From contig OX467090.1 in NCBI GenBank assembly GCA_950106755.1, positions 15,127,489 to 15,191,488 of the forward strand: a DNA stretch of 64,000 nucleotides. Direction: 5' to 3'. A program made the translations under genes and the position numbers. The notes under the pieces were generated by a model. It saw only the letters and a program-made list of their open reading frames with translations. It searched no databases and had not been told where the DNA came from. Below, piece after piece: positions 1-64,000 of the stretch (its first letter is position 1; every line of letters starts with the position of its first letter). Origin of the DNA: Climacium dendroides (lineage: Eukaryota; Streptophyta; Bryopsida; Hypnales; Climaciaceae).

Positions 1-1
1 A

Positions 2-3000
2 TCTGTCACAGCACCGTTGTCGGGACTCTCGGGCTCTTCCAGCTCTTCCAGCTCATCCAGCTTATCTGAACCAGAATTTGAGTATGCAACGGACCAGAAT
101 GGAGAACCTGAAGCAGATGAACCGGACACAGACTCATATCTTCCGGATGGTAGGACTTCCATTTAAAAGGGCCCACTGATTGTATGCCAGGAAGCCGATT
201 CCATCTTAACCCTGAGCATCTACGTCTGCGTATATCGAATTGAAAGTTTTGAGTTCAGTGCTACATTCTAAGTTTGTCTCCGCTGGTTCAGTGTACAAAT
301 ACTGTAATCAATAATGCAACAGGGATAGGCTTTACGCATGACAGAATTTTTTCGAGTACTGGTCGCGAGATAGTGTTTAGGAAAGAACCTTCTTCAACTT
401 TGAGCTTGTCCTAAAAGAAGGGTTTTGCATATATGAAGCGCATAGTTTGTAGGAAGTTTCCTACCTCATTGCTGTTATGTCAGAATGTTTTAATACGGGA
501 TGGATTTGAGGAACATTGAAGAGTTGCATCTTTCTCTGACAAACGGCTCTCTTGCAGGTGCCGTTATAGCCATTAAGGATATGAATGAGCACTATTACTT
601 AGCTGTGGAGGAAAAAGGCACCAATAGTGGCACTTTCCGGCTCATGGGTGTCTTGCATTTCTCCCTCGTTGGGGACAGAGCTCTTTTTAAGGTACACAAT
701 CGTGCAAGTGATTGGAGAACTGCTCTCATAAACGAAATGAAGTAGATGAGTACCTGTACATTGACAATTGATGAGGTAATGTACGGCTAGAAGTAGATTT
801 TAGTCCCTGGTGTCAAGCTCAGTGTAGAATTATATGTAGAGTATGTGTTGATTCAAAAAATCTTGATCATGCAGTACTTCTAAATTTTATTCTAGAGCTG
901 CATATTTGGGTAATCCATGAAATTCTAAAGAACTTTTCTTTTATAGGTGAAATATCAAAGGAATAAGAATGGGAAGACGAAGTGGTTCTCCTTATTGTCT
1001 CTTCATGCGAGCGACAGCAATGGTGAGCCTTATCGAGTTCACTTTCTCCCTGGCTCTGGACTGGCAGAAGTTACCACCACCCGTGAAAACTCTTGGGAGC
1101 TTTGGGAATGCATTGAAAGCATCGAAGAGAAGTCTGAAGGGAGTGAAGAGCTCGGGTTTCAAACATCTCGCCGTGCTTTTCACTTGGTCAACCAGAAAAG
1201 CAAATGTGGCTTATCACTTTCCGAAGGTTTTCCAATGTTGGTCAAGCGACCGGGTAATTCATTCAAGCTGCGGATACTAGCACGAGATAAAGAGGAGCCT
1301 GAAGCTGCGAAGCTTGTGTCCTTAGAGCATGGGGATAAAGACGAGGTGGACCATGGTCATGAGCATGACACTAGTCAACAACTGAAGGACACTGCTGTAG
1401 CTGCTACGGTGATCCCAGATGTCACATGTGATATACATGATGTCACCTTCACGTTGTTGCACGAAGCCTCTGGAGGCATACATCTACTCCCTCTGGTTAG
1501 ATTGTGTATGCAAGACATTGGTGCTGTGTTACAGATGGGATCTGGCAAGATGAGGGTGCTGTTTGGGTGTAGTATATCCCTTGACTATTTTCAAGCTCAG
1601 AACAGCTGCTGGTACATTACCTTTGCATCCCACTTTGTTCTAGTCTCTCTTTCAATAATGTTCGTTTTTGTACCTGTGATGTCGTGTTTGGTCACTGGAA
1701 CAAACTTCTGTCGTTGCATCTATACCAGCTTGTGTTCGATGAAGTTTGGATTGCCTGAACAAATGTGGAGAGGTATTCATTTGTCTGCTAATCCTTCCAG
1801 ATAGATGCAGTTCTTATATATATGGTTCTTGAAGGGTGAGCTTTGAGCCCAGTTACTGAGCACTCTAATAATCTTGCTGATTAAAATAAATGGTCTAGGA
1901 GACTTATAACTCTGGGGAAGATTCGGTCCTGGAATGTCGCAAAGCGACCACTGGTTTGGAAGCATTAATATTTGTTTTGGAACTCTTGCTTGCAGGGTAG
2001 CTATGATCAATCCAATTGGGGTAGAATTATTATACCGTGCACGGAATGAGAAGCAATTTGCGAGAGTTGTCAGCAATAAGACACCTGTTTCTTTGTTCTG
2101 TCGGCTGCGGAAGGTTTGTACTTTTCTTGTAACCCCTGGTCGTTAGTATTCCACGACTCTACTACTGCTCTCGTTGCAGTTACTTATTTGAGCCGTCACT
2201 CTTTCCTGCTGAGGTGCTTTGTCTGTTCCTTGGAATTTAAGGTACAATACTCACAGGCACGTACTGATTCTACTGTATAAAGGAATATATCCTAGAGTTA
2301 AGTGGAAATGCAGGTGGTGTTGATTGGCTACTGACTTGATACAATGTTTAACTTTAAAAAAAAAAATCACTCCTTCCAATGATTAGAATGTTTAGTGGGT
2401 ACTCGGAAGCCAAATTAGTTAGTTTGAATGAGCTGCGTTAGTTACTTGAATAATGATATATTTGATACTACCATGCAAAAAGATTTGTATGCTCATATTC
2501 TGATCGTTTATTATCTATACTGGACAGGTTGACATTATTATCAGCGAGTTGTCGTTGGATACATTGCTGTTTCTTATAGGAGCTCTTGATCTGGCCGGTC
2601 CTTACACCTTAGGACAGTCTCCGGTACTAGCAAATCGCTGCCAGGTACTGTTTTTGGCTCAACAAAATTCCGTCTTTGCTGCCAGATCTCTTCGTTCTAT
2701 AGAGGACGAAAAACTCTTTTCTCTTCTAGACGAAATATGCAGAAAGACTCTTTCGGATTTTTTGACAAATCCTTGCTTTGTTCTTTATTTTCAAGTTATA
2801 TCTCTGTTTTATTTAATTAATAAGAATGATTTAATGATTTTTTTTTTCTTCTGCGCAGGTAGAGAACCGGACAGGATTAGATTTGGTATGTCGTTTTGAT
2901 CACGGACATGCAAGGCAAGAGGACATAATTGAATCATGGGAGACAGATGCGTTTCTCATCAGGTACATGGAACAGGTGTTATTGAAGTCAGGAAATTTAC

Positions 3001-6000
3001 TGTTTCGAGATAGTTTTTTGAATATTTTTTTTCCCTGTTATCGATACCTAGATTTGTTGTCAAGAAAGTAAAGATACTAGTGTTGATCCAGTTTAGGGTA
3101 CTGATGGCCTGCCTGTAGTAGGAGAGTTAAAATTATTGACTGCTCTGATCATCATCTGCTTTTAAAGGCATACAACTTCTCGGCGGGACTTATCATCAGC
3201 GGAGGTGGCGTCATCAGCTGATGTTTATTTGCAAAAGCAGGGTGGTGGACACTCGTCATCTGTCCAGGTGTCTTTGTTAGAGCCTGGTTTGAAAGCAACG
3301 CGAACTCGATTGAAGTTGGGTGAAGGTATAACTCCCATTAGCATTCTCTCAAGAAATTTTGGTGGTTTTGATACTCTGTGAAATCTGAGTAAAATGCTTA
3401 TTTCTGTTTGCAGGGCGTAGGAATGTTGGCCCTGGGCCAATCTTAGTTGTGGATGTCTTGCGGCAAAGCCAGGTAATGCGCGTTGAGAGCCATTGTGAAT
3501 TGCATGCTTCTTCTTTGTTCAGCACTTATTATTCAGCAAAATGTGAACCTGACATGGAGTCCCTTTTTCTGTGGTAACTTCGAAAGACCAAGAGAACATG
3601 CTCGTAGATACTGTTTGCTTGCTTCTGGAGTCCAATTGATTTCAAGGATATTTATTAACGTTTTGTGATTGTGATAGTCTGAGGAACAAGAAACTTCAAG
3701 ACTTGTACGATTAGTCGTGAATACTATGTTTTCTTTGCTTGTTGTCCTCTAGTGCTAGGATCCATTTCTGAAGCGTGTGTATCTCCAGGGTGGAATATCT
3801 TTGATAGTTTCTCCGATGGTTCGGATACGAAATGCAACTGGGCTATTTTTGGAACTTCAATGCCGACGACCAAGGCAGGAAGGGGATGGTGCTGTGGTCC
3901 TACTTGAAGATGGTGACACTATTGACGATTGCATGGGATCTTTTGACTCCCTAAAACTCGAAGGAGAGCTACGGAAAGCTCTTTCGTCTTTCAATGTTGG
4001 TAAGGGTTGCTGAACCTTCTAGTAGTATGCATATGATCATAATGTTGACGGCTTTTAATTCTCGTTCATGTTGATTTCATGTTGTTTTTATCATGTTTTT
4101 TTGCACAAGGAATTTCCCTATATGTAGCGTTTTTGCGGTAACATTTCTTTGGATGCGTTTCTGGTTTGAAGGAAATTTTCTGCTCTCTATAAGGCCCGCC
4201 AGTGGCTCAGAATCGGGCGAAAGTGGGAAAGAAGAAGAAGCCCCCAGTGCTTATGATTGGTCAGATGACGTGAAGGGAGCCAAGGCTGTGCGGGTTTCGA
4301 ATTTGTTTGAGAAGTTTCAGTATGATTTCAAAAGGAAGATTGGTGGTCGCAATTCTGATGTTGCTTTTGGAACAGGTTGACTTTCTGTATCACTTGGTGT
4401 ATGTCCAAGCATATTTTGTGTATGATCATCTTAGATCGTTCCATTGTATCAGCATTTTCAAGAAGATTAAGTCTATCATGCATGATTGGATTGTTGTTTG
4501 CCTTTCGTTAATGAATATGAAATCACCCTGGCTTACCGCTCACAGAGAACAGGTCATGGAATTCTTAAGTTCAGGGAATGAGACGTTTCGAAACGGTGAC
4601 CGGTTTGAGAGCTTCATTTGTGGAATTCTTTGTTCCCGTAGAATTAAGATGTTAAAAGATTACTTTATGTCTTGATATTGCGTTCTAACTAATTACCTTT
4701 CGAAAATTCTTTTATGTTCAGTGTTTTGCCCAGAAAAAAGTCCAGAGAACAAAGACGATGGCCTCTATTTCCTGATTAGAACAACAAAGAGACAGGTTCC
4801 ATTGGTGAGGCTCGACAAAGAACCAGTAGGGGGCAAGCCACCTGTTGCATCATGGCAGGAACAGCAGGAACTTCTTCTCCTCCCAACTATTCGAATTTTT
4901 AATTTCTTCACATCCAACATCAGCGCCAAGCTATTTGCACTACCTCCAGGTAGCATCTCGAGAATCCACTGGTTCTTGCGCTGGAGCGTCTATATCCGTG
5001 TTGCAGTACTCACGAAAACTATTACGAATTGCAGGTAGGGCTAGTGGTAAAGCTGGAAGTCAGCTGCATCCCAAAAATGAAGTCATCATCAAAGCAGGGA
5101 AGATGGAACTAATGTATGCAGATCTAGGTGTGTTGTCACTGGTCATTAAGCACCTAAAATCTGACCTCACAAGCAAGCAGATACCAATATTTGGCCGGGA
5201 TAAGAAATCACTTGATGCTTCATTCGAAGGAGGTAGTTTGCGTGAAACGGAGCTAGATGTGGATTTCGGTGATGGTGCCCATTATGGAAAGATGAAAGTT
5301 CGTCAAGACGACGACGGTGTTCTTGAGGCAAGTCTACGGTTGGCGAGTTTTATTTTGTTAAAGTGTATCGTTTGCATTTTTAGCATGAGGCACGATCCTT
5401 TTTTCGCTTGTTTGCACGCTATGTTACGTTGCTTAAATCGAATGATACAGCCTTTTCCGTGCTTGCTAACAAAGATTGAGGTGGCGTGGTAATTGCTATG
5501 AATGCCGGGCTTTCAGTATTCTTTGAACCACATGCATGGTGTGTGGGAACCTAGCGAGTAGAGGTCAACGAATTCTTATCCACCTGACATGGCATTCAAT
5601 GATTTTGATATTAGGTGGTGCTTTACACCAAGTATGCAATTTTTAACGACAGCCACGTTCCACTTCTTTACTGTGCTCCAAGACAGAAAAGCTCTTATCT
5701 CTGGTGAGTATTGATGAATTTAAGAAATTTTGTTTTCTTGATGACTGCATTTGTCCTGACTGGAAATTTTCGCCTATTGTCGTGGGAGCAAATTCTTAGT
5801 TATTTCCTCGACATGAATGCATGCATTGTTTCAGGAGGAGAGGATCAAAGAACGATAATAATTTGGAGTGGCCATCAGAAGAAACAGTGTCCACCCTTCG
5901 TCCTGGCTCAAGAATTTCTTGGTTCAATAAGTGCGTGGTTTTCAGAGCCTCTCAGCATCTTCCTTTCCTTTTGAGAATCTTTATGCTAGTTTGAGTCTTT

Positions 6001-9000
6001 TAATATAGAAACCATTTAGCTGAATTTCTTGCTTATTAAACCTGTACATAGTGATTGTGTTTATTTTATTGTTTTTAATATATTAAACATGCCATGTGGG
6101 CTGAAATAATATGAAGTGTCAGAGATATATTATTAATGAGTTGAAAGAGACTTGCTCAACGATTGTCGCAGGTCAAGTAAAGTGATGATGAAACAAGTTC
6201 TGCCAGAGTCTCAACCTGCTTTACTGGATCTAGACAATTTGGCGGGATCAACAGAGATTAGTCTCAAAGTTTCAAACAAAGAGGACGCAGATCCACGAGT
6301 CCAGTTGGGGGTTGAACTGCAGCTTGCAGCCACTGGAGATAAGAACCCGACGGGCACAGTTCACCTTGCTCCTCGCTACATTGTCGTAAACAAGTCAAAT
6401 GATGTAATCTGCGTTTGTCAAGATGGCTTTCAGGTTAATCTTTCTGTACAACGCAGTTGCCATCATCCTTGAACTCCATAGCATTATTCAGAAATGGTAG
6501 CAAGGTGACTTTGTGTTCATGCAGAAAAAACTAATTTATTCACATACATGGAGAAAATGATTGGTGAAGAGGATCATTACAACCTGTGTCTCCTTCAGTG
6601 TAGATGGATTTCTTCACTATAGATGTTTCTCCTCACTGTAGATGCTTGCCGCACATGCTCCGCTGACTGCATGATTCCTGTTCTTCCCCCATTACTTCAC
6701 TTGTTGGATCTTCAACCTCTGTTAACTGCCGAATATTCTTGGACGGTGTTGATATCTCTGATGGTCTTTGTGTTTGTTCACATGATACCTTCCTGCAGAA
6801 TGATAATTCCTCAGTCATGGAGCTTAGCCCTGGAGAGAAAACAGCTCTAAATTCCCGGGTTTTACCAGAGGAAGGTGGTGAAGAGAGAAAGAGTGATGAT
6901 GAGCAGAACCCCTTCCAGGCGCCACTCTCAGTTCGGTTTAAACCACGGGGACCTGAGTGGGACTGGTCTGGACCTGTTTGTGCGGCTGCGTTAGGTTCCT
7001 TCTGGATCAAGATAAGACGGCAAGGACAGTTGGGATTTGCTAGTTCTAATAAGCAAGCGAAGGGGAGGATGTTGATCGCCCTGGCAGAGGTGCATGAAGA
7101 CAGCCCATCTCTTTCAATGTGCTTTCGTCGGCATTCAGCCGATGCTATCCCGTATCGAATTCAGAATGCCTTGCGTTCTGGCGCCCTACTCTACAGTCAA
7201 AAGGCAAGCGTTTTGCAACTTCTTTTTTGATTGCAGTTAACGGCAATCGTATGTTTACTTCAGTACTGCTGCCCTGTTCGGAGTACTCTGTTTACTTCAT
7301 TCTTCAGTGGTGATCGTCAATAGCAGTGTCTTCTTTGATCAGTTCATAGCCTTGGGTATGTCATTCGTGCTATATTTTAATTTCGTCTTTTGGTTTCTTT
7401 TATGGTCACAGGGTTTGACGCAAACAGAAGTGCTCCAAGCAGGGGCTTCAGTCAATTATGTTTGGGATGACTTGGGCCTAACTCATAAGCTTGTTGTAAC
7501 GATTCAAGGTGATTTGAATTTTGATTCTCAGAATGTGCACATCCACTTTGAGAAGGTTCACTTCTGCGTGCCATGATTGTCTGTTTGAACCTGCTCACCG
7601 TTGACTACCTGTTTAATTTTAAGTGAGATAATTTTTTGTTTCAGATTGAAGTTCTGTAGGATTTCGACACATGGAATTTTCTCAAGCGGATTATAAATTT
7701 TCATTTTTAATTCTTAGGATTTGAATTATTTAAAACTCTGGACTTCGCTAGATGCTGAACCTCCAGTCTAATGGATAATATTAAATTTCAAAGGTCAAAT
7801 CTGCTTTGAGTCTTTGATATGGTTATAATCTTTTGTTTCATTAATTATTTTCATTATCCACATACTTGCGAAGTGCTTTTGGAATCTGACTGTCGTACTG
7901 AAAACGGGAGATATTTTGGAAAAGAAGTTTTTATGTTGAATCGAACCACTTTATTACAATTATGAGGTCACAGTTTCGTTGACCTCTGGATTGTGGATTT
8001 TTTCATTCTTTTCTATTACTTTCCTGAACTCTATCAATGGGGATAAACAGCATTCTATGATTAAGAGAAGTCAACCTTCATGACATGTTGATAGACTTCA
8101 CGACTTCTTTCACGGTTGACATATATCTATTTGTGCAGGAACTCAACTCTGTCAAGTCATCAATATGGACAAAATCAGGGAATGGAAGCGTTTTGGTGCT
8201 ACAAGGAGCGGTAAAGGTTTCTCCTTTCAACTTCCTTTCACGGACGATTCAAAAGATTCTGACAACGAAGGCGATGGAAGTACCGCTGGCACCATGTTTC
8301 TGAACGTAGGTTACGAAGTTGTTGCCGATGGACCTACTCGAGTTTTGCGTATATGTACTGATAGTGATTCAAATAAACAATCTGGGTGGCAATCGACCAT
8401 GAGAAGACCGAAGACGGAGATGGAAGTGAAAATTCCACTTTTCTTTTTCAGCATTGTTGAACCAGTTAAACCGGTATCTAATATCAGCACGCGATTTCTT
8501 TGTTGGAATTTAAGCTTTGTAATTATGTGGTGGTTGTTTGCTTCTCGATTCAGGAGGATTTTCGGCTGTAGGCCCATGTTTGTTTAACGTCGTCCAATAC
8601 ATAATCTAGAGAAATATTCAGCGACAGAACGATTTACAAGTCGGCCCAAACTTGAAGTCTTCTTTGTTTGAGGGCAACATACTTTTTGCAGTCCCTGCTG
8701 AGCACCCTCTTGAGCATCGAGTTGTGGAATATAAAAGTCGTGAATTCTCCCGTCATAACTTTTATTAACAACCCTTCGCCTATTGCGATGTGAGGCTATT
8801 CTGAACTTACAGTTACACTATTTTGCTGCACAGAAGAGCGATGCTCCTGAGGTCGAAAAAGATGCTGGAGACCCAACGACTGAAAAACGTGTCCTCTATG
8901 CACCAATTGTTGTTGCCCGTGCAACAAATCTACTTATCGAGGGTCTAGTAACTGACGAGTGCACGTTGTGTCAACTCAAAGTTGAAGTGAGTTGACATTT

Positions 9001-12000
9001 CAAACTTCTGTCGCTAAAATACTTCTTTCTCAAATGTGTACTTTATCGAGTATGTGTGGGCATGTCGTAAGACGGTAGCTTGTTGACTCTTCGGTGAAGA
9101 TTCTACGTATTCCGGCTTGGCACAGTTCTGCAGTCCTGCATGTGTCATTCTTATTTTCCAACTCATGTAATTCCCTCTATCTTTCGGCGCATTGATGGCT
9201 GTTGACTCACGTTCTGGACTGGGCAGCGTTTGGATATGGACGTGAAGTGGCAAGGATCCACGGTTGTGCATATGGTGCGTGTTCATGGACAGAGCGGAGA
9301 TGACAAGCAGGGGCAGACGGTGTTGCATATGGCGTGTGTGGTTGCACACAGAGGAACCAATCCTATTCAGCTTCACTATGCGTCCCTTCTCTTGCAGGTT
9401 CTTTTCATTTCATTTGCGCTGAATATGGTTGCTCTAAGATTTTAAGACTTTTGGCTACTCTCTTTCTACATATTGAGATTTACTGGCAGTTAGATTTAAG
9501 ATTAGCTCCCTAGATCAGGAATTTCATTTTATGTCGGTTGACTAGGACTGAATATTTGCCATGAATCTGGCTATCTTTAAGGGATAGAAGCCTCACAACT
9601 CCAAAAGTTCTTTTTAGTGACTAGTATCGATGCATGTGAAATTCTCATTGCGGAAGGCAGAAGCAGATCATCTTATTATATGTACTTATAGGTGTATCTT
9701 TTTATTCGAATACCTACAAGATACAAAGGGATTCAGCGAACACATCATGTCTAATCGTCACGTGGTCAGAGTCCATTCCATGGAATCTTGCAGGCTACAC
9801 TTTCCTTGAGTCCATGAGGACAGCAGGCAGCTGTATTTTGTTAGACAAGCGTACCCAGGTAACTTGGTTTACATGGCCTTCAATGTGCTCACTAGGTGAA
9901 AAATACCTTTTGTCAGGCTGTGGATCTCAACATTGACGAAGATACTTTGATGAAATTGGCACCATTTTATCGCACCTCACTTGCACCGTCAACTGGGCCC
10001 AGTCGACTTATTTATTATGAACGATTCGAGATACATCCTATCAAGGTAAGTCTGTTCTTGGAGCTTAGTTTATTTTGATAGTCTGAGATTTATTTGCCTG
10101 TTTGTGAAATCAGAAAGGTACTTCGTGTTCACATAAAAGATGGAGGACATACATGACTTTTTGTAAGTATCCAAATTTAGGACGTTGCTTGAATTTTTTC
10201 ACGCAAAGTCGTATTTAAGGTAGGGTATTCTTTTACAGATTTTGGCAAGCTACACACCTGGAAACCCTCGAGCTGACTACACTTCAGCGCAAGAGACACT
10301 GCGAGCCCTTCTACACACAGTAATCAAGGTAATAGCTGTACTTTGTTGGCTTTTAACTTTCAGATGTAAGTGACTCTAGCAAGTGTGACTACATTGCAGT
10401 TTCACTTCGCACCTGACAGCACTATCTATTACAGTAAAGCAGAGCATAATGCTATGGAATCTGACTTTTGGAGTGTCGGCAAGAACTGTTCAGGTACCTG
10501 CTGTTCGAGGTTTCAAGGTCGAGCTTAATGGAGTGCTTTTATCCAACGCATTGCTTACCTACGCACAGCTTGCTGTTAAATGTGCCCAGCATTATTCCTG
10601 GTAAGACACTCTCTGCTCTTTGACTATTCTATTTATGTGATTAAGAATTGTTCTCCAGTAGAAACCCACTGTTTGATAATCATCGTAAGTAGTGTGGGCT
10701 ATGATTGATCCCATCTGGACAACACTTGATATGGACGGGTAACAAGTCAGAAGAAATAAATTTTCCTCTTGTTTTCGTGCAGGTATGCAATGCGAGCCAT
10801 CTATATTGCAAGGGGAAGCTCGCTATTACCGCCTGCATTTGCTTCTTTGTTTGATGACTCTGCTGCCTCCAGTCTTGATGTGTTCTTTGATCCATCAAGC
10901 GGCTCAGTTGACGTCCAGGGTCTTACACTAGGTACACATTATGACGATAAATATTTCTATTATCTAGTGGATCGTTGATCTATGTGAGTCTTTAGTAACC
11001 TGTGGACTTTTAGTGAGCTACTCCTTGAAGCATGGTTCTGTTTTGCCTTCAAATTGATTGATCTATTTTAATTTTCAGGAATGTTCAATATTCTTAGCAA
11101 AGGAATGCGAAAGAAAGGGCAAGGAGGAACAAGTCGCCTTTTGGGAGATGTTGAGCACACGGTATGGATTCAGAATATTCCTGGATTTTGGTATTCCATA
11201 GTAATCAAAAAGTATAAGATTTTTTTTCAGTCTGTTGCAGGCAGCTTGTGTATACTGTATTGACTCTCAGGGTGGTTTGATAGGTAAAAGCGGCGGGATC
11301 AAACATTCTTTTCGCGGTTGTTACGGAAGTCTCAGATAGTGTGCTCAAGGGGGCTGAGACGAGTGGTTTGGATGGCCTGGTATTCTCTTATACTCTAGTG
11401 TGATTACTTTATTAGTATTCTATTGCGTCTTGCAAGTAGTCGCCAGTTTTCTGAAGCGTATGCATTTTCTTTCTGTTATGTGGTTTCCATCCAGACTCTT
11501 TTTGCGCTTCTGGGGGGGTACCTAGTAGATTTTCTTTCTGTTATGTGGTTTCCATCCAGACTCCGGAGTATATTTTGCATTTTCTCGCTCAATTATTCTA
11601 TGATGTGAGAGTTGTCTTCATATGGGTTTTCCAACTATGGCTGCAGTTAAGCGGCTTCAGACGAGGCATTTTGAATGTGGCCATGCGCCCTGCAGTGCTT
11701 CGCAGTGCTGTTGCGCAGGGGGGTTCTACAAGGCGCATAAAACTGGATCACAGTGTTGGTATGGATGAGGTATGTGTTTTCTTCGCACCGATTTGTACCC
11801 TTGTATGCGAGTGAGAACTAATTCTGACTTAAGAGTTCTCATATGAAGGTTTATAGTTTGTCAATTCAAGTGTCGGAGTCGATTTATGAACAGGACCTTT
11901 GTTTGGTCTGACCATAAGAAAATAAAATGTGCAGGTTTACATTGAGGGTTACTTGCAGGCAATGTTGGATTCTCAGTTCAGGCAAGACTACTTGAAGGTG

Positions 12001-12720
12001 AAAGTTACCGACGAAGAGGTATGCTACCGCAGACTGTTATCACCTTTTTAATATTCATCTTTGGGTAAGATTCACCAGTCTGATCATTTGGTTTGTCATC
12101 CCAGGTCTTGCTAAGAAATCTGCCTCCAAACACGTCTCTTATGGAAGAGATAATGAGTGCTGTGAAGAAATTTCTGATAGCAGAAGGCCTTCTTACTGGA
12201 GAATCATCACTTGGCACTGCTCGACCAACACGGCGACCTTTAGGCGACAATGTAAGTCCCACGCTCCTTATTGACATGCGTATATATCTTTTGTACTTCC
12301 AACCGATTAGAAGTTTTCCCAGTGTGGGTAGCATTTTCTGAATATCTGAGTAGGCAGTTGATCGTCACGTGGTGGATGCTGCTGCAGGAGAGACGACTGG
12401 GGCCTGCGATGATTGCACTCAGTGAGCAGCTCTTAGTCGTCATTGCCGTGCAGGGCTTGCGAAAGCAGGTGTCCAAATATTTGCATTTCCCAAGAGGAGG
12501 AGAGGAGGAGAAGCCCGTAGCAGCTCAGGAAAAAGCTGTCGTGCCTGTGGAGGAGCCCAGCCAACCTCAAGAGGGGATGCTCCCACGCGTTCGCCATGCT
12601 GCTACCAACTTTGTGCTTTCCAGCGGGCTTGCCTACTTGGATGGTCGCTTGTGCCGCCACATCCCCAACACTTTGGTTCGCCGCATCGTCAGCGGCTTTC
12701 TTCTCAGCTTTGTGGAGTAG
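2..12720 (+). CDS. VPS13: VPS13-like bridge-type lipid-transfer protein, 3' part of gene (SHRUBBY-type)
   Basis: The 5' end lies outside the window. VPS13 proteins are long hydrophobic-groove bridges that move lipids between membranes at contact sites; plants have several, including SHRUBBY. Well supported exons, all with GT/AG borders: 2-149, 558-691, 947-about 1609, 2528-2644, 2859-2962, about 3755-4003, about 4172-4376, 4721 onward, then the SHR-BD and C-terminal exons to the TAG at 12718-12720. Diagnostic peptides are WFSLLSLHA near 980, DVTFTLLHEAS near 1440, ENRTGLDLVCRF near 2862, MVRIRNATGLFLEL near 3820 and EELLLLPT-like QELLLLPTIRIFNF near 4865. Splicing 149 to 558 restores a codon in phase 1 and gives a continuous VPS13-like sequence. 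Introns are about 80-500 bp. The exact borders of some middle exons (1.6-2.0, 7.6-8.1 and 8.4-8.8 kb) are uncertain. I saw no disabling change in the exons I traced. Confidence 0.93.
6170..8400 (+). other. VPS13 SHR-BD domain exons
   Basis: This block of the VPS13 gene encodes the SHR-binding domain (VPS13 adaptor-binding region). The order matches the family: ALLDLDNLAGSTEISLKV near 6220, LAPRYIVVNKSND near 6365, WSGPVCAAALGSFWIKIRR near 6965, AIPYRIQNA near 7145, then VWDDLGLTHKLVVTIQG near 7460 and NVGYEVVADGPTRVLRI near 8305. In yeast and animals this domain docks VPS13 on adaptor proteins that choose the membrane; that role here is inferred from the family. Confidence 0.8.
9228..12720 (+). 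other. VPS13 conserved C-terminal exons
   Basis: About ten short exons encode the conserved tail of plant VPS13. In order: LDMDVKWQGSTVVHMVRVHG (9230), VDLNIDEDTLMKLAPFY (9920), YTSAQETLRALLHTVIK (10280), GFKVELNGVLLSNALLTYAQ (10510), MRAIYIARGSSLLPPAFASL (10790), GSNILFAVVTEVSDSVLKGA (11295), GFRRGILNVAMRPAVLRSAV (11655), IEGYLQAMLDSQFRQDYLKV (11943), LLRNLPPNTSLMEEIM (12106) and LGPAMIALSEQLLVVIAVQ (12397). The tail ends LSFVE-stop at 12718-12720. The sequence agrees closely with the SHRUBBY-type tail, which supports an active, conserved host gene. Confidence 0.9.
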
Positions 12721-13677
12721 TAGTACACTCAAACCCTTTCCAAGCACACTTCCAAATAGGCTCTGGTTACATGCGTTCGCAGGCTGGTATTTGGAAGTTA
12801 TCCAATCAGACATGGCCACAACATGACAGATTCTTAGGAAATATAGCCCCTGGGACTGTTCGATTAAAGAGGATTGAGTGTAGTCAGACTAGTGAGAGTT
12901 CCCTCCTAGTTTACCTGTGAGGAAGCATGTGTTTTTCATTGAGATTTTAAGTCCTCAAATTAGATTCACTGTACTGTACAGTTTTACTTTTAGGTAGTGG
13001 CACAACCTATACACAAGCAAACGAATCCATGAAGTCAACCTGCGAGGTGGGCAGAATGGAGCCTAAAGGCCGGTTGCAGGCGACCACAGCATCTGGAGCT
13101 TGGTGGCGAGTGGGGCACCAATTTGCTTGAACCTACGCAAGTCTGGTTTGAGCATTGTGTGGAGAGTGTATTTTAGATCAGTGATTTCTGCATATCAATT
13201 TTGTGAGACTAATTAGGAAACGTTTTGCTCCCAAGGTGTTTAATTTGCTGGTCAATTCTGAGTGAGTCGTGTTGTAGCATGTATTCCACCTCCAGGTTCT
13301 TATGTCGTGCAATTTTTCGATCCCTGTGAATAATAATAATAATAATAATAATGTCAAGATTACTACTGCGATCATGTGGTTACACGTTTTTTGAACTGGG
13401 TATTCACTTGGTTTGAATTGCTATGCGTTTAATTGGCTTATTATGAGACTTTGGCATGAAGGTACAGGAGGTCAAAAACTCTTCATCATGGCCAAGTTGG
13501 CAAGCTGGTTGAGGAAGTATGTGGCGACTATGTCGAGAAGCAGCACATCTCTAAGGCCAATTCCATCACGTCTTGCTAGTAACAATACAACGCAGATTCT
13601 TCCACCGAATAGTTTCAAAACATCTTATAAAGAACTTTTTTCGGCTCCCAAGTTTTACACATCTATGCTATGATAAG
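12721..13677. other. Intergenic region and probable VPS13 3' UTR
   Basis: No coding potential that I can support. The first few hundred bases are probably the 3' UTR of the VPS13 gene. It includes an (AAT)n microsatellite. Confidence 0.5.
13329..13352. repeat. (AAT)n microsatellite
   Basis: Eight perfect tandem AAT units just beyond the VPS13 gene. Confidence 0.95.
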
Positions 13678-13865
13678 ATCACTAAGGCTTGAGCTATGTC
13701 TTGTTGAAGTCACTAAGGCTTGAGCTATGTCTTGCTTGAGCTGTGTCTTGTTGGAGATCACTAAGGCTTGAGCTATGTCTTGCTTGAGCTATGTCTTGTT
13801 GGAGATCACTAAGGCTTGAGCTATGTCTTCTTGAAGTCACTAAGGCTTGAGCTATGTCTTTTTGA
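13678..13865. repeat. Minisatellite, CACTAAGGCTTGAGCTATGT unit
   Basis: Five copies start at about 13680, 13710, 13759, 13807 and 13838. They are separated by 30-49 bases, with extra CTTGAGCTATGTCTTG partial copies between some of them. Frames through it are repeat artefacts rather than a gene. Confidence 0.9.
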
Positions 13866-13900
13866 TCAAAATTGGTAGTGAAGGGTTTTTTGTTGCTGAG

Positions 13901-14310
13901 AGAGGGTCCAACTTTTTTTAATGGCAAATTGATCTAAGGGTTGGAGCCATTGCTCTAGTAATTGGAATAAATAAAGTTCAAATTCAACTTATAGTTGAGA
14001 CTTTAAGAGGGTTCAACTTCTTTTAATAGCAAATTGAACTAAGGGTTGGAGCCATTGCTCTAGTAATTGGAATAAATAAAGCTCAAATTCAACTTATAGT
14101 TGAGACTTTAAGTCTACTACATTAAAAGAAGAGTCGAGCATAAACTTATAGTTGAGACTTTAAGTCTACTACATTAGAAGAAGAATTAAAAGAAGAGTAG
14201 TTGAGACTTTAAGTCTACTACATTAGAAGAAGAATTAAAAGAAGAGTCGAGCATAAACTTATAGTTGAGACTTTAAGTCTACTACATTAGAAGAAGAGTC
14301 GAGCATAAAA
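13901..14310. repeat. Complex tandem repeat (about 105-bp and 50-60-bp units)
   Basis: Two copies of about 105 bp begin AGAGGGT(C/T)CAAC at 13901 and 14006 and end CTTATAGTTGAGACTTTAAG. From 14113 a shorter unit follows three to four times (TCTACTACATTA..AGAAGA..TCGAGCATAAA + CTTATAGTTGAGACTTTAAG). The shared tail shows that the short unit grew from the end of the long one. Confidence 0.9.
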
Positions 14311-16018
14311 GAGGCCTTTGAAATGGCCTTTGAATTGTAGAGTTACTCATGAACTACTTGAACGCATACATATGAGCAATGATGATCATAGTCCATGTGA
14401 ATGGTGGTTATACATGGTATTAAGAATTGATGGTAATGATCACTATTGTATCCAATCAAAGATTGTGAGGGTTTGAAATTTTGGACACAACACTTATAGA
14501 TTAGCACAACCTTCAAATGGCATCTTCATAGATAGCATTGAGGACTCATTTTTCATTTTTAAATTTGTGCAAATGGATCAAATCACTCTCAAATGTATCA
14601 AAAGAAGGGGTTAGGCCCAAAATTCTTGCACTTTAATTTTCTTAAAATTTTCCAATTTTTTAACATATATTATGAGATAAACCTTATTTTTGTCTTTCTT
14701 GACTGGTATTGGAGTGTACTTCTAGCTTCATATGATTTTTTTAACAATGAAATGAAAATTTTTAGTTTAGGGTCAATTTTTTGCTTGAAAACCAACAAGT
14801 CAATTTTTTCAAAGATGGAAAAAACAAATATTATTTAATAAAAAAAGTGATTCATAAAAAAAAATAATAATAAAGATACAATGATTGACGAAACTGAATA
14901 TAAGGTTGAAATGTTTTCATTCAAACAACCATACCATAAGCATCAATGGACAAAGTCCAAAAGTAGATGTACAAAAGTTGTAATGTGCGACATGCTACAC
15001 ATTAATATGGAAGTTTGAAGAAAAAAATAGTTGTTATTTGAAAGAAAATCAATTTCAAAGTTAGCCATGTCTAAAACTCAGTTTTGTTCAATCCAATTTG
15101 GAATTACTCTATTTTTTCCCAATTTTTTCTTAGAACTTTGAAAAAAAATTTAGTGCCTTGTTGTGTTGGTACACATCATTTTAGATTGTTGTACACAAAA
15201 ATTGAAGGAAATTAACATTTATAGAATTTAAAATATCAATAAAAAAATTATCATTGTCAATATCATCAAAAAGTTGAAAATTCCCTTAAAAATATAAAAC
15301 ATCATACATCTTCATGTATATGTGTATTTCTCTCTATATATGGATTTTGCACATTTAATATGAAAAATATATGAAAATGATCAACTATCATAAATCATAG
15401 ATCTTCATTTGCAAATTTTGATTAATTATCAAAATAAAAAAAAATAAAAAACAAAGACCATCTTTTTATATTGATATTGCATCATTATATAAAAATATAC
15501 AACAAAAATAATAGAAAAATAGAAAAAACATTGGGCACTTTAAATATTAAAAAAAAATTTGATTGTACATTGTGTAAGCTACAATATTGTAGTAAATAAT
15601 ATAGTCTTTGTGATACCTTATTATGTAAAGTCAACTCTCACCAATAATACAATCTTCATTATAAATTATTACATTGAAGCAACTCTCACATAGATTCTAA
15701 TTATATTTAAAACACTAGTTGAACTTTGAGAACTTTGAGAACTTTCTCAATAGAATGCCACAAATGTTAAATTATTTATAACTTGACATTATTATTGATG
15801 ACGTAAAACTCAATTTTTTTTAAACCTTATGCAATACATCTGTACTATTATATTGTTAGATTTGTCTAGTTTTAATTGTACAAGTATTATTATGATTTAC
15901 AAAAATTAAACAAAAGTTGTCTAATGTCTAGACATTAACTTAGAAAAGACTATTTATCAATAAAAATTGTATGAGCCATCTTTTTTCCATCTAAACATTC
16001 AATGGATGAACTTAAAAA

Positions 16019-16066
<48 letters not shown>

Positions 16067-16235
16067 ATTTGGCTTTTAAAAATGAAGTAAGAATACTAAT
16101 CAAATGAAAAAGACGTTCAAGTCAAGTTGAATGCTTCAAAAGTGCTTTAAAAATGGACAACATTAACTTTTACATTCTCTATCATAGAAGAATTAGCTAC
16201 AACCATGGCAACTATTCATGAAGACAACATTCTAT
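14311..16235. other. AT-rich intergenic DNA
   Basis: Strongly AT-rich with many homopolymer A and T runs. I see no gene, RNA gene or recognisable element apart from the (TA)n tract. It is the left flank of the giant TIR element. Confidence 0.6.
16024..16058. repeat. (TA)n microsatellite
   Basis: About 17 uninterrupted TA units, followed by GTATGTATA. Confidence 0.95.
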
Positions 16236-16262
16236 AAGGCCTTATTCGTTAAATTGAGACAA
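16236..16262 (+). repeat. Left 27-bp terminal inverted repeat
   Basis: Begins with the palindrome AAGGCCTT and ends TTGAGACAA. It is the exact reverse complement of 56012-56038. CTAT lies immediately outside. Confidence 0.85.
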
Positions 16263-16680
16263 AATGGTCATTTTGAGACATTGAAAACCGGAGTGCAAAG
16301 CTCAATTGATTGAATAGTTGTAAATGAACCCTCAACTCACAACAACAATAAAGATCTCTAAGGCTACATTCTAGAAAATAATTAGCAAAGAATAAATAGA
16401 TGCATAGAAAAGTGAATTGAATTACATTCAGTAAGTTCAAATTACTTGAGAGTTTAATTACACAAAGAACTTTCAAGCCTCTATCATGATGTCACTGGAC
16501 ATAAATGGCTATTGAGCACTAGGTACTCTGAATTTGTGTAGAAACGGAGAGGCTAACTGTACACGTAAACCTCAACTTTTCTAAGTAATTTTTTTTCTAT
16601 ATTCTATTTAGCATGCTATTTATAGGGTTTAGGCAATTTGACGCCCATGGCGTCCAAAATTGAATCGGCTTGACCAAACG

Positions 16681-17583
16681 TCATTTGTGGCCTGTACAAT
16701 TGTTCTTGGCCGCCTCCAACGCCTTCAGCCTTGCCATGCCTCTATAGATATCTTCACGTCGTGAGGACTGGTACGATGCACTTGGATATTGCGCGCCACT
16801 GCTGAGGTCCATACCTAGAGAGGTACTGTCCTTGCGCTTTGCTTGACGCTTGCGTGGAGGTAATTCGGAGGAAGACAGGGACCTCGATCCTCGAGGTGTC
16901 GGCCGTGGCATATCGACATTGTTTATGTACGGACGTGTATTTTCAATTGATTTAGAGCTCGTCGACCGTTGCTGTTCTCTCACAATCGTCCGCCAAAACA
17001 GAATGTGCGAGGGAAGTAACGTTCGTCGTCCAACACTACGTGGGGATGGGGGCCCACTATCCTCGAGTCGAGGCAAATGAGGTGCACTGTGAGCCCCCAT
17101 GTGTGCCCCCCTTGCTTGATTTAGCAAGCCAACTACCTCCTCAACGACCTCCGTTTCTGTAGGTGGAACTACAAAATCTGTCGGCACATCATCCTTGGGG
17201 CGAGGATGATTTGTACCGTCGCTGACAGGGAGAACAAGCTTCCAATTCGTGACGACATCGGCCCGCGGCGGGGGCAAGAAGGGGCATCCTCGACTCGAGG
17301 ACGCTCGCTTGAGCGGAGACGAGGAATAAACAGGGGTTTTGACGGGTCCTCGACTCGAGGGACTGTCCACCACGCCGTCTTCAACATCGGCCTTCGAGAA
17401 GTCAATGGCCGCGGATGCCGCGTCCTTCGCCGTACGTATCATGTAGAGCTCCAAAAACATGGACGGTTTGGTACTATCTCCGACAGAGCCTAACACCTCG
17501 GAGAGCGACTTCTCCGACCTGGAAAGGAGGCTCCTCGCCACCCGATGATGTTTACCTGTTTCAGTTCCCTTTGGAGAACCAAC
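16681..17583 (-). CDS. Disordered basic/serine-rich exon, possibly the C-terminal exon of the HAD-like gene
   Basis: An open frame of about 300 codons begins after a good acceptor (TTCCTGCAG, exon start 17583) and ends with TGA at 16681. The protein is low-complexity, rich in S, P, R and E, with KRQAKRKD and PPRKRQ stretches that could serve as nuclear signals. I recognise no domain. Three copies of the element's palindrome lie inside the frame (17058, 17285, 17346) and are read as PRLED or as SSSRG/PSSRG, depending on phase. It lies downstream of and on the same strand as the HAD-like exon, so it may be the tail of the same gene, but I could not find a convincing donor joining them. It could also be a separate decayed gene. 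Confidence 0.45.
   Translation of the reverse strand, partial: VGSPKGTETGKHHRVARSLLSRSEKSLSEVLGSVGDSTKPSMFLELYMIRTAKDAASAAIDFSKADVEDGVVDSPSSRGPVKTPVYSSSPLKRASSSRGCPFLPPPRADVVTNWKLVLPVSDGTNHPRPKDDVPTDFVVPPTETEVVEEVVGLLNQARGAHMGAHSAPHLPRLEDSGPPSPRSVGRRTLLPSHILFWRTIVREQQRSTSSKSIENTRPYINNVDMPRPTPRGSRSLSSSELPPRKRQAKRKDSTSLGMDLSSGAQYPSASYQSSRREDIYRGMARLKALEAAKNNCTGHK
17058..17362. repeat. Palindrome cluster 1 (three copies inside an exon)
   Basis: Copies at 17058-17074, 17285-17303 and 17346-17362 of the core TCCTCGA(G/C)TCGAGGA. A related half motif, CCTCGATCCTCGAGG, lies at 16882-16896. All are within the minus-strand reading frame and keep it open. Confidence 0.9.
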
Positions 17584-17848
17584 CTGCAGGAAGCCCAGAT
17601 TACACAAGTTCTGCCCACATTATACCGTTGATGAAATGGTTAGAAGCAAAGGAAATGCATATTCACTTGGACAGACAATTGGAACGCTCGATACAACAGC
17701 GGAACATCTGTGCCAAAATCTTCGCTGTCAAAATTATATACAATTGAATAAATGTACAATATTACAAAAATACAAAACGTGAGTTCCTATCCAATCCAAA
17801 CCTACGAGGCCGCCCGAAGGAACCTTAAACAAACAACTATAGGGATGA

Positions 17849-19673
17849 CTAGGGATCGCGTCTCTCCGGGCCTATCACTAGCTGGAGGCCAGGAAGCTCA
17901 AAACGATATCCCAGATTCCTGGCAGACATCCTCATCCCCTCCACGAGGAACTGCACTTGGTAGTCGTTCTTTGTAAGGGGTTCCAAGCCAATCCTGTTCG
18001 CCCCTACAAACTCACACAGACGCCCCGGATCGCGCACCGACTCTAAGCGCGCAAGCCAAGGAAGGAGTTCTGACATGAGGAAGTTGTCTATCAAGTGCAC
18101 ACGAGTCCAGGTATTGAAGAACACAGCATTCCACAACTCATTGCAGACGCTCTTTTCGGGAGAGTCATCAATGAGTAGGGTGTTGTTCATGTTGAAAGTC
18201 GTGCGCACGCCCTTGTGGTTGAACATGCACTCAGATAGGACTTTCAAGAATACCGACTTAGAATTACGCGTGAGAAACTTTCCCTTCGAGGTCTCTATCC
18301 TCCTGCATTTCTCTTGACCTAAGACGTCATACAGGGCTTTTATTCCCCTAAACAAATGCTCGACGACCAACTCTGCAATGGGCTGCACCATGGAGGACCA
18401 TATAACAATCATGTCCGTGATTTGTGACACCTCGTGCAGGAACTCTTGGACGTTCTGTCGCGCGAACACGGTCTTCGACCCGACGATAGTTGGGTTCAAG
18501 TGGCACAACACATTGTCTTCCATTCGATACGGCTTGAAACTATTAGCAACTGACCTCGGCAAGCACTGACAGAGAATGCCGTTCAGATCGAAGACAATGT
18601 TGAGCCACTTGACCGGGGGTGAGGGGCTCTACGATATCCGTCATGTTCTCTCCGCCCCTGTGCAATTCTACCTGATGAAAGCAGAACAACAAGGAAATGG
18701 AGTTACCTGTTGGAATGCAAAATCAGGTGAGCTAGACAACGGGACGGAGCACAGAATTCCACTAATGGATTGCATGTTCCAGTCAGGAAGCGATTTCAGT
18801 GCCCTTGAATGGTGCAAGCTTTTAAGAATTATAGGCTGAGTAAACAAAACATCGATAAAGATTGAAATTAGAAGCCTGTGAGAACAGGAATTTTATTTAC
18901 ATTTTCTTTACAAAGATTACATGTTACACTTCGCGTGAAACTAAATGAAGCACAGATTCACGCGAACACTCTATGCTACACTATTCTACACGCAGGCAGG
19001 CCTAGAGGTCTGCATCAATGCCTAGCAATCATAAATGTGATTTCCTGCCAACGAAACTTGATTCAGTACAGGGAATCCACACCAAAAGAGCAGCCTCCTT
19101 CGCAAGCCAAGCAAGACACGAATCATTACACATTGTAGACACTCAGATAAACGCATATGGATCAGCCAAGTGTACCTCCGATGCATCGCCTTGTAACCCC
19201 TCGCCCTCACCAACTACGGTCGCCTCTGCCCAAACTTCCCCCTCCTCGAGAATGTTCTCGAGGATGTCTTCTTCGGCCTCCCCGTAATCAAGAAGCTCCT
19301 CCTCCAGATCATCGACACGAAGATCTTCTCCACCCGCTTCTTGGGAAGTTGTGCATAAAGCAGCCTCTGCTTCGTCGACCACTTTCGGAGGCCTTGAAGG
19401 TCCTGCCGACGAAGACGCAGGAACTCCAGAAATATCCTCGACTCGAGGATGTGTTGCAGGAGTGACGCCCGCAGAATCGGGGATGAGCGCAGACTGCCCG
19501 TCGTGACGTATGAGACTAGGCGCGGGCAGCTGAGACGCTAGAGTCGCTACAACGTAGTCGTCTCCGGAGGGACGAACCTCGTCAGTCTTATCCTCGACTC
19601 GAGGATGAGAAGGATTGGCAGCATCGCGGGACGCGGATGCTATAGGCAAGGAGGAGTGGACTGGAGGTGGCAT
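17849..19673 (-). CDS. FCP1/SCP-like HAD-superfamily phosphatase-like gene with acidic disordered N-terminus
   Basis: Exon 1 (19673-19176, ATG start) encodes an acidic disordered region with HPRVEDK and HPRVEDI, both from palindrome copies. A phase-0 donor (GAG|GTACAC) can join an exon starting at 18671 (VELHRGGENMTDIVEP). The next stretch reads WLNIVFDLNGILC, then VIVWSS-like MIVIWSSMVQPI, a possible motif III lysine, and TLLIDDSPEK near 18160: HAD motifs I, II and IV in FCP1/CTD-phosphatase order. Motif I is DLN rather than DxD, so the usual general acid is missing and activity is doubtful. VELHR and WLNI are in different frames; a one-base shift, probably in the G5 run at 18615-18619, or an unseen small intron must lie between them. 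A further phase-0 exon (about 18820-18717) is possible. FCP1-type proteins dephosphorylate the RNA polymerase II tail; that role here is only a family-level guess. Confidence 0.6.
19242..19608. repeat. Palindrome cluster 2 (three copies near the HAD-like gene's start)
   Basis: Copies at 19432-19452 and 19588-19608 match ATCCTCGACTCGAGGAT and encode HPRVED on the minus strand. A variant at 19242-19263 is CCTCGAGAA + TG + TTCTCGAGG, also a perfect inverted repeat but with a different centre. Confidence 0.88.
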
Positions 19674-20386
19674 TGGAATTTGGCTTGGGAGAGTCTGCGG
19701 TATTCACACTAATATTTCAAAGGTTTAACATTTGAAAATGGATTGATTTCTAAGTGGTGTTCATCACACAAATCCATGCACATGTCTTCATTTATTCATG
19801 AATGATCAACAAATTTAATGTATCTTGATTAGATACCCGCACCTCAATGCTCACCTCCTTAGAAAACACTTTCAATTGATGTCCAAAGATGCTAATCAAA
19901 GCAACCCATTTCAATGATCAACAATTTTGCCATCAAATGTACCACTTATATCATACCTCATAATTGAAGACTTGAAAACAAGTTTAACCTTCTAAACCTC
20001 TTATAATAAGAACACACTAAATGCTACTGATGCTAATTTCAAAATTATACTCAAAATAACTCCTTCCTAACATAATACTACCAACCACTTATATAATTTC
20101 AGTTATTATTCTTTACCATCATCATGATATGGATTGATTATAGAACTTGGAGTTAGTTCCCTCTATCTTGACTAGCGTGATATGTCCATGTTAGAAATTC
20201 AAGTATCAATGCCATAATATTGAAATAAGAAATGTAGTTTCATTATTTTAGTTCAAAGTACATTAATCTCTTTGGTTTAAGCATTGAAAGTTTGATACAA
20301 TGCTAACTATGAAATATTTTCATTCATTGGTTTTTAAAATATTAAAATATCCTTTTTTTAGAAACATGATGGTCTTTAATGACCAA
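19674..20386. other. Upstream region of the HAD-like gene
   Basis: AT-rich, with no reading frame that I can support. It is the likely promoter side of the minus-strand gene starting at 19673. It is cut by the copia A insertion (target duplication GTTTT at 20387-20391). Confidence 0.4.
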
Positions 20387-20391
20387 GTTTT

Positions 20392-20694
20392 TGTTGAAGA
20401 AAGTGAATAGATTGGCATAGAATGTTTGTGGGAGCTCTTAGTATGGGCTGACCTTAGTTGTGTGTTGTTTGTAGCCAAAGCAATGGGCTATTAGAGAGGG
20501 GCAGCCCTCCTAGTGGTGCCTATAGAGAGGGGCAGCCCTCCTAGAGGACCTTTGTCCCATATGGTTAGTCATGGCACTTAGTAGAAGAGTGGTATAAGAG
20601 GGCAGCCCCTAGCATGGGCTTGACACCCCTTTCTCACACATGTTTGTGTTCCCCTTCATTGGAATATATTGGCTTGGTTTTCTTTCTCTCAATA
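20392..20694 (+). repeat. Copia A 5' LTR
   Basis: Contains a TATA-like box and two direct copies of AGAGGGGCAGCCCTCCTAG at about 20495 and 20526. A near-complementary GAGGGCAGCCCCT at 20598-20610 can pair with them apart from one A:A mismatch. Confidence 0.96.
20593..20600 (+). promoter_or_regulatory. Probable LTR TATA box
   Basis: TATAAGAG in the 5' LTR. The same TATAAGAG occurs at this place in the other copies of the family and in the diverged solo LTR at 57.9 kb, so it is conserved. Transcription would then start about 30 bases downstream. Confidence 0.55.
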
Positions 20695-20708
20695 GGTTAT
20701 GGGCCCAC
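20695..20708 (+). other. Primer-binding site complementary to the anticodon arm of initiator tRNA-Met
   Basis: GGTTATGGGCCCAC follows the LTR directly. Its complement, GTGGGCCCATAACC, is the anticodon stem-loop of plant initiator tRNA-Met (anticodon CAT). The tRNA 3'-end type of site (TGGTATCAGAGC) is absent. Drosophila copia and yeast Ty5 are known to prime with a tRNA half in this way. Confidence 0.75.
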
Positions 20709-20990
20709 TCATGTGAGTTGCTATTGGAGGTGAGATCTCATTAGAAGGTGTGTTGGTGGAGCACTATTGGAGCTTGGAGCAAGTGGAGTTTGGGGTCGTT
20801 TGGAGCATTTCTCTTCACCATTTTGGTGAGGTATTTTCTTGTTTTTGAGTCCATTTGTGCTACTTGAGGGTTGATTGTACTTGTTGAGCACTCAAGAGGG
20901 TTAATTTGGTGTTTCATAGCCTTATTGGGAGGTAGGGTTTGGCCCTTTCTCCAAAGGGGGTGATTTGTGCATTTGGTACATCAATGGAGT

Positions 20991-21440
20991 GATTTGGAGC
21001 ATTTGAGTGTGCATTGGAGAGGTTTGGACTCATTAGGGTCTGATTCGAGTGTATTGGAGCATTTGAGTGCACGTAGGAGAGTTTTGGACTCATTAGGGTC
21101 TGATTTGAGAATATTGGAGCATTTGAGTGCACCTTGGAGAGTTTTTGACTTATTAGGCTCTGAATTGAATAATTTGGAGCCCTGGAGTGTTCATTGGAGT
21201 GACTTGGACCACTTGGGGCCTGAATTGAGTGTTTTGGAGCACTAGAGTGTGCATTGGTGAGATTTGGAGCACTTGAGTGTGCATTGGAGAGACTTGGACC
21301 ACTTGGGGTCTGATTTGAGTGTTTTGGAGCACTTAAGTGTGCATTGGAGAGATTTCGGCCATTTGGGGTCTAAAGTGAGAATATTGGGCCATTAAGGATC
21401 TGATTGGAGTGATTTGAGTCACTTAGGCTTCCATTGGAGT
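20991..21440 (+). repeat. 60-bp minisatellite in the copia A leader
   Basis: A 60-bp unit of the type TTGGAGCA(T/C)TTGAGTG..GCATTGGAGAG..TTGGA runs about seven times between the LTR and the gag ATG, with a 30-bp sub-period and one partial unit. A single frame (20967-21245) stays open through it and reads as repeats of LEHLS..W..LDSLGS. Confidence 0.9.
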
Positions 21441-21454
21441 GGGAGACCTAAACC

Positions 21455-24400
21455 ATGGCCACTAGTGATGGAGATGGCGTGAGGGTCATCGACAAGTTCA
21501 ATGGAGACAACTTTGGACTATGGAAGTTCAAAATGGAGATGATCTTGGCCGAAAAGGACTTGTGGGAGATTGTAGAAGGCACGGAGGAGGTACCTACATC
21601 TGATGCGGATGTGAAAGTCAAGAAGTCCTATGAGAGAAGGGTCAAGAAGGCCTTCTCCATGATTGCTTGCAATCTTGTGGATAGGCAACTTGCACATGTG
21701 CGAGCATGCAAGGGACCCGCGGAAGCATGGAAGGTGCTTTGCAACATCCATGAGACCAAGAGCTTGTCCAACATGCTCTTCATTCGACGCAAATTCTTCA
21801 CGTGCAAGATGCAAGAGAACGAGGACATGTTGGACCACATCAACAAGGTGAAGGCGTTGGCAGACCAACTTGCTTGTTTGGAGGTTCCTGTCACGGATGG
21901 TGACATTGTTATGACTTTGCTTGATAGCTTGCCACCTTCTTATGAGTATCTCATCATGGCGTTGGAGACAAGACCTATGGAGGAGCTCACTCTTGACTTC
22001 ATCACGGCAAGGTTGATGCATGAGGTGTCCAAGAGGAAGGAGAATGAGCCCCAAGAAGGAGGGGCAGCACTCTACTCGCGGTATGGCCAAGGGGGGAGCT
22101 CACAACCACGCAAGGAGACACGCACATGCTACAATTGTGGTAAGCCCGGCCACCTTGCACGGTTTTGTAGGTTGCCCAAGAAGGAGAGTGTAAACAAGGC
22201 AAGTGTGAAGGAAGTGGAGGAGGACTTTGCATTTGCGGCCAATGAAGGATTTGACAACACCGACATGTTCACATGGATTGTTGACTCGGGCGCAACACAA
22301 CACATGACTTCACATAGGCAAGCATTTCTCACTTATGCTCCCATAAGCAATCGCAAGGTGTACTTGGGGGACAACAACATGGTGGATGCAATTGGCATGG
22401 GGTGTATCGTGGTGGAGGTAGAGGTGAAGGGTCAAGTGAGGACCATTCGCATTCAAGATGCGTTGCATGTGCCCAAGTTGCATACCAACTTGCTCTCGGT
22501 GAGCAAGTTGGTGTCACAAGATTTGAAGGTGCAATTCAACAACAAGGGGTGCGTTTTGGGTGCACCCAATGGAGAGATGATTGTGACAGCATCAAAAGAG
22601 GGCAATTTGTATCATTTGAGGTTCAAGAGCGTGAATGGCACAAGCAAGGCATGTTTGGCGCAAGGTGCAGTCCACCAACACTCATTGGAGCTATGGCACA
22701 AGAGATTGGGCCACCTCAATGAGAAGAGTGTGAAGAGCCTTCAAAGCATGGTGGGAGGCATGCAAGTGGAGAAGGGCTCTTGCGATTTGAAGTGTGAAGC
22801 TTGCATTGAAGGCAAGCAAGCAAGGCAACCATTTCCAAGCGATGGAGGGACAAGAGCAACCAAGGTGTTGGAGATTGTGCACTCCGATGTGTGTGGCCCC
22901 ATGAAGACCACCTCTATGGGTGGTGCAAGGTATTTTTTGACCTTCATTGATGATTTTTCAAGGAAGATATGGGTGTTCATGCTCAAGTGCAAGAGTGAGG
23001 TGTTTGAGAAGTTCAAAGCATGGAAGGCACTTGTGGAAAATGAGTCGGGGCATAAGGTGAAGGTGTTGAGGTCGGATAATGGTGGGGAATACATGTCCAA
23101 GGCCTTGGAGGCTTTTATGAGAGAGCATGGTATTCAACACCAAACTTCAGCCCCTTACACTCCGCAACAAAATGGTGTGGCGGAGCGTGCTAATCGCACA
23201 CTAATGGAGATGGCTCGATCCATGGTCCATGCCCAAGGCCTCACGTATGATCTTTGGGCGGAGGCAGTATCAAATGCGGCATACACACGCAATAGGTGCC
23301 CTACAAATGCAATAGCTTCGATGACACCACAAGAAGCATGGAGTGGAAAGAGGCCCAACATTGGGCACATGCGCATCTTTGGATGCGTTGCATATGCCTT
23401 GGATTTGAGTCCCAAACGCTCCAAGCTTGATGTCAAGGGCATCAAGTGTTTGCTTATGGGATATTGTGAGGGCTCCAAGGCGTATAGACTCATGTGTTTG
23501 GAGACCAAGAAGATCATCAAGAGTCGCGATGTCTCATTTGTAGAAGACAAGCAAGGGGACACCAATGCTTTGGAGATATGTCCAAGTGGGAGCAAAGAGG
23601 AACCAAAGATTGAGGTGGACAAATCTCCAAGCATGCCCAAGGATGATGAGGACCATGATGAGACACCACCGACACCTAAGGAGAAGAGTTGTCCATCTCC
23701 GAGCTCTCCACCAATTGAAGACGAGGAGGAAGATGCCTCCAAGGAGCCAAGATATCCTACGAGGGAGAGGAGGCCGCTTGGAGAATGGTGGAAGAACCAC
23801 ATCTTCCCTCAAGAGCAAGTGGAGCATGCCAATGTGGCGTGTGTAGAAGATCCACGCAACATGGGTGAAGCCATGAAGAGCTTGGATGCAAGCAAGTGGG
23901 AGCAAGCTATGAAAGAGGAGTATACTTCACTTATGGCCAAAGGTACATGGGAACTTTCTCCTCTTCCTCGTGATCGTACAAGTGTGGGATGCAAGTGGGT
24001 GTTTTGCACCAAGAGAGATGCATCCGGCAACATTGTGCGTTATAAGGCAAGATTGGTAGCCAAGGGGTATTCACAAGTTGAAGGGGTGGACTTTAATGAG
24101 ATTTTTGCTCCCGTGGCCAAGTTTTGCACCATTCGATGCATGGCGAGTATTGGGGCTACCATGGATTTGGAAATGCACCAAATGGATGTCATCATAGCGT
24201 TTCTCAATCCTGGGCTTGAAGAAGTGATCTACATGGACCAGCCTAAGGGCTTTGTCCAAGAAGGCCGTGAGTACCTCAAGTGCAAGCTCAAGAAGGCCAT
24301 CTATGGGTTGAGGCAATCGGGAAGAGCATGGTACATGGATGTGGATGCATTGTTCGCAAGGGAGGGCTACAAAAGGAGTCATGCAGACCACTCTCTCTAC

Positions 24401-25444
24401 ATCAAGCAAACAAGTACGTATTTGGTGATTGTGATTGTGTATGTAGATGACTTGATCATCATGACCAACACAATGAGCAAGATGGTGGAAGTGAAGGCCA
24501 TGTTGAAGAGTCAATATGACATGAGCGACCTTGGTGAGTTACACTATTGTCTTGGAGTGGAGTTCATAAGGAACCGGGCGGCCCGCACCATCACCATGAG
24601 CCAAGGCAAGTACATTGAGGGCGTGTTGAAGCGATTCAATATGGAGGGATGCAAATCCGTTGGTACACCTCTTGATGTAAAGGAGAAGATGCCCAAGCTC
24701 ACGGATGAAGAGTATGAAGGTGTAAAGGCTGAAATGCAAGATGTGCCTTACAAAGCTGCGGTGGGGAGCTTGATGTATGCTATGGTGGCCACAAGACCTG
24801 ACCTTGCATTTGCCATGAGTGTGGTGAGTCAACACATGGCCAAAAGCGGCCCAAGGCATTGGACAACAGTGAAGAGGGTCATGCGATACCTCCAAGGAAC
24901 TTTGGATGCCAAGTTGGTACTTGGCGGCCAGAGCCTAGCATTAGTGGGTTTTTGTGATGCAGATTGGGCCGGAGATGCAACGGATAGGAGGTCGACCACA
25001 GGCTATGTGTTTATACTTGGAGGTGGTGCCATTTCATGGAATTCAAAGAAACAACCCACCATTGCATTGTCTACCACCGAGGCGGAGTACATGGCCATTA
25101 GCCAATGCACAAGAGAGGCCATATGGCTAAGGCAACTCATGAGTGATGTGGGATTGGAGCAAGGGAAGAGCACATGCATCATGTGTGACAATCAAGGCGC
25201 CATTGCCTTGGTGAAGAATCCCATCCATCACTCTCGGAGCAAACACATTGACATACAACACCATTTCATTCGTGAGAAGGTTGAAGAAGATGTGATTGAG
25301 ATGAAGTACATTTCCACGGAGCGCATGGTGGCCGATGTGCTTACAAAGGCACTTGGCAAGCCCCGACATGAAGTTCTTCGCAAGGAGATGGGTTTGACAT
25401 TGTTTGGCAACAAACAAAGTGGGAGTGTTGAAGAAAGTGAATAG
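21455..25444 (+). CDS. Copia A Gag-Pol polyprotein (intact, 1329 aa)
   Basis: A single frame encodes all retrotransposon proteins. Gag (UBN2-type, WKFKMEMILAEKDLWEIV) covers about residues 1-200. A zinc knuckle CYNCGKPGHLARFC starts at residue 225 and the aspartic protease motif DSGATQHM at 277. A GAG-pre-integrase HKRLGHL and the integrase core follow (HSDVCGP, DNGGEY, NGVAERANRT for the D, D, E residues). Reverse transcriptase has MDVIIAFLNP and YVDD, with its Asp near 998. RNase H (DADWAGD, near 1168) ends with ALSTTEAEYMA. The ATG lies in CCATGGCC after the leader repeats. The stop (25442-25444) is 19 bases inside the 3' LTR, so the last codons are LTR-encoded. No frameshift or stop is present, so the copy may still be active. 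Compared with segment 3 of the composite it reads FNEIFAPV for FNETFAPV. Confidence 0.97.
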   Translation: MATSDGDGVRVIDKFNGDNFGLWKFKMEMILAEKDLWEIVEGTEEVPTSDADVKVKKSYERRVKKAFSMIACNLVDRQLAHVRACKGPAEAWKVLCNIHETKSLSNMLFIRRKFFTCKMQENEDMLDHINKVKALADQLACLEVPVTDGDIVMTLLDSLPPSYEYLIMALETRPMEELTLDFITARLMHEVSKRKENEPQEGGAALYSRYGQGGSSQPRKETRTCYNCGKPGHLARFCRLPKKESVNKASVKEVEEDFAFAANEGFDNTDMFTWIVDSGATQHMTSHRQAFLTYAPISNRKVYLGDNNMVDAIGMGCIVVEVEVKGQVRTIRIQDALHVPKLHTNLLSVSKLVSQDLKVQFNNKGCVLGAPNGEMIVTASKEGNLYHLRFKSVNGTSKACLAQGAVHQHSLELWHKRLGHLNEKSVKSLQSMVGGMQVEKGSCDLKCEACIEGKQARQPFPSDGGTRATKVLEIVHSDVCGPMKTTSMGGARYFLTFIDDFSRKIWVFMLKCKSEVFEKFKAWKALVENESGHKVKVLRSDNGGEYMSKALEAFMREHGIQHQTSAPYTPQQNGVAERANRTLMEMARSMVHAQGLTYDLWAEAVSNAAYTRNRCPTNAIASMTPQEAWSGKRPNIGHMRIFGCVAYALDLSPKRSKLDVKGIKCLLMGYCEGSKAYRLMCLETKKIIKSRDVSFVEDKQGDTNALEICPSGSKEEPKIEVDKSPSMPKDDEDHDETPPTPKEKSCPSPSSPPIEDEEEDASKEPRYPTRERRPLGEWWKNHIFPQEQVEHANVACVEDPRNMGEAMKSLDASKWEQAMKEEYTSLMAKGTWELSPLPRDRTSVGCKWVFCTKRDASGNIVRYKARLVAKGYSQVEGVDFNEIFAPVAKFCTIRCMASIGATMDLEMHQMDVIIAFLNPGLEEVIYMDQPKGFVQEGREYLKCKLKKAIYGLRQSGRAWYMDVDALFAREGYKRSHADHSLYIKQTSTYLVIVIVYVDDLIIMTNTMSKMVEVKAMLKSQYDMSDLGELHYCLGVEFIRNRAARTITMSQGKYIEGVLKRFNMEGCKSVGTPLDVKEKMPKLTDEEYEGVKAEMQDVPYKAAVGSLMYAMVATRPDLAFAMSVVSQHMAKSGPRHWTTVKRVMRYLQGTLDAKLVLGGQSLALVGFCDADWAGDATDRRSTTGYVFILGGGAISWNSKKQPTIALSTTEAEYMAISQCTREAIWLRQLMSDVGLEQGKSTCIMCDNQGAIALVKNPIHHSRSKHIDIQHHFIREKVEEDVIEMKYISTERMVADVLTKALGKPRHEVLRKEMGLTLFGNKQSGSVEESE

Positions 25445-25728
25445 ATTGGCATAGAATGTTTGTGGGAGCTCTTAGTATGGGCTGACCTTAGTTGTGTGTT
25501 GTTTGTAGCCAAAGCAATGGGCTATTAGAGAGGGGCAGCCCTCCTAGTGGTGCCTATAGAGAGGGGCAGCCCTCCTAGAGGACCTTTGTCCCATATGGTT
25601 AGTCATGGCACTTAGTAGAAGAGTGGTATAAGAGGGCAGCCCCTAGCATGGGCTTGACACCCCTTTCTCACACATGTTTGTGTTCCCCTTCATTGGAATA
25701 TATTGGCTTGGTTTTCTTTCTCTCAATA
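25426..25728 (+). repeat. Copia A 3' LTR
   Basis: Reads the same as the 5' LTR base for base; followed by the GTTTT duplication. Confidence 0.96.
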
Positions 25729-25733
25729 GTTTT

Positions 25734-26360
25734 AAGACCAACACTTACTAATAAACTTATCTTTTTACAAGTAAATAGGTGAACAATTACAATTGTGTAT
25801 ACAAATTGAATTGATGTGAAATAATATAATAACAATCATCATCTCATAGAAATATAATGTGTATGTTTTTTGTATTCATATATTCTTCATCATGTTCTTT
25901 GCATAAATTTTTTGTTGTCTCCCTATTTGTAGGCGTGAAGCGTGACCCCTAATTGCCTAAGTGACAATATTTGGTCAATCCAAAATTTTTATTACATTTG
26001 TGTAGGGGCAATTAAATTTTCTTTGACTACTTAAATTTTTTTATGGGAAGTATTGAAGGTGATTTATTGACAGATTTTATTTTTAACCAAAAAAGGTAAA
26101 TATTTGATTTTTGAGAGGTCCTCCAAGGCATATATATACCATAATTAATGGAAGAATAAAGCTTTCTAATTTTACATGATTTTTGAGATCTTCAAAATTG
26201 TACTAAGTATCCATGTGCTTTGAAAATGATCTCAATGGAAAGAATGAAAGTGTTTCTATGATTTTCATTGTTGCAAATTTAAACATGCAATTGTTGATTT
26301 GGAGTTATTTGGGATTCTTGCTTGTAAGAACAATCGCATTTAAAAAAATAGCAAGGTGGA
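25734..26360. other. AT-rich non-coding part of the giant element
   Basis: No gene, palindrome copy or further insertion recognised. Confidence 0.4.
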
Positions 26361-26783
26361 TGGTGTGATGAGTTCGCTAATTCTTCATTTGAACTTCAAG
26401 TTTTTGAAAGTGCACTTTAGTGTGCTAATACAATTTTTAGTTCATGTCACCTCCAAATGGATCCCAAAAGACTCTCATATGCCAATTTCTCAAACATTGT
26501 GGGGAAGAACAACATACTATGAATAGATAGGATATATACATTTCTCTTGTTAGAATCTCACAACTTCTATGCATGGTGTGATGAGTTTGCTAGCTCTTCA
26601 TTTGAACTTCAAATTTTTGAAAGTGCACTTTAGTGTGCTAATACAATTTCTAGTTGTTCATGTCACCTCCAAATGGATCCCAAAAGACTCATATGCCAAT
26701 TTCTCAAACATTGTGGTGAAGAATAACATACTATAAATAGGATACATACATTTCTCTTGTTACAATCTCACAACTTCTATGCA
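26361..26783. repeat. Tandem direct duplication, unit about 213 bp
   Basis: Copy 1 (26361-26573) and copy 2 (26574-26783) both begin TGGTGTGATGAGTT and continue through CCAAATGGATCCCAAAAGACT to CTCACAACTTCTATGCA. A few differences and small gaps separate them. No coding function seen. Confidence 0.88.
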
Positions 26784-26975
26784 ACTTCAAATGCAAAACA
26801 GGTACGGATACTAAACAAGCTCTTTAAACATCTAGTATAAGGCTAGATTTGGGAAAAACAACCAATTTGCTTCATGCGCAATAACTATAAGCCCTTGTGC
26901 TCTTTTTCCGTAGAAAAACACACACGCTTGCACATGTACTTTGGGATTAAACCGCTCCCAAGTTTGTGTTTCTCT

Positions 26976-27250
26976 TCAGATGCCACACTGGGCAACGAGG
27001 TCCCCATTTTCAGGCAAGGAAGGTGTGATGGTCATGAATGCACAACAAACCTCAGGCTTGGAAATCTCCCCAGCATGCTTTTCCAGTGCATAACAGATAT
27101 ACATGGTTGTAATCACAGAAAACATGGCTACATAAAAAAATGTCACTAGCCCTACCCATGTGATGGGAAAATAGTACATGAGGGCAATCTGTAGTTTCAT
27201 CCAAGCAGATGCATTCGAGAAACACTCCAGCACTCCATAAACCTGCAGCG
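26976..27250 (-). CDS. Possible exon encoding a short membrane protein segment
   Basis: After a good acceptor (ACGCTGCAG, minus strand, near 27243) a frame of about 90 codons contains a hydrophobic stretch (MYYFPITWVGLVTFFYVAM, then ISVITTMY-like FSVITTMYICYAL) that could form one or two membrane helices. No family recognised. It lies 3' of the large minus-strand gene on the same strand and may be a separate gene fragment or a captured host exon. Length and composition alone do not prove it is coding. Confidence 0.25.
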
Positions 27251-28492
27251 TATGGTGAAAGGCACCCATAGCATCAATAGGAGCAATTCAGCATAGTGGG
27301 AGGCACCTTTTCCTAAAACTGACATTTGGGTAGTATTAGTGAGTGGAAATCATGAGGATTCAAAAAAAATTTAGATTTTTCAAATGTGGTATGTAATTTC
27401 TATGATTTTTCAAAGTATTGGTTTCAAAGTGCGATCTAGCAAAAAGTTCCATCACCATTTCCTCCAGCTTGGCGAACCTCAAGCTGATCTCTTAACTCGA
27501 GGCCACCGCTTCTTTGATCTGCTTGTCCTTGAGGTCAAGCTCATCCTGTCGTGCCTTCTTCTTTGCCTCTCTCCTGGCCTTCCGCTCGTTTACCATGTCC
27601 CAATATCCAGGATCATCCTTCACTTTAGTGGAAGGCTTAGCCACCGACTTAGAGACTGCCGGCGTCGACACGACAGCCTCTTTTTCGGGCTCACTCTCTT
27701 CGTCGTCGTCGTCAGAGGAGTGCGGGAAGTCCTTTGAATCAAAATCACTCAGATCCACAACCTCGTGAGTGATTACGGACTTCATCTTCTGGCGTTCCGC
27801 AGGAAGGACGTCTTCACCAGCTCTACCTTCAACCTCATGCGCTTGGGAACCACCCATCGCGGCATCCGAAACCTCATCCTCAGCGCGGTTTTGTGTAGCT
27901 TCCAACTGCTGAGGAGGAGGCAACTCAGGTGACCGCTGCACATGTGATTGTTGACGAGGTGGTTGTCCCCAATCTCCCCGCTGCTCTTGCGTCCGCTTGG
28001 TCCTTAGTTCAGCTTGCCGTTGGTCCCACTCCGTATCTGTCTCAACCTCTTTGTCTACTGAAGACCCTGCCTCGGTAGTCCGCACAGGCTTTAAAGTGGG
28101 CACCATACTCCCATATTCGTCAATGCCAAGCAGGTCCTCATCAGGAACTGCTTCTGAGGGACGCGGTGTCACCTCGCGTCTGTTTCCAGAACTAGAGTCC
28201 TCATCTGATGACTCTCACTCAGATGCTGACCGAGGTGATTCCAAATCGTCGCCATGTGGCGGAGACACGGAGAGCAAAAGTGGAGACCCAACGTGCAATG
28301 GCCGCACGTACTTCGCAAAATACGGGGAATTGGAATGAAGAAAATCATTCATATCCAATGAGTCAGCCAACGTTGCCACTACTCGATGTCTCGCCCTTAG
28401 ATCTTTGTCTACGATGCCATAGAAGTATGCTCTGAACATCTAGACAAGCCAACAATGGAGCCAAATCTTAGTCACTATGATTATAGAGTTTG

Positions 28493-28672
28493 TATCCTCG
28501 AGTCGAGGATAATTTCCTATACACCATAGTCACTAATATATTATGCCATTATGAATAGAATCGACTATATCTTCGAGTTGAGGATAATTCAAGGATCATA
28601 AAAACATCTAAAAACAAAGCCTATGCTAGAAAATTGAACAAAAGCAATAAACTATCCTCGAGTCGAGGATAA
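28493..28672. repeat. Palindrome cluster 3 (three copies inside an intron)
   Basis: Copies at 28493-28512, 28568-28588 (variant ATCTTCGAGTTGAGGAT) and 28653-28672. All lie in the second intron of the large minus-strand gene. Confidence 0.92.
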
Positions 28673-30046
28673 GCATACCTTTGCAACCAGCACACACTTT
28701 GATCCTACGTAGATGCCTAAGACATTTTCGCCGGAAACCGCGAAGCTTTGGAGGATCTCGAAATAGAACTCCATTCGAAGTTCCGTCGCGTACAACCTCC
28801 ACTTCACTTCATTGTTCTTGGAGGAATCCAGGTAGTACGGAATATCGGGGGTGCCGTATTCCGTTTTCATTCTCCACCACACTAGAGAAGCGTGCTCGTC
28901 ACCCTTCTTGAACAGAAAGAGCAGTGGCACTAGAGGAGCCAATGACTGGTTCGTTACATTGTTCAGCCACTCGGTTGGGAATGTATCTTGACTGAACGTA
29001 GTCAAACTCTGTGAGTTGAGTTTTGGCAAATTGTGCAGCAGTTTGCCGTTCAGCTGAGTCGCCCAGGATCCACAACCATACACTGGCCTCCGTAGCTGCT
29101 GGCTGCAGCTTCGTGGTAAGGAACTCCAAGAATGGTTGCAGAGATGGTGTTTTGTCCGTCTCCTTGGGCTTCCAGAGTTGACGGACATCAAGAATGGCGA
29201 GGTTGAGAGGCCGTGGCTCGTAATTGTAACTCCCGCTGACGACGAGAACCCTTTCTTGAACGTCCAGTCCCCTCAACGCCACTCCTCCAGAAATAGAAGG
29301 CAATCTATACTTCAACTTCATGAACCTTTGGAAAAGAGTTTGTTCGTCCTCGAACTTCTCTCCAAGATCTTTTGCCCTCCAATTCTTGGCTTCATTCGTC
29401 AACCTCTTCTTAAAAAATTCTCCTCAAGGGTGTGAAAGAAGGAAGTCCCATGTCGGCGCAGAAAATCGGTGCCTCGCTTTCCATGCCCTCCAGACGTTGT
29501 CCAAGACGTCTCCATTGTCTTGTCGTAAGTCCAACGAGGGCTTGATAGCTATGAATTCTTCAAGGACAATCTTCTTTCGCTTCCTGCGTTCAACCCAATC
29601 TGCGCCACCGTAGTTGTCGGGCACCAAAATCTTCGTCCTCTGCACGGACACTTTCGGGTAAGACCCATTCTGGGAAGGTGTCTTGTTCAGCAAATGCAAC
29701 GCATATGTAGCCAAGTCCTTGTCTGTGAAGTGGCCGAGGTGCTTGAAAAACTCTCGTTTCAAGGAGAAAGCTTTTCGATTGAAGCCCTTGAGCTCTTTAA
29801 ACTTCAGCCTTGTGATTGGCTCGACTAAGTCGCCCTTAGAATGCATCGTCAGAAATTCATTCCAGTACTTGAAAAGACTGTCCCGAAGCGTGATAATCTT
29901 CATCTCACACTTCAAGTCAACTGCTGTCTTAATAGTCGCTCCGTCCTTTTCCGGATTGATATTTTTGAAGCGACTGACCATAAGCGTACAAAATTTCTGC
30001 AAGACACGAGTAGATTGGGTCAATGCACAGCTACATATTTCGCACT

Positions 30047-30134
30047 TATCTTCGAATTGATGATAATTAATTACTACTGACATGTATTGCAAACAATGTC
30101 TACTATTGGAAATCTATCCTCGACTCGAAGATAA
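30047..30134. repeat. Palindrome cluster 4 (two copies inside an intron)
   Basis: Copies at 30047-30068 (ATCTTCGAATTGATGAT, diverged) and 30115-30134 (ATCCTCGACTCGAAGAT). Both lie in the first intron of the large minus-strand gene. Confidence 0.88.
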
Positions 30135-31604
30135 TGAGGATCATTCAAGACTTACCTGGTACTGGATACTACTTAAGACGGCTCCATTTCTTCTGAAATT
30201 TGCCTCCTCTGGATCATTTGTCGGGCGGAGACAATGGATCCAGATGTTTCGACAACTAACAATCTGGTTCCCCCAGGTTGGCTGCGCGTGATCGAGGTGG
30301 TTGGTGGAGTTGTAGAAGGCAGAGATGTTCGTCAACATCTCTGGGTCTAGGGTCCAGACAACGTAAGCCTCCCACGTCTGAAGTTCTCGCCTTCGTGTTT
30401 CACTGCAGTCCTCAACCTGCAACTCTTGAGAGGCGGTGACACTGTGTTGGCCATTGATTATCATGAATCTGCCGTCCTTAATGTCATCCCATTTCAGGGG
30501 AGGGGACTTCAAAAGTCGTTTCTTGGCATCCACGGGAGTGATGCAAATACACTACCTTTGCTTGATATCGCCCAATTGGATGAGCTCCTTCTTCACGTCC
30601 TCAACAATGCCTCTCTCGAGCTTCCGAATAATATACTCATCTCTCGCAAGAAAGCATTGTTTGATCGACACTACGACAGGGTCTTGGCCCAACACAAAGC
30701 AAGTAGCGTGAGTATTCCAGAAATTCTTCTGAATTTCAGCAAACTTTTCGAAATCCTTTTTCTCCTTGTCGACTGCTTCCACAGTCGTAAGGGCTGACCC
30801 AAAACTACCAGCCACTACTGATTTGGATGTAGTGCCTCCCCGCGGTCGCTTTGGCTTGGAACTCGATGGACCTCGGGATTGAGTCTCCGGACGACTGCGT
30901 GGCTCCGAACGCACTTGTCTTGGACCAATTGCAACACTACCCGAAGCAGTCGCTGTCTGGCTTGGGTCAGTCGATTTCCTTTTCTTTCGATTCTGAGGCG
31001 CACCAATTGGAGGGACTTGCTGCACATGTCTGATTGCATATCGATCTAATGCTCCTCAGATATTATTGAGTCTTCTACAAATGACAAACGATGTACCATC
31101 AATCCAGGGCAGATATTTTGATGCCTCAAACGTCCTCACTAATTCCGTAATCTGAGACGCCTCCAAAGTAGCGACGAGATACGCTATGTCAAACCGTGTG
31201 TGATCACTTCTTATATCTAGGACAAGAGAGTGGTAGTGATCACCAGCACGCCCGTCTTCCCCAACGTCCCGGAGCACAATAACGACATAGTGTTGGTGGT
31301 GCTCTTCGATTACTAAAACTTTCTCATTCTGCTTCAGTGGTAAAAAGGTCGTCTGATCCTTGGCGCGGTAGAGAAGGTAGACGTAATCCTTGTACTTATT
31401 CATGCCGAATGACCACGCGACAATGTTGTCTTTGAATCGCCAGAGCTTCCCGTAAGTCTCTGGCAATTCAGCTATGAACGGCTCGTTCACAAACGGGTTC
31501 TTGAACGGCTCCATCAGTAGTAGTGCAGTCGAGTAGTCGTAACTGCCTTCCGCCTCCATATCTGCACTTGCCCACGTATTGATCAGGTTACGACTTCCAC
31601 TAAG

Positions 31605-32400
31605 GATATCTTCGAGTCGAGGATGTGTTTCCATTATTTCTAGGCTTGACTCCTGGAATGATATTACTTCTACTCATGGCGTGATGTCAATGTTGATAGC
31701 TAGATACGTTGGCGACCGTGAATATGGTCTATCCTCTCAGACAAGAGGAAGCAATGTATCTTCGAATCGAAGATAAATGACCGTCATCATTGTGGACCTA
31801 GCTGGAGTAATGGTTCGTTCACTTTAGTCTTCTAATGCAATTGAATTATTGTGTTCCATTGATACGGGATTCCATCATCTTCAGTGTCATTATGTTGTTC
31901 TCTTGTGTCTCTGACATACCTGAATAGGCCTTTGGCAGGCTTTAATTTTTCTTATCTTAGCATTTTTAATTTGTTTTGATGAACACAATTATCTTCGCGT
32001 CGACGATAATAGTAGCACGGACATTCTAGGACCGCGCGTAGACATCGAAACACTCAAATTTATTGTGAACTAAAACTCATCTGATGGAATGTACAATGCT
32101 GGTCTTACGATAATTGACTTGGTTTTCCAACGCTTCAGCTATCATTTCTGCAAGGACATCGGATTATTAATCCTTTTGTTGTGCGCAATTTATCCTCGAC
32201 TCGAGGATAAATTGCACTACGGGTACACGAGGTTATCCTCGCCCCGAGGATAATTATCCTCGAGGCAAGAATGGATTTGAGACCCCTCGAGTTTGTTATC
32301 GTCGAGTCGAGGATAATTATCCTCTCCAGAATGACTAGACCCTGAAAATGAAATCGTGCTGGACTAAGGGAAACACAATTATCTTCGGGTCGAAGATAAC
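31605..32400. repeat. Palindrome cluster 5 at and upstream of the large gene's start
   Basis: Copies at 31605-31625 (inside codons 3-9), 31756-31776, 31988-32010, 32185-32215, 32232-32253, 32252-32271 (half), 32294-32316 and 32378-32400. The copy centred on 32200 is a perfect 31-bp palindrome with 15-bp arms (GCAATTTATCCTCGA, a central C, and the complement). 31756-31776 (TATCTTCGAATCGAAGATA) is also perfectly paired but with a different arm sequence. Confidence 0.93.
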
Positions 32401-33309
32401 TATAGCATGTTCGTTAAGGAAATGGACGTGTAGGCGTAAACCCTAAAATTTATGTTCAAATGAAGTTCCTTGAATCCCATGTCGTATTACTAAACCCTAA
32501 ATCATTCGTCCAGATAGGAACTATGAATGTAACAACTGAACACTAATGAACTCGAACCTTGTTACAGGCAACTATGAACTAATCAAAAGGAAAAGCAACA
32601 AATCAAACTACAAGTGCAATGCAAGAAGGTAGAAATTGAAATTCAAGAACAAGAACTGAATACATACCTGACAATAATAGCAATATACAAGCGCTGAAAC
32701 CCAAAAAATTCGTCGACGCTCCACTCCAACTCCACTACATACACCGTAGGAAAGGACGATTCTAAACGACTTCAAAATGTAAATGAAGGTGTGCGCATAG
32801 CTTCAAAGTAGCATTCACAAACCCAAACACAAAAACTTGCGCAAATAACTCTCACACAAAGATCACGCACACAGAACTCAACTGAACTCACTGAACTACA
32901 CGCACTTACAAGAAACAACTCACTCAACTACACAAGCCGCAAAGAATCACGCACAATCACGCACAACAAACACGCACAGACACTCACAGCTCAGAAAACA
33001 AATGTGCGTACGCGCGCTGGCGGGAGGGAGATGACCTACCAAGGCAGTGCCGAACCTAAACGGCGGCAAGCTCGGCAACACAGATTGGCGGCGCCAGACC
33101 ACGCAGTGTAGGCTCGTCCTGCTAGGCTCGGCGGCGGCAGGTTTGGGTAGTAGGCTTGGCAGTCTAGGGAGGAATCAGGCTCGGTTTAAGGGTTTAGGGT
33201 TTAGGCATTTCTTCTTTGTCATGTACAAAATGTCTTAGGGTTTAGTAATTCGATTCCTCGTTTAATGTTCAGTTATAGGGTTTTTGCATACACGTCCAGT
33301 CCACGAACT
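32401..33309. other. Probable promoter and 5' leader region of the large minus-strand gene
   Basis: No reading frame that I can support. The stretch 32660-33000 is purine-poor (CA-rich on the + strand). Telobox motifs lie at its right end. Confidence 0.35.
33188..33244. promoter_or_regulatory. Telobox motifs (TTTAGGG)
   Basis: AAGGGTTTAGGGTTTAGG at 33188-33205 and TTAGGGTTTAG at 33234-33244. Single teloboxes are common near plant transcription starts. Position upstream of the minus-strand gene at 31634 suggests a promoter role, which is inference. Confidence 0.4.
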
Positions 33310-33584
33310 AGTTATCATCGACCCGAAGATAATTGCAATTACCAATAGTCCAGCATGACTAAATATTTAGGCCATAGACATTCACGCAAGGATGATTATT
33401 GTCGACTCGACGATAAAATGTTCCCAGGGTCCCGAATGATTTCGTGCTTCGTGGATATTTATCCTCGAGGCCAAGATATTTATCCTCGAGGCAAGGATAT
33501 TTATTCTGATGGCGAGGATATTTATCCTCGAGGCAAGGATAATTTAGTAGACCCGTGGTCCTTTTTATTCTCGAGGCGAGGATA
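33310..33584. repeat. Palindrome cluster 6, including a tandem run
   Basis: Copies at 33310-33333 and 33396-33418, then a near-tandem run of related TTTATCCTCGAGGC(A)AGGATA units between 33457 and 33543 at about 20-bp spacing and one at 33562-33584. In this run the centre is changed (CTCGAGGCAAGG), so the arms pair less well. Confidence 0.9.
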
Positions 33585-34365
33585 CTGAGTCCATTGAATG
33601 ATTTACTATTCATGTCTAAGAGTTTCCTAACATCTTAAGCAAGTTGTAATCAAAGTATTGTGTAGGGTTCATGCAATCATAAGGGATTTTTTGAATTTAG
33701 GGTTAACTTTTGTAGAAAAATTTCAATTTATTCAATTCAAATTCTTTCGCTATTCATTTCATTGGAGTCTACAGATTTTTATGAAATCTATAAATAATTT
33801 GTAAGTGAGTCTGTTACATTCATTTGAATCTTATAGGGTCTTATCGAGGAGTTTGAAAGCAACCCTACACTGAACAAGAGTAATTGGAAAAAGATCATAT
33901 ACATTGAAAATAGATGTAGTTCTTACGATTTTTTTAGATCTAAATAAATGCAACACCTATGAATAAGAAAAATTTTGTAGAAAAAATGTCATGGTAAATA
34001 ATTTATATTTCTAGAATTCAAAATATTTCCTCAAAATATGTATATTTTAAGAAAAAAATTATAATTTCACTATGTACTATATATGCTTTGCATATTATTA
34101 TTTTAGGCTAGAAGCAATAATTGTGAGTGATTTAGCAAAAGAGGTTTTATATTTATACAAGATCAAATAATACTCTAAAATTATTCTTATCCAAATTAAA
34201 TTCAAATTTTTTCATTACAATAAAAAACATTTGTATCCAAACATATGATGAATTTTATTATACAATTTTTGACTACATAGATTGCAAGATATAATTGAAG
34301 TTCAGTGTAGTAATAAATATTTTCGAGGCACCTTCCGTTATCGTAATAGCTTAATGAACCTTGAA
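33585..34365. other. AT-rich non-coding part of the giant element
   Basis: No gene recognised. It ends with the TTCTC target duplication (34366-34370) of the composite retroelement. Confidence 0.4.
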
Positions 34366-34370
34366 TTCTC

Positions 34371-34673
34371 TATTGAGAGAAAGAAAACCAAGCCAATATA
34401 TTCCAATGAAGGGGAACACAAACATGTGTGAGAAAGGGGTGTCAAGCCCATGCTAGGGGCTGCCCTCTTATACCACTCTTCTACTAAGTGCCATGACTAA
34501 CCATATGGGACAAAGGTCCTCTAGGAGGGCTGCCCCTCTCTATAGGCACCACTAGGAGGGCTGCCCCTCTCTAATAGCCCATTGCTTTGGCTACAAACAA
34601 CACACAACTAAGGTCAGCCCATACTAAGAGCTCCCACAAACATTCTATGCCAATCTATTCACTTTCTTCAACA
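34371..34673 (-). repeat. Composite element, left outer LTR (3' LTR)
   Basis: 303 bp, minus orientation, TATTGAG to CTTCAACA; TTCTC precedes it. Confidence 0.96.
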
Positions 34674-37600
34674 CTCCCACTTTGTTTGTTGCCAAACAAT
34701 GTCAAACCCATCTCCTTGCGAAGAACTTCATGTCGGGGCTTGCCAAGTGCCTTTGTAAGCACATCGGCCACCATGCGCTCCGTGGAAATGTACTTCATCT
34801 CAATCACATCTTCTTCAACCTTCTCACGAATGAAATGGTGTTGTATGTCAATGTGTTTGCTCCGAGAGTGATGGATGGGATTCTTCACCAAGGCAATGGC
34901 GCCTTGATTGTCACACATGATGCATGTGCTCTTCCCTTGCTCCAATCCCACATCACTCATGAGTTGCCTTAGCCATATGGCCTCTCTTGTGCATTGGCTA
35001 ATGGCCATGTACTCCGCCTCGGTGGTAGACAATGCAATGGTGGGTTGTTTCTTTGAATTCCATGAAATGGCACCACCTCCAAGTATAAACACATAGCCTG
35101 TGGTCGACCTCCTATCCGTTGCATCTCCGGCCCAATCTGCATCACAAAAACCCACTAATGCTAGGCTCTGGCCGCCAAGTACCAACTTGGCATCCAAAGT
35201 TCCTTGGAGGTATCGCATGACCCTCTTCACTGTTGTCCAATGCCTTGGGCCGCTTTTGGCCATGTGTTGACTCACCACACTCATGGCAAATGCAAGGTCA
35301 GGTCTTGTGGCCACCATAGCATACATCAAGCTCCCCACCGCAGCTTTGTAAGGCACATCTTGCATTTCAGCCTTTACACCTTCATACTCTTCATCCGTGA
35401 GCTTGGGCATCTTCTCCTTTACATCAAGAGGTGTACCAACGGATTTGCATCCCTCCATATTGAATCGCTTCAACACGCCCTCAATGTACTTGCCTTGGCT
35501 CATGGTGATGGTGCGGGCCGCCCGGTTCCTTATGAACTCCACTCCAAGACAATAGTGTAACTCACCAAGGTCGCTCATGTCATATTGACTCTTCAACATG
35601 GCCTTCACTTCCACCATCTTGCTCATTGTGTTGGTCATGATGATCAAGTCATCTACATACACAATCACAATCACCAAATACGTACTTGTTTGCTTGATGT
35701 AGAGAGAGTGGTCTGCATGACTCCTTTTGTAGCCCTCCCTTGCGAACAATGCATCCACATCCATGTACCATGCTCTTCCCGATTGCCTCAACCCATAGAT
35801 GGCCTTCTTGAGCTTGCACTTGAGGTACTCACGGCCTTCTTGGACAAAGCCCTTAGGCTGGTCCATGTAGATCACTTCTTCAAGCCCAGGATTGAGAAAC
35901 GCTATGATGACATCCATTTGGTGCATTTCCAAATCCATGGTAGCCCCAATACTCGCCATGCATCGAATGGTGCAAAACTTGGCCACGGGAGCAAAAATCT
36001 CATTAAAGTCCACCCCTTCAACTTGTGAATACCCCTTGGCTACCAATCTTGCCTTATAACGCACAATGTTGCCGGATGCATCTCTCTTGGTGCAAAACAC
36101 CCACTTGCATCCCACACTTGTACGATCACGAGGAAGAGGAGAAAGTTCCCATGTACCTTTGGCCATAAGTGAAGTATACTCCTCTTTCATAGCTTGCTCC
36201 CACTTGCTTGCATCCAAGCTCTTCATGGCTTCACCCATGTTGCGTGGATCTTCTACACACGCCACATTGGCATGCTCCACTTGCTCTTGAGGGAAGATGT
36301 GGTTCTTCCACCATTCTCCAAGCGGCCTCCTCTCCCTCGTAGGATATCTTGGCTCCTTGGAGGCATCTTCCTCCTCGTCTTCAATTGGTGGAGAGCTCGG
36401 AGATGGACAACTCTTCTCCTTAGGTGTCGGTGGTGTCTCATCATGGTCCTCATCATCCTTGGGCATGCTTGGAGATTTGTCCACCTCAATCTTTGGTTCC
36501 TCTTTGCTCCCACTTGGACATATCTCCAAAGCATTGGTGTCCCCTTGCTTGTCTTCTACAAATGAGACATCGCGACTCTTGATGATCTTCTTGGTCTCCA
36601 AACACATGAGTCTATACGCCTTGGAGCCCTCACAATATCCCATAAGCAAACACTTGATGCCCTTGACATCAAGCTTGGAGCGTTTGGGACTCAAATCCAA
36701 GGCATATGCAACGCATCCAAAGATGCGCATGTGCCCAATGTTGGGCCTCTTTCCACTCCATGCTTCTTGTGGTGTCATCGAAGCTATTGCATTTGTAGGG
36801 CACCTATTGCGTGTGTATGCCGCATTTGATACTGCCTCCGCCCAAAGATCATACGTGAGGCCTTGGGCATGGACCATGGATCGAGCCATCTCCATTAGTG
36901 TGCGATTAGCACGCTCCGCCACACCATTTTGTTGCGGAGTGTAAGGGGCTGAAGTTTGGTGTTGAATACCATGCTCTCTCATAAAAGCCTCCAAGGCCTT
37001 GGACATGTATTCCCCACCATTATCCGACCTCAACACCTTCACCTTATGCCCCGACTCATTTTCCACAAGTGCCTTCCATGCTTTGAACTTCTCAAACACC
37101 TCACTCTTGCACTTGAGCATGAACACCCATATCTTCCTTGAAAAATCATCAATGAAGGTCAAAAAATACCTTGCACCACCCATAGAGGTGGTCTTCATGG
37201 GGCCACACACATCGGAGTGCACAATCTCCAACACCTTGGTTGCTCTTGTCCCTCCATCGCTTGGAAATGGTTGCCTTGCTTGCTTGCCTTCAATGCAAGC
37301 TTCACACTTCAAATCGCAAGAGCCCTTCTCCACTTGCATGCCTCCCACCATGCTTTGAAGGCTCTTCACACTCTTCTCATTGAGGTGGCCCAATCTCTTG
37401 TGCCATAGCTCCAATGAGTGTTGGTGGACTGCACCTTGCGCCAAACATGCCTTGCTTGTGCCATTCACGCTCTTGAACCTCAAATGATACAAATTGCCCT
37501 CTTTTGATGCTGTCACAATCATCTCTCCATTGGGTGCACCCAAAACGCACCCCTTGTTGTTGAATTGCACCTTCAAATCTTGTGACACCAACTTGCTCAC

Positions 37601-38453
37601 CGAGAGCAAGTTGGCATGCAACTTGGGCACATGCAACGCATCTTGAATGCGAATGGTCCTCACTTGACCCTTCACCTCTACCTCCACCACGATACACCCC
37701 ATGCCAATTGCATCCACCAGGTTGTTGTCCCCCAAATACACCTTGCGATTGCTTATGGGAGCATAAGTGAGAAATGCTTGCCTATGTGAAGTCATGTGTT
37801 GTGTTGCGCCCGAGTCAACAATCCATGTGAACATGTCGGTGTTGTCAAATCCTTCATTGGCCGCAAATGCAAAGTCCTCCTCCACTTCCTTCACACTTGC
37901 CTTGTTTACACTCTCCTTCTTGGGCAACCTACAAAACCGTGCAAGGTGGCCGGGCTTACCACAATTGTAGCATGTGCGTGTCTCCTTGCATGGTTGTGAG
38001 CTCCCCCCTTGGCCATACCGCGAGTAGAGTGCTGCCCCTCCTTCTTGGGGCTCATTCTCCTTCCTCTTGGACACCTCATGCATCAACCTTGCCGTGATGA
38101 AGTCAAGAGTGAGCTCCTCCATAGGTCTTGTCTCCAACGCCGTGATGAGATACTCATAAGAAGGTGGCAAGCTATCAAGCAAAGTCATAACAATGTCACC
38201 ATCCGTGACAGGAACCTCCAAACAAGCAAGTTGGTCTGCCAATGCCTTCACCTTGTTGATGTGGTCCAACATGTCCTCGTTCTCTTGCATCTTGCACGTG
38301 AAGAATTTGCGTCGAATGAAGAGCATGTTGGACAAGCTCTTGGTCTCATGGATGTTGCAAAGCACCATCCATGCTTCCGCGGGTCCCTTGCATGCTCGCA
38401 CATGTGCAACTTGCCTATCCACAAGATTGCAAGCAATCATGGAGAAGGCCTTC
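34655..38453 (-). pseudogene. Composite segment 1: copia gag-pol lacking its first 72 codons
   Basis: Open from about codon 73 of the family's Gag through the zinc knuckle, protease, integrase, reverse transcriptase and RNase H to the stop inside the LTR. There is no leader or start. Distinct residues against copy A (RQVAHV, AWMVLC, QPCKET, NNLVDA, LHANLL) mark it as a different source copy. The 5' end is the inverted join at 38443-38454. Confidence 0.9.
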
Positions 38454-39596
38454 TATGGGTTGAGGCAATCCGGAAGAGCATGGTACATGGATGTGGATGC
38501 ATTGTTTGCAAGGGAGGGCTACAAAAGGAGTCATGCGGACCACTCTCTCTACATCAAGCAAACAAGTACGTATTTGGTGATTGTGATTGTGTATGTAGAT
38601 GACTTGATCATCATGACCAACACCATGAGCAAGATGGTGGAAGTGAAGGCCATGTTGAAGAGTCAATATGACATGAGCGACCTTGGTGAGTTACACTATT
38701 GTCTTGGAGTGGAGTTCATAAGGAACCGGGCGGCCCGCACCATCACCATGAGCCAAGGCAAGTACATTGAGGGCGTGTTGAAGCGATTCAATATGGAGGG
38801 ATGCAAATCCGTTGGTACACCTCTTGATGTAAAGGAGAAGATGCCCAAGCTCACGGATGAAGAGTATGAAGGTGTAAAGGCTGAAATGCAAGATGTGCCT
38901 TACAAAGCTGCGGTGGGGAGCTTGATGTATGCTATGGTGGCCACAAGACCTGACCTTGCATTTGCCATGAGTGTGGTGAGTCAACACATGGCCAAAAGCG
39001 GCCCAAGGCATTGGACAACAGTGAAGAGGGTCATGCGATACCTCCAAGGAACTTTGGATGCCAAGTTGGTACTTGGCGGCCAGAGCCTAGCATTAGTGGG
39101 TTTTTGTGATGCAGATTGGGCCGGAGATGCAACGGATAGGAGGTCGACCACAGGCTATGTGTTTATACTTGGAGGTGGTGCCATTTCATGGAATTCAAAG
39201 AAACAACCCACCATTGCATTGTCTACCACCGAGGCGGAGTACATGGCCATTAGCCAATGCACAAGAGAGGCCATATGGCTAAGGCAACTCATGAGTGATG
39301 TGGGATTGGAGCAAGGGAAGAGCACATGCATCATGTGTGACAATCAAGGCGCCATTGCCTTGGTGAAGAATCCCATCCATCACTCTCGGAGCAAACACAT
39401 TGACATACAACACCATTTCATTCGTGAGAAGGTTGAAGAAGATGTGATTGAGATGAAGTACATTTCCACGGAGCGCATGGTGGCCGATGTGCTTACAAAG
39501 GCACTTGGCAAGCCCCGACATGAAGTTCTTCGCAAGGAGATGGGTTTGACATTGTTTGGCAACAAACAAAGTGGGAGTGTTGAAGAAAGTGAGTAG
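38454..39596 (+). pseudogene. Composite segment 2: inverted copia pol 3' part
   Basis: Begins in reverse transcriptase (YGLRQSGRAWYMD), includes YVDD and RNase H, and ends in the middle LTR. By position relative to copy A it starts only about 69 bp after the point where segment 3 stops. The two could therefore be halves of one molecule, one of them flipped. Silent differences from copy A cluster in its first 180 bases. Confidence 0.9.
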
Positions 39597-39880
39597 ATTG
39601 GCATAGAATGTTTGTGGGAGCTCTTAGTATGGGCTGACCTTAGTTGTGTGTTGTTTGTAGCCAAAGCAATGGGCTATTAGAGAGGGGCAGCCCTCCTAGT
39701 GGTGCCTATAGAGAGGGGCAGCCCTCCTAGAGGACCTTTGTCCCATATGGTTAGTCATGGCACTTAGTAGAAGAGTGGTATAAGAGGGCAGCCCCTAACA
39801 TGGGCTTGACACCCCTTTCTCACACATGTTTGTGTTCCCCTTCATTGGAATATATTGGCTTGGTTTTCTTTCTCTCAATA
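39578..39880 (+). repeat. Composite element, middle LTR in the opposite orientation
   Basis: 303 bp, plus orientation. Differs from the other LTRs at GTGAGTAG (others GTGAATAG) and CCCTAACATG (others CCCTAGCATG). Its CTCAATA end abuts pol sequence of segment 3 directly, with no target duplication. Confidence 0.95.
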
Positions 39881-42658
39881 GTAGATCACTTCTTCAAGCC
39901 CAGGATTGAGAAACGCTATGATGACATCCATTTGGTGCATTTCCAAATCCATGGTAGCCCCAATACTCGCCATGCATCGAATGGTGCAAAACTTGGCCAC
40001 GGGAGCAAAAGTCTCATTAAAGTCCACCCCTTCAACTTGTGAATACCCCTTGGCTACCAATCTTGCCTTATAACGCACAATGTTGCCGGATGCATCTCTC
40101 TTGGTGCAAAACACCCACTTGCATCCCACACTTGTACGATCACGAGGAAGAGGAGAAAGTTCCCATGTACCTTTGGCCATAAGTGAAGTATACTCCTCTT
40201 TCATAGCTTGCTCCCACTTGCTTGCATCCAAGCTCTTCATGGCTTCACCCATGTTGCGTGGATCTTCTACACACGCCACATTGGCATGCTCCACTTGCTC
40301 TTGAGGGAAGATGTGGTTCTTCCACCATTCTCCAAGCGGCCTCCTCTCCCTCGTAGGATATCTTGGCTCCTTGGAGGCATCTTCCTCCTCGTCTTCAATT
40401 GGTGGAGAGCTCGGAGATGGACAACTCTTCTCCTTAGGTGTCGGTGGTGTCTCATCATGGTCCTCATCATCCTTGGGCATGCTTGGAGATTTGTCCACCT
40501 CAATCTTTGGTTCCTCTTTGCTCCCACTTGGACATATCTCCAAAGCATTGGTGTCCCCTTGCTTGTCTTCTACAAATGAGACATCGCGACTCTTGATGAT
40601 CTTCTTGGTCTCCAAACACATGAGTCTATACGCCTTGGAGCCCTCACAATATCCCATAAGCAAACACTTGATGCCCTTGACATCAAGCTTGGAGCGTTTG
40701 GGACTCAAATCCAAGGCATATGCAACGCATCCAAAGATGCGCATGTGCCCAATGTTGGGCCTCTTTCCACTCCATGCTTCTTGTGGTGTCATCGAAGCTA
40801 TTGCATTTGTAGGGCACCTATTGCGTGTGTATGCCGCATTTGATACTGCCTCCGCCCAAAGATCATACGTGAGGCCTTGGGCATGGACCATGGATCGAGC
40901 CATCTCCATTAGTGTGCGATTAGCACGCTCCGCCACACCATTTTGTTGCGGAGTGTAAGGGGCTGAAGTTTGGTGTTGAATACCATGCTCTCTCATAAAA
41001 GCCTCCAAGGCCTTGGACATGTATTCCCCACCATTATCCGACCTCAACACCTTCACCTTATGCCCCGACTCATTTTCCACAAGTGCCTTCCATGCTTTGA
41101 ACTTCTCAAACACCTCACTCTTGCACTTGAGCATGAACACCCATATCTTCCTTGAAAAATCATCAATGAAGGTCAAAAAATACCTTGCACCACCCATAGA
41201 GGTGGTCTTCATGGGGCCACACACATCGGAGTGCACAATCTCCAACACCTTGGTTGCTCTTGTCCCTCCATCGCTTGGAAATGGTTGCCTTGCTTGCTTG
41301 CCTTCAATGCAAGCTTCACACTTCAAATCGCAAGAGCCCTTCTCCACTTGCATGCCTCCCACCATGCTTTGAAGGCTCTTCACACTCTTCTCATTGAGGT
41401 GGCCCAATCTCTTGTGCCATAGCTCCAATGAGTGTTGGTGGACTGCACCTTGCGCCAAACATGCCTTGCTTGTGCCATTCACGCTCTTGAACCTCAAATG
41501 ATACAAATTGCCCTCTTTTGATGCTGTCACAATCATCTCTCCATTGGGTGCACCCAAAACGCACCCCTTGTTGTTGAATTGCACCTTCAAATCTTGTGAC
41601 ACCAACTTGCTCACCGAGAGCAAGTTGGTATGCAACTTGGGCACATGCAACGCATCTTGAATGCGAATGGTCCTCACTTGACCCTTCACCTCTACCTCCA
41701 CCACGATACACCCCATGCCAATTGCATCCACCATGTTGTTGTCCCCCAAGTACACCTTGCGATTGCTTATGGGAGCATAAGTGAGAAATGCTTGCCTATG
41801 TGAAGTCATGTGTTGTGTTGCGCCCGAGTCAACAATCCATGTGAACATGTCGGTGTTGTCAAATCCTTCATTGGCCGCAAATGCAAAGTCCTCCTCCACT
41901 TCCTTCACACTTGCCTTGTTTACACTCTCCTTCTTGGGCAACCTACAAAACCGTGCAAGGTGGCCGGGCTTACCACAATTGTAGCATGTGCGTGTCTCCT
42001 TGCGTGGTTGTGAGCTCCCCCCTTGGCCATACCGCGAGTAGAGTGCTGCCCCTCCTTCTTGGGGCTCATTCTCCTTCCTCTTGGACACCTCATGCATCAA
42101 CCTTGCCGTGATGAAGTCAAGAGTGAGCTCCTCCATAGGTCTTGTCTCCAACGCCGTGATGAGATACTCATAAGAAGGTGGCAAGCTATCAAGCAAAGTC
42201 ATAACAATGTCACCATCCGTGACAGGAACCTCCAAACAAGCAAGTTGGTCTGCCAACGCCTTCACCTTGTTGATGTGGTCCAACATGTCCTCGTTCTCTT
42301 GCATCTTGCACGTGAAGAATTTGCGTCGAATGAAGAGCATGTTGGACAAGCTCTTGGTCTCATGGATGTTGCAAAGCACCTTCCATGCTTCCGCGGGTCC
42401 CTTGCATGCTCGCACATGTGCAAGTTGCCTATCCACAAGATTGCAAGCAATCATGGAGAAGGCCTTCTTGACCCTTCTCTCATAGGACTTCTTGACTTTC
42501 ACATCCGCATCAGATGTAGGTACCTCCTCCGTGCCTTCTACAATCTCCCACAAGTCCTTTTCGGCCAAGATCATCTCCATTTTGAACTTCCATAGTCCAA
42601 AGTTGTCTCCATTGAACTTGTCGATGACCCTCACGCCATCTCCATCACTAGTGGCCAT
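39881..42658 (-). pseudogene. Composite segment 3: copia gag to mid-pol
   Basis: Starts at the family's ATG (MATSDGDGVRVIDKF) and runs through Gag, protease, integrase and the first RT motif, then stops where the LTR end is joined after EEVIY. Its marker residues agree with copy A, except ITALETR and FNETFAPV. Lacks YVDD and RNase H. Confidence 0.92.
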
Positions 42659-42671
42659 GGTTTAGGTCTCC

Positions 42672-43125
42672 CACTCCAATGGAAGCCTAAGTGACTCAAA
42701 TCACTCCAATCAGATCCTTAATGGCCCAATATTCTCACTTTAGACCCCAAATGGCCGAAATCTCTCCAATGCACACTTAAGTGCTCCAAAACACTCAAAT
42801 CAGACCCCAAGTGGTCCAAGTCTCTCCAATGCACACTCAAGTGCTCCAAATCTCACCAATGCACACTCTAGTGCTCCAAAACACTCAATTCAGGCCCCAA
42901 GTGGTCCAAGTCACTCCAATGAACACTCCAGGGCTCCAAATTATTCAATTCAGAGCCTAATAAGTCAAAAACTCTCCAAGGTGCACTCAAATGCTCCAAT
43001 ATTCTCAAATCAGACCCTAATGAGTCCAAAACTCTCCTACGTGCACTCAAATGCTCCAATACACTCGAATCAGACCCTAATGAGTCCAAACCTCTCCAAT
43101 GCACACTCAAATGCTCCAAATCACT
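42672..43125 (-). repeat. 60-bp minisatellite in the composite's leader
   Basis: Same 60/30-bp repeat array as in the copy A leader, in minus orientation. It has about the same number of units. Confidence 0.9.
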
Positions 43126-43404
43126 CCATTGATGTACCAAATGCACAAATCACCCCCTTTGGAGAAAGGGCCAAACCCTACCTCCCAATAAGGCTATGAA
43201 ACACCAAATTAACCCTCTTGAGTGCTCAACAAGTACAATCAACCCTCAAGTAGCACAAATGGACTCAAAAACAAGAAAATACCTCACCAAAATGGTGAAG
43301 AGAAATGCTCCAAACGACCCCAAACTCCACTTGCTCCAAGCTCCAATAGTGCTCCACCAACACACCTTCTAATGAGATCTCACCTCCAATAGCAACTCAC
43401 ATGA

Positions 43405-43418
43405 GTGGGCCCATAACC
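43405..43418 (-). other. Primer-binding site of the composite element
   Basis: GTGGGCCCATAACC on the + strand, the minus-strand counterpart of the copy A site, directly inside the 5' LTR. Confidence 0.75.
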
Positions 43419-43721
43419 TATTGAGAGAAAGAAAACCAAGCCAATATATTCCAATGAAGGGGAACACAAACATGTGTGAGAAAGGGGTGTCAAGCCCATG
43501 CTAGGGGCTGCCCTCTTATACCACTCTTCTACTAAGTGCCATGACTAACCATATGGGACAAAGGTCCTCTAGGAGGGCTGCCCCTCTCTATAGGCACCAC
43601 TAGGAGGGCTGCCCCTCTCTAATAGCCCATTGCTTTGGCTACAAACAACACACAACTAAGGTCAGCCCATACTAAGAGCTCCCACAAACATTCTATGCCA
43701 ATCTATTCACTTTCTTCAACA
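43419..43721 (-). repeat. Composite element, right outer LTR (5' LTR)
   Basis: 303 bp, minus orientation; TTCTC follows it. Confidence 0.96.
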
Positions 43722-43726
43722 TTCTC

Positions 43727-44765
43727 TTCATTTGAAATTCCTACATTATTTGTAGAAGAAGGTTTTATTGCTCTCCATGATACTGGTGATACAAGATTGA
43801 AGCTTTGGAGGCCTTGTTTCCAAGCCAGGAGACCTCGTCAATTGTGAAATTGTTCTGGTAAGTAGTCTAGAATTTTTTAATACAAAAATTGTAATTACTA
43901 TCTAAATTGCACAAGCTTCATTTGAAGGATTGTATGTTCAAATTAATTTCTAGTATGTTCCATGATACATTGGAAAGATATTAGTAGACATTCTAAGCTC
44001 TTAACAAATTGGTTCCATTATCTAATTAAAAATAATAATGAAGAAGCTCTAATAGTTCTTATTTTATCACTCTTTCCTTTCTTTAAACATACTTTCTTTT
44101 TTTCCATTTATATCCTGGTCGAAAAATGAAATATTGAAATTCTTCCAAAGGGCTCTCAACCCATTGTATTTTGGAGAGGGAGTACAAGTAAAATACTTGA
44201 AATAAACTTTTCCAAAATACAAATGAAATGTTCAAAAATTATTATTGCATGTGAATTTTTAAAGTTCCTACAACTTAGTATTAAAGTTTTTATAGTTTTG
44301 TTGTCAAACAAAATTTCACTATGTTTTAATGCACCTATTCTATTAAATTAATGTTGGAGACTTGCCTTAAGATCATCTACAATATTTTAAGAAAATTTTG
44401 CACCCCATCCTATTTTGAAATTGACTACATTAAACTAATATAGCACTTTATTTTGAAACTTATAGCATTCAACTAAAAGGGCCTATTGTTGTACTTACTA
44501 AATGACGTCAGACAAAGCTATACATGATTGTGGAAGATATTGATTATAAGATACTTTTAAAATTTCATGCAATCACTTCAAGTATTTTGATGTCACTAGA
44601 ATCTGCATAAATTTCCATATAAATTTGAAATGGGCTCAATACAAATCTACAAAATTAAGAAATAGAATAATGAAAAATCTAAAACAATTAAGAGATAGAA
44701 TTAAATATACTTCATCTACCCATGGCTATACTAATTAATAAGAACACCCCCCTTGTGATGGATCA
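43727..44765. other. AT-rich non-coding part of the giant element
   Basis: No gene or repeat recognised apart from the telomere-type array at its right end. Confidence 0.4.
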
Positions 44766-44797
44766 CTAAACCCTAAACCCTAAACCCTAAACCCTAA
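44766..44797 (+). repeat. Interstitial plant telomere-type array (CCCTAAA)n
   Basis: About 4.5 perfect units of CTAAACC. Ordinary sequence continues on both sides, so this is not a chromosome end. It precedes a more GC-balanced stretch that may be the promoter of the DUF7869-type gene. Confidence 0.9.
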
Positions 44798-45312
44798 CAT
44801 TGAATCGATCGTCCAATCTTAGAAGTGATAAATTCCCTGGCCGTAAATGTTGTCCGGAAACTCCTCGAGAAGCGACTTAAATTCCGCTGCAGTGATCTAA
44901 ACTTGGAGCAAGTTGACTACCGAAAATACTTGAGCGGCGCCATGAATTTGCGGACTGAATGTAAATTAAGGACTTCTCTTAAAATATCACCTTCCGATAA
45001 AGCTGTCAGGAAAGAAAGCCGGAATTCGTGTCCTTTCCTAAAAGTCGGGTTTTTTGAATTGGAACTTGCTGGCGCTGCGCCGTTATCATTCCCGCGCCAC
45101 TATCCTTTCAGAACTGTTCAACCTTCTCTCCCACGAACCTTATTGTATTTTGTTTTGGCCTTGCTGCACAGTTCTCATGCATACAACAGTTTCTTTTGCG
45201 TTGTTGTTCTACCGTCGCCGCCCGTTTTTCTGGTTGCACATTGTTGCTTACGTGTGTATTGTCCTACTGTTTTGAACGTGAATGGATTTGAAATCAGGAG
45301 CTTCTTAGTGAG
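44798..45312 (+). other. Possible 5' leader/promoter of the DUF7869-type gene, cut by copia C
   Basis: Base composition is more balanced than the AT-rich flank. A frame of 163 codons (44825-45316) has no recognisable domain and ends in the LTR, so I do not call it a gene. With copia C removed this stretch joins 51018 onward, ahead of the palindrome-rich 5' region of the gene at 52647. Confidence 0.35.
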
Positions 45313-45317
45313 GTGAG

Positions 45318-45571
45318 TGTTGAAGAACATGTACATATTAGTGTAGACTATGTACATTCAGCCCTAGGAGTAGCATTAGACTCTTAGGTAGACTTAGAGT
45401 CTCTTGGGTATTGCTTGTAGTCAAAGGCAGCCCATTGAGGTTAGTTATCCCATGATGTATGTGGATAACTATGAAAGGCTTCTACCTTATGTTCAACCCA
45501 CTCATGGGGTTTGGTATCCTCCTACCATCTAAGTAAAGCCTTTCTTCATTCATTACTTTGTAATCTCAATA
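45318..45571 (+). repeat. Copia C 5' LTR
   Basis: 254 bp, TGTTGAAG to CTCAATA. Confidence 0.95.
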
Positions 45572-45588
45572 GGTTATGGCCCACGCAC
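45572..45588 (+). other. Copia C primer-binding site (half-tRNA type)
   Basis: GGTTATGGCCCACGCAC follows the LTR directly. It resembles the complement of the initiator tRNA-Met anticodon arm but is one G short in the GGGCCC block. Confidence 0.6.
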
Positions 45589-45839
45589 TTGGAGTTGCAT
45601 TTGAAGGAGAAATTCAAATCATTTGGAGGAGATCTTGGAGCTTGGAGGAGCAATCAGCCTTGTGTGTATTTTTCACCTACAAACCATATGGTGTGAGTAA
45701 ATATTTTGAAAAACTTGGAGTGCATTTAAAAAAAAAAAAAAAGTTTTTTTTGTTTTTCTCATTGGCTGGTTTGTGAGGTTTTGAGTACATTTTGGTGGAG
45801 ACATTGCTTATGGTAGTAATCAGACCTAGTAAGGGCTAG

Positions 45840-46660
45840 TGCATGCTCCTAGTTTGAGTTTGCACTTAGAAGTGTGCATTGAGAGCCATTTGAGGCTAAT
45901 TGTGCACTTGGGTGCATTGTGGAGTGAGATTGTGCCAATTGCACTTTAGTGGGAGTCCTTTGTGGCTGATTTTGCATTTTGGTGCATAGTTGAGTGTGAT
46001 TGTGCTTATTGCAATCTAGTGAGAGTCCATTGTGAGTCTTGGAAGCATGTTTGGGATGCTTGAGGCGTTTGCCATCCATTGAGGGCTGATTTGTGCCCTT
46101 GTGAGTGAGTGAGGCGAATTAGTGGACTTGGTGATCCCAAGAGGGCTGATTAGAGCCCTTGTGAGTGAGTGAAGCCAATTAGTGGGGTTTTTTTTTTTTG
46201 TGAACCCTAGAGGGCTGATTTATGCCCTTGTGAGCATTGTAGAGTCAATTGGGGTTCTTTGTTGGCTTGGTGATCCAACTAGGGTTGTTGGAGGCCATTG
46301 TTGTTTTTGAGGTGCTCATTGTGAGTAGTAGCTTCCATCTAGGGCTGATTGGAGGTCTTGAGCTCCTTGGAGTGTGGAGAACCCTATTGGTGAGGACCAT
46401 TGTGTGTTTGCTTGCTAGTTTGAAGTAGCACTTGCCCATGATGTCCATGTGGTGATTTTGAGCTTCATTAGGGTCTGAATTGGTGTGGAGAGGAGGTGAG
46501 GCACTTGTGAGGAGTCTTGGGTCTTGCTTAGGGTGTGAGGGATCTTTGGAGGTGCTTGCAAGGGCTGATTGGTGCCATTTCAGCCCAATTAGCTTCCAAG
46601 GGATTGTTTGGAGGCTGAATTGAGTTTGTCAACTCTAGGAGACACTTGGGGGGCTGCCAA
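45840..46660 (+). repeat. Copia C leader with imperfect short repeats
   Basis: Recurring GAGGGCTGATT..GCCCTTGTGAGTGAGTGA(G/A)GC and ATTGTGAGT..TTGGAGG units, looser than the 60-bp array of the other family. No gene. Confidence 0.6.
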
Positions 46661-46680
46661 CAAGTGGGAGGTGCTCCATC

Positions 46681-49600
46681 ATGGCATCAAGTGGAGGAGA
46701 AGGTGTGCGCATCATTGACAAGTTCAATGGGGAGAACTTTGGCATGTGGAAGTTCAAGATGGAGATGATTCTTGCGGAGAAGGACTTGTGGGAGGTGGTG
46801 GATGGGAGTGAGGAGCCTCCAAGTGAAGATGCTGATCCAAAGACCAAGAAGGCATTTGAGAGGAAGGAGAAGAAGGCCTTTGCTCTCATTGCCATCAACC
46901 TTGTGGACCGGCAAATTGCTCACATTCGCCATTGCAAGGGACCAGCCCAAGTATGGACCACCCTTTGCAACATCCATGAGACCAAGAGCCTCTCCAACAT
47001 CCTTTTTCTCCGGCGCAAGTTCTTCACTAGCAAGATGCAAGAGGAGGATGACTTGTTGGATCATGTCAACAAGATCAAGGCCCTTGCGGATGAGTTGGCT
47101 TGTTTGGAGGCACCCGTGACGGATGGAGATGTGGTGATGACCTTGTTGGAGAGCTTGCCACCGTCTTATGAGTTCCTCATCACCGCATTGGAGACAAGGC
47201 CTATGAAGGAGCTGACCATGGAGTTTGTGACGGCCCGCTTGATGCATGAGGTGACCAAGCGCAAGGAGAATGAGTCCCAAGGAGATGGATCAGCCCTTGT
47301 CTCTAGACATGGCAAAGGGGTCAACACCAAGGTCTTCAAGGAGACAAGGACATGCTTCAAGTGTGGCAAATCAGGCCACATTGCTAAGCATTGCAAGGGC
47401 AGCCAAGCCAAAGGCAAGGAGAGTGCACACCAAGCCTCCAAAGAGGAGGAAGAGGAGGAATTTGCTTTTGCCACCCATGGAGGAGGGGAGAAGGCCAACA
47501 TGTTTACTTGGATAGTGGACTCGGGGGCCACTCAACACATGACCAGCCATAGAGATGCCTTCCACACCTATCAGCCCATTTCGGGGAAGAAGATTTATTT
47601 GGGAGACAATGGTGTGGTGGAGGCCCTTGGCATGGGGCTGATCCTTGTGGAGGTGCAAGTGAAGGGGGAGACCAAGAGGATCAGAATTCAAGAGGCACTC
47701 CATGTGCCCAAGTTGCATGCCAACTTGCTTTTTGTGAGCAAATTGTGTTTGGGAGTTTTGAAAGTGCATTTGAACAATGTGGGGTGTGTTGTGAGGGCAC
47801 CAAGTGGAGTTTTGATTGCATCAGCCCCTCGTGAGGGCAACTTGTACCTCCTCCACTTCACCAAGGTGAATGGCACCTCCCGAGCATGTGTTGGCCAAGG
47901 ATCAGCTCATGGAGACGTTGTGGAGCTTTGGCATAGGAGGCTTGGGCACTTGAATGTGAAGAGCATGAAGAGCCTCCAACACATTGTGAAGGGGCTGAAC
48001 CTCTCTTCTTGCAAGCATGATTGGAGTTCTAGGGTGTGCAAGGGGTGCATTGAGGGCAAACAAGCAAGGCAGCCCTTCCCCAAGGATGGGGCAACAAGGG
48101 CCAGCAAGCCATTGGAGCTTGTGCATTCCGATGTGTGCGGACCAATGAAGACCACCACCATAGGAGGAGCAAGGTATTTTTTGACATTTATTGATGATTT
48201 CTCCCGCAAGGTGTGGGTGTATATGCTGAAGTGCAAGAGTGAGGTGTTTGGGCGTTTTGAGACTTGGAAGGCCCTTGTGGAGGCCCAATCTAATTGCAAG
48301 GTGAAGGTGCTGCGGTCGGATAATGGTGGGGAGTATGTGTCCAAGGCCTTTGAGGAGTACTTGAAGGCCCATGGCATTGAGCACCATACATCAGCACCTT
48401 ACACTCCTCAACAAAACGGCGTAGCGGAGCGTGCCAACCGCACCATTGTGGAGATGGCAAGGTCCATGATTCATGCCCAAGGGCTGAAGTTTGAGCTTTG
48501 GGGTGAGGCGGTGTCTACAGCGGTTTATACAAGGAACCGGTGCCCCACCCAAGCCTTGACAAGCATGACACCCCAAGAAGCTTGGAGTGGGATTAGGCCT
48601 CATGTGTCTCACATGCGCATCTTTGGGTGCATTGCCTATGCCTTGGTTCCAAGTGCCAAGAGGACCAAATTGGATGCTAAGGGCATCAAGTGTCTTTTCC
48701 TTGGTTATTGTGAGGGAACCAAGGCTTATAGGCTGATGTGTGTGGAGAGCAAGGCCATCATCAAGAGTCGAGATGTGACCTTCTTGGAAGATGGAGGTGC
48801 TGATCCTAAGCTCTTGGAGATGAGCCCAAGTGGGAGCAATGGAGGACCAGCCCAAAAGGTGGGCACAACTCCAAGAGTGCACATAGAAGATGAAGGAGAT
48901 GAAGATGAAGAGCAAGGAGAAGAAGAGGAAGACTTGGTGGAGCCCAAGAAGAAGGTGGCCACACCCCAAGTGAAGAGATCAGCAATTCCTTCTCCAAGCA
49001 CTTCACCAAGGGAGCAAGAGCATGATCAGCCCTTGGCAGAGCAAGATCAGCCCTTGGAAGAACAAGATCAGACCATGGAGGAGCCCCGTTATCCCACAAG
49101 GACCCGCAAGCCCCTTGGAGATTGGTGGTTGAATCACATTCTTCCCCCACAACATGAAGATCAAGCCAATGTGGCTTTCCTTGGAGATCCATCTACACTT
49201 GGAGAGGTGTTGCATTGTGAAGATGCAAGCAAGTGGGAGTTGGCCATGCAAGAGGAGTATAATGCCCTCATTGCCAAGGAGACATGGGAACTTGCTGCCC
49301 TCCCTTCCAAGAGATCAAGTGTGGGTTGTAAGTGGGTTTTCTCCACTAAAAGGGATGCTTTGGGCCACATTGTGAGGTACAAGGCAAGGTTGGTTGCTAG
49401 GGGTTTTTTCTCAAGTGGAAGGGGTAGACTTCAATGAGACCTTTGCCCCCGTTGCTAAGTTTAGCACCATTAGGTGCATTGTGAGTATTGGGGCAGCCAT
49501 GGACTTGGAGATGCACCAAATGGATGTGAAGACGGCTTTTCTCAACCCCAAGCTTGAGGAGGTCATCTACATGGATCAGCCCCAAGGCTTTGTGCAAGAA

Positions 49601-50833
49601 GGCCAAGGGCATCTCAAGTGCAAGTTGAAGAAGGCACTTCCCGGGTTGAAGCAATCGGGGAGAGCTTGGTATAGGGATATTGATGCCATGTTTGCAAGGA
49701 AGGGCTTCCAAAGAGGCTATGCTGATCACTCTTTGTACACCATGCAAAGTTGTGAGCATTTGGTGATTGTGATCCTCTATGTGGACGATCTGATCCTCCT
49801 TGCAAGTAGCATGACCAAGATGCTTGAAGTGAAGGATATGCTCAAGAAGGAGTATGAGATGACGGATCTTGGAGAGTTGAAGTTTTGCCTTGGAGTGGAG
49901 TTCAAGAGGGATAGGGCTGCCCGCACCATCACCATGAGCCAACGCAAGTACCTTGAAGAAATTCTCAAGCGCTTCAACATGGAGGAGTGCAAAGCCATAG
50001 GTACACCACTTGACACTCATGGGAAGTTGCCCAAGCTCACGGATGCTGAATTTGAAGACATGAGGGCTGAAATGCAAGGTGTGCCTTACAAGGCAGCGGT
50101 GGGTTGCCTCATGTATGCCATGGTAGCCACAAGGCCTGATTTGGCCTTTCCGGTGAGTGTGGTGAGTCAACACACGTCCAAGTATGGCCCCAAGCATTGG
50201 GCTGCGGTCAAGAGGGTGATGAGGTACCTTCAAGGCACACTTGGGCTGAAGTTGCAACTTGGGGGTGCCAATGTGAGTTTGCATGGCTTTTGTGATGCGG
50301 ATTGGGCGGGCGATGAGGTGGATAGGAGATCCACCACCGGTTACGTGTTTATGCTTGGATTGGGTGTCATTACTTGGAATTCCAAGAGGCAGCCCACCAT
50401 AACTCTTTCTACAACGGAGGCGGAGTACATGGCCATGAGCCAATGCACCAAGGAGGCCATTTGGCTAAGGCAACTCTTGGCTGATGTTGGCCTTGTCCAA
50501 GAGGGCAGCACACCAATTTGGTGTGACAATCAAGGGGCCATTGCTTTGGCCAAGAATCCCACCCACCACTCTCGGACGAAGCACATTGATGTGCAACACC
50601 ATTTCATTCGTGAACGAGTGGAGGCTGAGGTGATTGAGCTCAAGTATGTGCCTACCCAAGCTATGGTTGCTGATGTGCTGACCAAGGCCCTTGGGAAGCC
50701 ACAACACCAAAACTTGATTGGGAAGATGGGCCTTGGAGCCTTTGACCACTCTCAAAGTGGGAGTGTTGAAGAACATGTACATATTAGTGTAGACTATGTA
50801 CATTCAGCCCTAGGAGTAGCATTAGACTCTTAG
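46681..50833 (+). pseudogene. Copia C Gag-Pol, broken by one frameshift
   Basis: The first part (46681-49437) starts MASSGGEGVRIIDKF and holds Gag, the zinc knuckle CFKCGKSGHIAKHC, protease DSGATQHM, the GAG-pre-integrase RRLGHL and integrase (HSDVCGP, DNGGEY, NGVAERANRT). The second part (49394-50833) has the reverse transcriptase MDVKTAFLNP, YVDD and RNase H DADWAGD. The two overlap in different frames. The break lies at the T6 run at 49404-49409, where copy A's aligned sequence has no such run; one extra T explains it. A sequencing error in the homopolymer cannot be excluded. The ORF ends 70 bases inside the 3' LTR. Confidence 0.93.
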
Positions 50834-51017
50834 TTAGACTTAGAGTCTCTTGGGTATTGCTTGTAGTCAAAGGCAGCCCATTGAGGTTAGTTATCCCATG
50901 ATGTATGTGGATAACTATGAAAGGCTTCTACCTTATGTTCAACCCACTCATGGGGTTTGGTATCCTCCTACCATCTAAGTAAAGCCTTTCTTCATTCATT
51001 ACTTTGTAATCTCAATA
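50764..51017 (+). repeat. Copia C 3' LTR
   Basis: 254 bp; one base differs from the 5' LTR. Confidence 0.95.
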
Positions 51018-51266
51018 GTGAGGTCTCTTCAGGTTCTCTTAATTTTGAAGTATTTTCTGCTATCATCGTCTTGCATGTTGTTGTTGTTGTTGTTGATGCC
51101 GATGTGCTTTGTCATTGAGATGTAAGGCATATTTGTACACTGTATTCTGTGTGTTATGAATCAACTAGTTGCAAGTGGTTCTGTGCATTGCTGTTCAATG
51201 TTGTAGTATGTTTGGAGTCTGGAAATTGCGGCGCAAATGTAGGAATCACTTAAACCCCGAAATGAA

Positions 51267-52069
51267 TTTATCCTCGAGTCGATGATAATGCATTTGTTTG
51301 TTTGTTGTTGGGTACGCTTATCTTCGAGTCGACGATGATTCATTTCTTGAAGGCATTTGATTGTATCATTATCTTCGAGTCGACGATAACTGATATTTTC
51401 ATTTGTGACATTTCTGGGTATAGTTATCTTTGAGTCGATGATAAGTGATAGTCACCTTTGTGGATATTCTGGGTACGCATATGTTTGATTGAACGTTAAC
51501 TGATTCATACCTTTGTGGTAATTATGTGTACACTTATCTTCGACTCGACGATAATTAATTGATTGTTACCTTTATTTCAATGTCGGGTACACTTATCTTC
51601 GAGTCGATGATCGTTGATTACTAGCCTAACAGAATATTGTGTATATATTATAAATTTACTTTGAATGAATTATCTCTATGTCTAGGATAAAATCGTTAGA
51701 TCACTATAGCTTATATTCATTTCGTATTGAATATTTCTTTTGGATTGATCTTTAGACGGATGGGTCTTTACAAGATAAGAGGACCTGAAGTCTTTAGATT
51801 TTTTTATCAATCAGAGAGTGTGATGTATTGATTTATCTTCGAGTCGAGGATAATTTTATTAAAATTTTTGAAGTGAATCTCCGTTGGATGAGTTCATTCT
51901 GATTTTCTGATACACCTGTAGGTGTTATTTGGGGTTACTGCATGAAACTCAATAATGTGAGGAGCTTATAAGTAGCGTACAAAGTAAACCTCATTCTGAA
52001 GCTATTCTTCGCTGTTTGTGGTTGGATTAGAATTGTTTTGATTTTTTATCGTCGATATGAAGATTATTA
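51267..52069. repeat. Palindrome cluster 7 upstream of the DUF7869-type gene
   Basis: Copies at 51267-51289, 51316-51340, 51367-51390, 51422-51446, 51531-51556, 51591-51614, 51831-51855 and a diverged one at 52043-52069. Most are of the sub-type TATCTTCGAGTCGACGATA and are spaced about 50-110 bp apart. Confidence 0.9.
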
Positions 52070-52143
52070 ATGGAAATTCTTGTTTGAATCAGTAATAGTT
52101 GTGTCATTTCATCCACGTAGGATTTGATTTTATGAGCGGTGAA

Positions 52144-52556
52144 TTTTGAATTCTTCGTACATATGGATAGCGTTTAGCTTTTTTTGTATCTGATATCAGT
52201 TGCTTTTGTCTGATGGTTTGATATATGTTCAATTATCCTCGAGTCGAGGATAATTGTGGATAATAGTTTTCTGTCATGGTGACTTTTGAATTCTTCGTAC
52301 ATATGGATAGCGTTTAGTTTCGTTTGTAATTGATATCAGTTGCATTTGTCTGATGGTTTGATATATATTTAATTATCCTCAAGTCGAGGATAGTTGTGGA
52401 TAATAGTTTTCTGACATGGTGGCTTTTGAATTCTTCGTACATATGGATAGTGTTTAGTTTGGTTTGTAATTGATATCTGTTGCTTTTGTCTAATGGTTTG
52501 ATATATGTTTAATTATCCTCGAGTCGAGGATAATTGTGGGTAATAGTTTTCTGTCA
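52144..52556. repeat. Three tandem 140-bp repeats, each carrying one palindrome
   Basis: Units start TTTTGAATTCTTCGTACATA at 52144, 52284 and 52424 and include GTTTGATATAT plus AATTATCCTCGAGTCGAGGA. Palindromes lie at 52231-52255, 52371-52394 (one arm changed, CTCAAG) and 52511-52535. The array ends about 90 bases before the start codon of the next gene. Confidence 0.93.
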
Positions 52557-52646
52557 TTTGATTCTATAGTCTTGACATCTGAACTTGTAGTTGTACTATG
52601 TCGTTGAACACCTTATTTTTCTAACCGTGGACTACTATTTTGTAGT

Positions 52647-55316
52647 ATGGATATTCATGGGCCTGATGATTTCGTCAATCCGGTTCCCACTTTACCCGAT
52701 GGTGTTGCAGTGTGTGATGGGGTCCCACGGGCTTCTTGGATCACAAAGGGTGTTACTTTGAGGAACGACGCAGGAGATGATGTTGCAAGAGGAGTATGTC
52801 ATAGCGTGGATGCAGAGGACGTCATCGATGCGGATGGTAAACCTCTTGGTGATGATCGGGTGGCCGTTCAAATTGCAGAGTCCTTATGCGAGGAGGAGGT
52901 GCTGTCTGTTTGGATGTGGTCTATGCGTTCTTGGCACATAAAACTCGTGTTCTTGAATGGTGTGAGTTTATATGACCATGACTAGACACACATATACAAG
53001 GCAACAATGAATGCCATTGGTCGTCGTGTTCGTGTTGGTGTTCATTCCTATGAAAGTTGCCGGGAGAGAAGAGAAGCAGACCATCCACCCAAGAAGGACT
53101 CCCTTCTTACTATAGAAGAAATTACAGAAGTGTCTACAAAGACATGCTGCCCAAGCAATTGCTTGCAACCGTTTCCTCGCGGAGATATTCAAGCTCTACG
53201 ATCTGAACTTCATGTGCATGGTGGGGTGTATGTTCGCAAATGGTGTCTCATTGAGGTGCACAGGCAAATCCACAAAGATTCTGCTGGGAAGGAGTGGATA
53301 ACCTTGAGGGGTTGGGAAGTGTGTCCTATGGCTTGGTGGACAATTTATGGTATTTCAAGAGCTACATTCTATAGGTACAAACAGATGGCTAAGAATGGGC
53401 AAGAGGCTGAGGGGCACAGGAACTTAGGGACTAAAAAACCTCGCGCGCAAACTCTACAAGCTACTGCCACACTTCGCATGTTGATTGAGAATGATGCTGA
53501 CAAAATGCCACACAAAACAAGGACATTGGAAACTGGGGAGAAAGTGTCGGCAATGGTGTTGCCATCATCTTTTCGTTGGAGTGACCAATTACCAACAATG
53601 AATGAAGCAAATGCGGCATTTAATTTGCCACCAATTTCTTCTAGTGGCTTGAGCAATATTCGACGTGCTTTTTTCCCAGAGTTTGTAGCGAAAGCCCATG
53701 GAGATAGTTTTTCAAGGTGTAGCCTCTGTGATAGGTACAAGCAATTGAGGAGTGCTTGCACTCCGCTTTCTACTTCAGCGAACAAGTGGGCGTACCTTTT
53801 GGGTACTCATCGATCGGGGCAACAGGCACATAGACTACTTTATTATGGGAATCGGCATATGTCAGAGACGTACCCCGAGAAGATGTTGTGCGTTATTCAT
53901 GACAAAATGGATCACTTGAAGACAGCTTCTCTACACTACTCTCATAAAACCAAAGTGACAGACTTTTTCATGAAGATGTCTTTTGCTGTTACAGGAATGA
54001 TTGCTCATGGTCATGGCGACTTTCGGTATGCACACTATGGGCTCGATATTTTTCCAATGGATTCAAATCATACCATTGGCTCCATTGCAAAATTGTTGCG
54101 TGACTTGGAAGGACCGCCTACGAATTCATCGCGCCAACTATTTTCTATAGAGGAGGGTCAATCTATCTTGACAAAGGCAGTAGAAGGATCAAACATTTGC
54201 CTTGATTCCCTCTTAACTCCTCCAGAAGAGCCTATTCCACCTAAACCTTTGCCACCAATACTTACTTTGCAGTTGGACAATGCATCAGGGGATAACAAAA
54301 ACAAATGGGTGTTTGCCTTTTGCTCTCTTCTTGTTTTTAAAGTCATTTTTCGAGAGATTTACATCAACTTCCTCATTGTTGGGCATACTCATAAAGACAT
54401 TGATGCTCTTTTTGGGAGATGGAGTACAATGTTGAAGACAAATAGCTACTCGACTATTCCGAGGCTGATGAAATCCTTTATGGATTGTGAGAAGTATCCA
54501 GTGATTCCTCATTTAATAGAGGAAGTTCCTGATTTCAAGAGGTTTGTCCACGAGTACTTGGGCACAGCTGGGGACTTCTTAGAAGGTCATTCGGCTTGCC
54601 AACAATTCAAATTCTTTATGGATTCCAATGGTTGGCCCCTGATGGAGTACAAATATTTGTGTACGGATCCAAATTGGTTGCCAGAACATGGTCGAGGGAT
54701 TCGTTTGTGGTTTGAGACTAAAGATGGGCGTCCAAAAGTGCCAAATGGTAGTCCACCGCCTTTGGCTCCGGAGGAAATGAAAGCGTCAGAGGAGATCAAA
54801 AAGGGTTTGGATGGTTTTATTTCATATTGGACAGAAATGGCCAATGAAGACCATTCAGGAGAGTTTCAGAGGAAGAATGATTCGATAAGAAATTATTGGA
54901 AAGGTGTGAGAGCCGCTCTAGATGCACCCCTTTTGGTGCGTAATACATTGCAGTATGGATTTTGGCTTGCTTCTAGAATCAACAACGAAGTGGAAGACCG
55001 AATGGAAGACGATGGCACACTACGTGAAGAATATGCAGAAGATGCGCCTTTTGTTGGACGTAGACGTGATCGTCCGCGGCCATCGTTCCGTGTTGGTCGT
55101 GATGTATACGCAGGTTATTTTGTTGTTGTGCGTCCTGCTGATGGTGACCCGAAGCCATTTTGGCTAGCTAGGGCGATTACAAATCAAAATCCGAATCCAA
55201 GGTATGTTCACTTGATCCAAATTCAATATTGGACGCCTGTTTCAAGTCGTCACATCAACATGGACACATACGCTGGATGGGACACGAAGGCAGGAAATGT
55301 GTGGTGTGAAGATTGA
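52647..55316 (+). CDS. DUF7869-family protein, transposase candidate of the giant element
   Basis: ATG at 52647 opens a frame of 112 codons; a TAG at 52983-52985 interrupts it, and the same frame continues to 55316 (769 codons from ATG 53007). Because both parts are in one frame and the intervening text still reads as protein, the TAG is probably a nonsense change (CAG to TAG), though a separate start at 53007 is possible. Counting from 53007 the features are CCPSNC near 47-52, GISRATFYRY near 115, CSLCDRYK near 236, HDKMDH at 298, HGHGDFRYAHYG near 337, LQLDNASGDNKN with Asp 424, and VGHTHKDIDALFGRWS from 458. This is the DUF7869 pattern. The spaced Asp/Asn/His motifs suggest an RNase H-like (DDE) fold, which is inference. 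The gene is intronless after 52647 and is next to the right TIR. Confidence 0.78.
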
Positions 55317-56011
55317 GCTATCCCTCTAAGTTGGTCAAATACTGACTGTATTATGATAGCTTGGAAGCCACGCGGAAAGAAGGGGGCTATTGATGTACCT
55401 CAAGTTCTTACAAAAGTTTCTATCCCTAAACCACAAATCAACATCATTAAATCATCCGTAGAAGCCTTTGTGGTTTAAGACGTAGTGTGCCATCGTCTTC
55501 CATTACGGATCATCCTTGGCGTTTTAAGAAGAATAGTTACTTTGATTTTATTGTCTATAATTTATAATTTATTAGTATTTTATTATTAGAAGGATAGAAG
55601 CTGAATGCACATTTTCATTTTAGATATTTGCAAGTATCAATTATGTTGTTTTGAATATGATATTGATTGTGGTTATATGCCAATATCAATTTCTATTAAT
55701 AGTATGAAATTGTTATGTTTCTTATAGATGTGATTTGAACCTTCAATGCGCGCATTTGCAATGCTTTTCAAATATTTGAGATGTAGAAGTAGTTCTTGCG
55801 AATTTTTTGTAATTCAAGTTTGCAAATCACTTTTCTAGTACCCCTAAACCCTAAACCCCCAAAAAATTTCATTTTGTAGTGCCTTGTTGCATTCAATCAA
55901 CATATTTATGTTCACAAGATTCACCACAAATTATATAAAATATAATTTGACATGAGAAATGAACAATTATTTTAGTGTAATTAAAGATTGGATTTAAAAT
56001 GAGACTCTTAA
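55317..56011. other. 3' flank of the DUF7869-type gene to the right TIR
   Basis: No gene. Contains a short telomere-like CCCCTAAACCCTAAACCCCC at 55841-55860. Confidence 0.5.
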
Positions 56012-56038
56012 TTGTCTCAATTTAACGAATAAGGCCTT
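56012..56038 (-). repeat. Right 27-bp terminal inverted repeat
   Basis: Exact reverse complement of 16236-16262, about 700 bp beyond the stop codon of the DUF7869-type gene. CTAT follows directly outside. Confidence 0.85.
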
Positions 56039-56042
56039 CTAT

Positions 56043-56821
56043 TATTGTTAGGCACAATGAACAATAACAAATTTCTCCCTACTGCTAAGGTGCATTAAAC
56101 ATATGTACCTTTTCAATGCTTTTTGCAAAAAGTATACTACTTGTTGTATAGGATGTGCTTGTATAGGATGTACTTGAAACCTTACTCCTTGTACGTGATG
56201 CTAGCCTATTCTAAGTCCTAGGTTGACAAGCTCATTGTTATTTTTTACTATAGAAGCAGTTTATCCCATGGTAGCTAATTCCATTTTATAGTCATTGGAT
56301 CATAAAGATGTGCAAAAAAATGAAGTTGGATTTATCTACACAATTAAATATGTACAAATTTAGTGGAATTTTGAATCCGATGGCTAGAAATTTTCTATTG
56401 TGGTTTGGACGAGATTGTGGCATCCATATTGTTTACTCTACACGAGCTCTTTCAATTGTCAATTTTGCAGTCATTCTTCATGCTAAAAGCAATGAGTATA
56501 CCATATTTGTGTACAACTTTGTGCATAAAGGCTTATTGTTCCCTTGTGAATTTTGAAATGTTGCATGAGTTGCAGACTTGCAACTAACCTCTGCTTTAAG
56601 TTGGTTTTGCTTTAAGTTGAGTGTATAGGGCTATTAAGCTTAAGATCAAAGGATTCTGAAGTAATAGTCTTTGTCTATAGTTTCTCTTTCTATTTGAAGC
56701 CTTTGAGAGGTGTAATTTGCTACTAAAGTCACAAGCTACATGCTGAGATGTTGATAGATGGGAAGAAAATGTTAGTATAAACAAAAATCATGCAATATTT
56801 TAAGACTTGTAGTACTTTGTA
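56043..56821. other. Right flank of the giant element, no gene seen
   Basis: AT-rich. Short open frames here have no recognisable content. Confidence 0.4.
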
Positions 56822-57218
56822 TCTCATTTGAGTGATTTGGAGCATTTGGGATCTGATTTGAATAATTTAGAACACTTGAGTGTGCATTGGAGAGATTTGG
56901 ACCACTTGGGGTCTCATTTGAGTGATTTGGAGCATTCAAGTGTGCATTGGAGAGATTTGGACCACTTAGGGTCTAATTGGAGTGGGAAGGATCTACCATG
57001 GCCATTATGTGTGAAAGGGATAAAGAACCTAAGCAAGGGACTGCCCCCTTATACTACTCTAGTACCAAGTGCCATGACTAACCTTATGGGATCATACATA
57101 GAACTCCTACAAGAGTTCCCTAAGACTATTACTCACTATCTTCAACAGAAAGAGGGGTAGTACTATTTTCACGACATGGCAAAGGCAGAAGCTCACAATA
57201 ACGCAAGGAAACATGCAT

Positions 57219-58240
57219 ATGCTATAATTGTGGCAAACCCGATCACCTTGCAAGATATTGTAGGCTTCCTAAGAAAGAGAGTGGAAACAAGGTGGGAGAT
57301 GAGTTTGCATTTGCAACAAGTCAAGGATATAGCAACAACATGTCCAAGTGGATTATTGACTCGGGTGCAACACAACACATGACTCCTCATAGGAAAGCTT
57401 TCCTCACTCATCAACCCATTAGCAATCAAAAGGTGTATTTGGGTGATAATGGCATGGTAGACGTAATTGGCATGGGTTGCATTGTGGTGGAGGTAGATGT
57501 GAAGGGCCTCTTGAAAAAAATATGCATTCAAGACGCATTACATGTACACAAGTTGCATGCCAACTTGCTTTTGGTGAGCAAGTTGATGCCACAAGATTTG
57601 AAGGTGCAATTCAACATGGGGTGCATTTTGAGGGCACCCAATAGAGAGATGATTGTCACGGCACCTAGACTCCTAGAGAGGGTAATTTGTATCAATTGAA
57701 GTTCAAAATGGTGAATAGCTCAAGCGTGGCATGTTTAGCACAAGGATCCATCTGTTGAAGTTAGTAAGTAGAATGTTGAGATTAGTGAGTACTAGTGTTA
57801 GGTCCTCTTGTAGGAGCTCTTTGTATGGGCTGACCTTTGTTTGGTGTTGTTTGTAGCCAACCAAGGTGCTAATAGAGAGGGGCAGCCCTCTAGTGTTAAG
57901 TTATCCCATATGGTTAGTCATGGGACTTGTAGGTAGAGTAGTATAAGAGGTCAGCCCCTTGCTTGGGCTCTCCACCCCTTCCATTCACTTGTTTGTGTTC
58001 TCCCTTCCTTGCAATACAAGTTCTTTGCATTCAATACCATCCACAAATACTCTTTCGAGCTTTGGCACAAGAGTTTGGGCCACCTCAATGTAAAGTATGT
58101 GAAAAATCCTTGAAGCATAGTGGGCAACATGCAAGTTATGAAGAGCTCATATGACTTAACATGTGAGGCCTGCATTGAAGGCAAGCAAGAAGGGAACCAA
58201 GAAGGGAACCATTTCCAAGTGATGGAGCAACGAGGGCAAC
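57219..58240 (+). pseudogene. Copia zinc knuckle-protease-pre-integrase fragment, split by a solo LTR
   Basis: CYNCGKPDHLARYC-type knuckle near 57220, IIDSGATQHMT near 57352, VYLGDNGMVDVIGMGCIVVE near 57440 and LHANLLLVSKL near 57556 follow the order of copy A. The frame shifts near 57670. The text resumes after the LTR with HKSLGHL (58068 on) and ACIEGKQ near 58170. Reverse transcriptase and RNase H are absent. Confidence 0.85.
57753..58036 (+). repeat. Solo LTR of a related copia family
   Basis: 284 bp, TGTTGAAG to TTCAATA, with the target duplication CCATC at 57748-57752 and 58037-58041. Shares AGAGAGGGGCAGCCCTC and TATAAGAG with the copy A LTR. The gag-pol text on its two sides joins when it is removed. 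A solo LTR is the usual product of LTR-LTR recombination. Confidence 0.9.
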
Positions 58241-58390
58241 CAAGAAGGGAACCAACGTCGGGAATGGGCTTGCAACGGCCCTCCCTAACCCCAAAAATCA
58301 TCTAATGTCTACATTCATTCATACTCATTTTCATTCATCTATGTTCATCCAATCTCATTTTTCTCCATCTACTTTCATCTATATTCTTCT

Positions 58391-58475
58391 AAGTTTCATT
58401 TAAATATCATTCAAATGTTCACACTAATTGTCCTCCAAGTTTCATTCAAATATCATCCAAATGTTCACACTAATT
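58391..58475. repeat. Tandem duplication, unit 46 bp
   Basis: AAGTTTCATT(T/C)AAATATCAT at 58391 and 58437, each followed by CAAATGTTCACACTAATT. Just upstream (58310-58390) is a CATTCATTCAT-rich pyrimidine tract. Confidence 0.85.
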
Positions 58476-59633
58476 ACACATCATCCATCTATAAATAAGT
58501 TACGCTTTTGTGAGGTGATCTCACACAAATTGGATTTGTTTGACTAGTAAGAATTGAATTGTAAATCTAATGAATACCCAATAGAAATACATTCTAAAAT
58601 TATTGTTTTTATCTAAGTTCTTATGATAATTATGTAAAAGAAGTTTTGTTAGAAAAAGGTAGAATTTTAAAAAACAATCAAGATTTTTAGTTTCACCAAA
58701 GTCCATTTTTAGAAAATTTAAGAAATCTAATGCCTACTTAGCTTAAAACATCTCTACCTATCCAACCATTAAAAAAGACAACACTTGGATAAGTTTTATC
58801 AATGTTTTTGAATTGTAACCATACAAATGCACACTAGTCATGTTAGAGATCGATCACATGGGATAAGAAAACACAACAATATGGTCACTTATGGATCAAA
58901 AATTATAATGTTGGATCATGAGGGGGTTGAAAAAAAATTTCAAAATTACAAACCAATAAAAATAGCAAATATTGTGCACCAAAATTTGGTGCCTTGGGCA
59001 TTCATGTGGTAAGTAATGTTTTCCTACAAATGGATCAACGTGTGTATGTTGTGAAAATGGGTTTATCAATTGAATGGATGCAAGAAAAAGCCATTTTTTA
59101 AGACACGAAAACCAAATGTGAACATCCAATATGGTAACATATAGATTAGGGAGGCCATGAAATTGCATTCAATACATCTACCCAACTCAAGGCAACATTG
59201 ACATTTGGTATAAACAATTCTCCTACTCCTATTTTTGATGTTTGTAGTGGTAGTAATTGGCAAATGTAATTAGCCTTTTAACCATGTCAAGAGATGACAA
59301 GAATGGTTCATTTAGGAACAAACATAGTTCATGGTCTTTCCATAATACCCACTTGCAACTTGCACAAATTGCTAAACTTACAAATTCAAATCAACAAGTT
59401 GTTAGAAGCATGGCACAATCTCCGCACTACAACCTCTCTAACTTAACACTTATCAAACACAAGCACAAATCTTTAGATGAATTCAATATGTAAAATAACT
59501 TTTGCTTGATTTTAAACACATAAAAGTGTGGAACCAATTAATATGATCCACTAATAAGGGGAGAAAGAGACCATCAAAGTCCACAAAATATTCAAATAGA
59601 AGCATTTGCATGTTAATGTCAATGTTCACAAAA
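58476..59633. other. AT-rich intergenic DNA 3' of the kinase gene
   Basis: No gene recognised. Confidence 0.45.
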
Positions 59634-60545
59634 CTACACTTTTATGCACCGAAAGTGAGTGTAATTGCACCTACTTCTTTCTAGCCTAGTTTCCTCTAAC
59701 CTAAGTCTTGACATTTCTAAAATCCACGGATGCCTCAAAACCTCTGATGCAGTCAAACGCTCGTTGACATTGTACGTCAACATTCTTTGAATTAGATCTT
59801 TTGCACCCTTCGAGATGTGTGGCCATGGATCCCTAGCAAACAAGTCATGGCACTCCATGATGTCTTGGTATACATCTGTGAATGTGTGGCCATTGAAAGG
59901 AGGAAACCCAGCTAAGAGGCCATATAGTACCACCCCAAGGCTCCAAATGTCCACTTTGGGTCCATGGGTGCGTTCCATGACTTCGGGGGCCGTATATATA
60001 GGACTTCCATCAACATGGGTCAATACATCACCGCGCTCAAAGAATTGGGCCAACCCAAAATCAATCATTTTGAGTGTCGAATCTTTGTCTTTGGTTTGGA
60101 ACAACAAGTTTTCAAGCTTCAAGTCCCGATGGACAATGCCAAAGCCATGGCAAGCCTCAATAGCACTAGCAATTTCCTTAATCATTTGAGCTGCTCTTGG
60201 CTCGTCAAAAGTACCATTTTGAACCATTTGATCCAAGATCGTCCCTCCTTCACATAGCTCCATGACTATGTAGACATGATCTTCATCTTCCAAAACATCT
60301 TTGAGTGCCACTATATTTGGATGCTCTCTAAGATTGATCAAGCGTAGGATTGCAACTTCACGTTCAATAGTTTCACTTTCTTGTTGTGAGACAAGGTTGC
60401 GCTTTGGTATGCATTTGCATGCATATTGTTTGCCAGTTGTAATTTGGGTGCACAAATAGGTTACGCCAAAGCCACCCGCCCCCAATTGCTTGCCTTTAGT
60501 ATACAAGTCCATCATTTTGATTGTGTTCATTTTGAAGAGTGACAA
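59634..60545 (-). CDS. Serine/threonine protein kinase, CDPK/PEPC-kinase type, kinase domain only (303 aa)
   Basis: An intronless ORF. It has a glycine loop GAGGFG at residues 22-27, the ATP lysine in YACK (44), the alpha-C Glu near 63, HRDLK at 139-143, DFG at 162-164, APE at 186-188 and DIWSLGVVLYGLLAGFPPF near 197-215. The C-lobe ends RHPWIL near residue 278, followed by about 25 residues without EF-hands or an autoinhibitory region. This matches the calcium-dependent kinase family in its minimal form, as in PEP carboxylase kinases, which are controlled by abundance rather than calcium. The activation segment is HVDGSPIYTAPE rather than the common VGTxYYVAPE, so the substrate is not predictable. 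Translation could also start at Met 6 or Met 11. All catalytic residues are present, so it is probably an active, constitutively open kinase. The lack of introns could mean a retrocopy. Confidence 0.9.
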   Translation of the reverse strand: MSLFKMNTIKMMDLYTKGKQLGAGGFGVTYLCTQITTGKQYACKCIPKRNLVSQQESETIEREVAILRLINLREHPNIVALKDVLEDEDHVYIVMELCEGGTILDQMVQNGTFDEPRAAQMIKEIASAIEACHGFGIVHRDLKLENLLFQTKDKDSTLKMIDFGLAQFFERGDVLTHVDGSPIYTAPEVMERTHGPKVDIWSLGVVLYGLLAGFPPFNGHTFTDVYQDIMECHDLFARDPWPHISKGAKDLIQRMLTYNVNERLTASEVLRHPWILEMSRLRLEETRLERSRCNYTHFRCIKV

Positions 60546-60608
60546 TTGACAAGGTCATGAAAGCAAAGGCACAAGAAACCTTAGTAGATGCAAGCCTTGA
60601 ATTGGGAG

Positions 60609-60616
60609 TTTATAAA
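60609..60616 (-). promoter_or_regulatory. Probable TATA box of the kinase gene
   Basis: TTTATAAA (self-complementary) about 64 bases upstream of the kinase ATG, a normal distance for a short 5' leader. Confidence 0.4.
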
Positions 60617-62839
60617 TCACATGCAAAGCCTTGGTTTTTGTAGAACTAGGTACCTATCTTTTATTTTGGTTTCCTCTCTTTTACGTTGATCCATTCTTTT
60701 GCTTTATTTAGTTTTCATTAAGCTTTTACTTTGTTCTAGTTTTCATTTAGCTTTTACTTTGCTTTAGTTTCCATTTGATTTTTTGCTTTGACTTAATTTT
60801 TGTTTTTGAAACAATTCATCAAGAAATAAACAAAGAGTTTGAAATTTGAATAGATAGTTGATGGGTATGAATGCAAGTTTGGCAAAAGGAGAGTCTTCTA
60901 GGCAAAGCCAATGACATCTACATTTATGCTTTGAGGCTCCCTCTTTGCATGTTTGTGCTCATTGTATTTTCTAGTTCCATTTGTATTGAGCATCCTTTTC
61001 ACAGGTGGGTTACTTACATGAATTCACATGTTCCTTCTTAGATTTTTTTTCTTGCCCATCTTACTTGCCCATCTTAATAAGGCTGATATGTTTTAACACT
61101 TGTAGATTAAGACATGTTAAGCAACTTGGTTAGTTCATGGAGCCCCGTCTGTGCTAAATGTTCTAGAATTTGTTTGCACTTGATGTGGACATCTATATCT
61201 ATATATCAATTTTTGATGGCCATTCAAGTGTGCCACATTTAATTACTTTTAGATTATTTAGTGAATATTGGATAAAACATTGGGAGATCTCCGATGTTGC
61301 ATAAATATTTGTATATATGGTTTGTATACATCTTTTTGATGTTTTGCATAGGTCTCCTCAATGGCCATTGTTTAATATTAGTTTAGGACTATTGAAAGTC
61401 TAGTAGAAGGTAATCCTTAAAAGACCAAATACTATTTTTTGGCAACATAGCAATTTTGGGTAGCTCACTACAAACAAAATTCTTCATCTATTTTTTAAAT
61501 TTTTTTTCAAACAAGTTGTGCGGGAGGAGTAGCTTTCAAGCCAACAATTTCCATAACTTTTGACGTTGTGGTGAGTTTTTTTTTAATAAAAAGTAATTTT
61601 CATTGATCTTTGGGCAACTCAAAAAATTCTTAAAGAATCACTTCTTTTAAGATATAGAAATTTGAAATTGATTTTCTAGATTTAAATACACGCGAAAAGC
61701 TTTGAACCCTTCCAATTTGGTTAATGAAATGAAGTTATGAGGAGTTTGAGTTTGCAAGTAGTTATAGAATCTTTTCTCTAAAATAAACTTTGAAGTCTTT
61801 TAGACAACTCAATTTTCAATATTTTTGGAAACAAAAATAAAAGCATTTGGTGTAGATTGTTTATTAGAAACATCACAACCGTTGGGATTGACATTTTTCG
61901 ATTCCATAACTATATTCTTGACAATCTAGTATTTTGAATCACCCTCTATTATTTTCTACTTACTATTACTTTTCTATATGTTTTACAACTCTAAATGTTT
62001 TAAAAATATGCAAGCATGTAGCCAACTTGCCTTGGATGAATCCAAAGAGTATCCACCATTTTGGACATTTTTTCATACAAATGTGACCTTGAGAAGATAG
62101 GACAAAAAATGTATTTTTGTCACTTCAACCACTAATATCATGCAGTCTACATAGTGGAAATTTCTGAAAGTTTTCCACATCTTCTCAAATTGGTGTGCTA
62201 CAAGATACTATGGTTATATGTGTCCATATTTTTTTTTAAAAATTTGGTACTTGTACTAAAAACGACAATTTTGAAGCATTTGAGGTGAAAACATAGTAAA
62301 AAACCTTTACAGATTAAATGTGAGACAATTCCTCTCAGGGTTCTACTTGGTGGATATGGAAGGGCTCCAAGGGCTAAAAGGAATATATCCTCGGTGATGC
62401 GTATCGGAGGCTTTCTAGAGAAGAGCATTCACATTTTCATCTTCATGTTCTCCTTGTTTACAACTTTTAGAGGGGCAAAGATTGTCCCCATATGCCTTAC
62501 TTTTGGCCAATCTCAATACACTCCTAGCTCAACTCATGTTGGTTGAGCTCATGTTTGTGTTTCTCAAAGGTGCAAGTAACTATGAGCCTCATCTAACTCC
62601 TTAAGAGTGTTCTTTTTGCAATTGAAAAATTTGTGATGTGCTTTATAAATAATACAAAGATCTCTAATGTTAACCAATTCTAATGAATCCCTCAATTGCT
62701 TTTGATTAATAAATAGACTTCCCTAGTGAGGTGTTAATGAATAATTTAAGTTGAATCTCTCCCAAGAAGTGCATACAATGAGATGGATTTTTCATAGTGT
62801 CATGAGTGTGTCTAAACATGATGCCAAAGGCCCATTTGA

Positions 62840-62886
<47 letters not shown>

Positions 62887-64000
62887 AATAACATTCACTC
62901 AAGTATGTCCACTCATAATGTAAGCATAAGTGTAGTCAATTTAGACTTTACAATCTAATTCTAGTTAGAGGATGATGAATTGATTGCTTGTGTTATATAT
63001 ATCAGAGTTCAAGGAGAGATTTGAGCCCAACCAACTAGTATTTGTAGTTTTCTATTGGTAAACAATTCTTTATTGATAATCTTTAGATATTTTTGAGTTT
63101 TACTTAAAATAAAATTTATTTTGAAATAGTGACGGATCATTTGACAGAAGCTTTGATTTTCAACCAACAATTTGGGGAAATGAATTGGCTCATAAAAAGT
63201 ATACTAACAACTTTGTTCCCCTAGTGCATTGGTATTTACAAGGCAATTCCAAACCCTTGTTTATTTGTATTTATGTATAATGTTTCATCGGCGTTCTCAA
63301 CCCGTTGAATTGGTGCATTGGTCCATGGTAGGCCTCATCACAAATGATCAATTTGTGGAGGCCAAATCTCACCTTCCTAGACATAAAGCTTAGAAAACAT
63401 TCAAGGACAACTTCCTACCCTTTCTCATTCTTTTCTTTCTTGGGTATACAATTCAAATGGTTTCGGAATCAGAAATGATTTTTTGAGTTTTTTTTGAGTT
63501 GGAATTGTCTTCCCCAAGTTTTAATTATACATTCATTTCTATTTGAGTAGGGAGAATTATCATTTTAAGAACATTGTTGTGAATCTAAAAGCAATCCAAT
63601 GATAAGAATATTTTTTTGGAAGTTAGAAGTTTGCTTCCCTTGTTTTCCTCAAGCCTCTTGCGGATATTTTGCTAACCAAGTGGTAGTGCCTCCTAATTTA
63701 GTTTGATTTAGTTCCATTTAATTCACTAATCTTGGTATTAGGCTATGTTGGAAGAAAAGAAAACACATTCATCCTCATTCTTTTTCATTCAAGTTGTGGA
63801 GGCTTGTTCCTTCTTGTTCTTTCTTTAGTTTTGCACCTTTTCTTTAAAGATGTTTTGCTTTCAACTCATCCAATTTTTTCTTATTGAGGCTAACAAATTA
63901 GTTCATATGAACTTTGATGTACAATGTTTCTATGATACCATTTTTCACATGTAATTTTTGATGCAGCTCAACTTGATGGACCCTAAGCAATTGATTATGA
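60617..64000. other. AT-rich intergenic DNA
   Basis: No gene, RNA gene or mobile element recognised in 3.4 kb apart from a (TA)n tract. Short open frames have no family features. Confidence 0.5.
62845..62884. repeat. (TA)n microsatellite
   Basis: About 20 TA units. Confidence 0.95.

What the first reader, a model, noticed from the sequence alone, without database searches (positions are those of the whole stretch)
16236..56038. A giant TIR transposon with its own cargo genes
A perfect 27-bp inverted repeat, about 40 kb apart and flanked by CTAT on both outer sides, encloses all palindrome copies, a DUF7869-type gene and two minus-strand genes. Similarity ends abruptly at base 27. A chance match of this length is not credible. 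With three later copia insertions removed, the core is about 19.4 kb. I know of no named element that combines a DUF7869 protein, an HAD phosphatase-like gene and a ParB-like gene.
Basis: partly seen in the sequence, partly recalled or inferred. Interest (0 to 1): 0.9.

Follow-up and report, generated by a model that had tools for sequence, protein, structure and literature searches.

The report
Giant moss transposon with dispersed palindromes
A 17-kb jumping gene, whose ends occur hundreds of times in a moss-like genome, carries a probable transposase plus companion genes and is dotted with one short DNA palindrome that may let it recognise its own DNA.

Summary
Confirmed and extended. The perfect 27-bp inverted repeats with CTAT outside are the ends of a DNA transposon. 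The host genome (unnamed, moss-like, 412.6 Mb) holds 829 sites for the end (control 0). Of 20 paired elements checked, 16 (15 independent) have exactly 4-bp target-site duplications. DUF7869 is probably a DDD transposase: its predicted model has the RNase-H strand/helix order with conserved acids at the expected places (no fold search ran). ParB identity found no support in profile searches. New: the palindrome TATCCTCGASTCGAGGATA occurs 38 times in the element and nowhere else in the window, clustered upstream of both divergent genes and in gene B introns; it is inferred in intron tails of 15 of 38 relatives (0.23 expected). Layout is conserved: 32 of 32 linked DUF7869/gene B pairs are head to head; 66 of 66 linked NIF-type genes lie downstream. 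Best reading: a Sola-like giant transposon with a self-recognition (anti-silencing or regulatory) module. Binding is inferred, not shown; many genomic palindromes remain unassigned.

The parts
16232..16235 (.). left 4-bp target-site duplication CTAT
   Evidence: 4-bp TSD in 16 of 20 paired elements
16236..16262 (+). left 27-bp terminal inverted repeat
16681..17619 (-). last minus-strand open stretch (low-complexity, basic C-terminus)
   Evidence: open in this and several other copies
17849..18628 (-). NIF/FCP-type HAD domain exon; motif DLNG in place of DxDx(T/V) (motif recalled)
   Evidence: Pfam PF03031 E 5e-12, 46.1 bits vs cut-off 21.8; downstream of gene B in 66 of 66 linked loci
19143..19699 (-). 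3' part of gene B exon 3
   Evidence: joined to 27433 in other copies
19700..27432 (.). later insertion inside exon 3: a non-copia shell (about 2.4 kb) with a copia element (20392-25729) nested in it; not part of the core
   Evidence: absent from the joint in six of seven other copies
27433..28439 (-). 5' part of gene B exon 3
28440..28678 (-). gene B intron 2 (splice model by eye) with 3 palindromes
   Evidence: sites
28679..29996 (-). gene B exon 2 (open frame changes within it in this copy)
29997..30155 (-). gene B intron 1 (splice model by eye) with 2 palindromes
   Evidence: palindrome inferred in the same intron of relatives
30156..31634 (-). gene B exon 1 (the 'ParB-like' FMIINGQHS motif; two in-frame stops in this copy)
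31607..33584 (.). palindrome cluster at and upstream of the gene B start: 15 sites, the first (31607) in exon 1
   Evidence: counts by region
34372..43720 (.). later copia insertions, not part of the core
43721..45317 (.). core, between the two divergent genes, no palindromes
45318..51017 (.). later copia insertion (LTRs 99.6% identical over 258 bp), not part of the core
51269..52532 (.). palindrome cluster upstream of the DUF7869 gene: 10 sites; the last three lie one in each of three 140-bp tandem units (52138-52557)
52647..55478 (+). DUF7869 gene, probable DDD transposase; two premature in-frame stops in this copy
   Evidence: PF25273 E 1.5e-42; relatives; frame; model of relative P0001
17058..19607 (.). 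8 palindromes inside minus-strand open stretches (17058, 17190, 17285, 17345, 18470, 19307, 19433, 19589)
56012..56038 (-). right 27-bp terminal inverted repeat
56039..56042 (.). right 4-bp target-site duplication CTAT

Best explanation
A giant (core about 17 kb) DNA transposon family of a moss-like plant. Shown: 27-bp ends, 4-bp target duplications, hundreds of ends, fixed gene layout, element-associated palindromes. Inferred: the DUF7869 protein is an RNase-H-fold DDD transposase that cuts at the 27-bp ends and inserts with a 4-bp stagger. The divergently transcribed gene B encodes a protein that binds the dispersed 19-bp palindrome as a dimer. Sites sit upstream of both genes and in gene B introns, so binding most likely marks the element as self and keeps its promoters active (anti-silencing) or autoregulates it. 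The NIF/FCP-type domain, possibly a relative of RNA polymerase II CTD phosphatases, is a conserved third component acting in the same step. The copies read are decayed, so movement in trans by intact relatives is likely. Rough odds: TIR transposon 0.97; DUF7869 is the transposase 0.9; Sola2-type 0.45 (lowered from 0.5 on checking, because one review lists the Physcomitrella Sola as Sola1); gene B or its complex reads the palindrome 0.6; anti-silencing rather than plain regulation 0.35.
For: Ends: 829 sites vs control 0. TSD: 16 of 20 pairs exactly 4 bp, 15 of 19 independent. Copies with both ends, 17.2, 17.4, 18.0, 21.2 and 25.2 kb, align in the same order, with some insertions and deletions. 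DUF7869 model (P0001, pLDDT 78.5, pTM 0.60): strands 413-418, 443-454, 460-466, helix 473-487, strand 539-544, helix 553-565, strand 571-576, helix 586-599; D419/D422, D545 and D585/D587, invariant or at least 90% conserved in 70 sequences, sit after strand 1, after strand 4 and at the start of the last helix, the RNase-H order (recalled). Layout: of 89 scored gene B loci, 32 have a group-B DUF7869 within 30 kb (0.74 expected), all 32 head to head; 66 of 89 have a NIF locus within 20 kb (1.2 expected), all same-strand downstream. Four contig lengths are shared between 56 DUF7869 and 25 gene B lengths typed from the hit lists of other sources. Palindrome: 38 of 38 window sites inside the element, 0 in five shuffles; 25 to 37 inside and 0 in 50,896 outside bases for five other copies; 553 exact sites genome-wide, control 0. 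Translated palindrome in 15 of 38 intron tails of relatives vs 0.23 from shuffles; exact peptide forms in 12 of 50 gene B relatives, 0 of 50 reversed, 0 of 120 DUF7869 relatives. Divergent copy L057: 46-bp units upstream of gene B, palindrome 87% vs spacer 63% identical; window array 88% vs 44-45%.
Against: No binding, demethylation or transposition data. Gene B has no recognisable DNA-binding domain by Pfam, NCBIfam or PDB profile and its structure was not predicted (job not accepted). The fold search of the DUF7869 model never ran, so the RNase-H fold rests on secondary-structure order. Of 25 palindrome clusters among the 50 listed C1 sites, 19 (26 of 50 sites) have no scored gene B or DUF7869 within 15 kb (hand count); two of the 19 lie between or near listed TIRs, the rest are unassigned, and only 89 of 1019 gene B and 150 of 1820 DUF7869 candidates were scored. 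Coding constraint is weak: dN/dS 0.37 to 0.43 for gene B exons and NIF, 0.57 for the last stretch, 0.58 for DUF7869, against 0.40 to 0.84 in non-coding controls. Of the 22 gene B rows most like the window's (48-51% to P0121) none is free of stops. The NIF motif lacks the second aspartate of active phosphatases (recalled). The relatives are not phylogenetically independent. Four of 20 pairs lack a TSD.
Confidence: 0.6

Rival explanations
1. The palindromes are internal binding sites of the DUF7869 transposase itself, like the subterminal TnpA sites of En/Spm (recalled), and gene B has another role.
For: Transposons can carry arrays of binding sites (recalled); in the sequence read, sites are confined to elements.
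Against: Sites are not subterminal: none lies in the first 0.8 kb or last 3.5 kb of the window element; they sit upstream of genes, in gene B introns and in minus-strand open stretches. The translated form occurs in gene B relatives' intron tails.
Confidence: 0.2
2. The palindromes are sites for a host factor (transcription activator or replication protein) used by the element; gene B is unrelated to them.
For: Clusters lie at presumed promoters; arrays at regular spacing. On C1, 26 of 50 listed sites are not near a scored gene of the family, which would fit sites elsewhere in the genome.
Against: None in 50,896 bases read outside five copies and in the window outside the element; 24 of 50 listed C1 sites lie within 15 kb of a scored family gene. 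Host genes were not surveyed.
Confidence: 0.15
3. Gene B and the NIF gene are captured host genes, ordinary passengers.
For: Giant transposons often carry accessory genes (PMC12477816, passages).
Against: Same order and strand in 32 of 32 and 66 of 66 linked loci; exon 2, the start of exon 3 and NIF are 45-50% identical in an element with the same perfect 27-bp ends, so they look ancestral.
Confidence: 0.05
4. Chance inverted repeat or two unrelated repeats; no transposon.
For: None found.
Confidence: 0.01

Closest known systems
Sola superfamily, Sola2 group (PMC3627910, PMC10741241, PMC9033089: passages read)
   Same: DDD transposase; 4-bp TSD (AT-rich in the Sola2 elements described); variable TIRs (11-1124 bp); some over 15 kb; Sola reported from the moss Physcomitrella; Sola2 elements can carry another gene (Fanzor1).
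   Different: No Sola2 transposase sequence was at hand, so homology to DUF7869 is untested; the Physcomitrella Sola is listed as Sola1 in PMC9033089; palindrome array, gene B and NIF are not mentioned in the passages read.
Sola1-1_Ec32 of Ectocarpus (PMC12477816, passages read)
   Same: 21.5-kb giant element with an accessory gene on the strand opposite the transposase, whose product is proposed to bind and modify its own transposon DNA.
   Different: That 1104-aa protein is called ParB-like plus DNA methyltransferase; gene B here matches no ParB or methyltransferase profile and a NIF domain is present instead. No dispersed palindrome is mentioned in the passages read.
VANDAL21 and VANC21 of Arabidopsis (PMC5735166, passages read)
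   Same: A short motif, dense and often tandem, enriched in the element, in introns of accessory genes and upstream of the transposase gene, read by an element-encoded protein.
   Different: Motif is 9 bp and non-palindromic; MULE superfamily (recalled); VANC binding is demonstrated by ChIP-seq and EMSA, here nothing is.
En/Spm (CACTA) with TnpA sites (recalled)
   Same: Two-protein system with arrays of a short motif.
   Different: TnpA sites are subterminal; TSD 3 bp; termini CACTA (all recalled).

Membership tests
cut-and-paste TIR DNA transposon | terminal inverted repeats at both ends of dispersed copies | tested here: met
   829 end sites; pairs
cut-and-paste TIR DNA transposon | fixed-length target-site duplication | tested here: met
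   4 bp in 16 of 20
cut-and-paste TIR DNA transposon | empty site with one TSD copy | not tested
   queries not answered
Sola2 | 4-bp, AT-rich TSD | tested here: met
   46 of 60 bases are A or T in 15 independent TSDs (hand count)
Sola2 | homology to Sola2 transposase | not testable with these tools
   no reference Sola2 sequence at hand; DUF7869 gives 0 papers
RNase-H-fold DDD/E transposase | strand/helix order with three acids | tested here: inconclusive
   order and acids fit; fold search did not run
ParB | match to a ParB profile | tested here: not met
NIF/FCP-SCP phosphatase | PF03031 above cut-off | tested here: met
   46.1 bits window, 55.6 bits L058, cut-off 21.8
NIF/FCP-SCP phosphatase | catalytic DxDx(T/V) (recalled) | tested here: not met
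   DLNG in the 5 copies whose translation was printed (window; c2, c6; c5, c7) and in L058
VANC-type anti-silencing system | dense motif upstream of and in introns of the element's genes | tested here: met
VANC-type anti-silencing system | motif dense only in the element family genome-wide | tested here: inconclusive
   0 outside in the sequence read, but 26 of 50 listed C1 sites unassigned
VANC-type anti-silencing system | element protein binds motif and removes methylation | not testable with these tools
   needs EMSA, ChIP and methylomes
Starship | tyrosine-recombinase captain | tested here: not met
   none in the 20 ORFs scanned (of 42 of at least 150 aa)

The most novel reading that the evidence does not exclude
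A land-plant transposon lineage with a three-part self-recognition module: a gene B protein of a new family reads a dispersed 19-bp CpG-containing palindrome as a self tag along the element, and a NIF-type relative of polymerase-CTD phosphatases uses that tag to keep host polymerase active, i.e. an anti-silencing system independent of VANC and of the algal ParB-methyltransferase type.
Probability: 0.3. Interest if true: 0.87.

Novelty: new variant of a known kind. Interest (0 to 1): 0.74.

Why it matters
DUF7869 is a Pfam domain of unknown function with no paper found under that name in the library searched; here it is tied to ends, target duplications and a fixed gene layout, which makes a transposase function directly testable. 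The palindrome gives a concrete candidate recognition site for a conserved, uncharacterised transposon protein. Mosses such as Physcomitrium can be transformed (recalled), so how giant transposons recognise themselves and perhaps escape silencing could be tested in a simple plant.

Tried and rejected
ParB identity of gene B was tried with Pfam, NCBIfam and PDB profiles and dropped. DUF7869 against the PDB by sequence gave nothing credible. A dN/dS test was first run in wrong frames for two exons, then redone in six frames with non-coding controls; it is weak. Chance, captured cargo and Starship readings were considered and rejected (above). Group A DUF7869 genes (93 of 150 scored) are not linked to gene B (1 of 89 within 30 kb, 1.2 expected). 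A right-end DNA query was not repeated because the pattern search covers both ends. Papers: PMC12477816, PMC3627910, PMC10741241, PMC9033089, PMC4455052 and PMC5735166 were seen in passages, PMC6431247 as outline, all others as search listings; Yuan and Wessler 2011 is not held. Searches for this element in print; no listed row (up to 10-25 per search) was a moss element with these parts.
Full report
What was checked. The window's 27-bp inverted repeat is perfect, flanked by CTAT on both outer sides, and similarity stops at base 27. The window lies in a 412.6-Mb genome at C39:15127489-15191488.

Ends and target duplications. The 27-mer with up to 3 mismatches occurs 412 times forward and 417 reverse, the reversed control 0 and 0 (100 places are listed). 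From 58 of those 100 places typed into a script, 18 neighbouring plus/minus pairs span 16.6 to 109 kb. I checked flanks of 20 paired elements: the window, 17 of those 18 pairs, and two whose right end has one mismatch (c2, c5). In 16 the outer flanks share exactly four bases and no more; in four they do not. Two of the 16 are one duplicated locus, leaving 15 of 19 independent sites. This fits a 4-bp target-site duplication.

True core. Seven other copies were read in part or whole. Six run from window 19699 straight to 27433; the seventh (c8) has about 215 bases between (five joints printed). So 19700-27432 is an insertion: a non-copia shell of about 2.4 kb holding a copia element. Leaving out the two other insertion blocks (34372-43720, 45318-51017), the core is 16236-19699, 27433-34371, 43721-45317 and 51018-56038, about 17.0 kb. 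The five copies with both ends in the stretch read measure 17.2, 17.4, 18.0, 21.2 and 25.2 kb.

Genes. Plus strand: the DUF7869 gene at 52647-55478 (Pfam E 1.5e-42), with two premature stops in this copy. Minus strand: gene B, exon 1 about 31634-30156, exon 2 about 29996-28679 and exon 3 from 28439 across the insertion to about 19143 (splice model by eye). Further 3' on the same strand are a NIF/FCP-type domain (17849-18628) and a last open stretch; whether they are exons of gene B or a separate gene is unresolved. In the six copies whose translations I printed (window, c2, c4, c5, c6, c7) gene B or DUF7869 shows at least one stop or broken frame.

What DUF7869 is. An AlphaFold2 model of relative P0001 on 70 sequences (pLDDT 78.5, pTM 0.60) shows strand, strand, strand, helix, strand, helix, strand, helix (short elements between are left out here). 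Conserved aspartates lie after the first strand (419/422), after the fourth (545) and at the start of the last helix (585/587) (for conservation). That is the RNase-H order of DDD/E transposases (recalled). The fold search could not be run.

Conserved layout. Of 1820 DUF7869 candidates 150 were scored: 93 match from about profile position 5-8 (group A) and 57 from about 31-55 (group B, which the window's copy resembles, its match starting at 35). Of 1019 gene B candidates 89 were scored; 10 of 89 have no stop in the match, but none of the 22 rows most like the window's. Thirty-two of 89 gene B loci have a group-B DUF7869 within 30 kb (0.74 expected), all 32 head to head; group A gives 1 of 89 (1.2 expected). 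Of 89 gene B loci 66 have a NIF locus within 20 kb (1.2 expected), all 66 downstream on the same strand; 30 of 100 listed perfect TIRs have a NIF locus within 3.5 kb (0.23 expected). The element at C1:7412427 has the same perfect 27-bp ends but different inner sequence; its exon 2, exon 3 start and NIF are 45-50% identical to the window's. In other sources, four contig lengths appear in both hit lists, a hint of linkage there too.

The palindrome. TATCCTCGASTCGAGGATA occurs 38 times (up to 5 mismatches) in the window, all inside the element and outside the copia insertions, with 0 in five shuffles. Five other copies hold 25 to 37 inside and 0 in 50,896 outside bases read. Genome-wide there are 553 exact sites, control 0. 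In the window 24 of 38 sites lie between the two divergent genes, 5 in gene B introns, 9 in minus-strand open stretches and 0 in the DUF7869 gene. In the window array upstream of DUF7869 the palindrome is 88% identical between six sites while flanks are 44-45%. In a divergent copy (L057) 5 exact and 5 near sites (up to 4 mismatches) lie upstream of an open gene B exon, six of them at 46-bp steps; palindrome 87%, spacer 63%.

The palindrome in relatives. Gene B relatives from sequence collections run past the exon-1 splice site into the intron. Of 50 relatives, 38 had a usable tail; 15 of 38 tails can encode the palindrome with at most 2 mismatches, 0.23 expected from shuffles. Many of the other tails are too short to reach the site. 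The exact peptide forms occur in 12 of 50 gene B relatives, 0 of 50 reversed and 0 of 120 DUF7869 relatives. The inference is from protein back to DNA; the DNA of these relatives was not available, their species are mostly unnamed, and they are not independent of one another.

Mechanism. I think a DDD transposase cuts at the 27-bp ends with a 4-bp stagger, and that gene B or its complex binds the palindrome to mark and activate the element. The closest demonstrated parallel is VANC21, whose motif lies in introns of accessory genes and upstream of the transposase, often in tandem arrays (PMC5735166, passages). The closest structural parallel is Sola1-1_Ec32 of Ectocarpus with an opposite-strand accessory gene proposed to bind its own transposon (PMC12477816, passages). 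Class: Sola-like by TSD and size (PMC3627910, PMC10741241, passages); the Sola2 label is uncertain because transposase homology was not testable and one review lists the Physcomitrella Sola as Sola1 (PMC9033089, passages). On checking I lowered the Sola2 odds from 0.5 to 0.45 for that reason.

Evidence that does not fit or is weak. Gene B has no known domain. The dN/dS signal is weak and absent for DUF7869, which suits movement in trans but also simple decay. On C1, 19 of 25 palindrome clusters (26 of 50 listed sites) have no scored gene B or DUF7869 within 15 kb (hand count); partial scoring, relics and fragments may explain this, untested. The NIF motif is atypical. Four of 20 pairs lack a TSD.

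Noticed in passing
genome-wide: A second DUF7869 group (93 of 150 scored loci), with some open frames over 1000 aa, is not linked to gene B; probably another transposon family.
   Followed up: partly
window 19700-20391 and 25730-27432: Shell of the non-copia insertion in exon 3; by eye its ends look CACT-like and no clear target duplication was seen.
   Followed up: partly
window 20392-25729, 34370-43721, 45315-51018: Nested copia elements with LTR pairs 100%, 100% and 99.6% identical (258-304 bp compared), so recent; the middle block appears to be one copia inside another.
   Followed up: partly
window 55001-55025 and 55480-55504: Perfect 25-bp inverted repeat between the 3' coding part of DUF7869 and just after its end, unexplained.
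   Followed up: no
window 17058-19607: Several palindromes inside minus-strand open stretches are read in one frame, giving HPR(L/V)ED peptides; the element tolerates them inside coding sequence.
   Followed up: partly
window 59637-60554, minus: Open protein kinase domain (PF00069 E 4.9e-74) outside the element, probably a host gene.
   Followed up: no
G000 C1:7412427-7430766 and C1:23325528-23342282: Two elements share both outer flanks (92-99% over 500 bp) in opposite orientation: a duplicated locus carrying the element.
   Followed up: partly
window about 44766-44793 and 55840-55860: Short AAACCCT-like (plant telomere type, recalled) tracts inside the core.
   Followed up: no
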